This document shows, in pieces, positions 1 through 64,000 of a stretch of DNA of 64,000 nucleotides. Origin of the DNA: Anadara kagoshimensis (taxonomy: Eukaryota > Mollusca > Bivalvia > Arcoida > Arcidae). The notes beneath the pieces were generated by a model. The model had not been told where the DNA came from, searched no databases, and saw only the letters and a program-made list of their open reading frames with translations. The position numbers and the translations under genes are program-made. The stretch spans positions 69,481,260-69,545,259 of the forward strand of contig CM037870.1 of assembly GCA_021292105.1 (NCBI GenBank), given 5' to 3'. How positions within the stretch are numbered: position 1 is the stretch's first letter; each line of letters opens with the position of its first letter.

Positions 1-261
1 GTGCCAATAGCTATTTATCAAAATAAAACCATCCTACAATCTTTACATACTACAATCATAGCATATGTTTGACTCTTAATAGTAAATTTTAAGTTGGTGC
101 ATGTCGATTTTATTGCTTGAAATGAATTACTCTTTACTGTTTATCCGACATCATATCTGGTCACGGCTTATTCATTACCATCGATTGTTCAGTCATACTT
201 TGGCGATACAGAAATGTTAAAGAAATGTTTAGGAATTAACTTGGGAAAAGAAAAATTGAAC

Positions 262-370
262 TTCACTATACTGCGGCGATACGTGTGGCGACTCAGATAT
301 CGGGAAAAATTATAGCAAGGTTTGACTGTGGCTATAGTTTAGATGGAAAAGTTATTTAGGGACATTACTA
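262..370 (-). pseudogene. Possible decayed C2 exon of gene 3
   Basis: Reading the minus strand gives a stretch with TIATVKP followed by a Tyr-rich segment, which resembles the YTAIASI...GYS part of exon C2 of gene 1. A stop codon (TAA) sits immediately before TIATVKP and I find no clean acceptor or donor. It could be a decayed C2 or a chance match. The true C2 and C3 of gene 3 may lie outside the window. Confidence 0.2.
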
Positions 371-624
371 GTATAACGAAGTTTTATAGTCTTTTGTAAA
401 AACAGACCAAATCCGTCAAAGTATTATCAAAGGCAATGATTTAAATGGCGGTAATAAAAAAATAGGAAAGAATGAAAATGCTACTACAAAACTGACGAAA
501 AACCATGTTTCACTGAACTGATAATACAGTCTACAAACTACGTAACAATTAGCCAGTTTGAAAATTCGTAAACTGGGAATGAGCAACTACTGATCACGGG
601 TTAATTCCTGTAAAATATAGTCAA

Positions 625-845
625 ACGGCATTGTCTACCCAACCTGACCTTTCTTGATGATTATTTATATAGATAGTGCTAGGATTTGCAGTTTATATAT
701 ACATAGCTAGCGTTTCCTATTGTAAACAAACAAAAACTTGTATTCTCTATTAAAAATTCATTAGTCTAAAATATATATTAAAATTAAAGATCAAGAGGAC
801 AGGTCATTATTTTTGTCTATATAGGCCACTATATTGTGCTGCTAG
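625..845. mobile_element. MITE family B copy
   Basis: About 220-bp non-coding element. Its right end (GATCAAGAGGACAGGTCA..., then a TATAGG end) and its internal block with GTGCTAGGATTTGCAGT match other copies at 14125, 31843, 32124 and 42105. The better copies have inverted ends around CATTGACCTGTCCG. The left end here is diverged. It lies downstream of exon C1 of gene 3. Confidence 0.55.
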
Positions 846-886
846 GAATGACTTGAACCAACATTAAAAAAGAGTGCAATGCTTAC

Positions 887-1050
887 TTGATGGCCTTTTG
901 TCCAATGAATAGATCTATGTGTATGGCATAACTCTGCAACTGCAGACATCGGTGAAAAATGAACACCATCTAGACACAAACCATGGTGATGTGTTATAAT
1001 CTTAGAGTTGGCGAGGGCAGTTATTACTCCGAGTTTGTCACATATATGAG
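887..1050 (-). CDS. Gene 3 exon C1 (C-terminal domain, first part)
   Basis: 164-nt exon, phase 1 in and 0 out, with AAG before it and GTAAGC after it. It encodes ICDKLGVITALANSKI and then ends LCHTHRSIHWTKGHQ. It aligns along its length with exon C1 of gene 1 (ITCDKLDIITALAHSEI ... LCNTTESRRWVKGAQ). The shared residues are CDKL, ITALA-S-I, a central Leu-x0-1-Cys-x-Asp-Gly and a final L-C-...-W-x-K-G. This conservation on the opposite strand 29 kb away, with matching splice phases, is strong evidence that it is coding. See the gene 1 C1 entry for a tentative fold assignment. Confidence 0.75.
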
Positions 1051-1456
1051 CTTAAATTTAAATAGTTTACATAAAATGAATAAAGTTGGTGCTGTGTAAA
1101 AGACAGCTCACGTATCAAAGAAAAAATAAAACACCATTGAAATAAAGTTCTACTACAAGCTACATCTAAAGAGTTAATAATACAAAATCGGTTAATGGTT
1201 ATGTATCAGTTACTATATAAACTCGTTATTGCGTTATTGAGAAATATGACAAAAGCAATTTCCATCATACCTCATTAGCAGAAGCGAATTTCAATGGTTT
1301 TTGAATAACATTTCTTGTGTACCATGATACTGGCTTAATCCCTTTGACCTAATTCGTTTGAGCAACGATGCATTTTTTTAAATATAAACTTTGCCATTGT
1401 AGCTTTAGGGTGATGCATAATTGCTTCTTTATTCAGTCTTGGCTAAAGCGAATTAC
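1051..1456 (-). other. Gene 3 intron between ST and C1
   Basis: AT-rich intron sequence. I see no further exon, repeat or RNA gene in it. Confidence 0.5.
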
Positions 1457-1621
1457 CTGGTTTGGAAGACAATGTGGTTGCAGGTACTTGTACCATAGTA
1501 CTGGTACTTGGTTCTTGTGTCGAAGTAGTGGTAATTGGTACATGTGTTGTTGTAATTGTTTTAGTTGAAGATTTCGTACTCGAACTTGTTGTTCTTAAAA
1601 CGTCTATGACAGTTCTTGATG
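1457..1621 (-). CDS. Gene 3 Ser/Thr-rich mucin-like exon (ST)
   Basis: 165-nt exon, phase 1-1, with acceptor ...TATCAG and donor GTAATT. The encoded 55 residues are mostly Thr and Ser with Pro (for example TTSSSTKSSTKTITTT and TSTQEPSTSTM), a composition typical of an O-glycosylated extracellular linker. It sits between the second cysteine module and the C-terminal domain, as do the ST exons of genes 1 (28335) and 2 (62740). Sequence is not conserved between paralogues but composition, phase and position are. The plus-strand open frame over the same bases is a shadow. Confidence 0.72.
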
Positions 1622-1792
1622 CTGATATATAAAGTAATAACAAGCGGTGAATTTTCAAAGAAGTGTAAAACACCAGATGCAAACGAACGAAATTATTACC
1701 CGAAATGAAGTAGTGCCAAACATCACTGGAAGTAAAGTTTCAAAAATCTAGCATGAAATTAGCTAATATAATATATAGATCATTTCTATATA

Positions 1793-1796
<4 letters not shown>

Positions 1797-1828
<32 letters not shown>
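1797..1828. repeat. (ATA)n microsatellite
   Basis: About ten tandem ATA/AAT triplets in the B2-ST intron of gene 3. Confidence 0.95.
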
Positions 1829-1829
<1 letters not shown>

Positions 1830-2690
1830 GAGTATTAATGTAATGACGGATGCATCATAACAAATAAGGCACCCAAACGAACAAGTGTGCCATTTTGTGA
1901 ATTTGAAGTCTTAAAATAATTCCTACTCTTTATTTAAAACCTTTATGTGAAATTTCATTAATTAAAGCACTTTTAATTTTCCAAGAGGAGGGTGGGATTG
2001 AATAGAGGCAGGGTCCGAACTGTTTAAGTATTGAGATCCCCATCCCTAGACTTTATATTTCCTGGCTCTGTGTGAAAAGTTGAATAGAGTGGTATAAAAG
2101 AAAACTACAGCTTCATTCTCACAAATTTCATAATGTCAAAGCCACTATCTGTAAAGAAAATTATATAATTATTCCTTTAGCCTCTAGGCAAGCTTATAGG
2201 GTTAAAAATCAACCACAATGGCACTCGTCCATTCAAATCAAAATTTGATTACAATTTTGACAGCATAATTGATTGTAATTGTTTTAAACCTTTATGCAAA
2301 CATTCACTCAAATAACATGCTCCATCCCCATCATTTGAATATTGGTAATCAATAAACATATATCAAATCAAGTCTTAAAATAAAAAACAAAATATTACAA
2401 GTTAATTTCTAATAATGCATTAAAGCAGCGATTCAAAATAAAAGTTACTATTTGATCAACAGAAATTTTAAATTTGGAAAATTGGTGTTTGATAAAAAGT
2501 TAACTTAATACATACAATGTAATATTGTGTAAATGAATAAGTGATCAATTGTGTAAATTATGCTAAATGATCACATAATATAGTATTTTTAGCAATAGTA
2601 CATGTATAAAGGTTGTCATTTTAACAATGGAAAACTGTCATTGGGTTACTCCTATTTTAAACCATTTAATGCAGTGTAATAAAACACAAA
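1829..2690. other. Intron sequence without recognised features
   Basis: AT-rich, no supported open frame, no repeat that I recognise elsewhere in the window. It is part of the long intron between B2 and ST of gene 3. Confidence 0.5.
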
Positions 2691-2691
2691 C

Positions 2692-3415
2692 ATACTAATC
2701 CATGTCCGAATCACAATCCAGAAGCAAAGTAAAAACTTTGGAACTGACAAGTTAGGTTAGACACGTGAAATTCCACCAGAGAAGTGAGGTCGGGTGCTCC
2801 GGAAGGGTAAGCACCTTCTTTTTATCTAGCTACATCCGCAACGCGTGTAATCAAAATTGTATGAGATGAACATGGAACTATGAGACGTCAAATATATCCA
2901 GGGCAATCCTGGACACAGAGACACCTTGGCTTGCAATATTCCTGAGTCAAAAATTTATTTGCAAGCAGCCTGCTCCGTTGTACAAAGTGCCTGTAGTGAC
3001 AACACGCTCTACCATAGCGTATTAATTGGACAACAAAACGACATAAGCAGGAGAAGCAGGTACATAAAAACGGAAAACTAACAATAGAAAAATTGAAGTC
3101 ATCACGTTTGTTATAAAGTTTCAAATGTAGCCTTTTGTGGGCGAACAGAACTTCAAGCTCACTAGGATAGATGGAATTCACATAGTCTCCAAATTTAGGA
3201 TTGTTAAGAGACAGAACGTCATCTATATATCTGTATGTTGAGTCGAATGATTTGGCGACAGTCTTCTGTCCAGATTTAACAAAGTTCTGTATAAGTTCTG
3301 CTTTATAAGAAACAAACCAGCAAGCAATGGTACACACTTTGTGGCCATTGGTAAGATTTCTTTTTCTTCATTACAAAGCAGCGTATATTCTATTACTCCG
3401 TTTGGCAGCAAGAAG
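2692..3415 (-). mobile_element. Penelope-like retroelement 3' fragment with broken RT
   Basis: On the minus strand the sequence encodes pieces of a reverse transcriptase: YRYIDDVLSLNNPKFGDYVN (the Y-I-D-D catalytic motif), then LHLKLYNKRDDFNFSIV and LIRYGRA. These are followed by the family's 3' tail, which ends near a TCCGAATCACAATCCAGAAG block. Compared with the copy at 6925-8290, the segment between the catalytic motif and LHLKLYNKRDD is deleted and the frame is broken. It is a dead, 5'-truncated copy in an intron of gene 3. Confidence 0.8.
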
Positions 3416-3619
3416 GTTAAAATATGATAGCAACGAGTCCCGCGTGGTATAAAGTTATATTATAAATGTATTTTTAATACAAAGGTCAGTAGTATGACTA
3501 CAGTTTTTTCTGACTAAACTTGTGCTGTAGTCTCAGCAAAATGTGTCAAAAATAATCAGAAATGAATGTTATGATGAAAATGATAAAAATCAGATATGTT
3601 CAGATGAAGTTATACGTAC

Positions 3620-3668
3620 GACAGCAACCTCCCACACACTCCGCATCTTCTGTGTTAATTAACATACA
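3620..3668 (-). CDS. Gene 3 exon B2 (49-nt cysteine microexon)
   Basis: 49-nt exon, phase 0 in and 1 out, acceptor AATTACAG and donor GTACGT. It encodes CMLINTEDAECVGGCC, fitting the family pattern C-x9-C-x3-C-C. Seven B exons in the window have exactly this length. It follows A2 of gene 3 and completes the second A+B module; splicing to ST creates a Pro codon. Confidence 0.82.
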
Positions 3669-4534
3669 CTGTAATTAAATAAAGCAAAAATGAGTCATAT
3701 GTTCTTACATCAAAAATCAATGCAACAAAGCACATCAAAACTAAAACCGTACGAGCACATTAATCTTCAAATGGTGCTAAGTTGTCTTAACTAAACAGCC
3801 CACAATAAAATTAAAATAAGCCACACAAACACAAACATACTATCGGAAAGAAATGCATCAACTCTGAAAACTAGAAAATAAAGTGAAACACATGAACTTT
3901 AACCAGTAAAACCAGTGATATCATACACTCAATACATTCTTGTAATATTTGGGATTATCACATAACAAAATCAAGAGCAACCCAGAACATGACACATTGT
4001 AATACCCAACTTATTTTGTTCTGAAAGATACTACAAAAATACAAATTCCATTTGGACTATTGATTATAAACTTCGACTCTAAGACGTAGTCTTGTTAAAA
4101 TGTCAAATAATGGGTCATGTTATTTAATTATTTACTATATTTAGGACTGTTGCTATTCTATTGGTCACCAATGTATCAGAAGTGTTCTGATAAAACATTT
4201 TAATGTATAAACGGTTTCCTTCAAAAGTTTACACATAGGATTCGTTATAGAGAATTACCATCAGAAGTGATTATAAACATTTCTTCTCGATAAAAGTGAA
4301 ATATTCCCGACTGAAACGTAACACTCCAATCAATAAATGTATGAATGAATGAATGAATGAATGAATGAATCAATCAATCAAATTCATTAAATTGTTTCGC
4401 TCCCATACATTAGTGACATAAGTACTGAAATGGCAAGGGCTATTGAAGGGGTCCATGCCACCCAATTTATTTTACTTAAAACAAAAAAGTTCGTATTATA
4501 ACGAAATATCGAAATGAAAAAAAAACATTCTTAC
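3669..4534 (-). other. Gene 3 intron between A2 and B2
   Basis: AT-rich intron. Apart from a (TGAA)n tract at 4337-4381 I see no feature in it. Confidence 0.5.
4337..4381. repeat. (TGAA)n/(TCAA)n microsatellite
   Basis: Tandem ATGA units passing into ATCA units in the A2-B2 intron of gene 3. Confidence 0.95.
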
Positions 4535-4791
4535 CTTGTCGTCATATTGGAAGGTTTTATAAATTATATTGGCAACATCGTGTAGTTCGACGTTATGTAT
4601 CCCATGAACTGTATGACATTGATAGTGATTCCTGCAGTCTTTCTTATGATGTTGTATTTGAAATTCGCTCTGATGGCTACAGTGCATAGACTGTGAACAA
4701 TATGGCTGTTGGTGATTCCTTGGACATATAGCGCATTGTACCGATAAAATTGTATCTTTTGAAGGTTTCGTTCCGGATGCAAAGCGTGTTC
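4535..4791 (-). CDS. Gene 3 exon A2 (second cysteine domain A)
   Basis: 257-nt exon, phase 1 in and 0 out, acceptor TCTAACAG and donor GTAAGA. About 19 residues of linker (TRFASGTKPSKDTILSVQ) precede the domain. The domain starts CAICPRNHQQPYC, reaches a second pair in MHC, then has CRNHYQC (C-x5-C), then HNVELHD and ends IIYKTFQYDDK. It has six cysteines in the same order as the other A exons. Exon B2 supplies the following C-x9-C-x3-C-C. Family unrecognised; likely an extracellular disulfide-bonded domain. Two other open frames over this stretch are shadows. Confidence 0.82.
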
Positions 4792-5194
4792 CTGTTAGAA
4801 AAAAGTACAAATATCTTTCGATTGGAGTTTTGTTTTGAAACAATTTTGATTTCACATGTGATGGATGTAACTAGATAAATAGAGATGTTTAACATACCGA
4901 AGCACACATCCTCATGTTCTTTAACATAATTTGACAGTGTGAAAAGTTTTACTCCAGGAATTGGACATGAATTATAGTTCGATCACTTATTTAGTCAGGA
5001 ACACCGATGTCACATAAAATGATCGTTGATTATTTACGTCAAAATTTAATTAATGCTATATGTAGATATGCTATTTTTATAACATGTGTTGAGATCATTG
5101 AGTTATATTTCTTATATTTTGTCTAAAAATCAAATAAAACTAGTTTTTATCGGAGTTTAGAGGATGCGTAGCATCACATAGTAAAATGCTTTAT

Positions 5195-5485
5195 CATACC
5201 CCCAAAATTTTTTATGGCCGTCATCACAGTATTGTTGATAAGTTTGGTGTCTCTTTGACCAGGATTGCTCTGGATATATTTGACGGCCTATAGTTCCATG
5301 TTTCTTTCACACAATGTTGATTACATACGTGGCGATCGTAGCTAGCTAAACAGGAGGACCTTACCCAGCCGTAGCACCCGGCCTCACTGGTTGAAGTTCA
5401 CGTGTTTAACCTGACTTGTCATTTCCAAAGTTTTTACTTTGCTTCTGGATTGTGATTCGGACATAAATGAGTGTGTTTGTTTTTG
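5195..5485 (+). mobile_element. Penelope-like element 3' end fragment
   Basis: Plus-strand copy of the 3' tail shared with 63195-64000: TTTTATGGCCGTCATCACAG, a CTGGATATATTTGACG block, and the terminal GGATTGTGATTCGGACAT. No RT remains. It lies in the B1-A2 intron of gene 3. Confidence 0.75.
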
Positions 5486-5489
5486 ATTA

Positions 5490-6220
5490 TCAACAATAAC
5501 CTTTGAGACAAATATCTTGGTTTTTTTAATTTAGAAATAGTTTAAAATAAATAAAATCTCAATAAATAATGTAACCGATCATCTAATATAGCATTAAGAA
5601 GTAACATACACTTAGTATAAGCAACTTCTAATATGGAGAAATAACAAAAACATGCGTAATATTCCAAATCTCCAAATTTACATTGTAAGATTTTACATTT
5701 AATGTATTAAGGTTTTTATTTAAGTTGGGAATGGAGTAGAATACATGTAATGGTATTTAACACCCTAAAATTATTTTATTAATATTAAGGCAGTATGTTT
5801 CTGGATTGTGGAGAAAACTGAAGTATCAGAAAGAATCAAACCACCAAGCAAACTGATAAAGTTTATTCACACTAACATTTGCCTGATCTGAAGTTAAACG
5901 AAAGGCACTGTGATCTGCAAACTTATGCTTTTGACCTTTTAGCTACCCATCCACTAGATTGGTAGGAAAAAAAACTTTTTTCTCAAAAACTAAAAGATTT
6001 TTAATGCATAAATATATTGTTAATTAAAGCCATCCCGGCTTTGTTGGATGAGTTTGAAGGTTTTGTAATTTTAAAACAATAAATTTGAAAGAAATTTGTC
6101 ACTCTACGCCAAACAAGTGATAAAATTTATTCTTTATTTTGATGTTTGAATGAGATTTTTACGTCCAAGTGAAGACTTTTTACGTCTGTCGAGACGTAAC
6201 CCGCTATAGTTGAAGTAACA
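5490..6220. other. Intron sequence without recognised features
   Basis: AT-rich intron of gene 3. I see no supported gene or repeat. Confidence 0.5.
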
Positions 6221-6224
6221 GAAA

Positions 6225-6440
6225 TTTGGACCTTAGCAGCGGTGCAGTGCATGTGCAATTGTTTTCAATTGCCACGCCTACCGTTACAAGGGGCATTGAT
6301 TTTTAACTTCTTTCCCAAATGACACCATTTCTTTCATTTCTAAATGCCGAGCGCTTGGCAAGGACGGTCACTTACTATTTAAAAAGTCTTGGTCAGAACC
6401 AGATGGGGTTCGAACACACAACAGGAAATTGTTAGTTTTT
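6225..6440 (+). mobile_element. SINE-like dispersed repeat
   Basis: Shares blocks with 14995-15225 and, inverted, with 25540-25720 and 29745-29960: ...CACGCCTACCGT..., AATGCCGAGCGCTTGGCAA and GGTCACTTACTATTT. It ends in GGGGTTCGAACACACAAC, which resembles a tRNA-type B box. That suggests a tRNA-derived SINE, but I cannot see a convincing A box, so the class is tentative. Confidence 0.45.
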
Positions 6441-6639
6441 GATAAAAGTTAAGAAGTTTTTAATCGGAGATTTAAATAATTATTATTCTTTTCGGTTTGA
6501 ATGTTTTCTCAAGAAATGTTTTTGTTTCGCTGGCTGTTGACAATAATATGTTTTGGAGTTATTGATTTTTATATTTTGTAACTTATCAAATTTAGTACAT
6601 TTTGTAACCATGGTAATGTTAAATATAGCGATTACTTAC

Positions 6640-6688
6640 TACAGCAGTAACCATCACATGATACATCAGAAGCTAATACTATTGCACA
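6640..6688 (-). CDS. Gene 3 exon B1 (49-nt cysteine microexon)
   Basis: 49-nt exon, phase 0-1, acceptor TTTACAG and donor GTAAGT. It encodes CAIVLASDVSCDGYCC, again C-x9-C-x3-C-C. The closest relatives by eye are the first B exons of gene 2 (CAILLASAVTCKDDCC) and gene 1 (CAMVKASTIECDHFCC). First-position and second-position B exons thus look orthologous across the three genes. Confidence 0.83.
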
Positions 6689-6924
6689 CTGTAAATAAAA
6701 AATAACAATATCCAACATGTAAATACTCATTCATTTTTTATTTGATAAATAAAATGAAAAAATTATAAAATATAAATGTATGAATATTTACAAATACTTT
6801 TCAAATTCAAATGAACAAAAAAAAGGAAATTATTATGATTTTCGACAGTCTGGTACGATTCTAAGAAAACCTTTTTTCGCAAAGTCATATTCGTGACGTA
6901 TTTTCATTATCTAGAGTCCAATGT

Positions 6925-8290
6925 AATCAAAAACAAACATGCTAATCCATGTCCGAATCACAATCCAGAAGCAAAGTAAAAACTTTGGAACTGACAAGTT
7001 AGGTTAGACACGCGAATTTCTACCAGGGAAGTAAGGCCGGGTGCTCCGGAAGGGTAAGCACTTCCTGGTTAACTACCTACACCCGCCACGTGTGTAATCA
7101 AAATTGTGTAGAAGGAACATGAAACTATGAGACGTCAAATATATCCAGGGCAATCCTGGACACAGAGACATTAAACTTATCAAGAATACTGTGATGACGG
7201 CCATAAAACTTTTTGAGGGCCTTGATAAGACAATTTATTTGCAAGCAGCCTACTTCGTTGTACAAAGTCCCCGTAGTGGGAACAAGCTCTACCATAGCGT
7301 ATTAATTGGGAAACAATTACACCATAAGCAGGAGAAGCAGGTATATTGCTGCATAAAAAAGGAAAGTTGACAATAGAAAAATTGAAGTGATCACGTTTGT
7401 CATAAAGTTTCAAATGTAGCCTTTCGTGTGCGTCATAATTTAGGTATAAGTCTAAATATGAAGCAGAACTTGAGGAATCAGTCGTGTCTTTTATTTCAAG
7501 CTCACTAGAATAGGTGAGATTTACATAGTCTCCAAATTTAGGATTGTTAAGAGACAGAACGTCATCTATATATCTGTATGTTGAGTTGAATGATTTGGCG
7601 ACAGTCTTCTCTCCAGATTTAACAAGGTTCTGCACAAATTTTGCTTCATAAGAATAGAGAAACAAATCAGAAAGCAATGGTGCACAGTTTGTACCCATTG
7701 GTATACCGATTGTTTGCTGAAAAACTATACATGTATTTCCAAACACAACAAATCTATCAAAAACTTCAACATTTTGTTGATGATATCTTCAATATATTTT
7801 TGTTTGGAATCCGTATGATGCTTGACAAAATAACCAGAATCCGTGTTCAGCACCAGATATTTGTATCTTGGCTTACCGTTTTTTGTAAAAGAAAGACAAG
7901 TGAATAATTTCTTTAAGACGTTCTTTCAATTTAGAATGAGGGATATTGGTGTATAGTGTAGAAAAATCAAATGTTTTTTTTTTACTTTTTACATGAGATA
8001 AAGTATTAGGAGCAAGATGTTCAAGTAATTCTTTAGAATTTTTGAGAATCCACATTTGGTTGATTCCAGATGTAGAATATACTTTTTCTGAATAAGACTG
8101 AAGACCATCTTTGACGATTGTCAAAATTTGTGTTAGAGTTACCGATAATGATTTGGTAGTACATTAGATGAGCCTGTTATATATCTTTCCTTGTATGGAT
8201 TTTTATGGTAAAACCATGTTCAGTAGATTTTGAAATAAAATCCAAACTCAAATCACAATATTTTAATTTTATATATTAAAATATTTAAAC
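6925..8290 (-). mobile_element. Penelope-like retroelement, longest copy
   Basis: Minus-strand remnant with recognisable reverse-transcriptase motifs in order. DFSTLYTNIPH (motif A type) lies near 7960, QQTIGIPMGTNCAPLL (motif B) near 7700, and YRYIDDVLSLNN (motif C, catalytic DD) near 7580. YDKRDHFNFSIVNFPFLC and SPAYGVIVSQLIRYGRA follow downstream. The non-coding 3' tail then runs to the TCCGAATCACAATCCAGAAG end near 6945. This motif set is known from Penelope-like elements. No GIY-YIG endonuclease domain is visible, so the 5' part and the far 3' coding part are missing or never present. It lies in the intron between A1 and B1 of gene 3. Confidence 0.82.
7180..8130 (-). pseudogene. Penelope-like reverse transcriptase, broken
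   Basis: Two separate open segments (about 8124-7873 and 7746-7180) encode successive parts of one reverse transcriptase: the DFSTLYTNIPH block in the first, and motifs B (IGIPMGTNCAP) and C (YIDDV) in the second. Between them the frame changes, with remnants such as YRYLVLNTDSGYF-like codons in another frame, so the gene is frameshifted. The second segment keeps both catalytic aspartates. Later residues, LLANKL and what follows, run into a stop at the end. It is not functional as it stands. Confidence 0.75.
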
Positions 8291-8454
8291 ACTTAAAGGG
8301 TCTGATTTACATTTTTCTAAATAATTATAATACAGTTCGTTTATCGTGTGATAAAAAGTGAATGGTGGTAGTCTTCCATAGTACATTATCAACACCATTG
8401 ATATTTACGTTAGTACCCGTCTTAAGTAGACAATGTGAAAGAGAGTGATCACAT

Positions 8455-8795
8455 TAAAGATGGTCTGGTCTATATTGTATTTTATCATTTACTTTCATGG
8501 CCATCAACAGAGTATTGTTGATAAAATTCATGTCCGTGTCCAGGATTGTCCTGGATACATTTGACGTCAAAAAGAACCATGTTCCTTTCACACAATTTTT
8601 ATTACACACCTGTGGCAGGTGTAACTTGCTAAACAGGAGATGATTACCCTTCCGGGGCACCCGACCTCACTTCCTTGGTGCAGAACACGTGTTTAACATA
8701 ACTTATTAGTTTCAAAGTTTTTATTTTGCTTCTGGATTGTGATTCGGACATGAATTAGTATGTTTTCTTTTGGATTACTTCTGTTTTTTGTGTTA
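8455..8795 (+). mobile_element. Penelope-like element 3' end fragment
   Basis: Plus-strand 3' tail with the GTCCAGGATTGTCCTGGATA block, the TTCCGGGGCACCCGACCTCA block and the TTGTGATTCGGACATG terminus. It lies tail to tail with the 6925-8290 copy in the same intron. Confidence 0.75.
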
Positions 8796-8804
8796 AGTTG
8801 TTGT

Positions 8805-8925
8805 GTACTATGCAATCAAAAACAAACATAGCAATCCATGTCAACATCAAACGCAAGAAACAAAATGAAAACTTTGAAACTGACAAATAAGGTTAATCAC
8901 CTGATCTTTTACAAGGAAATATCCA
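8805..8925 (-). mobile_element. Penelope-like element 3' end, short fragment
   Basis: Minus-strand terminal piece (AATCAAAAACAAACATAGCA..., AAACTTTGAAACTGACAAAT). It is only the last ~110 bp of the tail. Confidence 0.6.
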
Positions 8926-8972
8926 TCAATTGTAAATATCTTTAAATTATTCTAATAAAAAATAATACTTAC

Positions 8973-9263
8973 CTTGTTGTCATATTGTAAATATCTATAC
9001 ATTTTGTCTTCATACTCAACCATCTGAGAATTATGCAGGTTGCCCATTTCATAGCATGAATGATGATATCGACAATTAATACCGTGTGATAATTGACGTA
9101 AGCCGGTCATCAGATCATGGTATAGTCCAGATTCATTCACATCGATGCGGTTTTTTCCGCAATGTGTCTCATGAATACAAAACTGGCCTAGAGTATCCCT
9201 GGGACAGATTCTACAGCACTGTGTACCAAAGATTCCAAAACACAGGATGACAAGTATATAAAG
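8973..9263 (-). CDS. Gene 3 exon A1 (signal peptide plus first cysteine domain A)
   Basis: 291-nt exon, phase 0-0, acceptor ACTTAG and donor GTAAGT. It opens with a hydrophobic signal peptide (LYILVILCFGIFGTQ) followed directly by CCRICPRDTLGQFCIHETHC. Next come SGLYHDLMTGL, CRYHHSC (C-x5-C), NSQMVEYEDKMYRYLQY and the exon end DNK. The exon has no Met at its start; the start codon is best placed at 11602-11600 in the preceding exon, also phase 0. The domain pattern matches A1 of gene 2, and the frame is intact throughout. Confidence 0.85.
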
Positions 9264-9277
9264 CTAAGTGTAAGAAA

Positions 9278-9361
9278 AAAATACATACATACATACATAC
9301 ATACATACACATACATACATACATACATACATAACATACATACATACATACATACATACAT

Positions 9362-9420
<59 letters not shown>
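9278..9420. repeat. Compound microsatellite (CATA)n/(CA)n/(TA)n/(TG)n
   Basis: About 140 bp of tandem ATAC units passing into CA, TA and TG dinucleotides. It lies 15 bp upstream of the A1 acceptor of gene 3, so it forms the pyrimidine-poor far side of that intron. Open frames on the minus strand here are simple-repeat artefacts. Confidence 0.95.
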
Positions 9421-9423
<3 letters not shown>

Positions 9424-9630
9424 AAATCACAATCCAAAAACAAAGTAAAATTTGAAACTGAAACACGTGGACTTTCACCAAGCAAGTGAGGACTGCGTCC
9501 TCAACATGTGTAATGAAAATGAGAATGAAAGAAACATGAAATTATGGGACGGGAAATATAATAATTACTATATAGGTTAAATCTAGACACAGCCACATCA
9601 TACTTATCAACAATTTGTTTAATATATGCT
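9420..9630 (-). mobile_element. Penelope-like element 3' end fragment
   Basis: Minus-strand tail: TCCAAATCACAATCCAAAAA, then CACGTGGACTTTCACCAAGC, then a diverged block with ATGGGACGGGAAATATA. No coding remnant. Confidence 0.6.
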
Positions 9631-9639
9631 GATTAATAA

Positions 9640-10730
9640 CAACGCCAGTTATACAACTGTTATAAATACATTTTGTCGTTCTTTTTTTATTCAGTGTGGA
9701 AGGATATTTCTATTATAATAAATATATATCATTTTGTTGAGTTCCTTTTTGTACTGTATAAACATGATGCCCCTTATTTCAATTTCGTATTAAGGTACCT
9801 GATAAGCCTACGCTTACAATATTCTTTGATCAACAAATAATTTGTAAGAAGCTTGCTTCGCTTTATAAGGTTGCTGTCACAGGGGTGGGAACAAAATCTG
9901 AGAAATGGCGAAAGTAACCGAAATAGCGTAATAATAATTCGTAATGTTTGTCCAAAGATGAAAAAATCTGTGTCTTTTGTATTGTCTTACACATGTGGAT
10001 TTTTTAGCAAGCTAATCAGATGGTGCTTAGCATTAAGGACACTCACAGTAGGATTCATTAAAATTTGTGAACTTGCAAAAATGGGATAAAATTGGGCAAA
10101 TGGCGAATCTTTGGACGAGGCAAAATCGGGAATTGTGTTCAATATATCACCGGATATTATAAGCAGGGTTATAACATAAAAAATCAGAATATATGAAACT
10201 CGTCCACAGCTACTTTTAACAATTCCGATTACATTTTAATATTGTAATTCAGAGATTAAAACGAGTCACTGACTAAAATTTAAAAAAAAATTGTTTTTCA
10301 CGAGATTGCTTCCTATTTATCACAACGCGCGTGCACCAGAATTATTTTTATATAAAAAGAAAGATTTTTTTGTAATGTACAATTTGATATATAATTCATC
10401 AAATAATTTTCTTTACACAAAAAGTGTCAAAGTTTTGAAAATTGACAAAATATTTCTGGTTTTTCTGTCGTGACATCAATTGGCGTCAAAAAATTGTTTA
10501 TTTTTTGTGGATAATAATATTGTATCTCAAATGTAAAAAAAAAATGTAAAAATATTGGTAATTCTGGCATATAATTCATTGGTGCACAATGCTTAACTAT
10601 GTTTTATAATGTTAAATCGTTAGTTTAAAGACTGGTCACTTTTTCGGCCATCACACACTTGTCAAAAACAATTCACAATTTTCAAATCGGCGGAAGTATA
10701 AATAATTGTAAAACCGAAACACAATTCTCC
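9640..10730. other. Intron 1 of gene 3, no recognised feature
   Basis: AT-rich sequence. Short open frames here show no similarity to anything else in the window and no coding signature that I can defend. Confidence 0.5.
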
Positions 10731-10734
10731 AAAA

Positions 10735-10855
10735 AAGGCCGGGTTGGCGTTCCTACTGCAGCTTCACTTCTCTAGTTCACATGTTCACTAATTTGCCAGT
10801 TTCAAAATTTTTACTTTGCTTTTGGATTGTTATATGGAAATGGGTTGGTATGTTA
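10735..10855 (+). mobile_element. Penelope-like element 3' end, short fragment
   Basis: Plus-strand terminal piece with GCAGCTTCACTTCTCTAGTT, TTTTTACTTTGCTTTTGGAT and a final ATGGGTTGGTATGTT. Confidence 0.55.
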
Positions 10856-11030
10856 CAGCACTAAACGGTCGTTACGGAATAGAATTCCCTATCAATAGTG
10901 CTTGGACAAAAATTGTGAAACTAAAACTTATTCAAAGGGTTGAAAAATATCTAAAGGACCAAACTATATTGAACCAAATTTAGCTAAGGAAATAATTTCC
11001 GTGATAGAGTTTTACCTTAGTTTTTTTTTT
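10853..11030 (+). mobile_element. MITE family A, left half
   Basis: Starts ACAGCACTAAACGGTCGTTA and continues with AGTGCTTGGACAAAAATTGT, CTAAAGGACCAAACTATATT and TTAGCTAAGGAAATA. It matches 32600-32800 and the inverted ends of the complete copy at 56618-56925. Confidence 0.55.
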
Positions 11031-11154
11031 TAGAATTTTCAGATTTTGACTAGCAGCAAATTAAGACAATAGTATCTTTCTGACAAAACAAAAGAATTCC
11101 CTTCTGTGTTTGTGATGCCCTCGGATATCAGCTCAATAGTTTAAATTAACATTT

Positions 11155-11265
11155 AATATTACAGCTTTTGACGGCATTTGCGGAATACAATTCCTCATCA
11201 GTAGTGTCTGGACTAAAATTGTGAAAACAAAATTCATTTCAGGGTTTAAAAAAATACATATTGCT
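11155..11265 (+). mobile_element. MITE family A, left-end fragment
   Basis: ACAGCTTTTGACGGCATTTG followed by GAATACAATTCCTCATCAGT and AGTGTCTGGACTAAAATTGT; a second copy of the terminal segment 300 bp from the previous one. Confidence 0.5.
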
Positions 11266-11599
11266 CTTTTTACACCAATCATATATCAAAAAGGTGAATA
11301 AGTAAAAAAATAATCTATGATGAATGTTTGGAATTCTAAATCTAAAGATAAACTGTTTATCCGATAACTAAGCATCTTCAGTTTGATCAGAAATGTCATT
11401 ATACTTGGTTACTTTGAAATCCTTAATACACCCAAGTGTATTCTTTAGACTTGATCAATCCAAATTTGCGTGGCAAAGGTATTGGGGTCACAATAACGAG
11501 ATTTTATTGTAATTGTTTCGTACTGCTGTTGAGAAAATCAATTACAAATCTCGTATTTAAAATCAATTTCAAACATCAATCAGAAGTAAAACAGCTTAC

Positions 11600-11602
11600 C
11601 AT
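11600..11602 (-). CDS. Gene 3 start codon at the end of exon 1 (predicted)
   Basis: On the minus strand ATG is followed at once by a consensus donor, GTAAGC, so the first coding exon would end with the start codon itself (phase 0). Exon A1 starts in phase 0 with a signal peptide that lacks its own Met. Joining them gives M-LYILVILCFGIFG, a normal signal peptide. Gene 2 has the same arrangement at 39117. No transcript evidence is available, so the exact choice is inference. Confidence 0.45.
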
Positions 11603-12785
11603 TGTGGCTACTCCCTGATCCTGAACTATTGACAGTGTGACTACTTTTGTTCTCTACTTGACATTAGTGCGATAAGCGAAAAGATAAGGTCTTTAAGATC
11701 GAGTTGTGTTACATATTAAATGACCTTCAAGTATAGTTTTTGTCATATACATGTAATTTGTACAGGTTTAGGGATCTCTACTTGTAAGAATTACATGTAA
11801 ACGATAAATTTAACAGAAATACCCAAGTCCTATTTTTAGAAGCAGTCACAACCTTTTGACTGGTTAAAAAGCCATATTACTCATATTACTCTATTATGTA
11901 TATTATATGTCATTTTATCACGTGGGACAGATACAATACTGCTATAGCTGTTATGGTGAATCTATTCGCTATTTATGAAAAAATAGAAGATTTATAAGTG
12001 ATCGACTAGATGAACACATCTCTAATAAGACGGGTATGCTAAGCCATTTGGTTGACATTTGTAGATTTTGTTCTCATTTTTAAAATTTTTCAATTATTTT
12101 TCTTGTCTTTGCTACGACCTTTTTGTTTGCCCCAACCAATTTCTAGGGGGTTTTCGTATTCGTATGTAGTTTTAAAATTCGTAGAGATTCTGTTGCTAAA
12201 ATAATTTAAGATTTGGTAGTATGAAAGATTCTGGTTTAACAAATATCTAATATTGTTAAATATCCAGATACCTTAAAAACAAAATTAACCGAATTGTACT
12301 ACTGTATCAAATGTTACCAGATTTGAGTTAAGGGTAATCTTACTTAAATATTGATTGTGACAATGGAACCTGTAAAACCACCGACGATCTAGCAACTGAT
12401 ATACAGTCTAAATACTTCGATCACTTATTAAGTGAGGGAAAAAATGTTTTGAATAGGTAGTGTGATTCAAATTTTGATATTTCACTTAATATAACTTCAA
12501 TAGACTTGGAATTCCACATGTCTTATAAGAATATATTTTGAATATTTTAAATATTTTTTGCAAATTTTATCAGTTTTCAATTTTTTTGCATTTAATTTAT
12601 ATGAATGAATTTTCAAAAACTTTTTCTATAAAAGTTTGTAGAGAAATGAACACTTGTTCATTGGCAGTCTTGATTCAAAATAAGCATTCAAAATACTATA
12701 TTTTTATCTACATGGTTTAATTTTTTATATTCACTGTTTTTGGAGACAAAATTTAGCAATTAACTGATGGTAAGTGTCACCCCTC
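11603..12785. other. Intergenic region between genes 3 and 1, left part
   Basis: Would contain the 5' UTR and promoter of gene 3. AT-rich; I see no convincing TATA box position, no RNA gene and no coding exon. Confidence 0.4.
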
Positions 12786-12814
12786 TGATATGTTCATATG
12801 GTATATTCGAAAGA

Positions 12815-13565
12815 CGTGATAACGCAAAATAAAGGTATTATAATGCGAAATGAAAGGCGTTATAACGCGAACTAAAAGGGGTTATAAAGGAAAATGAAAG
12901 GCAATATAACGCGAACTAAAAGGGGTTATAAAGGAAAATGAAAGGCGTTATAACCGCGAACTAAAAGGGGTTATAGAGGAAAATGAAAGGCAATATAACG
13001 CGAACTTAAAGGGGTTATAAAGAAAAATGAAAGGCGTTATAACCGCGAACTAAAAGGGGTTATAAAGGAAAATGAAAGGCGTTATAACCGCGAACTAAAA
13101 GGTATTATAATGCGAAATGAAAGGCGTTATAACGCGAACTAAAAGGGGTTATAAAGGAAAATGAAAGGCAATATAACGCGAACTAAAAGGGGTTATAAAG
13201 GAAAATGAAAGGCGTTATAACGCGAACTAAAAGGGGTTATAAAGGAAAATGAAAGGCAATATAACGCAAACTAAAAGGGGTTATAAAGGAAAATGAAAGG
13301 CGTTATAACGCGAACTAAAAGGGGTTATAAAGGAAAATGAAAGGCAATATAAGGCGAATTAAAAGGGGTTATACAGCGAAATGAAAGGCGTTATAACCGC
13401 GAAGAGAAATGCGTAATAACGCGAATTAAAAGGCGTAAAAACGCGAATTGAAAGGCGTTATAACGCAAATTAAAAGGCGTTATAACAGGAACTAAAAGGC
13501 TTAATAACGCAAAATGAAAGGCGTTTTAAAGTTTTAAAGTGAAAGGCGTAATAACGCGAAAGGGA
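12815..13565 (+). repeat. Minisatellite built on palindrome GGCGTTATAACGCC
   Basis: Units such as AAAGGCGTTATAACGCGAAC alternate with AAAAGGGGTTATAAAGGAAA, about 23-24 bp each and about 50 bp per alternating pair. The core GGCGTTATAACG(CC) is self-complementary. The same core appears at 20400-20545 and, in the opposite orientation, at 21090-21610. Confidence 0.9.
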
Positions 13566-13584
13566 GAAAATGCATATTAAAATG

Positions 13585-13585
13585 T

Positions 13586-13627
<42 letters not shown>

Positions 13628-13653
13628 TTGTGTGTGTGTGTGTGTGTGTGTGT
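13585..13653. repeat. (TG)n microsatellite
   Basis: About 34 TG dinucleotides with one interruption, inside foldback copy 1; its reverse complement (CA)n sits at the same place in copy 2 (20969-21011). Confidence 0.95.
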
Positions 13654-14124
13654 CATGCACAACTTATGTAATATAATAAGCTGTTTTATATGTATTAGTT
13701 CCATGAAACTTCAAAACTTTACATCATCCAATCCTTTGCTGAAATGAACATACTATTTTAGTAAAACATAAAGAAATGTTTCTGAAACCGTTAGATTTAT
13801 CAATTTTTAAGTTGTTTTTTTTTTCATAAAGAGTATCAATATATATAAATGAGAATGGAAAGCGTTTAAGTAATCCGAAATATAAACATTGATAAACAAT
13901 GACAATATACACTCGGGTTTTTATTAAAAGGCTCTCGCCCAATTGTTAATCGCTAACATTTAAAAATGATTAAATGCCATTTGTGTCCATCTTAGTATAA
14001 ATAAACCAAAGTTAACGTCGCAGTTACTTAAGGCTGTCTAAAAGAATTCAAACTAAAATTTATTTATTTATAACGCCTTTATTCCGCGTTACTACGCTTT
14101 TGGATTTTTTTATTCATGAGTCTA

Positions 14125-14302
14125 AGATCCATCCAATACATTGATGGTGTTAGGATTCGCAGTGCACGTGCTTACTCTTTGAAATGATACCAATGAAATA
14201 AACATGTGTTTCCTATACCTAGACGTACTTGTCCGTAATAAATATTTAGATTAAGGGTCAAGCGGACAGGCCAATGTTCTCTCTCTCTCTCTCTCTCTCT
14301 CT
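14125..14302 (+). mobile_element. MITE family B, right part, ending in (TC)n
   Basis: TTAGGATTCGCAGTGCACGT, CCTATACCTAGACGTACTTG and GGTCAAGCGGACAGG match the right half of the copy at 32124-32357. The terminal TATAGG end is replaced by a (TC)n tract at 14277-14302. The left half is missing where foldback copy 1 ends. Confidence 0.6.
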
Positions 14303-14725
14303 GATTTCCTTATCGATCAAAGATTATAATGATTGTAAGTTTCCAAGCCAAGTCCGGTTTAACTCCCGTGTGGTTTGGTTCAAATTCGTTTCTATAGTAA
14401 CAAAAATATATGATCTGTTTTTATAAAGTCAAATGTTTTTTTTGAAAAATGGACAAATTCTTTAAAAATCGAAAAGTTTTTGTTTTAAATAAAAAAAAAA
14501 CCAATACACCCATTAGCTACAGACGTGACTCTGGACCATCAATCATTTTTCAGATCCTACTAATCAATGTAAAATCCTATCACCCACGTTTTTAATCTAG
14601 TTTCACTTATACTCGACATGAGATGTCAAGGGTTTCCTGAAATCAGTACAACATTGATTGCTTATCTTTTTTTTTATCTGTTAACCGTCTCTGTTTAACG
14701 ACTAACCAATGGAAATATGTTCAAA

Positions 14726-14728
14726 ATG
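14726..14728 (+). CDS. Gene 1 start codon candidate
   Basis: ATG followed at once by the donor GTAGGT, as in genes 2 and 3. However, joining it in phase 0 to A1 of gene 1 does not give the signal-peptide frame. Either A1 has lost its frame or the true start exon is elsewhere. Confidence 0.15.
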
Positions 14729-14994
14729 GTAGGTAGCATTTATAAAATTTAGAAAGAAATTAACAGGCAACTTCAATATTAATCAAAACATGTATCACCT
14801 AAGTTTGATTTGTGATGTTCATTTAGGCGGTTATGAGATGGCATGATACAGAATGTATTTATTATAATAAATACAATTTATGTTCTAAATAAACATTTAT
14901 TTTTTTTAAATCATGCCAAGATTTGACGCAAAAATGTGTTGGTTTTTTAACATTTTTTACGATAAAAACTCAGAAGCACAAATGTAAGTTATGT

Positions 14995-15225
14995 ATTTTA
15001 TACGGACAAAGCCAGGCGGACTCCGCCCTTGGTCCGTCTTTAGTACTGCACATGCCTACCGTGACACGGGGTAACAGATTTAAGTATCTCTAAAGAATTC
15101 TGTGACTTCCATTTCAAAATGCAGAGTGCTATCGCTTGGCAAAGAACAGTCACTACCTATTTTCAAGTATTGGCTCCTTTTGCTTAACTCAGGTTTAACA
15201 CTCGACAGGTCTGTACAGTAAGAGC
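14995..15225 (+). mobile_element. SINE-like dispersed repeat
   Basis: Shares TGCACATGCCTACCGTGACA, GTGCTATCGCTTGGCAAAGA and CAGTCACTACCTATTTTCAA with the copy at 6225. The end resembling a B box is diverged here. Confidence 0.45.
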
Positions 15226-15254
15226 ACTATTATTACTATCTTTTCTAACCATTC

Positions 15255-15362
15255 CAATACACCCGGTCTCACTTCACTGATTGAAGTACACGCAATTGAC
15301 GTCGTTAAGGTTTAAGTTTTACTTTGCTTTGGATTTATGATTGAGACATGGATTGGTATGTT
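15255..15362 (+). mobile_element. Penelope-like element 3' end, short fragment
   Basis: Terminal ~105 bp (CCCGGTCTCACTTCACTGAT ... GAGACATGGATTGGTATG). It ends 35 bp upstream of exon A1 of gene 1 and so lies just before its acceptor. Confidence 0.65.
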
Positions 15363-15397
15363 TTTGTTTTGACTGAATACATTTTCTTATATTTTAG

Positions 15398-15707
15398 GAT
15401 TTTATAAAATTGCAATCGTTGGACTATTGTGTACCGCGGTGTTAGCAACATCACAGGAATGTAGGATGTGCCCAAAGAAGTCACAGCCACTCTTTCTGTA
15501 TGCAGTGACGCATTGTAAGCAAGCATGGTTGATCCTTTAAACTCCGGTCTCATAAAAAGGGATAATATCCGGGATTTTTTCATGACGCTTTTACATCGTC
15601 ACAATTGTGACATCATAGATCACTGCCGAGTGTTCCATGATCTACGTAACGTACAACTGATCGAGTACAATGATGAGATATTTAAATATTTTCAATACGG
15701 AGAAAAT
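15398..15707 (+). CDS. Gene 1 exon A1 (signal peptide plus cysteine domain A, frameshifted)
   Basis: 310-nt exon with acceptor TTTTAG and donor GTAAGT. The first frame gives a signal peptide, FYKIAIVGLLCTAVLA, then TSQECRMCPKKSQ and THCKQ. A second frame, entered near 15520, gives SGLIKRDNIRDFF, CDIIDHC (C-x5-C), NVQLIEYNDEIFKYFQYGEN. Between them one base is missing (expected length 311 for phase 1 in, 0 out). The third cysteine of the domain, usually in YC or FC, is replaced in LFLYAV. Reading the signal frame implies phase 1 at the acceptor, whereas A1 of genes 2 and 3 is phase 0. This copy therefore looks the most decayed at its 5' end. Confidence 0.65.
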
Positions 15708-16699
15708 GTAAGTATAATGTAAACCTTGTAGAAAGTTTAACCCTCTTGCTGTCGAAACAGCATTGGCAGTGTCGAATCATATTTCAACACAACAGTGGTA
15801 GCGCTAAATTGACGTTCACAATGCGAATGGATATAATATGACGTCGATTGATAGCTATGATGTCACGCACTTTTTTCAATTATATAACATCATAAATTAA
15901 TGATGGTTTTTATTTCAATAGTCAATATTTGCATTTTTAGTTTACTTCGCAAAAAACATTATAAGTATCTTAAAGTATTGTAAACAGGAGTTGTAAGATC
16001 CAATGAAATTATATATATATATATGGTCCGTATATATGACAGGCTGTAGGTAGGAGACACGTGTGTTCGTTGGGCAGCAAGAGGGCTAACACTGAGCTAA
16101 AATAATGAGTCGAAAATCGGCTGCCGAGTGGCGGAGATATTGATAACTTATGGTCCAAAAGCTGCGCAGAGATAGATTGTAGCTTTTAATTAGTTGACTA
16201 ACTCAAAGGGGCGAGATGATCAGCCGTTTAATTCAGCCATCAATTCGTTTGCTTAATGATAAATGTTCTATCTTTACTGTATACTCTATATAAAGTCAAT
16301 ATGTCCATAAACAATCTCAAGTTTTCCAACAATACATATATCAAATACAAAGGGAGAAAATTCACATATTTTAGGTGGTTGGGTTTATTTACTTAGTAGA
16401 TGTATACGAATAATGCATTCTATGTAACTTATTTTAAATACGTATTAATAATTAAGTTATATACACAACAATTTTTTTCCCATTCAAGATCTAAAGCATT
16501 TTGAGGGTGGTGGTGGCAAGGGGGCATATTGTTTCATTAATAGATCCATCCAGTGATTCCTATATTTATCATAATTTTGCCATTACATTATTTACATAAT
16601 ATAAGATTTAAACAAGGATATAAAAGACATTTTTGTTTATTACTTATCTGTAGGGTTTATGTTGTTTGTTTCACTAGAGTTATAATTCTGTAATTACAG
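15708..16699 (+). other. Gene 1 intron A1-B1, no further feature
   Basis: AT-rich intron with a short (AT)n at about 16010-16022. I see no other repeat or exon. Confidence 0.5.
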
Positions 16700-16748
16700 T
16701 GTGCTATGGTGAAGGCGTCTACTATTGAGTGTGATCATTTCTGCTGTG
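16700..16748 (+). CDS. Gene 1 exon B1 (49-nt cysteine microexon)
   Basis: 49-nt exon, phase 0-1, acceptor ATTACAG and donor GTGAGT. It encodes CAMVKASTIECDHFCC (C-x9-C-x3-C-C). Splicing to A2 creates an Asp codon. Intact. Confidence 0.83.
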
Positions 16749-17126
16749 GTGAGTGTACACATATTTACGTACAAAAATAATCAACAATTTTCTCAATACT
16801 GACATAGTATTTTATTGTGATTTTAGGAGCATGCTCCAGTATAGTGCGCTCGCGTTGATCCATAAAAATACAAGATAGGACCGATGTGTAAAGTGCCGTA
16901 TCGGTCCTTAAAATCTGGGAAAAAAAAGAAACTGTCTAATTTAAGGATATGTTTTTTCTTACATTATTTGAATCATATACCGTACTGATCAGTATCATTA
17001 AACAAATTTTCAACAAGTACCGATAGATAATTCTAGTCCAAGTTTAACATGGACGATTGACCTTTGAATATTCAAACAGACTGATCAACTGTGTAATATT
17101 GGGGGCTAGATCAAGTTGTCATTTTC

Positions 17127-20100
17127 GTTGTATGTGTTCCATTCCTCCTCACTCTCGTTTTCCTATACTTCTATTTGTTGTTTCGTGTTTTGGTGGTATG
17201 TGTTCCATTCCTACCCACTCTCGTTTTCTTATACTTCTGTTTGTTGTTTCGTGTTTTGGTGGTATATGTTCCATACCTCCCCACTCTTGTTTTCTTATAC
17301 TTCTGTTTGTTGTTTCGTGTTTTGGTGGTATGTGTTCCATACCTCCCCACTCTTGTTTTCTTATACTTCTGTTTGTTTTTTCGTGTTTTGGTGGTATATG
17401 TTCCATTCCTCCCCACTCTCGTTTTCCTATACTTCTATTTGTTGTTTCGTGTTTTGGTGGTATGTGTTCCATTCCTACCCACTCTTGTTTTCTTATACTT
17501 CTGTTTGTTGTTTCGTGTTTTGGTGGTATGTGTTCCATTCCTACCCACTCTTGTTTTCTTATACTTCTGTTTGTTGTTTCGTGTTTTGGTGGTATGTGTT
17601 CCATACCTCCCCACTCTTGTTTTCTTATACTTCTGTTTGTTGTTTCGTGTTTTGGTGGTATGTGTTCCATTCCTACCCACTCTTGTTTTCTTATACTTCT
17701 GTTTGTTGTTTCGTGTTTTGGTGGTATGTGTTCCATACCTCCCCACTCTTGTTTTCTTATTCTTCTGTTTGTTGTTTCGTGCTTTGGTTGTATGTGTTCC
17801 ATTCCTCCCCACTGTTGTTTTTTATACTTCTGTTTGTTGTTTCGTGTTTTGGTGGTATGTGTTCCATTTCTCCACACTATCGTTTTCTTATACTTCTGTT
17901 TGTTGTTTCGTGTTTTGGTGGTATGTGTTCCATTCCTCACCACTATCGTTTTCTTATACTTCTGTTTGTTGTTTCGTGTTTTAGTGGTATGTGTTCCATT
18001 CCTCACCACTCTCGTTTTCTTATACTTCTGTTTGTTGTTTCGTGTTTTGGTGGTATGTGTTCCATACCTCCCCGCTCTTGTTTTCTTATACTTCTGTTTG
18101 TTGTTTCGTGTTTTGGTGGTATATGTTCCATACCTCCCCACTCTTGTTTTCTTATACTTCTGTTTGTTGTTTCGTGTTTTGGTGGCATATGTTCCATACC
18201 TCCCCACTCTTGTTTTCTTATACTTCTGTTTGTTGTTTCGTGTTTTGGTGGTATATGTTCCATACCTCCCCACTCTTGTTTTCTTATACTTCTGTTTGTT
18301 GTTTCGTGTTTTGGTGGTATGTGTTCCATTCCTCACCACTCTTGTTTTCTTATACTTCTGTTTTTTGTTTCGTGTTTTGGTGGTATATGTTCCATACCTC
18401 CCCACTCTTGTTTTCTTATACTTCTGTTTGTTGTTTCGTGTTTTGGTGGTATATGTTCCATACCTCCCCACTCTTGTTTTCTTATACTTCTGTTTGTTGT
18501 TTCGTGTTTTGGTGGTATGTGTTCCATTCCTCACCACTCTTGTTTTCTTATACTTCTGTTTGTTGTTTCGTGTTTTGGTGGTATGTGTTCCATTCCTCAC
18601 CACTCTTGTTTTCTTATACTTCTGTTTGTTGTTTCGTGTTTTGGTGGTATGTGTTCCATTCCTCACCACTCTTGTTTTCTTATACTTCTGTTTGTTGTTT
18701 CGTGTTTTGGTGGTATGTGTTCCATTCCTCACCACTCTTGTTTTCTTATACTTCTGTTTGTTGTTTCGTGTTTTGATGGTATGTGTTCCATTCCTCACCA
18801 CTCTTGTTTTCTTATACTTCTGTTTGTTGTTTCGTGTTTTGGTGGTATGTGTTCCATACCTCCCCACTCTTGTTTTCTTATACTTCTGTTTGTTTTTTCG
18901 TGTTTTGGTGGTATATGTTCCATTCCTCCCCACTCTCGTTTTCCTATACTTCTATTTGTTGTTTCGTGTTTTGGTGGTATGTGTTCCATTCCTACCCACT
19001 CTTGTTTTCTTATACTTCTGTTTGTTGTTTCGTGTTTTGGTGGTATGTGTTCCATACCTCCCCACTCTTGTTTTCTTATTCTTCTGTTTGTTGTTTCGTG
19101 CTTTGGTTGTATGTGTTCCATTCCTCCCCACTGTTGTTTTCTTATACTTCTGTTTGTTGTTTCGTGTTTTGGTGGTATGTGTTCCATTTCTCCACACTAT
19201 CGTTTTCTTATACTTCTGTTTGTTGTTTCGTGTTTTGGTGGTATGTGTTCCATTCCTCACCACTATCGTTTTCTTATACTTCTGTTTGTTGTTTCGTGTT
19301 TTAGTGGTATGTGTTCCATTCCTCACCACTCTCGTTTTCTTATACTTCTGTTTGTTGTTTCGTGTTTTGGTGGTATGTGTTCCATACCTCCCCGCTCTTG
19401 TTTTCTTATACTTCTGTTTGTTGTTTCGTGTTTTGGTGGTATATGTTCCATACCTCCCCACTCTTGTTTTCTTATACTTCTGTTTGTTGTTTCGTGTGTT
19501 TTGGTGGCATATGTTCCATACCTCCCCACTCTTGTTTTCTTATACTTCTGTTTGTTGTTTCGTGTTTTGGTGGTATATGTTCCATACCTCCCCACTCTTG
19601 TTTTCTTATACTTCTGTTTGTTGTTTCGTGTTTTGGTGGTATGTGTTCCATTCCTCACCACTCTTGTTTTCTTATACTTCTGTTTTTTGTTTCGTGTTTT
19701 GGTGGTATATGTTCCATACCTCCCCACTCTTGTTTTCTTATACTTCTGTTTGTTGTTTCGTGTTTTGGTGGTATATGTTCCATACCTCCCCACTCTTGTT
19801 TTCTTATACTTCTGTTTGTTGTTTCGTGTTTTGGTGGTATGTGTTCCATTCCTCACCACTCTTTTTTCTTATACTTCTGTTGTTGTTTCGTGTTTTGGTG
19901 GTATGTGTTCCATTCCTCACCACTCTTGTTTTCTTATACTTCTGTTTGTTGTTTCGTGTTTTGGTGGTATGTGTTCCATTCCTCACCACTCTTGTTTTCT
20001 TATACTTCTGTTTGTTGTTTCGTGTTTTGGTGGTATGTGTTCCATTCCTCACCACTCTTGTTTTCTTATACTTCTGTTTGTTGTTTCGTGTTTTGATGGT

Positions 20101-20285
20101 ATGTGTTCCATTCCTCACCACTCTTGTTTTCTTATACTTCTGTTTGTTGTTTCGTGTTTTGGTGGTATGTGTTCCATACCTCCCCACTCTTGTTTTCTTA
20201 TACTTCTGTTTGTATTTTCGTGTTTTGTTGGTATGTGTTCCATTTTTCTCCGCTCTTGTTTTCTTATACTTCTGTTTGTTGTTTC
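17127..20285 (+). repeat. 66-bp minisatellite, about 48 units
   Basis: Tandem units containing TATGTGTTCCATTCCTC, CCACTCTTGTTTTCTTATAC and TTCTGTTTGTTGTTTCGTG. The unit is 22 codons long and lacks stops in several frames. It therefore yields open frames of up to about 1,090 codons on the plus strand and about 590 on the minus strand; none has a start context, a sensible composition or a paralogue. Variant order shows a higher-order duplication of about 1,320 bp (20 units): the run ending TCCACACTAT recurs at 17880 and 19200. The array lies in the B1-A2 intron of gene 1. Confidence 0.95.
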
Positions 20286-20968
20286 TCGTTTGTGCGAGAC
20301 GTTATGGAAAATGTTGCTGTCGCGAATTCCCAGCATAACAACGTTTTTACGGAAAAGTTTGAACTGATATGTACGAAAGCCTATTAAGCTCATGAATAAA
20401 AAAAATTAAAATGCGTAATAACGCGAAATAAAGGCGTTATAATGCGAAAAAAAGGCGTTATAACGCCTTTAGAAAGGCGTAATAACGCGAATCGAAAGGC
20501 ATTATAACGCGAATTAAAGGCGTAATAACGCCTTTTTGTCTATAAATAGAGCAGTCACTTCCCTGGAGAATGTTAACAACCCTCACCACAAACAGATTGG
20601 TTTTAGTTTGAATAGCTTAAGGCAACTGTAGATCTATTCATACTAAGATGTCACAAGTGTCATTTAATCATTGTTAAAAGTTAGCGATTGACAATTGGAC
20701 AGGAACTTTTTAATAAATAGCCTTGTGTACATTGCCAATGTTTATCAATGTTTATATTTCAGATTACTTAAAAGATTTCCATCCCCATATATAAAATGAT
20801 ACTCTTTATGAAAAAAAACAACACTTTAACATTGAAAAGAAACCTTTCTTTCTGTTTTACTGAAATAGTATGTTCATTTCAGCGCAGGATTGGATGATGT
20901 GCAGTTTTTTTAATTTTCATAGAATAAATACATATAAAACAGTTTATTACATTACACATAGTTGTGCA

Positions 20969-21011
<43 letters not shown>
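20969..21011. repeat. (CA)n microsatellite
   Basis: About 21 CA dinucleotides inside foldback copy 2. Confidence 0.95.
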
Positions 21012-21014
<3 letters not shown>

Positions 21015-21089
21015 TTAATATATATGTAAAGTGGGGGGGTGTAGAGATTAAACCCCAGGACCTCCACATCATTATGGAAGGCATCTTAA

Positions 21090-21610
21090 CTTCGCGTTAA
21101 TAAGCCTTTATTTCACGTTATAACGCCTTTCAATTCGCGTTATTACGCCTTTATTTCGCGTTAATACGCCTTTATTTCGCGTTATAACGCCTTTCAATTC
21201 GCGTAATAACGCCTTTATTTCGCGTTATAACGCCTTTTAATTCGCGTTATAACGCCTTTCAATTCGCGTTATAACGCCTTTCAATTCGCGCGTTATTACG
21301 CCTTTATTTCGCGTTATAACGCCTTTTAATTCGCGTTATAACGCCTTTCAATTCGCGTTATAACGCCTTTCAATTCGCGTTATTACGCCTTTATTTCGCG
21401 TTATAACGCCTTTTAATTCGCGTTATAACGCCTTTCAATTCGCGTTATAACGCCTTTCAATTCGCGTTATTACGCCTTTATTTCGCGTTATTACGCCTTT
21501 ATTTCGCGTTATAACGCCTTTCAATTCGCGTTATTACGCCTTTCTAAAGGCGTTATAACGCCTTTTTTCGCATTATAACGCCTTTATTTCGCGTTATTAC
21601 GCCTTTTAAT
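21090..21610 (-). repeat. Inverted GGCGTTATAACGCC minisatellite
   Basis: Units TTTCAATTCGCGTTATAACG / TTTATTTCGCGTTATTACGC of 23-24 bp, the reverse complement of the array at 12815-13565. Confidence 0.92.
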
Positions 21611-21649
21611 TTTTTTTTATTTATGAGCTTAATAGGCTTTCGTAGATAT

Positions 21650-22870
21650 GCTTCAATATTCAATATAAACATTATCCCGCACAAACATTGGGCGTTATCA
21701 CGTGGTACAACGACACACACAAGTTAAAACTTTGAGAGTACTGTTCGAATCACTGTGTTATTCACAGTGAATTACGCTTTATTTCCATAGAATGAACTTG
21801 AATAATAAAAATGATATTTTTCAATTACTTGTGTCTGACCAAAACAGGAAATCTGTATGCGTATCCGCAATTAGCCTAAAATATTTCTTCAAAGTAAAAC
21901 GTTTGTGCAATGGGGATTGAACATGTCGTAAAAAATAGGCAAATGACGGACCCTGTTGCTCATACGACATTAAACGTCATCAAGGACATCAACTGCTGTG
22001 TAAGCTTCGTCATTTTCGACATGTAAAGTCCCTATAGCGCCGACATTTTCCTTTCTACAGAAATACTATGACAATCATGGATATGCAAACAGATTTTCAG
22101 TTACAACTAAGTACAAGTAAGTGAACAATACCAAACAATATTAAAGTTTTTTTGGATTTCCTATGTAAGATAAAGCGTTATTGTTTCGCAAATACAATGA
22201 TTCGGACAATAATTTTAATTATTATTAAGATCTGCCTCGCCAATAAATTCACAAAACTTGGCTTATATGAGATAAACTTGGCAAATGTGAAAAAAACCTG
22301 GGCCAATATGAAAAAACTGAGCTAATATGGGCTCGTGCAAACATTATGACGTCATTTCATAAAAAATGGCTGACCACATAGCGCTTCTGAAAATCCAATA
22401 GGGGTAAGTGCAAATTAAAACTTTTTCCCGATTACAAATATGCTTATTTTATGTGGAAATGTTGTTTTTGTTTGAAAATTATATTATCAATAAAAGTATT
22501 GCACAAAATATACAAAAAGCTACACATTTTCATTTGCTCGTCTTTCTGGTCTTGTAAGCATTTCTTTGACGCGGTATGTTTACAAACAATAAGATGACAA
22601 CAACGTGATACAACGAATGTCACAAGGGAAGACATGCTTGAGGTTTTATCGCATGACCTAACACACTATGACAGAAATAATTGAATATTCAGACTTAGAA
22701 AACGTTCTCTGATACCAATCAATACTTGCCAGAAAGTATTTTTTTGTGTAACAATGGACGATGCTGATAAATTTTTGAAAGTAAGAAATGTTAACTAATA
22801 AAATTATGATTAATCAGGTATCATGTATTTTCATATGAAAATACCTGATCAATAATATAAAATTCTATTT
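21650..22870 (+). other. Gene 1 intron, no recognised feature
   Basis: End of the B1-A2 intron. I see no exon or known repeat in it. Confidence 0.45.
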
Positions 22871-22874
22871 ACAG

Positions 22875-23167
22875 ATGCACCTAAAATGCATCGTTGGGAG
22901 ATACCCGAAAACACTATAGTGTCCAAGAAATGTACCATCTGTTACAGAACGAACCCTTACCATATTCACTACTGCACAAAATACCATGATAATTGTGGTA
23001 GTATTGACCATTCCGAATTGGTGACCGACGGGAATATGGAAGACGTGACTAAACATCATCATTGTACTACTATACACAAAAACTGTCATGAGTATTCCGA
23101 TTTCCGCGACATCCATTTAATTGAACACAAGGGAAGGGTTTATAAATATTTTAAGCGTGAACATAAG
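22875..23167 (+). CDS. Gene 1 exon A2 (second cysteine domain A)
   Basis: 293-nt exon, phase 1-0, acceptor TTTACAG and donor GTAAGT. A short lead (APKMHRWEIPENTIVSKK) precedes CTICYRTNPYHIHYC, CGSIDHSELV, a His-rich HHHCTTIHKNC, then FRDIHLIEHKGRVYKYFKREHK. The usual Pro after C-x2-C is Tyr here, and the late pair is spaced C-x6-C rather than C-x5-C. The His-rich character (HHHC) is the strongest of all copies. The frame is intact. Confidence 0.83.
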
Positions 23168-23740
23168 GTAAGTCATTCCTCTGATTTTTTCATATTGTAG
23201 TAGCCTTGGTGGCTGATTTGTCTGAATGATGTCTTACAGTCCACAGTGCCTCTTATTGCCTAGACACGAGGACCTCTAGTGCAGGTCTTAGTGTGAGCAA
23301 GGTTGTCTTGTCGCTTGTCGAAGGTGGGTTGTCTCCGCCAACTCCGATATTTCCTTCTGTCCCTGAATTTACGTGAAATTCATTTCAACACCACAAAGCA
23401 CATTATAACATTTAATGTGAATTTATGACATAACATAGCGTGTGTTTGTGCGTGCGTGTGTGACTCGTGGACTTTTTTGACTTCTCATCTGACATTTATT
23501 GTCGGATTTCAACAAAACTTGTTCAGAAACATATATATATATATATGGATCGGTGTAATTTGATCTTAACCTTGCCATAGCTACCAAAACGTAGTCCAGA
23601 TGACACTCTGGATGTTTTTTTTTCTTTTTTTTAAAAATTTTTCCCGAAACCAATACTAAGAGAAAAAGGAATCAGATTTGGTATTTGATAATAAAGATTT
23701 ACGGATTCGTATAAATCTTGTTTTATTATATTCTTCACAG

Positions 23741-23789
23741 TGCGTGTTGATGTTTACAGAAGAGTTTAAGTGTGAACAAAACTGTTGTC
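23741..23789 (+). CDS. Gene 1 exon B2 (49-nt cysteine microexon)
   Basis: 49-nt exon, phase 0-1, acceptor TTCACAG and donor GTAAGT. It encodes CVLMFTEEFKCEQNCC. Its last seven bases plus the donor, TGTTGTC|GTAAGTAA, are the seed of the minisatellite that follows. Splicing to ST gives a Gln codon. Confidence 0.82.
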
Positions 23790-25400
23790 GTAAGTAATCC
23801 TTGTGTAATGTTGTCGCAAGTAAGACTTATGGTATGTTGTCGTACGTAAGCCTTATTGTATATTGCAGTAAATAATCCTCGTGGTATGTTGTCGTAAGTA
23901 AGCCTTGTGGTATGTTGTCGTAATTAGACATTGTGGCATGTTGTCGTAAGTAAGCCTTGTGGTATGTTGTCGTAAGTAAGCCTTGTGGTATGTTGTCGTA
24001 AGTAAGCCTTGTGGTATGTTGTCGTAAGTAAGCCTTGTGGTATGTTGTCGTAGTAAGCTTGTGGTATGTTGTCGTAAGTAAGCCTTGTGGTATGTTGTCG
24101 TAAGTAAGCCTTGTGGTATGTTGTCGTAGGTAAGCATTGTGGTGTGTTGTCGTAAGTAAGCCTTGTGGTATGTTGTCGTAAGTAAGCCTTGTGGTATGTT
24201 GTCGTAGGTAAGCCTTGTGGTATGTTGTCGTAAGTAAGCCTTGTGGTATGTTGTCGTAAGTAAGCCTTGTGGTATGTTGTCGTAAGTAAGCCTTGTGGTG
24301 TGTTGTCGTAAGTAAGCCTTGTGGTATGTTGTCGTAAGTAAGCCTTGTGGTATGTTGTCGTAAGTAAGCCTTGTGGTATGTTGTCGTAGGTAAGCATTGT
24401 GGTGTATTGTCGTAAGTAAGCCTTGTGGTTTGTTGTATTAAGTAAGCCTTGTGGTATGTTGTATTAAGTAAGCCTTGTGGTATGTTGTCGTAAGTAAGCC
24501 TTGTGGTATGTTGTATTAAGTAAGCCTTGTGGTATGTTGTCGTAGGTAAGCATTGTGGTGTATTGTCGTAAGTAAGCCTTGTGGTTTGTTGTATTAAGTA
24601 AGCCTTGTGGTATGTTGTATTAAGTAAGCCTTGTGGTATGTTGTCGTAGGTAAGCATTGTGGTGTATTGTCGTAAGTAAGCCTTGTGGTATGTTGTATTA
24701 AGTAAGCCTTGTGGTATGTTGTATTAAGTAAGCCTTGTGGTATGTTGTATTAAGTAAGCCTTGCGGTATGCTGTATTAAGTAAGCCTTGTGGTATGTTGT
24801 ATTAAGTAAACATTGTGGTATGTTGTATTAAGTAAGCATTGTGGAATGTTTTTGTAAGTAATGTTTGTGGTATGTTGTCGTAAGTAATCCTTGTGGTTTG
24901 TTGTCGTAAGTTGGCCTTGTGGTATGTTGTCGTAAGTAAGCCTTGTGGTATGTTGTCGTAAGTAAGCCTTGTGATATGTTGTCGTAAGTAATCCTTGTGG
25001 CACTGTGTCGTAAGTAAGCCTTGTTGTGTGTTGTTGTAAATAAGCCTTGTGGTATGTTGTCGTTAGTAAGGCTTGTGGCATGTTGTCGTAAGTACGCCTT
25101 GTGGTATGTCGTCGTAAGTAGGCCTTGTGGCATGTTGTCGTAAATAATCCTTGTGGCATGTTGTCGTAAGTAATCCTTGTGGCATGTTGCCGTAAGTAGA
25201 CCTTGTGGTCTTTTGTCGTAAATATCCTTGTGGTATGATGTCTTAAGTAGACCTTGTGGCATGTTGTCGTGAGTAAGCCTTGTGACCTTGTGGCATGTTG
25301 TCGTATGTAAGCCTTTTGGCCTTGTGGCATGTTGTCGTAAGTAAGCCTTGTGGCCCTGTGGCATGTTGTCGAAAGAAAGCCTTGTAGCCTTGTGGCATGT
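23783..25400 (+). repeat. 26-bp minisatellite carrying splice donors, about 60 units
   Basis: Unit GTAAGTAAGCCTTGTGGTAT plus GTTGTC. Each unit includes TGTTGTC followed by GTAAGT, identical to the last bases of exon B2 and its donor. Some units read TGTATTAAGTAA, which removes the GT. The array begins at the exon itself with no gap. Long minus-strand open frames here are shadows. Confidence 0.95.
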
Positions 25401-25539
25401 TGAACATGTCATAATTATTGTTAATAACATTTAATCAGTGAAAGAATTCATGTTTCGGTGTAGCCATAGGTCTTTCACATCAGACGACCTGATGGTAGAT
25501 TGTTTGTAACATGTATAGGCGGAGGTTCATGTATTTAAA

Positions 25540-25720
25540 AAGGCTTGAAATAAGAATCCAAACGCTCGGCATTCTGAAATGAAAGTCACGGGGTCCTTGG
25601 GAAGGGCCTTAAAACTGATGTTTCCTACATCCATACACATTGCCCTTAGCACACTACAGAGGTCAATATTTCTGTCACTTCACTTACAGCTGGCTACATT
25701 ACGAAATAATCGTAACATTC
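25540..25720 (-). mobile_element. SINE-like dispersed repeat, inverted
   Basis: AACGCTCGGCATTCTGAAAT, AAAGTCACGGGGTCCTTGGG and ACACTACAGAGGTCA match the inverse of the copies at 6225 and 14995 and the same-strand copy at 29745. Confidence 0.4.
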
Positions 25721-25729
25721 TTGACTGAG

Positions 25730-27090
25730 ATATATAACCCAATTCAATCAATAATTCAGATAACAAACAAAAGGTTGTATTCCCGGATATTTGTTATAAG
25801 GAAATATGGCTCATGTCTTGCATAGCATTATTCCCCAAACACAAAACGTTTCATGCATAGCATCAAAGTTTCACTAGAGATTTTTGGTTATTTCTAACTT
25901 AACATTTAAATGTTCAGAAGTTCGGTAAAACAAACATTCTTACCAACACCCATAAAGGCTGCTCGATGTTTTTGTTATCTTTGTAATATTTGTGATGCTA
26001 TTTACATTTACTATTATGTATGGTTTTATGATTTTGTCAAGGTTGTCAACTAGCAAATGCATTTTTCCGGAAAAATTGAATCGGCTATAGGAAAATTTTG
26101 TCAGTTACATCAAAAAAATTATGTGTTAATTAAGTAATTAATGTGTTTATGGAAAACAGCAAAATGTTGTTAATTATAGGTATTGAAGAGTAGACATTAA
26201 TGTTTCAGCATCGAATAACGTTATAGAAAGCCTTCCGTCCACTTGCACGCACATGCAATAAATTCTTCTACGACACATAGGACGCAAGCACCATTGACTC
26301 CAAAAGGTAACTATATGATAAATCCAAAACATTTAGTTTTACTTGAATGACATTTACTTTGAAATCATTAAAGCCGTTCTTTACCAAATCGCAGACACGA
26401 AGAAATCAATGTACCGACAACACAGCTAGTCACTGTTGACACGCCACAGGTCAATCTATTGCCTGTCTACAAAAGACCATCACAAAAAAGCATTGAAACG
26501 TAATCTGTAAAAATCCAATGCCACCACTTGTTTTTCAAATACCAACATTTGATAAAATCTCACAACATGCGCTAAATTCGAAATGAAAAGAAAGTTTGTG
26601 ACCAGAAACACGCCACTACGACAGTTCTTTGAATTTCTGTGAGGATTCCGTTTTAAATCATATCATTTATATATATTTATTATATAATTAATAAATTCCA
26701 TCTTTATGATTGGCTAAAACGGTAACACGTGACCATTGGATCTCACATGATATACCACGGATTTTCCAGTGAATATCAAATTCGGTATACGTCATCGATT
26801 TTTGTTGACGTTCTCCGTAAAATGATTAGAACGTCATCAATTATGTGTGCGCATCCGGGATGCGTAGAACGTTGACGTTATGTGTAATTGATTGTGTCTC
26901 ATCAGGAATGCCATTTATTTTTCCATAGAATCAGATTTAAAAAGTCAGATTGATCTAATTAATGCGGGATAATTTTAGTGTGATCTGCCGATCTCAACCA
27001 GGGTGGGCAGGGAAATCTAACATCGGTAAAATAGTTAGATTGCCTGGTCACATGTTTGAGAAAACATTGTCAACCGAAGTGCCACAGTGA
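25730..27090 (+). other. Gene 1 intron B2-ST, no exon recognised
   Basis: AT-rich intron. I see no coding exon or family repeat. Confidence 0.45.
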
Positions 27091-27109
27091 CTAAATTATA
27101 TAATAAAAC

Positions 27110-27248
27110 AGTTATGGACTTTTTAGTGGTTGTATATGGTGTGATATTCACCGGAAAAATAAATATTGACCTCGGCTGTCGCCTAGATCAATATTTGTTT
27201 TTCCGGTGAATATCACACCATATACAACCACTAAAAAGTCCATAATTG
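27110..27248. repeat. Long near-perfect inverted repeat (hairpin)
   Basis: Arms of about 57 bp (TATGGACTTTTTAGTGGTTG ... CCGGAAAAA and its complement) with one visible mismatch around a loop of about 20 bp containing CTCGGCTGTCGCC. It could be a small foldback or MITE relic. It lies in the B2-ST intron of gene 1. Confidence 0.9.
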
Positions 27249-27284
27249 TATAATATATAATAAAAAGGAAGGCATAAGAAAAAA

Positions 27285-27288
<4 letters not shown>

Positions 27289-27329
<41 letters not shown>

Positions 27330-27340
27330 TAATAATATTA
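27289..27340. repeat. (AAT)n microsatellite
   Basis: Tandem AAT/ATA triplets following the hairpin. Confidence 0.95.
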
Positions 27341-27734
27341 ATAAAATTAACATAAAAATATAAATACATTGTATATTATATTCCAATACCATTATATGTA
27401 AAACATGAATGCAAGTGTTGCAGGTAGCATGTTTTGTAATCTAGGGCTAATGTTTAATTTTAAACGTGCATTTTTATGGACCACCATTTATAACATGTTT
27501 GAACCGATTGGGGCCTCCAATAGTACTATGACTACACCATTGGATTGTTTCTCGCTTGACAACACTAGGAATATCATAATCAGTGTCCCAAATTATTGTT
27601 AGTTTGTTTTGCTGTCTGTTTCATCATTGATTTACATTGTGTCATTTTTCTGTTTGCCCAAACATATATTGTTTAGTTTTTGTCTAATTTTAATTACATG
27701 TACATAAACGTGCTTTATAAATTTTTAAAATGAA

Positions 27735-28280
27735 TCCAAAACAAAGATACTGGTCTTTGTCCCAATTCCAATCCCAAAGCAATGTAAATCAATTTAGAAC
27801 CGGTAAATTAAGTAAAGCACGTGACCTTCCGTCAGTGAAACGAGGCCTATTGCTACGGACAGGTAAGTACCTTCTGTTAAACTAGCTACAACTGCCACTT
27901 GTGCAACAAAACCGAGAATGAAAGGAACATGAAAATATTGGACGTCAAATATATCTAAGGTCATTTTGATTTGGAGATATTATACTTATCAACAATATTA
28001 TGATGATGGCCATAAAACATTTTCTAGAGGGCCGTGATAAACCTAGGTATGTAATATTCCTTGGCAACAATTTATTAGTAAGAATTGTACTTCCTTGCAT
28101 AATGTTCCAATATTGGTAACAAACACTCCAATAGCGTATTAATTGTGTAACAAATACAACATAAGCATGAGATGCAGATATATTGATGTAAAGAAAAGCA
28201 ATCCTGGTAATAGAAAAATTAAAGTCAAGTTTATCATAAACAAAGCTACCAATGTAGCTAAGAATATGTAACAACAAAGA
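27735..28280 (-). mobile_element. Penelope-like retroelement 3' fragment
   Basis: Minus strand: decayed RT end with YDKLDFNFSI and a VTQLIRYWS segment near 28130-28230, then the 3' tail to about 27740. It ends only about 55 bp before the ST exon of gene 1. Confidence 0.72.
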
Positions 28281-28334
28281 TCAAGGTATACAGAAAAACA
28301 ACAAATAGTTATACTTCATTTATCCTATTTACAG

Positions 28335-28415
28335 AACATTCCACAACATCTTCAATAACAATGACAACAACGAGACCCGCGGCCAAGACAACAAAATCAG
28401 TGATGCTAAATAATG
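28335..28415 (+). CDS. Gene 1 Thr-rich exon (ST)
   Basis: 81-nt exon, phase 1-1, acceptor TTTACAG and donor GTACCA. It encodes HSTTSSITMTTTRPAAKTTK and a short SVMLNN end; with C1 the junction codon is Gly. It is the shortest of the three ST exons, so the stalk between the cysteine modules and the C-terminal domain varies in length between paralogues. Confidence 0.68.
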
Positions 28416-29159
28416 GTACCATTATTACTTACACTTCTGGAGCAACCGGAGTCACTTCCTTGGTAGAAATTAACGTGTTTAAATTACTATCCGTTTACTC
28501 TCCCGTAATGACACAAATATTTCAAAAGTTTTCAATGGCAAGGTTAAAAACAATTATCATTTACTTACATAAGCCAAGTCGTTGCTAAAAAACCTAATTT
28601 CAATCTAATATATGCAATATTACTCCTTTAATACACCAAAACGTATTTTGGGTGGGTGTTTACAATGGTAAAAAAATTTGACAAAATGGCGGTGTCTTCT
28701 GTGTGATGTAATAATGACGTAAGAATTTATAATTTACGTAGGTGCGTAAGGGGTACAATGAAGGGTAGCTCAAAGATCGGGTTGAGTTTCAATTTACGTC
28801 AATTTTTTCAAAGTTTGAAAATGCAGAAAGTTAGTTTAATTTATTAGTTTATTAAATCAATTTGGGTCAATCCAGTTACGCCAAAATGAATCCATTCTTG
28901 AGCTGCACTAACCTTTGTAAATAGTCAACTCTTCTGTCATTACTATTTAACATAAAATACCCACCATTTCGTAAAAAATTACTATTGTAAACACCCACCC
29001 AAATTAAATTTTGCAGCCTTAAATGATATATAAAGTAAGGATAGAGCCAAAACAGGGATTTTTAGTAACGACTCGGCTCACGTAAGTATAATAATTATTG
29101 ATTTGTACCAGTGCTATTGCAATCTATAAAATATTTGCGATCTTGCTTTCTCTGAAAAA

Positions 29160-29230
29160 GCCTTAACACAGTAATTTGCTAGTTTTAAAGTTTGTGATTT
29201 TGACATGGATTGGTTTGCTTGTTTTGGATT
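29160..29230 (+). mobile_element. Penelope-like element 3' end, tiny fragment
   Basis: Only the last ~70 bp (AGTTTTAAAGTTTGTGATTT, GACATGGATTGGTTTG). Confidence 0.35.
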
Positions 29231-29744
29231 ATCAAGATTTTTTTTGTAAACGTAAAACAATCCACTCCACTCATATTTCTATCGTCATGTAAAAGTTAAT
29301 TTTATCTTTGAATAAACTGACCTTCGTGTCACCTAACTGTTTATGTGTCCCATTTCTATGTGTTGTGTTAAGGTTAAAATTGATACTAGAAGCGGGGACG
29401 CTTCAAAACAGTTTACTGTAGTTCGCAGTTATACCATGTGATATCGCTATACCATGTGATACCCACTAACGTTTTGCGGTACACTTGTTTCCAATGTTAA
29501 TAGAATCGCATAAGGTGACGTCATCTTGTAAAATCCACGTTATTCCCGGAATTTGCAATGTTCATGTTTTCAAAGGGTCCCGCACAAACAATAGGATTTA
29601 TAGATTAGTTGATTCCATGGCGAAACGCATTATTGAAAATTTGCTTACATTAGAAATGATATTTCTTTAAGAGTAAAATACCCAACAAATTTTAAAAGTT
29701 AATTTTTAAATCATCACCCGCTCGCTTCGCAAAGGGTGGGGGGT

Positions 29745-29960
29745 CGTTATTCCGATTCCCTTAGGAATTCTCTGACCAAGACATGATAATAGGTAATTAC
29801 TGTTCTATCGCAAATTACTCGGCATTTATAAATGAAAGTCACTTTGTCCTTCAGGGGAGACCTTAAAAACCGATGTGTCACGGAAGGCATGGAACAGTAA
29901 ATATCCATCCCTGCATGTTACTCTGATCGCACTGCAGAGGTCACTTACCTATAGTTAGCT
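29745..29960 (-). mobile_element. SINE-like dispersed repeat, inverted
   Basis: TCGGCATTTATAAATGAAAG, CACTTTGTCCTTCAGGGG and CACTGCAGAGGTCACTTACC match the copy at 25540. Confidence 0.4.
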
Positions 29961-30253
29961 ACGTCTAGATAGAAGTGAAATCTTGACTGGAACGTAAATC
30001 TTCATTCAATATTAATCAACTATAAATATATCGTCTCTTTTTAATATTTTCCTGGAATTCTCATCCTTATCAAAAGAGGTTGCACTATGTTCCAGTAATT
30101 TGAGAATTATAAATAGTGAATCTAAATGTTTTGTCCCTAGTCATTTACTGAAAGATATGGAACATATGTTATGATTTATACATAGTACTTCTTGAAGGAG
30201 CCAACTTCAGATTTTTTTTAAATGGACACTTTAATTCCCAGATTTATTTTCAG

Positions 30254-30420
30254 GTATAACATGTGATAAACTTGACATTATAACTGCACTTGCACATTCT
30301 GAGATAGTAACAAGTCGTCCTGACTTAGTATGTTCTGACGGCAGACATTCCCTATCCGAAGCCGCAGTAATAAAATTATGTAACACAACGGAATCTCGAC
30401 GCTGGGTAAAGGGTGCACAG
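30254..30420 (+). CDS. Gene 1 exon C1 (C-terminal domain, first part)
   Basis: 167-nt exon, phase 1-0, acceptor TTTTCAG and donor GTACAT. It encodes ITCDKLDIITALAHSEI, then RPDLVCSDGRHSLSEAAVIK, then LCNTTESRRWVKGAQ. The paralogue at 887-1050 confirms it. Together with C2 and C3 the order of features (helix ending before W-x-K-G, then Y-T-A-I-A-S-I, a small-residue strand, then a D) resembles the BPSL0067/NlpC-P60-like amidase fold as I remember it. This is a tentative reading. If right, the position of the catalytic Cys is not a cysteine in either copy, so the domain would be a non-catalytic relative. Confidence 0.78.
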
Positions 30421-30669
30421 GTACATCTATAACCATAATAACAACTACACTCAGTTGTATCCATATGACTTTTAAACTACTTTAAATTTACACGTATACT
30501 AACTAGTGAAATATAGTATAATATGCATTAATTTTTGTAATGAACCTTCAAATAGTTTGTAAATTGTCAACATCTTCCAGTGGTATATCGTCGAGTAATA
30601 CACGGGTCTGAGTTCACATACGGAAGACTATGTCGGGTAATATCGAATACGAGACCATGTTAGTTTTAC

Positions 30670-31250
30670 TCAATAAAAGTATACACTACACAATCCCAGA
30701 GCAAAGTGAAACTTTAAATAATGGCAAATTCCACCACCGAATACAGACCGGGTGCTCCGGAAAGATAAACACCTCAAATCAAAACCTAACATACTAATTA
30801 TGTCCGAATTACAATCCAGAAGCAAAGTAAAAACATTGAACTGACAATTTAGGGTAGACACGTGAACTGCCGCCAGGGAAGTGAGGCTAGGTGCACCTGA
30901 AGGATAAGCACTTCCTGTTTAGTTAGTTACACCCACCAGTGTGTGATCAAAATCGTGTCAAAGAAACATCAAAATTTAGAAATAAAAAAGAAATAGGACT
31001 ATGCGACTTAAAACAAACCCCATACATACTGAGACATCACACTTTTCAACAATGTTGCGATGACGGACCTGGGACTTTTTGAGGGACTTGACTAGGCTTT
31101 TTATATCCATGTGTAAAGAATTTATTTGTAAGCAGATTGCTTCGTTGTATAAAGTTTCCATAGTGATAACGAGCTGTACCATAATGCACCAACTGTGAAA
31201 CAAATACATACACTATATGCAGGAGAAGCAGGTACGTTGATGTATAGATA
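30670..31250 (-). mobile_element. Penelope-like element 3' fragments, two in tandem
   Basis: Two minus-strand tails next to each other. A short one is at 30675-30775 (ends GGGTGCTCCGGAAAGATAAA). A longer one, 30778-31250, runs from CTAATTATGTCCGAATTACA through ATTTATTTGTAAGCAGATTG to AGGAGAAGCAGGTACGTTGA. No intact RT. They fill most of the C1-C2 intron. Confidence 0.68.
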
Positions 31251-31340
31251 AGGAAAGTTGACTTGTGTATTAAGATGTGAGCTTAATCCTGCTAATGAGC
31301 CAAGATAATGGGGACGTAAAATATAATTTTAAATTTGTAG

Positions 31341-31459
31341 GTCATACCTAATTGTTTCCATATAAATCATACACGGCCATTGCTTCAATAACTGATTCTG
31401 GATATTCTAAAGACGGAGTTTCTGGGGTAATGGTGAGCTGTAACTCAACTCATATCAAG
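31341..31459 (+). CDS. Gene 1 exon C2 (C-terminal domain, middle part, frameshifted)
   Basis: 119-nt exon, acceptor TTGTAG and donor GTAATG. The first frame continues C1 with VIPNCFHINH. The second frame, entered by about 31370, gives YTAIASITDSGYSKDGVSGV and MVSCNSTHIK. One base is missing between them (120 expected for phase 0-0). Without the repair the protein would stop after about 16 codons. No other acceptor is available, so this is a real frame break in the given sequence, by mutation or by consensus error. Confidence 0.62.
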
Positions 31460-31842
31460 GTAATGAAATGATTTGAAGGTAAGGTAATTAGCATTGGAAT
31501 TGACAAAACAATTGGCGTTCATTACATAGGGGTCTATAAGACATTTCCAACCTACCTGTATACGCTGACTATGACCGTGAATGTAAACTAAAGGAGGGAT
31601 GCTTTCAAAATTTAAATTTGCATTATACTAGTAAATATAATATATTGCACATATCTACATGTTCATACATATATTATATTATAGTCCGTCCACTATTTGA
31701 TGGCACAGTGGTTATAAACATGGACAGCTTAAATAACGCAAACAGGTGTAAATAGCGTATATACGTATGAGTATAATCACGCCGGCACACGTTTTATTCT
31801 TTACAATTGCCCTAATATTAAAATGAATCACCTATATAGGCA

Positions 31843-32092
31843 AACAACATTGACCTGTCCGCTTGACTTTTTATTATGAACATTCATATAAGATATTCCA
31901 CCCAATAAATTGGTAATGTTAAGATTTAAGATAATACATACACAGTGCACGTGCCTATTTTATGAATTGAATATCACTCGTGATGTAGTAGACTATATGA
32001 AATACGTTCCCTACACATAAACGAACTGATCCATGATAATATTTAAGTTAAAGTTCAATCGGACAGGTCAATGTTGTTTACCTATTCCAGGA
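31843..32092. mobile_element. MITE family B, complete copy
   Basis: Inverted ends TATAGGCAAACAACATTGAC... and ...GGTCAATGTTGTTTACCTAT around about 200 bp with GTTAAGATTTAAGATAATAC and CAGTGCACGTGCC. Non-coding. Confidence 0.75.
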
Positions 32093-32123
32093 GTTCTTTA
32101 TTATTATTAGTAGTAGTAGAAGT

Positions 32124-32357
32124 ATAGGTAAACATCATTGACCTGTCCGTTTGACCTTTCATCAGGAACATTCATATAGTAGGCTACGCCCAATAAACGG
32201 GTGTTAAGATCCAAGTTAATACATACGCAGTGCACAGGTTTACTCTGATGTATACAAAATAAACACATGTGCTCCCTATACACAGATGTACTTGGTCCGT
32301 GATAAATATTTAAATGAAAGGTTAAACGGACAGGTCAAAGTTGTTTGCCTATACTAG
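32124..32357. mobile_element. MITE family B, complete copy
   Basis: Ends TATAGGTAAACATCATTGAC and ...AGTTGTTTGCCTATA. Internal GTTAAGATCCAAGTTAATAC and CTATACACAGATGTACTTGG. It lies 30 bp from the previous copy in the same orientation, separated by a short AGT-rich tract. Confidence 0.75.
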
Positions 32358-32599
32358 TAGTAGTAGTAATAATATATGAAACAGAGAAAACTAGGAATAA
32401 TTGAATGTTGCTGTTGCTGCAAGAGATTGAACTTCTAGTGCCTTTTAAAGGTCTGGTATAGAACCTTAACAATTATATTACAGTGGAACTACATACATTC
32501 TGCATTTTGTTAGAAGTGATTTTCGTGGCCTTGAGAATGACGCCCAAAGTTTTCGTTACAAGTTTACCAAATTACATATTATACCAGTTTTTTATTTTA

Positions 32600-32800
32600 C
32601 AGCACTAGACGGCCGTTTCGGAATACAATTCCTCATCAGTAGTGCTTGGACCAAAATTATGAAACCAAAGTTATTTTGAAGATGTTAAAAAGCTACCCAA
32701 AGGACCAAATATATTTTACCAAATTAAGCTAAGGAAATACTTTGCATGAGGGAGTATTTCTTAGTTTTTGAGAAATTTCAAATTTTAACTTGCAGGAAAA
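32600..32800 (+). mobile_element. MITE family A, left half
   Basis: ACAGCACTAGACGGCCGTTT, CAATTCCTCATCAGTAGTGC and TTACCAAATTAAGCTAAGGA. The cleanest left terminus of this family. Confidence 0.6.
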
Positions 32801-33414
32801 AACATAGAACTTAATTCGGAACTTCAATTTCCTGCCAAATGTTTGATTGTTTGAAGTATATGTATTCTTTAGTAACCCTTTAAAAAGGCATCAAATAAAA
32901 AGAAAAAACTCATAAAATAAGACATAAATGTGAAAAGTTTAACGATGGTATAAATAATATAGAGTGCAAGTTGAACATGCAATCTGGGGAATAAAAATCT
33001 ACACGACTGTTGGAACACTTTGGAGATTGCTGAGACGTAAATTTTCGTCTGTTGTTGATATTTTCGGCACTTTATCTCTGGTGTAAACGCCTCTTTCGTT
33101 GGTAAATGAAAACCATACTTGTAAAACCAGTCTAACTTTATTTTTTAAATTCCGATTTTAAGGGGGTCTCTAAAAGTTTGTCCAGGATCTTGAATTACAA
33201 AGTAATATAAGAAAGACGGAGCTTTTTGTAATTGATCGTGTTTTATTATTAAAAAAAACCAAGTTTGTGATATAACCCCTCATTTAGTTCACATTCACGG
33301 TCATAGTCAGCGTATGCAGGTATGTGGACATGTCTAGTAGTAATGCATTAACCAATAGTCTAACTGACAGGAATCACATCCGTGACACTGTGGAGTAAAA
33401 ACTACGGAGACTCG

Positions 33415-33475
33415 CAAAGCAGTTCCGGAAGGGTAAACACCCCTTGTCTTGCTAGCTACAACCGCCATGTATGAG
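33415..33475 (-). mobile_element. Penelope-like element 3' end, tiny fragment
   Basis: AGTTCCGGAAGGGTAAACAC and TTGCTAGCTACAACCGCCAT match the tail's conserved block. Confidence 0.45.
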
Positions 33476-33806
33476 AGCGTTTAATTATATGTTGCCCAAT
33501 CCATCCATGGGTCATATTAACAGGACTATTGTGATACATAAATTTCCCATGTTGACGTCTATGATAGATAGGGTTATATTTTTATTCTGGAAAGAGTCTT
33601 GTTGTTGGCTATTGCAAGCCTTTGCATGTATTGAAAATTTTATAGTAAACAATTAGATGAGCATTCTTTGTAACATCATATGTTAAGTCGTTTACAATTT
33701 CAGTTTTGATTCTTGCCCGTGATGTATTCACTGTACATGTTTTAAAAACCTTCGCATTTATTCATTCATATGTTATACCTTACATAACGACTTCTCTATT
33801 TTGTAG

Positions 33807-33911
33807 TTTGCAACTCAGGACTGTAATGGTGGATTAGGACTTATAGAAGTGAATGTATTTGACAAGAATACATACACAAGTAATGCATTGAATTATTATA
33901 TTATCAACTAG
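33807..33911 (+). CDS. Gene 1 exon C3 (last coding exon with stop)
   Basis: 105 nt from acceptor TTTGTAG to TAG, phase 0. It encodes FATQDCNGGLGLIEVNVFDK and NTYTSNALNYYIIN then stop. It joins C2 in phase (HIK|FATQDC). The tandem polyadenylation signals 35-44 bp after the stop support this as the gene end. The hydrophobic-acidic pattern and DC fit a folded domain end rather than a membrane anchor; there is no transmembrane segment or clear GPI signal, so the product is probably fully secreted. Confidence 0.72.
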   Translation, partial: FATQDCNGGLGLIEVNVFDKNTYTSNALNYYIIN

Positions 33912-33945
33912 TTTATCAACTAGTTTGTTTATGATTTTGATTTTC

Positions 33946-33955
33946 AATAAATAAA
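33946..33955 (+). promoter_or_regulatory. Polyadenylation signals of gene 1
   Basis: Two overlapping AATAAA hexamers (33946 and 33950) 35-39 bp past the gene 1 stop codon. Confidence 0.6.
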
Positions 33956-34059
33956 ACGCAAGTTGTGTATTGTTCGATTTGGTCAAAGTTGCAGTTATAT
34001 GTCATACATTTGAAATGCCACATACATAAATTGTACACTTACCCATACGTACAAGTAAT

Positions 34060-34240
34060 GCAATCAAAACCAAACATACCAATCCATATCCAAATTACGA
34101 TTTCAAAACTAAGAAACTTTGAAACTGGCAAACAAGTTAGCCACGTGAATTTCCATCAAGGAAAGAAGCCTGGATGCTCCAAATGAAAGCACTCCCTTTT
34201 TAGCTAGCTACACCCGCCACGTGTAACGTTATGCAATTGA
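34060..34240 (-). mobile_element. Penelope-like element 3' end fragment
   Basis: AATCAAAACCAAACATACCA, GTGAATTTCCATCAAGG and AGCTACACCCGCCACGTGTA of the shared tail. Confidence 0.65.
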
Positions 34241-34894
34241 ATACTCGATTTATGTAGGTCATTATGCGGTCATAAAATGTACTTGCAACAAAAAGAGGTT
34301 GATCAGACAATTGCATCTTGACAACTTAACTGGTACATCCGAAGTAGAGACTATCTACTTGACAACCAGCTTTACTTGAGTAGTTTTGTCGTATGTGTCG
34401 CCAATATAATAAAATGACTCAGGTCAAACCGGGTGATAATTGATCAATTTTATATTAACACATTTTTATAGTACATTTGAACTACATAGGTACTACCGAT
34501 GCTTTACCCTACTTTTGAGAAACAATAAATATTTTGAAGATTGTAAATTACACGAGTACAATGCAATAATTCATGAACAAAAAGCAGGATTATGAGCAAC
34601 TGATGAACTCGTGTAAAAAATGAATAATCTTATGATTGAAAGTCTAAATAAATATAAATGTTCAATTTCTGTAATGCACGGCAAATAAACAACATTGTAT
34701 TCTGTGATGGCATGTACTTAAATTGACACTCGTGAAATAAAAACGAAAAAGTTATAAAATTTTGATCAATCGATACACATTGTAGTAAATAGAGCAAGTG
34801 ATAGTTGAAACGAAAAGTTAAAACGGAAATCTATACAGACACAGTGTAGATATTGAAAATACAGATTTCAGTCTTGTTCAACAGATGTAAATAT

Positions 34895-35215
34895 CATAAT
34901 ACTCATACCGATCCGTGTCAAAATCACGTTTTCAAAGCAAAGTAAAAAAAATGAAACTGACACAACAAGTTAAACACGTAAACTTCACCCAGGGAAGTAA
35001 GACTAGGTGCTCTTGAAGGGTAAGCATATACTGTTTAGCTTGCTACACGCAGCACCTGTGAAATCGAAATTAAGAGTGAAAGGAACACTATTGGGTGTAA
35101 AATATGTCAGGATAATTTTGATTACAGAGACATTATACTTGTCATACTTATATTTTGATGACTGTCATTAAATGTTTTGATAGCCCTGATTAGCCTGGAC
35201 GTGATACCGTGAACC
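34895..35215 (-). mobile_element. Penelope-like element 3' end fragment
   Basis: Minus-strand tail with AAACTTCACCCAGGGAAGTA, GTGCTCTTGAAGGGTAAGCA and a diverged end near GATTAGCCTGGACG. Confidence 0.6.
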
Positions 35216-35376
35216 ACCAGTAGAGTAGTTTTTTAATAGAATAAATTCGATTGTTTTAAGAAACGATAGTTTTTTGGTTCCAAATGGGACTTTATATTTC
35301 TTCACTCAAACAGTAATCATGTCTTTCTTGTGTAGTACAAATTCAAAGGTCTAATGTCCTGATATTTTGCATCATA

Positions 35377-36502
35377 CGAGAGAAAGTCAGCAAGTTCATA
35401 GAACAGCGTATCAGCCAAGCGTAACACACTCTTTACTTATTTAGACAACACAACATTCCGCTATTTCAAACATATCAAGTTTATTTGTCACTACATATTT
35501 GTATATTTCTCAAAAGCATTCAAAGTTGGTGACCATCAAGCAATGATGGAAAATCAAAATGTTGAGTTTAGGGCAGTAATAAAGTTCCTCACAGTAAAGG
35601 GATCAAATGCAAAAGAAATTCACCGGCGAATGGCCGAGGTGTACGGTAACAGTGGTCCTGTCTAGGCCTATTCCGCAGTGGCAAAATGGTCAGCTGAATT
35701 TAAAAGTAGGCGCACCTTACTGCAGGATGATCCACGGTCAGGTCGGCCAGCTGATGCCATCACAAAGGAAATTGTCACGTCTGTGGAGACCCTCATCATG
35801 AATGATCGTCGAATTAGGATGACATAGCTACGGAGTGTGACTCAAGTCAAGTCGGGAGCTTCTTGGCATTTATAATGATAACCTGGAGAGCTTCCATTTA
35901 CGTTTAGTAACTGGTGATGAAACATGGATTTATCAATGGGACCCAGAAACCAAAAAGAGTCCATGCAATGGAAGCACCCTTGCTCACCCCACCAAAGAAA
36001 TTCAAAACCCAACCATCAGCTTGCAAAGTCATGGCCACTGTGTTTTGGGATTCTAAGGGTGTTCTGTTAATCAAGTATAAACCTGCTGGAATCTTTATCA
36101 CTGGATGGGAAAGTTGAGCCGAGGGTTATTGCTTCTTCACGACAATGCTCCTGTGCACAAGTCAAGAGTTACACAAGCAGCGATTTGTGAATGCAAGTTC
36201 GAACAACTTAATCACCCACCCCTCAGTCCCGATTTGGCACCCAGTGATTATTTCTTATTTAGAAATTTGAAATCCGATTTACGGGGAATCAGATTTCCTG
36301 ATGATGATGGATTTATGACTGCCACAGAGGCATGGTTTCAGGACCAAACCGAAGACTTCTATTTCAATGGTATAGACAGTCTGAACGAAAAGTGGGCTAA
36401 GTGCATTGGGGTAAATGAGGACTATATTGAAAATAATAATAAAATGTATGGTTTGTTGCGGCAATATATACCCCGTTCTATGAACTTTTTTACCTCCCCT
36501 CG
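35377..36502 (+). mobile_element. mariner element, copy 1
   Basis: Flanked by TA on both sides. Inverted ends CGAGAGAAAGTCAGCAAGTT / inverse of AACTTTTTTACCTCCCCTCG, with TTCATAGAAC shared. About 1.13 kb, slightly short of a full mariner. It contains the broken transposase described next. A second copy lies inverted at 55564-56600. Confidence 0.82.
35543..36502 (+). pseudogene. mariner transposase, broken
   Basis: Starts ATGATGGAAAATCAAAATGT. The N-terminal helix-turn-helix region is readable across frames (EFRAVIKFLTVKGSNAKEIH, then DDPRSGRPADAITKEIV). The middle is partly deleted after NDRRIRM. The catalytic region continues with TGDETWIYQWDPETKK (first catalytic Asp region), then HDNAPVHKS (second Asp) and HPPLSPDLAPSDYFLFRNLK, which carries the third catalytic position of the D,D34D mariner pattern. 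At least three frame changes occur. The final open segment reads on through the right inverted end, so its stop is not the original one. Confidence 0.8.
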
Positions 36503-36509
36503 TACAACG

Positions 36510-36840
36510 AATTTTCTGATCACAATCAAACGTGTTTTAATTACAACACAAGTGAACCAATAAAAGTTTTCTTTTAAAGACAGGTGGTCCTTACATACAG
36601 GTACAAATAGAATGAATAAAGATCAAATGGAATGCATTTATACTGGTCTTTAAAAGCAGGTGATCCAGGTGACTCCAGTGGAGATCGTGTCTCAATAGTT
36701 CAATATCTTTTAAATATTTCAAATGAAGCTATTAACAATATTTCCACGATTCTGATTGTATTTTTGAATTATCAATATTGACTCAATTCGGATGACAAGG
36801 CTTTGTTCTTCTGCTATTCCGAAATAATAATGTTTCTTTA
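36510..36840. other. Intergenic, no recognised feature
   Basis: AT-rich. I see nothing to annotate. Confidence 0.4.
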
Positions 36841-36844
36841 TATC

Positions 36845-36950
36845 AAAAACAAACATACTAATCCATGTCCGAATCATAATTCAGAAGCAAAGTAAATACT
36901 TTGGAACTGACAAGTTAGGCTAGACACGTGAACTTCCACCAGGTAAGTGA
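36845..36950 (-). mobile_element. Penelope-like element 3' end, short fragment
   Basis: CAAACATACTAATCCATGTC through GTGAACTTCCACCAGGTAAG; only the terminal ~105 bp. Confidence 0.6.
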
Positions 36951-36959
36951 TCATTATTT

Positions 36960-38810
36960 CTGTAATTTAAGTAACTAGGAATACAAAATAATCTAATTTA
37001 TAAAGGAATTTGTATACAAATAATTAAAATAAAGTATTCACTATTTCAGCAACACGCATAAATACAACTCGATGACGTTAAAAACAGTTTGCAAGTTTGC
37101 CGATTATTTTACAATATCGTCAAAAATCATGATGTTATTGCTAATTTTGGCCTATTTTTGCATCAGATTACGTCTTTGACGTTTTATAGCGAAATATCGA
37201 GCAGGGGGACATATGTTTTTCTTTACATTTTCAGAAAATTCAAATTTTTAACTACATGTACATTATTTTAGTTTTTCAAAAACTTGTAGGGCAAACTGTT
37301 ATTTTTCCAAACTTTTTTTTAATTTTCCAGAGCTTGATAATTTGCGATTTCCTATTTAGCCCATGTTAAATTTCCAAAATTTGTTACATTTTTACTCTTT
37401 ATAGCTAAAAAAGTAAAAAGGGAACCCCTATATTTTTTACATTTTCAGATGCGCATCAAAAAGATTTACAAGTATGAAAAACAGAAACTTGTAGGATAGT
37501 GCCCATTTGTACCACTTGGCCTTAAGATATGGTGTATCATGTGGGAAAAATCACGAAAAAATCCAATTAGAATGTTAAATTGCTTCTTAAGTAAAAAGTT
37601 GAACCAGTTCATTTTTAACATGCGCGTCTTATCATCGTCCTGCATATAGACTAGTGTGTAGGCATTAAAAATCATTGACATGCGTCAAGATATGAGCGAG
37701 GATTTTGCATATGGAACAGCAATATGGTAAGTACAGAAACATATTTTATTTTTGCTTATAAAATAATTTTTTCACATTACCTATTTCCATAACTTTGTCA
37801 ACGCACTAATAATGGGGAATATAATTCTGAAACGGCCACTTGTACTATCTATTTAAAACGGTTTATAATAATAGACTAAGCACATTTTCAGAAAAATCGT
37901 CGTTTTAAAGAGGAAGAGGCATTTTTTAGTAAAAGCAAACCATATATCCTTCTTACCTAATTTAAGTGTGCGGAGTACGAAAATGGCGGATACCAAACTG
38001 AAAAATTGCTCTAAGAAGATCAAAATTTAAAAACACAATGGCCGCCAAAATCAAAATGCTTTTTTGCATGAAAGTCGATATAAAAGTTTTTTTAGTGGCA
38101 AGAAACAGCTATTAACCAAAGATTGTAATAGTTCATTAATACTTGGGTGTTAATGAGCAAAGAAATTTAAAAAAGGCCTATGCATCTCATTGCTTACCTG
38201 AAAACATTTAAAAAATCTTGAAATTTTACGGACAACACCTTCGTTGATAATCATATACAAAATTTGCTACGGAGTTAGATCTTGAGATGTTGATTATGTT
38301 TTGCAGCTTGGTATTTTTATCTATTGATACTACTTTTTAAAAATATTGTCAAACCACAACTTTGCAAAATATTATACTTTAGGGGTGACAACTCCTCTAT
38401 GGATCATCATATGTTACAAACATTGTTACTTAGCTTGTCATGTTTATTATTTTTCAATGTATTGCTTTTATATAACACTAACAGTTTTCAAATAGCAACA
38501 AAACCAGCAAAATTTGCAAAAATATTTTTGAGAGGCTATAAGCGACAAAGATCATTATGAAAAAATGTAATATATTTTACTCCTGAACGAAGTTCACATG
38601 ATCAACTTAAACCAGCGTTAAAAGTTTTCGTTTTTGTTTTTGTAATTGTAATTTGAACATGGGACTGTATGTTTCTGTTTGATGAAATGAATTGAATGAA
38701 GTATAACACATAACATGCTGAAACACTGATTTATCAAGATCAGAGTGCGAGTGAAATAGCTTACAAAACCGAAGCATGTGTTTGCACCAAATGCTTAAAT
38801 TTTTTTCATT
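36960..38810. other. Intergenic, no recognised feature
   Basis: 1.85 kb of AT-rich DNA between gene 1 and gene 2. Several short open frames show no coding signature. I see no RNA gene. Confidence 0.45.
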
Positions 38811-38814
38811 TTCA

Positions 38815-38935
38815 TCAAACACAAACATTCAAATCTATGTCCAAATCACCATTCAAAAGCAAAGTAAAAACTTTGAAGTAAAATAAGAACTCACAATCAG
38901 GAAATTGAGGGCGGTTGTACCGGAAGTGTAAGCAC
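38815..38935 (-). mobile_element. Penelope-like element 3' end, short fragment
   Basis: CAAACACAAACATTCAAATC and GGCGGTTGTACCGGAAGTGT. It lies about 180 bp upstream of the predicted start codon of gene 2. Confidence 0.55.
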
Positions 38936-39116
38936 AATATTATATATTTCTCAGTACAAACTGTTAATTATTCGGATGAGTATTCATTTTATATAATTTA
39001 CAACATTTTTTAGGGTCGTCTTGCAAATTTTGATGAATAACACTTTCTGACATATTACGATTCCACCATGATTTACTAGATGACTTACTAGATCGGTGTA
39101 ATTATGCGTAAATTTG

Positions 39117-39119
39117 ATG
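39117..39119 (+). CDS. Gene 2 start codon at the end of exon 1 (predicted)
   Basis: ATG immediately followed by GTAAGA. Joined in phase 0 to A1 it gives M-NQRQLFSIVLLSIGVSTAFT, a textbook signal peptide. An upstream in-frame ATG in the same intron-adjacent stretch (39104) would end in phase 1 and does not fit. The open frame that runs unspliced from 39127 into A1 is less likely because the homologous exons all begin at the acceptor. Confidence 0.5.
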
Positions 39120-39279
39120 GTAAGATTTGGATTCCTATGATCATGTTATCGGTCGTGTTGAAATTAAAAAAAGATTATTGCAACTTAAAAACATATATAC
39201 GACAATACCTAATGAGACCTGTTTTACCCTCCAGGACTACAACCAAAAACTAAATTATAATAGATTTTTCATTTTTCAG

Positions 39280-39579
39280 AATCAACGTCAATTGTTTTCC
39301 ATAGTCTTGCTATCCATTGGAGTCTCAACGGCTTTCACGTGTAAAATTTGTCCAAGAAGTCATGGGTTTTGTTTAAGAAGAAGAACATGCGGGTCTGGTG
39401 ATTTAAGTCTTCAACATTCCGAATTGTATTCCGATATTGTTAAAAATTTGGAACACATGTTAAGCGGCGAGCGATGTGCGCATCATTCCGACTGCACCTT
39501 TTTCCATAATATTCGCAATATTCATATTATTGAATACAATAATATCTTTTTTAAATACTTCCAATACGACGAGGATCAG
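39280..39579 (+). CDS. Gene 2 exon A1 (signal peptide plus cysteine domain A)
   Basis: 300-nt exon, phase 0-0, acceptor TTTTTCAG and donor GTATGT. It holds a signal peptide (QLFSIVLLSIGVSTAFT) and then CKICPRSHGFCLRRRTCGSG, SELYSDIVKNLEHML, CAHHSDC (C-x5-C), NIRNIHIIEYNNIFFKYFQY and the end DEDQ. It is intact and gives the clearest consensus for the domain. The next exon, B1, is 12 kb downstream across two minisatellites. Confidence 0.85.
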
Positions 39580-39660
39580 GTATGTTTACTTATTTGTTCA
39601 ATATACTGTGAGTGTACTAATTTTCGTTTATTTCGCGATAAAAATTTCCGCGTAAAATAA

Positions 39661-40055
39661 TACATTAAAGTACATAGCCACCATCGATATTGTCTGAAGA
39701 CACAACCGCAAAATTGTTTTCTTGAAATTGAGTGCGTTCAATGTATGTAGCTGTTGAATCTTTTTTTCTATTTTGTTTCTCTCTCTTACATAATACATTA
39801 AAGTACATAGCCACCATCGATATTGTCTGAAGACACAACCGCAAAATTGTTTTCTTGAAATTGAGTTCGTTCAATGTATGTAGCTGTTGAATCTTTTTTT
39901 CTATTTTGTTTCTCTCTCTTACATAATACATTAAAGTACATAGCCACCATCGATATTGTCTGAAGACACAACCGCAATTTTTTCTTGAAATTGAGTGCGT
40001 TCAATGTATTTAGCTGTTGAATCTTTTTTTCTATTTTGTTTCTCTCTCTTGTCGA
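39661..40055 (+). repeat. 133-bp tandem repeat, three copies
   Basis: TACATTAAAGTACATAGCCA begins units at 39661, 39794 and 39927; the third ends early after CTCTCTCTTG. Minus-strand open frames over it are artefacts of the repeat. Confidence 0.93.
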
Positions 40056-40059
40056 GTTT

Positions 40060-40550
40060 ATGTTTTTTAAGTATTCAAATGTAAATACATGTACTTTTAA
40101 TGTACACAGTGTTTGTTCTAATATCTCAAAATGGGCGCAAAGAATAGAAAACAATTATAGTACATGTAGTTACAAAACATGTATTTTAATAAACAGAAAA
40201 TAGAAACATATAAAGTTGCAAGGCATGATAAATCTTTTGACTACGGATGGAATGTTGCAAATTTAACAACTTCGCTGTACAAAATATTCCTGACCTGGTA
40301 TCGAAAAAGGAGTTAAAATATTTCATTCACAAAATTGTAGCGATTCAGATGTTTAGTTTCAAAAAACTCTTCTTTGTGTATGCATTTGTAAAATTTAATA
40401 GAAAGGTCCCGAAAATATATAGATGTGCTATTCTTGACCTATCAATATAGTATAGACGCCTGAAAATTAGTTCGGATTTAAAGTCTATTATCTTTTTTGA
40501 AACATTAATCATATATCATCGTACAGTAAATGGAATCTTTCTACTTTTTA
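40060..40550 (+). other. Gene 2 intron, no recognised feature
   Basis: AT-rich. I see nothing to annotate. Confidence 0.4.
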
Positions 40551-40708
40551 GAAATAACATTCTATTTGATTGTATTTCATATTCCGTATTATGAATGAGA
40601 GTAAGGAATAGCAAATTGAATGAACTGCGAAACAGTTCAAGTTAAATATGCTATTCCTGACTGTGATTCATAATACCGAATGAATACACTCAAATAGAAT
40701 GCTATTTC
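40551..40708. repeat. Long inverted repeat (hairpin, MITE-like)
   Basis: Arms of about 76 bp (GAAATAACATTCTATTTGAT ... GAATGAACTG and its complement) around a loop of about 6 bp. Likely a palindromic MITE relic in the A1-B1 intron of gene 2. Confidence 0.85.
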
Positions 40709-41220
40709 TTATACGTATATTTACAATCATAAAAAATATTGTTTTAACTTAAAACTATCGCTGCAATGATTTATTTTATCCAAGATTCCGACAAAAAAAG
40801 AGTTTATGGAACAGCCTTTTTCCAAATAAGGATAGACACGTCGGATTTAGGTTAGAATTATGTAAAATCAAACAATACGTGACACAATGATGTTGTATGA
40901 CATAATAGGATAGTTAAACGTTACGTCATCAAGAGTTCATTTCCCACACCGTATTGCAGAGCGATTGAATGCTAGCGAAAACAAATACATTCCTCTAAAC
41001 AAGGTAAATTCCTATTGTAAATATTTTTCACTGATCATACAAAATCATTTAAATAGCTTAAACTGACTTTTACAGCAACGGGACAACTAGAAACCACAAA
41101 ACTATTCCTTTGGCTAAATGAATTATAATACCACTCAGTCTGTAGAAGTTCTGCATTAGCAAAACAGTACTACAATAATTTTGAAAAAAATTAATGAACA
41201 GAAATTTGACAGAAGAGGGA

Positions 41221-41957
41221 CACTGATAACGTGTGAGACATAATGGGATACATGTACTTGAAATGTGACATAATGGGATACATGTACTTCAAATGTGACA
41301 TTATGTGATACATGTACTTCAAATGTGACATAATGTTATACATGTACTTCAAATGTGACATAATGGGATACATGTACTTCAAATGTGACATAATGGGATA
41401 CATGTACTTCGAATGTGACATAATGTGATACATGTACTTCAAATGTGACATAATGGGATACATGTACTTCGAATGTGACATAATGTGATACATGTACTTC
41501 AAATGTAACATAATGGGATACATGTACTTCAAAGGTGACATAATGGGATACATGTACTTCAAATGTGACATAATAGGATACACGTACTTCAAATGTGACA
41601 TAATGTGATACATGTACTTCAAATGTGACATAATGTGATACATGTACTTCAAATGTGACATAATGTGATACATGTACTTCAAATGTGACATAATGGGATA
41701 CACGTACTTCAAATGTGACATAATGTTATACATGTACTTCAAATGTGACATAATGGGATACATGTACTTCAAATGTGACATAATGGGATACATGTACTTC
41801 AAATGTGACATAATGGGATTCATGTACTTCAAATGTGACATAATTGGATACATGTACTTCAAATGTGACATAATGGGATACATGTACTTCAAATGTGACA
41901 TAATGGGATACATGTACTTCAAATGTGACATTATAGGATACATGTACTTCAAATGTC
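41221..41957 (+). repeat. 30-bp minisatellite, about 24 units
   Basis: Unit GACATAATGGGATACATGTA plus CTTCAAATGT. The unit contains the palindrome TACATGTA. It is a multiple of three, so it is open on both strands (for example YMYPIMSHLK repeats on the minus strand); these are not genes. Confidence 0.95.
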
Positions 41958-42104
41958 ATTTATGCTATACTTTGTTTGCTGATCAATATGTTACTTACGA
42001 TATGGGTAACTTTGATTTAGTATTAGATAAATTTTGTTGATGGCGAGATATATATTCAAAATTAGATCTTGATATTTTATATTACATAAGTGATACTATG
42101 AAGA

Positions 42105-45100
42105 TGTAGGCAAACAACATTGACCTGTCAGATTGACCTTTTAGTAGGGATATTGATATAGGAGGGTCAACCGAATATATGGAACGTGTCGGTATTCGCA
42201 AGGTATATAAAACACACGGATTTACACCTATAGTAAATGAAGATTAATATTCCTGTAGTGTCTCAAACCATCGATCCTAGTGCTTCTTAATATAGACGAA
42301 ACAAATACTAACTGGTGTTCATCTGTAGTTAAATGTTCTGGTGTTCATCTATAGTTAAATGTTCTGGTTTTCATCTATAGTTAAATGTTTTGGTGTTCAT
42401 CTATTGTTAAATGTTCTGGTGTTCATCTATTGTTAAATGTTCTGGTGTTCATCTATAGTTAAATGTTCTGGTGTTCATCTATTGTTAAATGTTCTGGTGT
42501 TCATCTATTGTTAAATGTTCTGGTGTTCATCTATAGTTAAATGTTCTGGTGTTCATCTATAGTTAAATATTCTGGTGTTCATCTATATAGTTAAATGTTC
42601 TGGTGTTCATCTTTTGTTAAATGTTCTGGTGTTCATCTATAGTTAAATGTTCTGGTGTTCATCTGTAGTTAAATGTTCTGGTGTTCATCTATATTGTTAA
42701 ATGTTCTGGTGTTCATCTATAGTTAAATGTTCCGGTGTTCATCTATATAGTTAAATGTTCTGGTGTTCATCTATTGTTAAATGTTCTGGTGTTCATCTAT
42801 AGTTAAATGTTCTGGTGTTCATCTATAGTTAAATGTTCTGGTGTTCATCTATATAGTTAAATGTTCTGGTGTTCATCTATTGTTAAATGTTCTGGTGTTC
42901 ATCTATTGTTAAATGTTCTGGTGTTCATCTATAGTTGAATGTTCTGGTGTTCATCTATATAGTTACATGTTCTGGTGTTCATCTATAGTTAAATGTTCTG
43001 GTGTTCATCTATAGTTAAATGTTCTGGTGTTCATCTATAGTTAAATGTTCTGGTGTTCATCTATTGTTAAATATTCTGGTGTTCATCTATAGTTAAATGT
43101 TCTGGTGTTCATCTATATAGTTAAATGTTCTGATGTTCATCTATAGTTAAGTGTTCTGGTGTTCATCTATAGTTAAATGTTCTGGTGTTCATCTATAGTT
43201 AAATGTTCTGGTGTTCATCTATATAGATAAATGTTCTGATGTTCATCTATATAGTTAAATGTTCTGGTGTTCATCTATAGTTAAATGTTCTGGTGTTCAT
43301 CTATAGTTAAATGTTCTGGTGTTCATCTATATAGTTAAATGTTCTGGTGTTCATCTATAGTTAAATGTTCTGGTGTTCATCTATTGTTAAATATTCTGGT
43401 GTTCATCTATAGTTAAATGTTCTGGTGTTCATCTATATAGTTAAATGTTCTGATGTTCATCTATATAGTTAAATGTTCTGGTGTTCATCTATAGTTAAAT
43501 GTTCTGGTGTTCATCTATATAGTTAAATGTTCTGGTGTTCATCTATAGTTAAATGTTCTGGTGTTAATCTATAGTTAAATGTTCTGGTGTTCATCTATTG
43601 TTAAATGTTCTGGTGTTCATCTGTATAGTTAAATGTTCTGGTGTTCATCTATATAGTTATATGTTCTGGTGTTCATCTATATAGATAAATGTTCTGGTGT
43701 TCATCTATAGTTAAATGTTCTGGTGTTCATCTATACTTAAATTTCTGGTGTTCATCTATATAGTTAAATGTTCTGGTGTTCATCTATAGTTAAATGTTCT
43801 GGTGTTCATCTATAGTTAAATGTTCTGGTGTTTCTATATAGTTAAATGTTCTGGTGTTCATCTATATAGTTAAATGTTCTGGTGTTCTTCTATAGTTAAA
43901 TGTTCTGGTGTTCATCTATACTTAAATTTCTGGTTTCATCTATATAGTTTAATATTCTGGTGTTCATCTATAGTTAAATGTTCTGGTGTTCATCTATATA
44001 GTTAAATGTTCTGGTGTTCATCTATATAGTTAAATGTTCTGGTGTTCATCTATAGTTAAATGTTCTGGTGTTTATCTTTAGTTAAATGTTCTGGTGTTCA
44101 TTTATAGTTAAATGTTCTGGTGTTCATCTATATAGCTAAATGTTCTGGTGTTCATCTATAGTTAAATGTTCTGGTTTTCATCTATTGTTACATGTTCTGG
44201 TGTTCATCTATAGTTAAATGTTCTGGTGTTCATCTATATAGTTAAATGTTCTGGTGTTCATCTATAGTTAAATGTTCTGGTGTTCATCTATACCTAAATG
44301 TTCTGGTGTTCATCTATAGTTAAATGTTCTGGTGTTCATCTATAGTTAAATGTTCTGGTGTTCATCTATAGTTAAATGTTCTGGTGTTCATCTATTGTTA
44401 CATGTTCTGGTGTTCATCTATAGTTAAATGTTCTGGTGTTCATCTATTGTTAAATGTTCTGGTGTTCATCTATTGTTACATGTTCTGGTGTTCATCTATA
44501 GTTAAATGTTCTGGTGTTCATCTATAGTTAAATGTTCTGGTGTTCATCTATACCTAAATGTTCTGGTGTTCATCTATAGTTAAATGTTCTGGTGTTCATC
44601 TATAGTTAAATGTTCTGGTGTTCATCTATAGTTAAATGTTCTGGTGTTTATCTATATAGTTAAATGTTCTGGTGTTCATCTATAGTTAAATGTTCTGGTG
44701 TTCATCTATAGTTAAATGTTCTGGTGTTCATCTATTGTTACATGTTCTGGTGTTCATCTATAGTTAAATGTTCTGGTGTTCATCTATAGTTAAATGTTCT
44801 GGTGTTCATCTATATAGTTAAATGTTCTGGTGTTCATCTATAGTTAAATGTTCTGGTGTTCATTTATAGTCAAATGTTCTGGTGTTCATCTATAGTTAAA
44901 TGTTCTGGTGTTCATCTATAGTTAAATGTTCTGGTGTTCATCTATTGTTAAATGTTCTGGTGTTCATCTATAGTTAAAAGTTCTGGTGTTCATCTATATA
45001 GTTAAATGTTCTGGTGTTCATCTATAGTTAAAAGTTCTGGTGTTTATCTATATAGTTAAATGTTCTGGTGTTCATCTATAGTTAAATGTTCTGGTGTTCA

Positions 45101-48100
45101 TCTATAGTTAAATGTTCTGGTGTTCATCTATATAGTTAAATGTTCTGGTGTTCATCTATAGTTAAATGTTCTGGTGTTCATCTATAGTTAAATATTCTGG
45201 TGTTCATCTACAGTTAAATGTTCTGGTGTTCATTTATAGTTAAATGTTCTGGTGTTCATCTATAGTTAAATGTTCTGGTGTTCATCTATATAGTTAAATG
45301 TTCTGGTGTTCATCTATAGTTAAATGTTCTGGTGTTCATCTATAGTTAAATGTTCTGGTGTTCATTTATAGTTAAATGTTCTGGTGTTCATCTATATAGT
45401 TAAAAGTTCTGGTGTTCATCTATATAGTTAAATGTTCTGGTGTTCATCTATAGTTAAATGTTCTGGTGTTCATCTATTGTTAAATATTCTGGTGTTCATC
45501 TATAGTTAAATGCTCTGGTGTTCATCTATATAGTTAAATGTTCTGATGTTCATCTATATAGTTAAATGTTCTGGTGTTCATCTATAGTTAAATGTTCTGG
45601 TGTTCATCTATATAGTTAAATGTTCTGGTGTTCATCTATAGTTAAATGTTCTGGTGTTAATCTATAGTTAAATGTTCTGGTGTTCATCTATTGTTAAATG
45701 TTCTGGTGTTCATCTGTATAGTTAAATGTTCTGGTGTTCATCTATATAGTTAAATGTTCTGGTGTTCATCTATATAGATAAATGTTCTGGTGTTCATCTA
45801 TAGTTAAATGTTCTGGTGTTCATCTATACTTAAATTTCTGGTGTTCATCTATATAGTTAAATGTTCTGGTGTTCATCTATAGTTAAATGTTCTGGTGTTC
45901 ATCTATAGTTAAATGTTCTGGTGTTCATCTATATAGTTAAATGTTCTGGTGTTCATCTATATAGTTAAATGTTCTGGTGTTCTTCTATAGTTAAATGTTC
46001 TGGTGTTCATCTATACTTAAATTTCTGGTGTTCATCTATATAGTTTAATATTCTGGTGTTCATCTATAGTTAAATGTTCTGGTGTTCATCTATATAGTTA
46101 AATGTTCTGGTGTTCATCTATATAGTTAAATGTTCTGGTGTTCATCTATAGTTAAATGTTCTGGTGTTTATCTTTAGTTAAATGTTCTGGTGTTCATTAT
46201 AGTTAAATGTTCTGGTGTTATCATATAGCTAAATGTTCTGGTGTTCATCTATAGTTAAATGTTCTGGTTTCATCTATTGTTACATGTTCTGGTGTTCATC
46301 TATAGTTAAATGTTCTGGTGTTCATCTATATAGTTAAATGTTCTGGTGTTCATCTATAGTTAAATGTTCTGGTGTTCATCTAACCTAAATGTTCTGGTGT
46401 TCATCTATAGTTAAATGTTCTGGTGTTCATCTATAGTTAAATGTTCTGGTGTTCATCTATAGTTAAATGTTCTGGTGTTCATCTATTGTTACATGTTCTG
46501 GTGTTCATCTATAGTTAAATGTTCTGGTGTTCATCTATTGTTAAATGTTCTGGTGTTCATCTATTGTTACATGTTCTGGTGTTCATCTATAGTTAAATGT
46601 TCTGGTGTTCATCTATAGTTAAATGTTCTGGTGTTCATCTATACCAAATGTTTGTGGTTTTGTTCATCTATAGTTAAATGTTGTGGTGTTCATCTATAGT
46701 TAAATGTTCTGGTGTTCATCTATATAGTTAAATGTTCTGGTGTTCATATATAGTTAAACATGTTCTGGTGTTCATCTATAGTTAAATGTTCTGGTGTTCA
46801 TCTATAGTTAAATGTTCTGGTGTTCATCTATTGTTAAATGTTCTGGTTTCATCTATAGTTAAATGTTCTGGTGTTCTCTATATAGTTAAATGTTCTGTGT
46901 TCATCTATAGTTAAATGTTCTGGTGTTCATATATAGTTAAATGTTCTGGTGTTCATTTATAGTCAAATGTTCTGGTGTTCATCTATAGTTAAAATGTTCT
47001 GGTGTTCATCTATAGTTAAAGTTCTGGTGTTCATCTATTGTTAAATGTTCTGGTGTTCATCTATAGTTAAAAGTTCTGGTGTTCATATATAGTTAAATGT
47101 TCTGTGTGTTCTTCTATAGTTAAATGTTCTGGTGTTTCATCTATAGTTAAATGTTCTGGTGTTCATCTATAGTTAAATGTTCTGGTGTTCATCTATAGTT
47201 AAATTTCTGGTGTTCATCTATATTAAATATGTCTGGTGTTCATCTATAGTTAAATGTTCTGGTGTTCATATTATTAAATGTTCTGGTGTTCATCTATAGT
47301 TAAATGTTTCTGGTGTTCATTTATAGTTAAATGTTCTGGTGTTCATCTATAGTTAAATGTTCTGGTGTCATCTATATAGTTAAATGTTCTGGTGTGTCAT
47401 ATATAGTTAAATGTTCTGGTGTTCATCTATAGTAAATGTTCTGGTGTTCATTATAGTTAAATGTTCTGGTGTTCATATATAGTTAAATGTTCTGGTGTTC
47501 ATCTATATAGTAAAATGTTCTGGTGTTCATCTATAGTTAAATGTTCTGGTGTTCATCTATGTTAAATGTTCTGGTGTTCTATATTAGTTAAATGTTCTGG
47601 TGTTCATCTATATAGTTAAATGTTCTGGTGTTCATCTATTAGTTAAATGTTCTGGTGTTCATCTATAGTTAAATGTTCTGGTGTTCATCTATAGTTAAAT
47701 GTTCTGGTGTGTTTCATCTATATAGTTAAATGTTTGGTGTTCATCTATAGTTAAATATTCTGGTGTTCATCTATTGTTAAATGTTCTGGTGTTCATCTAT
47801 ATAGTAAATGTTCTGGTTGTTCATCTATATAGTTAAATATTCTGGAGTTCATCTATAGTTAAATGTTCTGGTGTTCATTATATAGTTAAATGTTCTGGTG
47901 TTCATCTATAGTTAAATGTTCTGGTGTCCATCTATAGTTAAATGTTCTGGTGTTCATTTATAGTTAAATGTTCTGGTGTTCATATATATAGCTAAATGTT
48001 CTGGTGTTCATCTATAGTTAAATGTTGTGGTGTTCATCTATAGTTAAATGTTGTGGTGTTCATCTATAGTTAAATGTTCTGGTGTTCATCTATTGTTACA

Positions 48101-51100
48101 TGTTCTGGTGTTCATCTATAGTTAAATGTTCTGGTGTTCATCTATATAGTTAAATGTTCTGGTGTTCATCTATAGTTAAATGTTCTGGTGTTCATCTATA
48201 GTTAGTTAAATGTTCTGGTGTTCATGTATAGTTAAATGTTCTGGTGTTCATCTATAGTCAAATGTTCTGGTGTTTATCTATAGTTAAATGTTCTGGTGTT
48301 CATCTATAGTTAAATGTTCTGGTGTTCATCTATATAGTTAAATGTTCTGGTGTTCATCTATTGTTAAATGTTCTGGTGTTCATCTATAGTTAAATGTTCT
48401 GGTGTTCATCTATACTTAAATGTTCTGGTGTTCATCTATATAGTTAAATGTTCTGGTGTTCATCTATAGTTAAATGTTCTGGTGTTCATCTATAGTTAAA
48501 TGTTCTGGTGTTCATCTATAGTTAAATGTTCTGGTGTTCATCTATAGTTAAATGTTCTGGTGTTCATCTATAGTTAAATGTTCTGGTGTTCATCTATTGT
48601 TACATGTTCTGGTGTTCATCTATAGTTCAATGTTCTGGTGTTCATCTATATAGTTAAATGTTCTGGTGTTCATCTATTGTTAAATATTCTGGTGTTCATC
48701 TATAGTTAAATGTTCTGGTGTTCATCTATAGTTAAATGTTCTGGTGTTCATCTATTGTTACATGTTCTGGTGTTCATCTATAGTTAAATGTTCTGGTGTT
48801 CATCTATAGTTAAATGTTCTGGTGTTCATCTATAGTTAAATGTTCTGGTGTTCATCTATATAGTTAAATGTTCTGGTGTTCATCTATAGTTAAATGTTCT
48901 GGTGTTCATCTATATAGTTAAATGTTCTGGTGTTCATCTATAGTTAAATGTTCTGGTGTTAATCTATAGTTAAATGTTCTGGTGTTTATCTATAGATAAA
49001 TGTTCTGGTGTTCATCTATAGTTAAATATGCTGTTGTTCATCTATAGTTAAATGTTCTGGTGTTCATCTATATAGTTAAATGTTCTGGTGTTCATCTATA
49101 GTTAAATGTTCTGGTGTTCATCTATAGTTAAATGTTCTGGTGTTCATCTATACTTAAATGTTCTGGTGTTCATCTATATAGTTAAATGTTCTGGTGTTCA
49201 TCTATAGTTAAATGTTCTGGTGTTCATCTATAGTTAAATGTTCTGGTGTTCATCTATATAGTTAAATGTTCTGGTGTTCATCTATATAGTTAAATGTTCT
49301 GGTGTTCATCTATAGTTAAATGTTCTGGTGTTCATCTATATAGTTAAATGTTCTGGTGTTCATCTATAGTTAAATGTTCTGGTGTTCATCTATAGTTAAA
49401 TGTTCTGGTGTTCATCTATACTTAAATGTTCTGGTGTTCATCTATATAGTTGAATATTCTGGTGTTCATCTATAGTTAAATGTTCTGGTGTTCATCTATA
49501 GTTAAATGTTCTGGTGTTCATCTATAGTTAAATGTTCTGGTGTTCATCTATATAGTTAAATGTTCTGGTGTTCATCTATATAGTTAAATGTTCTGGTGTT
49601 CATCTATAGTTAAATGTTCTGGTGTTCATCTATAGTTAAATGTTCTGGTGTTCATCTATAGTTAAATGTTCTGGTGTTCATCTATAGTTAAATGTTCTGG
49701 TGTTCATCTATACTTAAATGTTCTGGTGTTGATCTATAGTTAAATATTCTGGTGTTCATCTATATAGTTAAATGTTCTGGTGTTCATCTATATAGTTAAA
49801 TGTTCTGGTGTTCATCTATAGTTAAATGTTCTGGTGTTCATCTATAGTTAAATGTTCTGGTGTTCATCTATACTTAAATGTTCTGGTGTTGATCTATAGT
49901 TAAATGTTCTGGTGTTCATCTATACTTAAATGTTCTGGTGTTCATCTATATAGTTAAATATTCTGGTGTTCATCTATAGTTAAATGTTCTGGTGTTCATC
50001 TATAGTTAAATGTTCTGGTGTTCATCTATAGTTAAATGTTCTGGTGTTCATCTATATAGTTAAATATTCTGGTGTTCATCTATATAGTTAAATATTCTGG
50101 TGTTCATCTATAGTTAAATGTTCTGGTGTTCATCTATAGTTAAATGTTCTGGTGTTCATCTATATAGTTAAATGTTCTGGTGTTCATCTATATAGTTAAA
50201 TGTTCTGGTGTTCATCTATATAGTTAAATGTTGTGGTGTTCATCTATAGTTAAATGTTGTGGTGTTCATCTATATAGTTAAATGTTCAGGTGTTCATCTA
50301 TATAGTTAAATGTTCTGGTGTTCATCTATAGTTAAATGTTGTGGTGTTCATCTATAGTTAAATGTTGTGGTGTTCATCTATATAGTTAAATGTTCTGGTG
50401 TTCATCTATATAGTTAAATGTTCTGGTGTTCATCTATAGTTAAATGTTCTGGTGTTCATCTATAGTTAAATGTTCTGGTGTTCATCTATACTTAAATGTT
50501 CTGATGTTCATCTATATAGTTGAATATTCTGGTGTTCATCTATAGAGTTAAATGTTCTGGTGTTCATCTATAGTTAAATGTTCTGGTGTTCATCTATAGT
50601 TAAATGTTCTGGTGTTCATCTATACTTAAATGTTCTGGTGTTGATCTATAGTTAAATGTTCTGGTGTTCATCTATATAGTTAAATGTTCTGGTGTTCATC
50701 TATAGTTAAATGTTCTGGTGTTGATCTATAGTTAAATATTCTGGTGTTCATCTATATAGTTAAATGTTCTGGTGTTTATCTATATAGTTAAATGTTCTGG
50801 TGTTCATCTATAGTTAAATGTTCTGGTGTTCATCTATACTTAAATGTTCTGGTGTTGATCTATAGTTAAATGTTCTGGTGTTCATCTATACTTAAATGTT
50901 CTGGTGTTCATCTATATAGTTAAATATTCTGGTGTTCATCTATAGTTAAATGTTCTGGTGTTCATCTGTAGTTAAATGTTCTGGTGTTCATCTATAGTTA
51001 AATGTTCTGGTGTTCATCTATATAGTTAAATATTCTGGTGTTCATCTATATAGTTAAATATTCTGGTGTTCATCTATAGTTAAATGTTCTGGTGTTCATC

Positions 51101-51553
51101 TATAGTTAAATGTTCTGGTGTTCATCTATATAGTTAAATGTTCTGGTGTTCATCTATATAGTTAAATGTTCTGGTGTTCATCTATAGTTAAATGTTGTGG
51201 TGTTCATCTATAGTTAAATGTTGTGGTGTTCATCTATATAGTTAAATGTTCTGGTGTTCATCTATATAGTTAAATGTTCTGGTGTTCATCTATAGTTAAA
51301 TGTTGTGTGTTCATCTATAGTTAATGTTGTGTGTTCATCTATATAGTTAAATGTTCTGGTGTTCATCTATATAGTTAAATGTTCTGGTGTTCATCTATAG
51401 TTAATGTTGTGGTGTTTCATCTATAGTTTAAATGTTGTGGTGTTTCATCTATATAGTTAAATGTTCTGGTGTTCATCTATAGTTAAATGTTCTGGTTTGT
51501 CATTAATATTTAAATTAAAGGTCAAGCGGACAGGTCAATGTTGTTTGTTTATA
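42105..51553 (+). mobile_element. MITE family B split by a 9.2-kb minisatellite
   Basis: Left end GTAGGCAAACAACATTGACC at 42105. Right end AATTAAAGGTCAAGCGGACA ... AATGTTGTTTGTTTATA at about 51510-51553. The halves match the two ends of the complete copies at 31843 and 32124. The minisatellite occupies the interior. Confidence 0.6.
42312..51497 (+). repeat. 26/28-bp minisatellite, about 340 units
   Basis: Unit TGGTGTTCATCTATAGTTAA plus ATGTTC (26 bp), with a 28-bp variant having TATATAGTT. Variants include TATTGTT, TATACTT and TTGTGG. A higher-order repeat of about 2.09 kb is visible (GTGTTAATCT at 43561 and 45654). Between about 46150 and 47900 units carry many single-base losses and gains not seen elsewhere. 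It lies in the A1-B1 intron of gene 2. Confidence 0.96.
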
Positions 51554-51591
51554 TATTTGTATTACCAAATGTATATATTCAATGTTTACAG

Positions 51592-51640
51592 TGTGCCATA
51601 TTGTTAGCATCTGCTGTTACTTGTAAGGACGACTGTTGTA
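51592..51640 (+). CDS. Gene 2 exon B1 (49-nt cysteine microexon)
   Basis: 49-nt exon, phase 0-1, acceptor GTTTACAG and donor GTAAGT. It encodes CAILLASAVTCKDDCC. It follows the minisatellite by under 100 bp. Confidence 0.83.
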
Positions 51641-51790
51641 GTAAGTATTCTATTGATAACCATACACGGCATTGAATAAGTTCTGTTAAGGATAAACCAC
51701 TTTGGTTAAGGTGTGTCTAGTTCCTTGCTATGAATATAATTACAATTTTTGGTAAAAAAAATCGGATTTTACACTATTTGTCTATTTGTT

Positions 51791-51865
51791 CCGTTACCTG
51801 TGGTTTAGTTACATTCCGTTACCTGTGGTTTAGTTACATTCCGTTACCTGTGGTTTAGTTACATT
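51791..51865 (+). repeat. 25-bp tandem repeat, three copies
   Basis: CCGTTACCTGTGGTTTAGTT plus ACATT, at 51791, 51816 and 51841. Confidence 0.95.
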
Positions 51866-51904
51866 GATCATTTTTCCAGAACTGTTTTTGTTAGTAAACT
51901 GTTT

Positions 51905-52110
51905 TGGTAGCGGATGTAGCTGGCTTAACAGAAGACGCTTAACCATTCCGGAGCACATGGTTTCACTTCCCAGGTGAAAATGACGTATCAACAATATTTA
52001 CCAGTCAAACATGATGGAATATATACGATCTTTACCGTTTATCTAGCTAACAGAGACGCTTACCATTCCGGAGCACCTGGAATCCTTTCCCAGGTGGAAA
52101 TGACGTTTGA
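51905..52110 (+). mobile_element. Penelope-like element 3' end, duplicated fragment
   Basis: Two similar plus-strand pieces (ACGCTTAACCATTCCGGAGC and GACGCTTACCATTCCGGAGC, each with CCCAGGTG) about 125 bp apart, both related to the tail's GGAGCACC block. Confidence 0.5.
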
Positions 52111-52319
52111 ACAAAATTTACTGGTTTTTCAAAGTATTTCTAATTGTGATCTAAACTGGACCTGTTTTGTATTTTATTTGATTATATTATCATTTATAAA
52201 CGATGTTTCAATACAATCGTAATGGAATATATACGATCCTTACCGTTTCGTTATCGATATAAACATAACTATTTAAAGCATTTTACAATTTTTGAAAAAA
52301 TAAAAATAATGTTAAGTAA

Positions 52320-52620
52320 AACCAAACATAAGAAACTATGTCCAAACCACATCACAAAGCACTGTAAAAACCTTGGAGTTGCAAGTTAGGTTAAACACGT
52401 GAACTTTCAACAAGGAAATAAGGTTGGGTGCTCCGGGGAGGTAAACACCTTATGTTTAGCTAGCTGCACCACAACATATGTAATCAAAGTTGGGAATGCA
52501 AGGAATATGGAACTATGGGAGACAAAATATATCCTTGGTAAGTTTGAATACAGATAGATTACATTGATTGATATAACTGTGATGATCGCCATAAAACATT
52601 TTGAGGGCAATAATAAGGCT
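52320..52620 (-). mobile_element. Penelope-like element 3' end fragment
   Basis: ACCAAACATAAGAAACTATG, GGTTGGGTGCTCCGGGGAGG and ATAAAACATTTTGAGGGCAA of the shared tail, minus strand. Confidence 0.68.
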
Positions 52621-52629
52621 AGGCTTTAG

Positions 52630-53240
52630 TAACCAATTACTTTATTTCCTTATTCATTTTGACTGCTCTGCTTGAAACTAAAATGAATATAAATATATAG
52701 TTTGAAAAAAATCGTTCGGGGTTTGGTAGTGAAAGCATGAATGTGGTTTATCGTTATTCCAATATTACCACCTTTCTTATATTTTCCTTCATTATCTCTT
52801 TGTGACAGTATTAGATCACTTAGTTCCCTCAATTTAACACCGGAGTTTATATCCAAATGTAATTCTGTCATGATTATAAATATTATGAATTGAATCAAAT
52901 CAGAGTTAGATAATTCATTTTCCGGAAAATTGATTAAAATCATTGTAACTCTTTGTTTAATGAATATATCCATTTTAATTTTAAACTGAAGGGGCTATTA
53001 TAAAATCTGTTTCCAACGTAAAATGACCTTTCCACACTTACCAATAATTGAGCATTTTTAAAATATAATGTAGTATTTTCCGTATTTTATTTTTATTGTA
53101 TACATGTATATTTATTTATTTTTTTATTTTTTATTATTTTTGGCCTAATGTGGTTTCGGATTCTATTCAAAATATATGTATTTCATAATGTTGGACCAAA
53201 CTTTACTGATAAGGAATTACATATTGTGGCAGTTTTATGT
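52630..53240 (+). other. Gene 2 intron, no recognised feature
   Basis: AT-rich; an open frame on the minus strand at 52650-52973 is not supported by any homologue here. Confidence 0.4.
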
Positions 53241-53242
53241 GT

Positions 53243-53322
53243 ACAATACTAGATAGCCGTTTCAGAATACAATTCTTCATTAGTATATATCATTCCGAAA
53301 CGACTGTGTAGTGGTAAAACCT
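53243..53322 (+). mobile_element. MITE family A, terminal fragment
   Basis: ATACTAGATAGCCGTTTCAG and CAATTCTTCATTAGTATATA, then an inverted echo ATTCCGAAACGACTGTGTAG, so both ends lie nearly back to back. Confidence 0.45.
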
Positions 53323-53367
53323 AGTAATAATCAATATTATTCATATATTTTATATTTGCATTATCAT

Positions 53368-54565
53368 TATACCCCCCGCAAACGACGTTTGGGGGGGGGG
53401 GGTAGATAGGAATCACCTTGTCCGTCTGTCTGTCTGTCCGTCTGTCCGTCTGTCCCACTTCGTGTCCGGAACAGAACTTTTGTACCGTAGCACCTAGGAT
53501 TATCAAACTTGGTATGTGGATGCATCATTGGAAGGCGATGTGTCATGTACCAAATTTAGGTCACTGTAGCCTTGACTTTTGACCTTTGACCTCTATGATA
53601 GTAAAACCTTGTGCATCTTTGTGTCCGGAACAGAACTTTTGTACCGTAGCACCTAGGATTATCAAACTTGGTATGTGGATGCATCATTGGAAGGCGATGT
53701 GTCATGTACCAAATTTAGGTCACTGTAACCTTGACTTTTGACCTTTGACCTCTATGATAGTAAAACCTTGTGCATCTTCGTGTCCGGAACAGAACTTTTG
53801 TACCGTAGCACCTAGGATTGTCAAACTTGGTATGTGGATGCATCATGGGAAGGCGATGTGTCATGTACCAAATTTAGGTCGTGACTTTGACTTTGAGCTT
53901 TGACCTATGATATGAGGGGTACCCATTTTGTGTAATCAACTCCTATTTTGGTTGGATTATATTATTTTTGTAAGATTTTACGGGTAGTTGAACTTAGTCA
54001 TTTTTCAACAATATTCCATATGAGGGGTACTCATTTTGTGTAATCAACTCCTCTTACAGCTTTTAACCAAGAAGTCTGAAACTTTGCAGGATGTTTCTAT
54101 ATACATTGAACATGTGCACTTCCTATTTTTGTTGGATTATATTGTTTTGTTCATATTTTATGGGTAGTTTAACTAAGTCATTTTTCAACAATATTCCATA
54201 TGAGGGATACCCATTTTGTGTAATCAACTCCTCTTACAGCTTTTCACAAACAAGTCTGAAACTTTACAGGATGTTTCTATATACATTGAACATGTGCAAC
54301 TCCTTTTTTGGCTGGATTATATAGTTACTTAATTATATATGATCCAATTTTTTAAAAACTATGCATAGATCGATATTGAGCATCATAAGAACATGTGCAC
54401 CTGCCATTGTCGGTTTCATCACATGTATTTTGTCGAATTATTAACATTTTTTATACACAGAATTTTTCACATTACAATTTTGCCATACATACAATTTGTC
54501 CCCAGATCAAAAGTTTGGAACGGGGGGTATTAGCCTCTTTCAGAGACAGTTCTAGTTTTAGTAAT
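53368..54565 (+). repeat. Composite dispersed element with 159-bp and 180-bp tandem repeats
   Basis: Starts with a hairpin CCCCGCAAACGACGTTTGGG and a G run, then (TCTGTCCG)n. Next come about three units of 159 bp (TGTCCGGAACAG at 53463, 53622 and 53781) and two units of 180 bp (CAACAATATTCCATATGAGG at 54006 and 54186). It ends near GGAACGGGGGGTATTAGCCT. Each 159-bp unit contains TGACCTTTGACCT (53580 and 53739). No coding sequence. It lies in the B1-A2 intron of gene 2. Confidence 0.8.
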
Positions 54566-54640
54566 ATTTGGAATTTTTATGAACATATATTCAACTAGTT
54601 TTTAATAATCAGATGTGTAATTACATTTATATATTTACAG

Positions 54641-54924
54641 AATCCACTGACAGTGCCATTACAAGCTTTTCTTCAATAAACCCGCAATCTTGTGAAATAT
54701 GTGTAGCCCGTCATCATCACAGCTTTTGTGGCAACCAGAACCATAACTGTGGTGTTGGTATCATAAGCTTACCACAGTCGGGTGTATATCACAATTTAAT
54801 GGATGTGACAGAACATCGCGGATGTCATCCCCATTTTGAATGTATTCAATATTCACAATTGAGAAATGTTCATATAGTGGAACAAAATGGAAGGATTTAC
54901 AAATATATGCAGCATGGCATTACA
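54641..54924 (+). CDS. Gene 2 exon A2 (second cysteine domain A)
   Basis: 284-nt exon, phase 1-0, acceptor TTTACAG and donor GTATGT. A Ser/Thr-rich lead (STDSAITSFSSINPQS) precedes CEICVARHHHSFCGNQNHNC, SGVYHNLMDVTEHRG, CHPHFEC (C-x5-C), LRNVHIVEQNGRIYKYMQHG and IT. The Pro after C-x2-C is Val here. Intact. An open frame that continues past the donor to 54942 is an artefact of reading the intron. Confidence 0.84.
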
Positions 54925-55069
54925 GTATGTTATGAAAACTGATATTGCATGGTGAACATAAAATTCTCTTGAAACTATTTATACGCTATCATGGTAGACG
55001 TTCGTTCTTATACAAGAACTTTATACAACAAAAGAAACAGCTTACTAATGATTTTTGATGCAAAGATAA

Positions 55070-55350
55070 AAGCTTAAGCTTATCAAGACCCTCAAAAAGT
55101 CTTGTGCCCGTCGTCACAATATTGTTGATAAGTATTATGTCTTTATATACAAAGTTACCATAGATAGATTTGAACTCCAATTGATCCATTTTCCTTTCAA
55201 TCTCAATTCTGATTACACACGTGGCGTGTGTGACTAGCTAAACAGGAAGTATTACCCTTGCGAAGCACCTGGCCTCAGGTGAAAGTTTTACGTGTTTAGC
55301 TTATTAGACGGTTACAAAGATTTTACATTGCTTTTGATAGCGACTTGGAT
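55070..55350 (+). mobile_element. Penelope-like element 3' end fragment
   Basis: AAGCTTATCAAGACCCTCAA, CGTCACAATATTGTTGATAA and a terminal GATAGCGACTTGGATATGAG; some RT-end relics (ACTTTATACAACA) precede it. Confidence 0.65.
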
Positions 55351-55563
55351 ATGAGAGATTTCTATACCTTCATTTCCTATAAAATTATAGAAATTATCAT
55401 GATGCGAGATTTGCAATCACAATATCTCCATCTTGATTTTAAAATGTCCATTGAGTCAGCTATCCTTTTGTAGTGAAATGTCTTTTAAACAAACGACAAG
55501 CATCCCTAGCAATACAGTTTAAAGTTTTAAGTCTCAGTAATAGGAATTTAATATATACATATA

Positions 55564-56600
55564 CGAGGGGAGGTCAAAACGCTCATAGAACGAGGTGATT
55601 AAGTTGTTCGAACTTTCCTTCACGAATCGCTGCTTGTGCAGTCCTTGACTTGTGCACAGAAGCATTGTCGTGAAGAAGCAATACCCCTCGGCTCAATTGT
55701 CCCCTACTTTTTAATTGAATAACAATTCTCAGTTGCTTCATTAGATCATCATAGTAACATCCAGTGATAATGATTCCAGTAGGTTTCTAATTGATTAACA
55801 GAACACCCTTAGAATCCCAAAACACAATGGCTATGACTTTGCCAGCTGATGGTTGGTTTTTAACTTTTTTGTGGGGGGTGAGCCAGGATGCTTCCATTGC
55901 ATGGACTCTTTTTTGGTTTCTGGGTCCCAATGATGAATCCATGTTTCATCATCAGTTACTAAACGTAAATGGAAGCTCTCCGGATTATAATTATAAATGC
56001 CAGGAAGCTCCCCACTTGACTGGAGTCTTTTGAAGGCATTCTGCATATTAAGGTTTCTGGGGACCCATCTTGCGGATACTTTTGACATCCCAAGATGCTC
56101 GTAGATAACCGTGTATACACTTCCATGTGAAATGTCACGCTCCCTAGCTATGGCATGAATCCTAATTCTACGATCATTCATAATGAGGGTCTCCACAGAC
56201 GTGACAATTTCCTTTTTGATGGCATCTGCTGGCCGACATGACCGTGGGTCATCCTTCAGCGAGTAGCGCCCACATTTAAAGTCAGCTGATTATTTTGCTA
56301 CTGTGGAATAGGCAGGACCACTGTCACTGTACACCTCGGCCATTCGCCGTAGAATTTCTTTGGTATTGATCCCTCTACTGTTAGGAATTTTATCACTGTC
56401 CTAAACTCAACATTTTGATTTTCCATCATTGCTTGATGGTCACCAACTTTGAATGCTTTTGTGAATTACACAAATATGCTGTGACAAATAAACGTGATAT
56501 TTTTAAAATGGCGGAATGTTGTGTTGTCTAAATAAGTAAAGAAAATGTGTGTTACCCTTGGCTGAATACGCTGTTCTATGAACTTTCTGACTTCCCTTCG
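55564..56600 (-). mobile_element. mariner element, copy 2
   Basis: Flanked by TA on both sides; ends CGAGGGGAGGTCAAAACGCT and ...AACTTTCTGACTTCCCTTCG. It is the same family as 35377-36502 but inverted, 1.04 kb, with an internal deletion. It lies in the A2-B2 intron of gene 2. Confidence 0.82.
55600..56429 (-). pseudogene. mariner transposase, broken
   Basis: Start ATGATGGAAAATC on the minus strand at 56429. Two frameshifts occur before the readable block NDRRIRIHAIARERDISHGS, then HLRLVTDDETWIHHWDPETK (first catalytic Asp) and WKHPGSPPTKKL. Later codons recover HDNASVHK (second Asp) in another frame. The region that should hold the third catalytic residue and the C-terminus is missing. Between the two copies most of the ancestral protein is represented, but neither copy is functional. 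Confidence 0.8.
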
Positions 56601-56617
56601 TATATTATTACCTTACC

Positions 56618-56925
56618 AGTTTTAGGTTTGCAGCAGTAGAAGGCCGTTTAGGAATATAATTTTCTATATGAAAAGCTCGAGCCATAATTTGTTGTGATCC
56701 AAATGCTAATATAAGAAAACAGAAGGGCAAAAATATATTTTGCGATATTCTCAACACTTAAGGTATATTACATCATGCAAAGTATTTCCTTAGCTTTTCC
56801 TTAAATATAATTTTGTCCTTTGGATATTTTTCAACCCCTTGAAAATATATTGGGTTTATAATTTTGGTCCAAGCACTACTAATGAGAAATTGTATTCTTA
56901 ATCGTCCGTCTAGTGCTGTAAAATT
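56618..56925. mobile_element. MITE family A, complete copy
   Basis: Left end GCAGCAGTAGAAGGCCGTTT and right end CGTCCGTCTAGTGCTGTAAA are inverted copies over about 50 bp, with AGTGCTTGG-type sequence in both arms and no open frame between. It defines both termini of this family. Confidence 0.7.
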
Positions 56926-56968
56926 AACATTGATAAAATATGTAAATAATTATTAATTCATTTTATAG

Positions 56969-57017
56969 TGTTCCATATTTGACACAGAAGATATTTACTG
57001 CCACCATGGTTGTTGTG
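56969..57017 (+). CDS. Gene 2 exon B2 (49-nt cysteine microexon)
   Basis: 49-nt exon, phase 0-1, acceptor TTTATAG and donor GTAAGT. It encodes CSIFDTEDIYCHHGCC; TED-x2 resembles B2 of gene 3 (CMLINTEDAECVGGCC). Confidence 0.83.
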
Positions 57018-57766
57018 GTAAGTTCAAGTTTTTACAAACGTCTTAATCAATATATATGATCATGCTAACATGGAAGACAGGGGGTGTATAGACATAACTA
57101 TATAAGCATTAAGCATTAAATATAATTTTTTAGTGTTGATAAGTATCTATATTATGATCGGAAAAAGCAGGATCTAAGTTTTGTATTTGATTTAGGTCCA
57201 CAATATTTCATAATACCGAGATTAATGGATACGAGTTAAATAATGGTGTTTTCCTTAAATATGTTTTTCTAGTCTGTTTTCCTAATTTTGAAGTAAACAA
57301 GAATCCCTAACCTTTGATATACCACTTTAAAACCGCTCTGTGATCCGCCCGTGTGTGAATTAAAAAACTGTATATTGTTTGATGTAAGAAGTGTCGTTAG
57401 TTTAAACATTCTGAAGCAAATCACATTACTTTCTAAGTGGTTAATTATTGATCTGCCGCAGTCTGCTTTAACACTTTAACACATACTTTGATGTAGGTTT
57501 GAAACCTGATATTTACTATAAAGTGTTTTGTAGGAATGATGTGAACATAATACATCGAATCGGGACTAATTGTATATTTTGCGCGATATAACGTTTCATA
57601 CGCCACTGCGAAACTATTCAATCTTCGGAAACAATAGGTTAAAAAAGATTGATGATTGAATTGTGTATTAAATGTGTGACGAACAAATTAGAATTATTAA
57701 ATAAATCAATTAACGATAAGATTGCTAATTATATTGCCATGTATTTATTTATTTTATACTTAACAG
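57018..57766 (+). other. Gene 2 intron B2-A3, no recognised feature
   Basis: AT-rich. The open frame starting at 57649 runs unspliced into A3 and is not the likely reading. Confidence 0.45.
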
Positions 57767-58094
57767 CTGCAATGTCTAATTTTGTTGACACTACAACATC
57801 AAGAACATCATCTATAGGACCTCCTATACAAACGACATTACCAACAACAACAACCATACCTAGAACAAACTCTAAGACTTGTTATATTTGTCCAAAGAGT
57901 CAATACCATCCAATGTGTATTCGTGGGGTTGATTGTTTATCTGGATTGGATAATATTCAGAATGTTAACATGAATTGTTGTATCTTCAGAACCGAAATTT
58001 ATGCCACAATTATTCACATTGTAAAACAATCGATGATCACCGGACTATTATAGAAGACGACTTTCACTTTTTATACTTTAGACGACATAAAACG
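57767..58094 (+). CDS. Gene 2 exon A3 (Thr-rich lead plus cysteine domain A, frameshifted)
   Basis: 328-nt exon, acceptor CTTAACAG and donor GTACAT. A mucin-like lead (DTTTSRTSSIGPPIQTTLPT) is followed by CYICPKSQYHPMCIRGVDC. Near 57985 the frame must change by one base; the second frame then gives NLCHNYSHC (C-x5-C), RTIIEDDFHFLYFRRHKT up to the donor. The exon is one base short of the 329 nt expected for phase 1-0. Without a correction translation stops at the TAG near 58050. The fusion of an ST-like stretch to a domain A in one exon is unique to this copy. Confidence 0.66.
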
Positions 58095-58520
58095 GTACAT
58101 ATTAATCGAAATAGAATTTTTTGATAAATTACTATCCAAAATTAATGTCACATGAGAGTCATGAGTCAGGAGATTGGTACAGAACGGTTCAACAGAAGCA
58201 ATTTTTCTGAATCAAAGTGTGCTACATAATTCCTTAGTACCTTCAGAAATTTGCAACTGCAATATGTACTTACAAATAGCCATAAGAACTACGAACACGT
58301 CAAAACGCGTACGTTAGCATATCTACATCTAGAGGGTCACTGTGAGAGTCTAATAAAAAACCTTATTAACAATTGTGAGCGTACTAATGGGTGCTTTATA
58401 TCTTTTTCAAGTTTATCAACATATTAAGTGAAAACATATTTCACAACTTCACAGTTTAACTGTGCTTTGAGATTATGATTTAGAGATAAAATTATTTAAT
58501 TTATTTTTGACTGTTTACAG

Positions 58521-58569
58521 TGTTATGGGGTCTTTGCTGATGATATTGTTCAGAACTGCAGTGAAACAA
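58521..58569 (+). CDS. Gene 2 exon B3 (49-nt microexon, CC lost)
   Basis: 49-nt exon, phase 0-1, acceptor TTTACAG and donor GTGAGT. It encodes CYGVFADDIVQNCSET: the first Cys is kept, the second is shifted by two positions (C-x11-C) and the final Cys pair is absent. Length, phase and splice sites are conserved although the disulfide pattern is not, so it is either diverging in function or decaying. Confidence 0.65.
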
Positions 58570-58744
58570 GTGAGTATAATTTCTACATTTTAGTATCGTT
58601 CTTTATTTGTTCATGACATATGATCCATCTTTCTGCAAAAATGTATTATATGTTAAATTTTATAGCATGGTACGATTTCTCGCAGACCAGGTCAGGTAAC
58701 ACACGATGGGTTACTATACACCGTTAGTTTTCGGTTTCGTCATC

Positions 58745-58870
58745 AAGGACTTTTGTATTCCTGTAAAATTTTGAAATATTTTATAAGGAAACGGATGCAT
58801 TGCAAGCCTCGGTATATCAGGGCCATCAAAAAGTGTCATGGCTTCATCACAATATTTTTAATAAATACAT
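58745..58870 (+). mobile_element. Penelope-like element fragment
   Basis: CATTGCAAGCCTCGGTATAT and GGGCCATCAAAAAGTGTCAT match the RT-end/tail junction of the family (compare 63710-63760). Confidence 0.5.
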
Positions 58871-59424
58871 ATTATTTATATCTTATGTATTTACTGGATT
58901 ATATTAGAGTAGAGTTTTGTTTCCATGACGATATCCCGACGAGCTGCTGTCCGGCGAGTCGTGATTTGTCATTGGGACAAGATGAGACTGCAAATTCCGT
59001 ATATGCATAATATATAAATGATATTTTTATCTTACAAATTTTACAAATTTAGCAAAAAATCTAGTATTATAAATTAAAGTTAAACATAGATCTAGTATGT
59101 ACTATTTTTTCGGATGGATATCTAGAGTGTGTAACGTCACAGTATAAAACGCGGATCACGGTTGACGGGCGCCTTTTCAGTGGACGTCATTATAGAAATC
59201 AGACGTGTGATCAAGAGTTACATGTTACGGTTTTATTTTCGGATAATGATGGACATTTTGTTTAATTTATCGTAGTTTTTAACTGCATTCATTTGTCTTG
59301 ACACGACAGAATCTAGAGGAAATCCCTGATCTTTGTTGACGTTACATCCCAATCTGATGACGTCATTACTAAGAATCTTTCGCGAATCTTTAAGAAGTAT
59401 TTCGCGAACAAACGCACGTGACCT

Positions 59425-59448
59425 TGTATCAGGCATATGCCTGATACA
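59425..59448. repeat. 24-bp perfect palindrome
   Basis: Centred on GGCATATGCC with GTATCA/TGATAC arms; nearby TTGTATCAG is repeated at 59455 and 59470. Function unknown. Confidence 0.9.
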
Positions 59449-59574
59449 GAATTTTGTATCAGATACCCTTGTATCAGTTCATAAATGAATGGATTAAAAA
59501 CATAATACATATTAATTGTAAGATAAAGATTATGTCGCTGTGACCAGATATACCGCGTATATATTTGACTCACA

Positions 59575-59690
59575 TAGTTCTGTTTATTCGAACGTGGCGA
59601 ATGTAGCCAGCTTAATAGGAGATGCTTACCCTTCAAGCGCACTTGCCATCACTTCAATGGTAGAGTTCACGTGTATAACTTTCAGTTTCT
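59575..59690 (+). mobile_element. Penelope-like element 3' end, short fragment
   Basis: GTAGCCAGCTTAATAGGAGA, TGCTTACCCTTCAAGCGCAC and GAGTTCACGTGTATAAC. Confidence 0.6.
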
Positions 59691-60002
59691 AAGAACATAC
59701 TATATATATACTTGTTTTATATTTCTTTTTAAAGTTTAAATCGTTGTAAAGTCATTTTGATAACGAAAGTGGTAAATCAACATAATTCCTTCGATGGAAA
59801 CGAAGTTGATTGAAATAAATAGCAACTTATCATACGATCTGTATTAGCTCAGGAAAGAGGCATAATAGAGGGAGGTCGCTGACATATATTTTAAAAAAGA
59901 ACACTGAATGAAAAACCTTTTTGTGTCATTTATCATTTAATTTAAAAAACGACTTTTTTATTAAAATTGTGCATATTCTCCTTCGGGCATTTTCAGATTA
60001 TC

Positions 60003-60245
60003 AAAACAAACATATCCACATCAAACCAAAATAAAAAACCATTGAAACTGGCAAATAAAGTTAAACCTTCACCAGGGAAGTGAGACCGGGTGCGCCGGAA
60101 GGTTACGTACCTTCTTGTGAGCTAACTACTCCCAATATAGGAATTATCAAAATTTATAATGAAATAAATATGAAATTAATACACGTCAAATATTTATCCA
60201 GGGTAATATTGTGGATACAGCGCCGCCATACTTATAATAATATGC
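60003..60245 (-). mobile_element. Penelope-like element 3' end fragment
   Basis: CAAAACAAACATATCCACAT, CCAGGGAAGTGAGACCGGGT and CACGTCAAATATTTATCCAG, minus strand. Confidence 0.65.
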
Positions 60246-60283
60246 CATAATATTATATGATTATATACATAACTTAACAATTA

Positions 60284-60559
60284 TTGTCTTTTAATGTGGT
60301 CGATATGGGATTATACGGACCTGATCAAAGTAATAACGACCTCTGTAAATATCATTTTGGTCAGGTTCGTATAATCCCTTATCCACCGAAAGACAGTAAT
60401 TGTTTTATTATATTAGACTTCAAAATGACATTTAACAATTCAGATGTCAGTGTATTTAGCAAAATGATGCAAACTTTGGCATTACTGGAGACGTCCATCG
60501 AGTCGGTAAAGCCGGTTTTAAAAGCTCTTTTGAATAAATTCTTGCTGGTTTCTTTGTGA
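60284..60559 (+). CDS. Unrecognised 91-codon open frame
   Basis: ATG-to-stop frame in the B3-linker intron of gene 2. The product includes VRIIPYPPKDSNCFIILDFK and ALLETSIESVKPVLKALLNK, which has more ordinary amino-acid usage than other chance frames in the window. A 24-bp inverted repeat (GGGATTATACGGACCTGATC and its complement) lies at 60307-60379 within it. I do not recognise a family. It could be a relic of a captured exon or a transposon protein, or chance. Confidence 0.2.
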   Translation: MSFNVVDMGLYGPDQSNNDLCKYHFGQVRIIPYPPKDSNCFIILDFKMTFNNSDVSVFSKMMQTLALLETSIESVKPVLKALLNKFLLVSL

Positions 60560-61735
60560 CAATGGGATGTTTTGATGCCAACATTTCCTCAAATCCTGAG
60601 GATTCTATAGACGCAATTGTTTACTGTGTTTGCCGCTGACATTTTAATTTTTGTGTATTGCCTTATTGTGTCAATGACGTCAGCGCGTGCTATCTTTTGA
60701 TGTCTTTTAATCATGACGTCATAATTTACGGGAAGTCCTTTTTCTATTTTTTTTTATTTATATTTTTATTTTTGTATAGCAAACATGAAATATCATATTT
60801 CGACCTAATTGTAATAAAAATTTATAATACAATATATACAATATACAACTGTCTGCATGGTTATTCAGTACATCGGTTGTCTATCTGTATATTCAGCGAA
60901 TATTGATAATGGAGGGGATAAAAGCAAGCTAGCAGTTATATATTTTATGGCTCAGGATTCAATTGATTTATACATTTATTCTACGATTTCAAATTATTAA
61001 CACCTCAAACTATTCTATTTTTAAACTTCTAATTTGCTTGAATTTACCTATGCATACATGTATATAGTGAAAAAATTTAGAACTGTAAATATATTTCCAA
61101 AACCTATAAAAAAAATTCAAAATTTTCCCAAATTGCTTAGTCTCATTTTTCTAATGCTATATTATAGTTTAATTTTGTCCTTAAACTGTTAAAATTTAAT
61201 TACTATGATTTGATCTGGCGTTGTATATATAATTTCTAACTAGGGTAAATATAAAGTTAAAAGGTTTTAACTTTTCCGAAATGTTTTGGTTACCAAAGAT
61301 GTTTTAGGATTTATTTCAAAATTTATCCCTTATTTTCAAATAGATTTTCTAATTTCTCCGAAAGATTATAAACATGTTGACACTCCTAAAACACTTTCTA
61401 TTTTTGATTGGAAAGTGGTCCGCTAACTTTTTGTTACCATTTATAGTTGTCCGCCAACTATTTATCGACTTTTTGAGGCATTGTTATTGAATATCGCTAT
61501 ATGTATCATTATAATTGACCAATCGGAGAAAAGAAGAACCCTCAGTCATATAGTTAAATGCATTATTGAATCAAAATATCAAATAACACAAAATCCCTTT
61601 AAACATATTTACAACAGTCTTATTTTTTAACCAATGTCCAAATCTTACTAACAAATTTTATACAAGGCAGATAAGCCATAAAAATAAAAAAAATGAATTT
61701 AACATTTTATTTTTTATTTAATTCATATTGTATAG
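60560..61735 (+). other. Gene 2 intron, no recognised feature
   Basis: Very AT-rich. I see no exon with family similarity before the linker at 61736. Confidence 0.45.
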
Positions 61736-61786
61736 CGCATGGCATAGTCACCCCACAAAATATGAAGTCGACAACAGAAACGAAGG
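61736..61786 (+). CDS. Gene 2 linker exon before A4
   Basis: 51-nt exon, phase 1-1, acceptor TTGTATAG and donor GTAAGC. It encodes HGIVTPQNMKSTTETK. Junction codons are Thr with B3 and Ala with A4, giving an open reading through three exons. It corresponds to the short linker that in other copies is part of exon A2. There is no paralogue, so support rests on splice sites and phase. Confidence 0.5.
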
Positions 61787-62029
61787 GTAAGCAATTTTAG
61801 AGAATGGTATACAATTTCAAGTACAATGCATTTGCATTCTTTAATGACTTTACTGAAAATATCTGTAAAACTTAAAAAGTATTTTTGTTAGTTTATTTAA
61901 GTCAGATATATTTTGCAATTATGTCAATTTCTTACTTGAAAAGTGTTAGTCTCCAATAATAGTTTTCATAATAATAATAATATAAATTTAAATAGTTTCT
62001 GAAGTGTTTTCTTGTTTTCGTGACTCCAG

Positions 62030-62127
62030 CATTTCCGTATCTGCATTGTGTAAAGGGAGATCACTGTGTCATTAGCAGTCATTGTGTATCAAGATCAGTT
62101 ATTGTCCATAAAGGCTATTTTAAACAT
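62030..62127 (+). CDS. Gene 2 exon A4 (truncated cysteine domain A)
   Basis: 98-nt exon, phase 1-0, acceptor ACTCCAG and donor GTAAAT. It encodes FPYLHCVKGDHCVISSHC and then VSRSVIVHKGYFKH. The part from HC onward resembles the end of domain A (C-x5-C, then a V-x-V/I-V strand and Y-F-K). The N-terminal C-x2-C-P half is absent. No B exon follows before ST. Confidence 0.5.
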
Positions 62128-62739
62128 GTAAATATTGCGATTTAATTTTTTAATTTAATTTTTTGTTAAAATTTTAATTACATTTAGCACAGAAAAGAGA
62201 GAAAAGTGGGAAAAATATATTTTGTTTTAAATCTGTCTATGTGCGTGTGTACATACCATAAATTTTGCCATTTTTTCAAGAATATCAATTTGGTTAAGTA
62301 TAAATACTTCCATTAGGTGCCTCATTATATTTTGGATATATGTAAGTTGTCCAGGTGTGAATTTTTTTTATTCAATCACGCAGGTGAAAGGTAAATTTTA
62401 CCCAACATTCACTTGTAATTTGGGGCCCAAATGGTTAGCTGGAATACATATTTTCTGTCACAAATGTGATTTTTCTATATACAGACGTTAACCAAAACAT
62501 GCAATATTGACAAAAATACACTTTTTAGTTAGGTCTCTGAATAATAAATGAATATGCACTGTTAATTTTTCCAAGCAATTCTTTATTAAAATGTAATTTA
62601 CAATATCCCATGTTCAAAATAGCCTTTATGGACAGTAGTATTATATACGTAAATATAAAAAGCTTGACAAAAGCCAATGTACACAAGAATTTGAAATAAT
62701 TTTGTAAAAGAAGATTAAATATTTTTATAAAATTTACAG

Positions 62740-62901
62740 AAAATATCACTCCATTTGCTACTACAACAACAAGACCCTCGACCACGATCATCAAAAGTAC
62801 AACTCCTCCAACTACAGCAACTGCCACAGCTAAGCAAACTACACCAACTAGTCAAACGCCATCACCCAAAACAACAACAACATCTAGGACAATAATAACA
62901 A
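62740..62901 (+). CDS. Gene 2 Thr-rich mucin-like exon (ST)
   Basis: 162-nt exon, phase 1-1, acceptor ATTTACAG and donor GTACGT. It encodes a Thr/Pro/Ser run such as PFATTTTRPSTTIIKSTTPP and TPTSQTPSPKTTTTSRTIIT, with one N-x-T sequon at the start (ENIT). It occupies the position of the ST exons of genes 1 and 3, so the C1-C3 exons are expected beyond 64000. Confidence 0.7.
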
Positions 62902-62987
62902 GTACGTAAACAACATTACAAGCAATATTAATAGCATTAAATAAATACACAAAAATTTAACATTACATGCCATACCATTGTTAGTTT

Positions 62988-63130
62988 TACAGCACTAAAC
63001 GTTCGTTTCAGAATATAATTCCTCAACGGTAATGCTTTAACCAATATTGTGACACCAAATTTTTTTCAAAGGGATTGAAAAATTGCCTAAAGGATAAAAA
63101 TATATTTATTCTTTACTGCAAAAATATACT
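62988..63130 (+). mobile_element. MITE family A, left part
   Basis: ACAGCACTAAACGTTCGTTT, TATAATTCCTCAACGGTAAT and GAAAAATTGCCTAAAGGATA. Confidence 0.55.
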
Positions 63131-63194
63131 GAAGAAACAATCAAGAAAATGGAGTTTTTGATAGATAACATATTTGTTGTGTTTGTTAATATAG

Positions 63195-64000
63195 TTTTTC
63201 AGCAAACAATCGGTATACCAATGGGTAAAAACTGCACTATTGCTTGATAATTTATTCCTTTTTTCTTATGAACCAGAATTTATGCAGGACCTTGTTAAAT
63301 CTGGAGAGAAGACTGTCGCCCAATCATTCAACTCAACATACAGATATATAGATGACGTTTTGTCCCTTAACAATCCTAAATTTGGAGATTATGTCAATGC
63401 CATCTATCTTAGTGAGCTTGAAATAAAAGACACGAATGCTTCCTCAAGTTCTGCTTCATACTCAGACTTAAACCTGAATTATGGGCCCACGAGAGGCTAC
63501 ATTTGAAACTTTATGACAAACGTGATGACTTCAATTTTTCTATTGTCAACTTTCCTTTTCTTTGCAGCAATATACCTGCTTCTCCTGCTTATGGTATATT
63601 TGTTTCTAAATTAATACATTGTACGCTATTGTAGAGCTTGTTTCCACTACAGAGACTTTGTACAACAAAGCAGACTGTTTGCAAATAAATTGTTGACTCG
63701 GGGATATTGCAAGCCTAGGCTTATGAAGGCCATCAAAAAGTTTTATGGCCGTCATCACAGTATTGTTGATAAATTTGATGTCTCTGTGTCCAGGATTACC
63801 CTGGATATATTTGACGTCTCATAGTTCCATGTTCATTTTACACAATTCTGATTACACACGCAACTGGTTTAGCTTGCTAAACAGAAGGTACTTACCCTTT
63901 AGGAGCATCCGGCTTCACGTCCCCGGTGGAAGTTCACGTGTCTAGCATAACTTGCCAGTTCCAAAGTTTTTATTCTGCTTCTGGATTGTGATTCGGACAT
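63195..64000 (+). mobile_element. Penelope-like retroelement 3' fragment with RT, cut by window end
   Basis: Begins in RT motif B (QQTIGIPMGKN-type codons), then YRYIDDVLSLNNPKFGDYVN (catalytic YIDD), ASYSDLNLNY, a frameshift, YDKRDDFNFSIVNFPFLC, and the tail through GTCCAGGATTACCCTGGATA to TTGTGATTCGGACAT at the window end. It is 5'-truncated and frameshifted. Same family as 6925-8290. Confidence 0.82.

Follow-up and report, generated by a model that had tools for sequence, protein, structure and literature searches.

A cluster of modular, stalked proteins in Anadara kagoshimensis with a C-terminal domain resembling a Tae2-type amidase without its catalytic residues

A window of 64,000 nucleotides from the bivalve Anadara kagoshimensis (contig CM037870.1, positions 69,481,260 to 69,545,259 of the forward strand) carries cysteine-rich exons that recur on both strands, which raises the question of what proteins they encode and what such proteins might do. 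What is new here is a Tae2/Dae2-like domain, apparently dead and so named from sequence likeness, which is multiplied in the genome and, in this cluster, fused to an undescribed disulphide module.

Exon plan, modules and stalk

Three genes, g1 on the minus strand and g2 and g3 on the plus strand, share one exon plan (A, B, ST and C1–C3, ST being the Ser/Thr-rich stalk exon) with matching phases. The exons were found across the span originally claimed for them, from the end of g1 C1 (887) to the end of g3 ST (62901), and are listed below in gene order.

8973..9263, minus: g1 A1, hydrophobic signal-peptide end and first A module, phase 0-0
6640..6688, minus: g1 B1, phase 0-1
4535..4791, minus: g1 A2, phase 1-0
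3620..3668, minus: g1 B2, phase 0-1
1457..1621, minus: g1 ST, 55 aa, 51% S+T, phase 1-1
887..1050, minus: g1 C1 (Tae2-like domain), phase 1-0
-141..-260, minus: g1 C2, left of the window
-1176..-1283, minus: g1 C3, left of the window
15398..15707, plus: g2 A1, signal-peptide-like start and A module, three single-base indels relative to an open second copy
16700..16748, plus: g2 B1, phase 0-1
22875..23167, plus: g2 A2, phase 1-0
23741..23789, plus: g2 B2, phase 0-1
28335..28415, plus: g2 short Ser/Thr-rich exon, 28 aa, 43% S+T, phase 1-1
30254..30420, plus: g2 C1, phase 1-0
31341..31459, plus: g2 C2, window copy one base short
33807..33911, plus: g2 C3, contains a stop
39280..39579, plus: g3 A1, hydrophobic signal-peptide end and A module, phase 0-0
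51592..51640, plus: g3 B1, phase 0-1
54641..54924, plus: g3 A2, phase 1-0
56969..57017, plus: g3 B2, phase 0-1
57767..58094, plus: g3 A3, Ser/Thr linker and third A module, one-base frame break
62740..62901, plus: g3 ST, 55 aa, 53% S+T, phase 1-1
64727-64893, plus: g3 C1, right of the window
65297-65416, plus: g3 C2, right of the window
65960-66097, plus: g3 C3, right of the window

The 3' end of g2 B2 is similar to the unit of a minisatellite lying directly downstream of it.

The cluster extends past both edges of the window, with C2 and C3 of g1 and C1–C3 of g3 located outside it. The three genes of the original prediction are borne out, but a fourth, g4 (minus strand), has to be added; it lies entirely beyond the window end and, as a held-out case, was detected with profiles built solely from window modules. 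Profiles from five such modules identified two copies each of A (E values of 2.9e-20 and 2.1e-19) and B (1.4e-7 and 8.5e-5) in g4, and these matches, collinear with the plan and all on the same strand, go beyond chance. Joining of exons yielded open reading of 400 aa in g1, 422 aa in g3 and 478 aa in g4, excluding the first coding exon, which was not found in these genes. The phase series of the three joined genes is the expected 0-0, 0-1, 1-0, 0-1, 1-1, 1-0, 0-0; acceptors are AG in 30/30 joined exons and internal donors are GT in 25/26, the remaining one being the GC of g4 A2, counts that are not blind because exon borders were partly chosen by phase. Coding constraint is also observed, with pS exceeding pN in all 24 paralog comparisons. 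The picture of a modular, stalked family of variable copy number with signal-peptide-like starts is supported.

The A+B module opens with C-x2-C, contains ten conserved cysteines and closes with a CC pair. In agreement with the expectation that it would fit no named family, A+B gave no significant match in Pfam or the PDB, nor did the A module in NCBIfam or by fold. A protein-database search for A+B retrieved one unnamed fragment; this fragment and the single matches from two further protein-database searches (together P0001–P0003) look like translated genomic pieces near exons of this cluster that continue into the intron. Predicted structures of A, modelled without the B exon, display strands, one central helix of 12–14 residues and a C-terminal β-hairpin (pLDDT of 73.7 and 87.8 for the best of five models, and of 55 to 69 for the remaining four), and neither of the two models was significantly matched with Foldseek or VIA-align. 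LU domains are characterized by a three-finger all-β fold and a terminal CC-x4-C-N. An initial Ly6/LU assignment of A+B was suggested by the C-x2-C start, the ten conserved cysteines and the CC end, but proved unsupported: no Ly6 match was obtained in Pfam at E 10 among 5 A+B and 9 A sequences, the A models, as far as they cover the module, contain a central helix and a β-hairpin, and the CC-x4-C-N ending is missing, as the B exons stop at C-C plus one base and no C-N follows the CC pair in the joined frames.

Between these modules and the C domain stands a short exon with a Ser/Thr content of 43–54% in the four stalk exons, which is probably O-glycosylated. Such a separation of domains recalls mucin-type stalked receptors and lectins, although the stalk is here just 28–110 aa long and Pfam searches of the cluster proteins revealed no known lectin domain.

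The C domain and a proposed function

The C domain resembles the peptidoglycan amidase domain of the Tae2/BPSL0067 family, but with the catalytic residues missing. It can be aligned collinearly with that family through the W..G..V, TAIA.F and G.(A/S)G/A motifs and the terminal N-Y/F-x-I/V region, while differing from it in being split across three exons, in having six conserved cysteines and in its fusion to A+B modules and a stalk. In the alignment of bacterial members (A7), the Cys that opens the CVxLxK helix and the His of the HAA motif are invariant, and we take these to be the catalytic residues of Tae2 and BPSL0067. The corresponding columns contain no Cys in any of the 22 C1 exons counted and no His in any of the 16 C2 exons. 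Taken together with the link to Tae2, these absences point to a catalytically dead Tae2/Dae2-like domain. The family was originally presented as undescribed; this stands for A+B, which matched no named family in the searches made, and has to be qualified for the C domain, which falls, weakly, near a known family.

We regard it as an evenly balanced proposition that these are secreted proteins, composed of A+B modules, a stalk and a dead Tae2-derived domain, which act in humoral recognition or agglutination. Each gene product would carry a signal peptide followed by two A+B modules of ten cysteines each, perhaps three in g3, the stalk, and a C domain that derives from the Tae2/BPSL0067 family (Tae2 being type VI amidase effector 2) and keeps the Tae2 core motifs. 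Because the catalytic Cys and His are lost and six cysteines are conserved, the C domain should bind rather than cut; its ligand would be a piece of peptidoglycan or something else from the bacterial cell wall, with the stalk keeping the domain at a distance, and the faster-diverging A+B modules would bind a second partner, be it a microbe, a host surface or mucus. The defence role guessed at the outset thus acquires a concrete lead in the Tae2-like domain, if not a proof, and microbe recognition by the cluster proteins may be envisaged.

Cysteine-rich repeats and Ser/Thr-rich stalks are usual among extracellular matrix and mucus proteins. The same proteins could accordingly be components of mucus, shell matrix or a gamete coat, with the Tae2-like fold as a mere scaffold and no immune function, a reading compatible with the absence of the catalytic residues from every exon counted. 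We consider this somewhat unlikely, given that tick Tae2-like proteins are described as antibacterial where tested (PMC10318531; PMC11347951) and that the expansion of the domain, with 74 exon matches in the genome at E values of 10 or less, a count that takes in second copies, is more reminiscent of a recognition family.

Support for the Tae2 link and integrity of the exons

Might the likeness to Tae2 be fortuitous, and the C domain a separate, unnamed animal domain? The NCBIfam BPSL0067 model (NF033857) was matched by four of four cluster members (one a composite), with scores of 14.4 and 17.0 bits (two tables) that lie under the curated cut-off of 27 bits, as do the ~20 bits implied by the best E value of 6.9e-4. 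Single paralog rows also matched the unrelated FolD model (0.0073) and T9SS_PorQ (0.043), and two of the nine real paralogs taken singly (7.6 and 8.3 bits) fell below the best shuffled score of 8.4. Neither Pfam (best 0.25) nor direct PDB profile searches returned a significant match for the C domain, and those in PHROGs were at chance level (best 0.22). Nevertheless, one and the same model was matched, if weakly, by 9/9 diverse paralogs, and the bacterial members in A7 match the Tae2 amidase 6WIN at 7e-25. Comparison of the C-domain alignment (A4) with A7 using hhalign gave a collinear match with an E value of 1.9e-4 over 101 columns, and of 8.6e-5 over 78 columns in the reverse direction; probabilities are just 47–60%, but the scores of 30.9 and 32.7 exceed those of all 300 column shuffles (best 24.7) and of the reversed alignment (12.7), whereas the control alignment A6 produced nothing against A7. 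A chance resemblance is therefore improbable. An SRCR-like reading of C1, based on a V-C-x-D-G string, was abandoned once the BPSL0067 match emerged.

The C domain could still be enzymatic through a rearranged site, the Cys column being occupied by Ser in 18 of the 22 C1 exons (Pro in 2 and Lys in 2), mostly followed by a conserved acid in an S-E/D motif. That Ser may simply cap the helix, however, and with the His column devoid of His in every C2 exon counted, residual catalysis appears very improbable.

Some exons are broken in the window, all by single-base indels: three in g2 A1, one in g2 C2 and one in g3 A3. Second copies of all three occur elsewhere in the assembly without these indels, those of g3 A3 and of g2 A1 (the latter on assembly sequence C3) being open. 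As the B profile detected no third B exon in g3, the use of A3 by this gene is uncertain. Decay of the cluster into pseudogenes, to which the breaks might point, is very improbable in view of the intact second copies, the unbroken g1 and g4, the unbroken joined exons of g3 and the uniform synonymous excess.

Spread in the genome and implications

C1-type matches in the genome number 38, including second copies and weak ones. An intact amidase gene was not found: NF033857 gave four matches against the whole genome, under the cut-off and judged by eye to be noise, and a bacterial member used as query gave one, also under the cut-off, although exon-split genes could escape these searches. No fused C1-C2 exon was found at C1:37.88 Mb or C14:30.76 Mb. 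Among the matches listed from the open-licence literature (titles and abstract openings), none describes an A+B/C protein family. Tae2 homologues are reported to occur in bacteria and eukaryotes and to have been domesticated in ticks (PMC10318531), where Dae2 is described as an active antibacterial factor that kills bacteria (PMC11347951), in contrast to the C domain studied here, which lacks the catalytic Cys and His.

A plausible but tentative history, which we would not yet favour, is that an animal lineage acquired a Tae2-type interbacterial amidase whose active site then disappeared, spread the dead fold as a binding domain over a few dozen genomic places and, in this cluster, linked it to a novel module of ten cysteines with copies that diverge independently of the C domain, giving rise to a lineage-specific, diversifying family of humoral recognition proteins.

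Domesticated bacterial amidases in animals have so far been known as active killers. If the proposed reading is true, a dead and expanded version carried by stalked secreted proteins of several domains would represent a path from a horizontally acquired weapon to a pattern-recognition domain, parallel to the route that led from amidase PGRPs to non-catalytic PGRPs. The cluster further helps to annotate proteins that gene-calling programs would overlook or label as uncharacterised, and suggests that an old weapon has been reused as a binding part.

Exon plan, gene models and a fourth paralogue

The original prediction of an exon plan shared by three genes was right, and the plan is larger than stated, extending to a fourth gene (g4). 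Translated comparison of the 3' parts added the conserved exons C1, C2 and C3 in all four genes, with the stop codon in C3. The exon order is A1-B1-A2-B2-ST-C1-C2-C3, in which A and B form a ten-cysteine module, ST a Ser/Thr-rich stalk and C1-C3 the C domain; g1 and g4 lie on the minus strand and g2 and g3 on the plus strand. In the window, which spans C14:69481260-69545259 of the assembly, pattern and tblastn searches located A-like exons at seven places and B exons at six. Profiles built from five window modules, g4 being left out, re-found these exons, the broken or third A exons (15.4 and 57.9 kb) in part only. Extended to 30 kb of flank on either side, the profile search also picked up g4, a minus-strand gene at 79.5-83.8 kb (window coordinates; beyond 64 kb, outside the window to the right), with E-values of 2.9e-20 and 2.1e-19 for its A exons and of 1.4e-7 and 8.5e-5 for its B exons. 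Because g4 was absent from profile building, the module is independently confirmed.

The predicted splice sites and phases were likewise borne out by the joined models, with AG acceptors in 30 of 30 cases, internal donors GT (25/26) or GC (1/26), and the phase series 0-0, 0-1, 1-0, 0-1, 1-1, 1-0, 0-0, a fit that is supportive rather than blind, as exon borders were picked with phase in mind. The GC donor is that of g4 A2 (window 80748-80753, outside). The joined frames stay open up to the stop over 400 residues in g1, 422 in g3 (without its third A exon, A3) and 478 in g4; for g2 the join left out A1 and C2. By eye, the A1 exons open with a hydrophobic, signal-peptide-like stretch, and no membrane anchor was seen in the models, which end at the C domain; no start-codon exon was found for them.

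Repeats, mobile-element-like fragments and second copy of the cluster
Window 2888-3337 and 7180-7746: fragments in g1 introns
Window 17122-20285: 66-bp minisatellite, 48 copies, in a g2 intron
Window 23783-25284: 26-bp minisatellite, 58 copies, starting inside g2 exon B2
Window 35516-36536 and 69133-70326 (latter outside): fragments common to the g2 and g3 3' regions
Window 42312-51515: 9.2 kb minisatellite, 26-bp units, 347 copies, most of the g3 A1-B1 intron
Contigs C3:54.38-54.41 Mb and C14:67.37-67.43 Mb of this assembly (G000): second copy of the cluster, split over two chromosomes

The unit of the minisatellite starting in g2 B2 resembles the end of that exon with its 5' splice site, and GTAAGT occurs in the array 31 times against 0.4 expected, which makes it a series of potential splice donors in tandem. 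Two plus-strand open frames of >1000 aa in the 66-bp minisatellite are probably a repeat artefact. We take the g1 intron fragments to be reverse-transcriptase-like and those common to g2 and g3 to be transposase-like; the fragment at 2888-3337 has another match near g3.

In the window, g2 A1 is interrupted by three single-base indels, and g2 C2 and g3 A3 by one each, and the matching stretches are open in second copies at C3:54.40 Mb (96.5% identical), C14:67.38 Mb (99.3%) and C14:67.40 Mb (99.2%); the window indels may be allelic or may reflect errors of assembly. Contig C3 holds the second copy of g1 and of the 5' half of g2, and C14 that of the g2 3' half, g3 and g4. Identity is 96-99% in the three stretches compared and 91% for the C3 copy over window 1-2000. 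The simplest reading of these duplicates is that a second haplotype persists at two sites in the assembly. Other C-domain matches form similar pairs on C14 (66.76/69.13 Mb), the pattern expected if the assembly had retained a second haplotype.

The C domain compared with Tae2 and BPSL0067

Searched against the assembly (1.115 Gb, 36 contigs), the C domain matched exons 74 times at E <=10, on contigs C14, C3, C7 and C1; these matches include many second copies, and 38 of them were counted as C1-type. The NCBIfam BPSL0067 model, NF033857, was matched by all four cluster members (one composite), with a best E-value of 6.9e-4 that is weak against the family cut-off, and by nine of nine diverse paralogues, of which three belong to the cluster and six lie elsewhere in the genome; single paralogue rows also matched a FolD model (0.0073) and T9SS_PorQ (0.043). 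Bacterial BPSL0067 members were found in one of eight and then in five of 369 genomes searched (G005 in both), and four were aligned (A7), a fifth, fragmentary one being dropped. With hhalign, the nine paralogues scored 30.9 against A7 (E 1.9e-4, 101 columns) and 32.7 over 78 columns when swapped, compared with 24.7 for the best of 300 column shuffles, 12.7 for the reversed alignment and 10.6, over one column, for the A module. The A7 profile gave 7.6-16.3 bits on single paralogues, two of the nine failing to exceed the best shuffled score of 8.4 (2700 shuffled sequences, 2577 reported).

Two A7 columns, a Cys and a His, presumably correspond to the catalytic pair of NlpC/P60 enzymes. In the joint alignment the Cys column holds Ser in eight paralogues and Pro in one, and His is absent from the His column in all nine. 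Twenty further stretches (13 C1, 7 C2), taken from the 74 matches and read by eye from the spacing to conserved Cys/Trp, gave Ser (10), Pro (1) and Lys (2) in C1 and no His in C2. Cys thus occurs in 0/22 C1 and His in 0/16 C2, the 22 including near duplicates and 16 of the 38 C1-type matches lying outside the count; the Cys column is possibly off by one, yet no Cys adjoins it. Uncounted C1 readings agree (g2 and locus L056, Ser; locus L057, Pro). Five cysteines are kept in 9/9 rows, and a sixth in the 5/5 rows reaching that position.

The C-terminal part can best be classified as Tae2-like. In contrast to Tae2/BPSL0067 enzymes, it lacks two defining features, the Cys and the His, and its score is under the curated cut-off where shown; it is therefore not claimed as an enzyme of the Tae2 (type VI amidase effector 2) or Dae2 (domesticated tick form) kind. 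Tae genes have been transferred from bacteria to eukaryotes, according to PMC5303276, and tick Dae2 is described in PMC11347951, which cites Hayes et al., as eliminating Gram-positive bacteria. The terms 'amidase', 'bivalv' and 'peptidoglycan' are absent from the main text of a horizontal-transfer compendium (PMC13342648), and none of the open-licence papers listed, judged by title and abstract start, deals with this A+B/C-domain family.

Coding constraint, probable mosaic history and putative function

Synonymous exceeded nonsynonymous divergence (pS > pN) in 24 of 24 paralogue comparisons by Nei-Gojobori counts, with g2 A1 taken from the second copy and g2 C2 omitted. Between g2 and g4, dN/dS was 0.44 (dN 0.15) for the C domain (C1 + C3), 0.38 (dN 0.31) for A1 and 0.69 (dN 0.45) for A2; on these dN values, protein divergence is greater in the A modules than in the C domain. 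The C domains of g2, g3 and g4 are close (pS 0.19-0.32), whereas g3 A modules have reached or nearly reached saturation when compared with g2 and g4 A modules (pS 0.73-0.90); between g2 and g4 the A modules are closer (pS 0.49 and 0.44). This difference suggests that the 5' (A) and 3' (C) halves have separate histories, and exchange or gene conversion between the paralogues would be the simplest reading of the mosaic.

Elsewhere in the genome, the A and B profiles gave a best E-value of 1.4 on six C-domain loci (L046-L051), which start only ~180-270 bases before C1, so that A or B exons may lie farther upstream. The C1 open frame of L048 starts with a hydrophobic leader, and L046 and L049 each have an open, hydrophobic stretch directly upstream of C1. 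A short, C-only secreted protein is proposed as the usual form, from which the A-B-stalk fusion would be derived. Binding or recognition is the most likely putative function.
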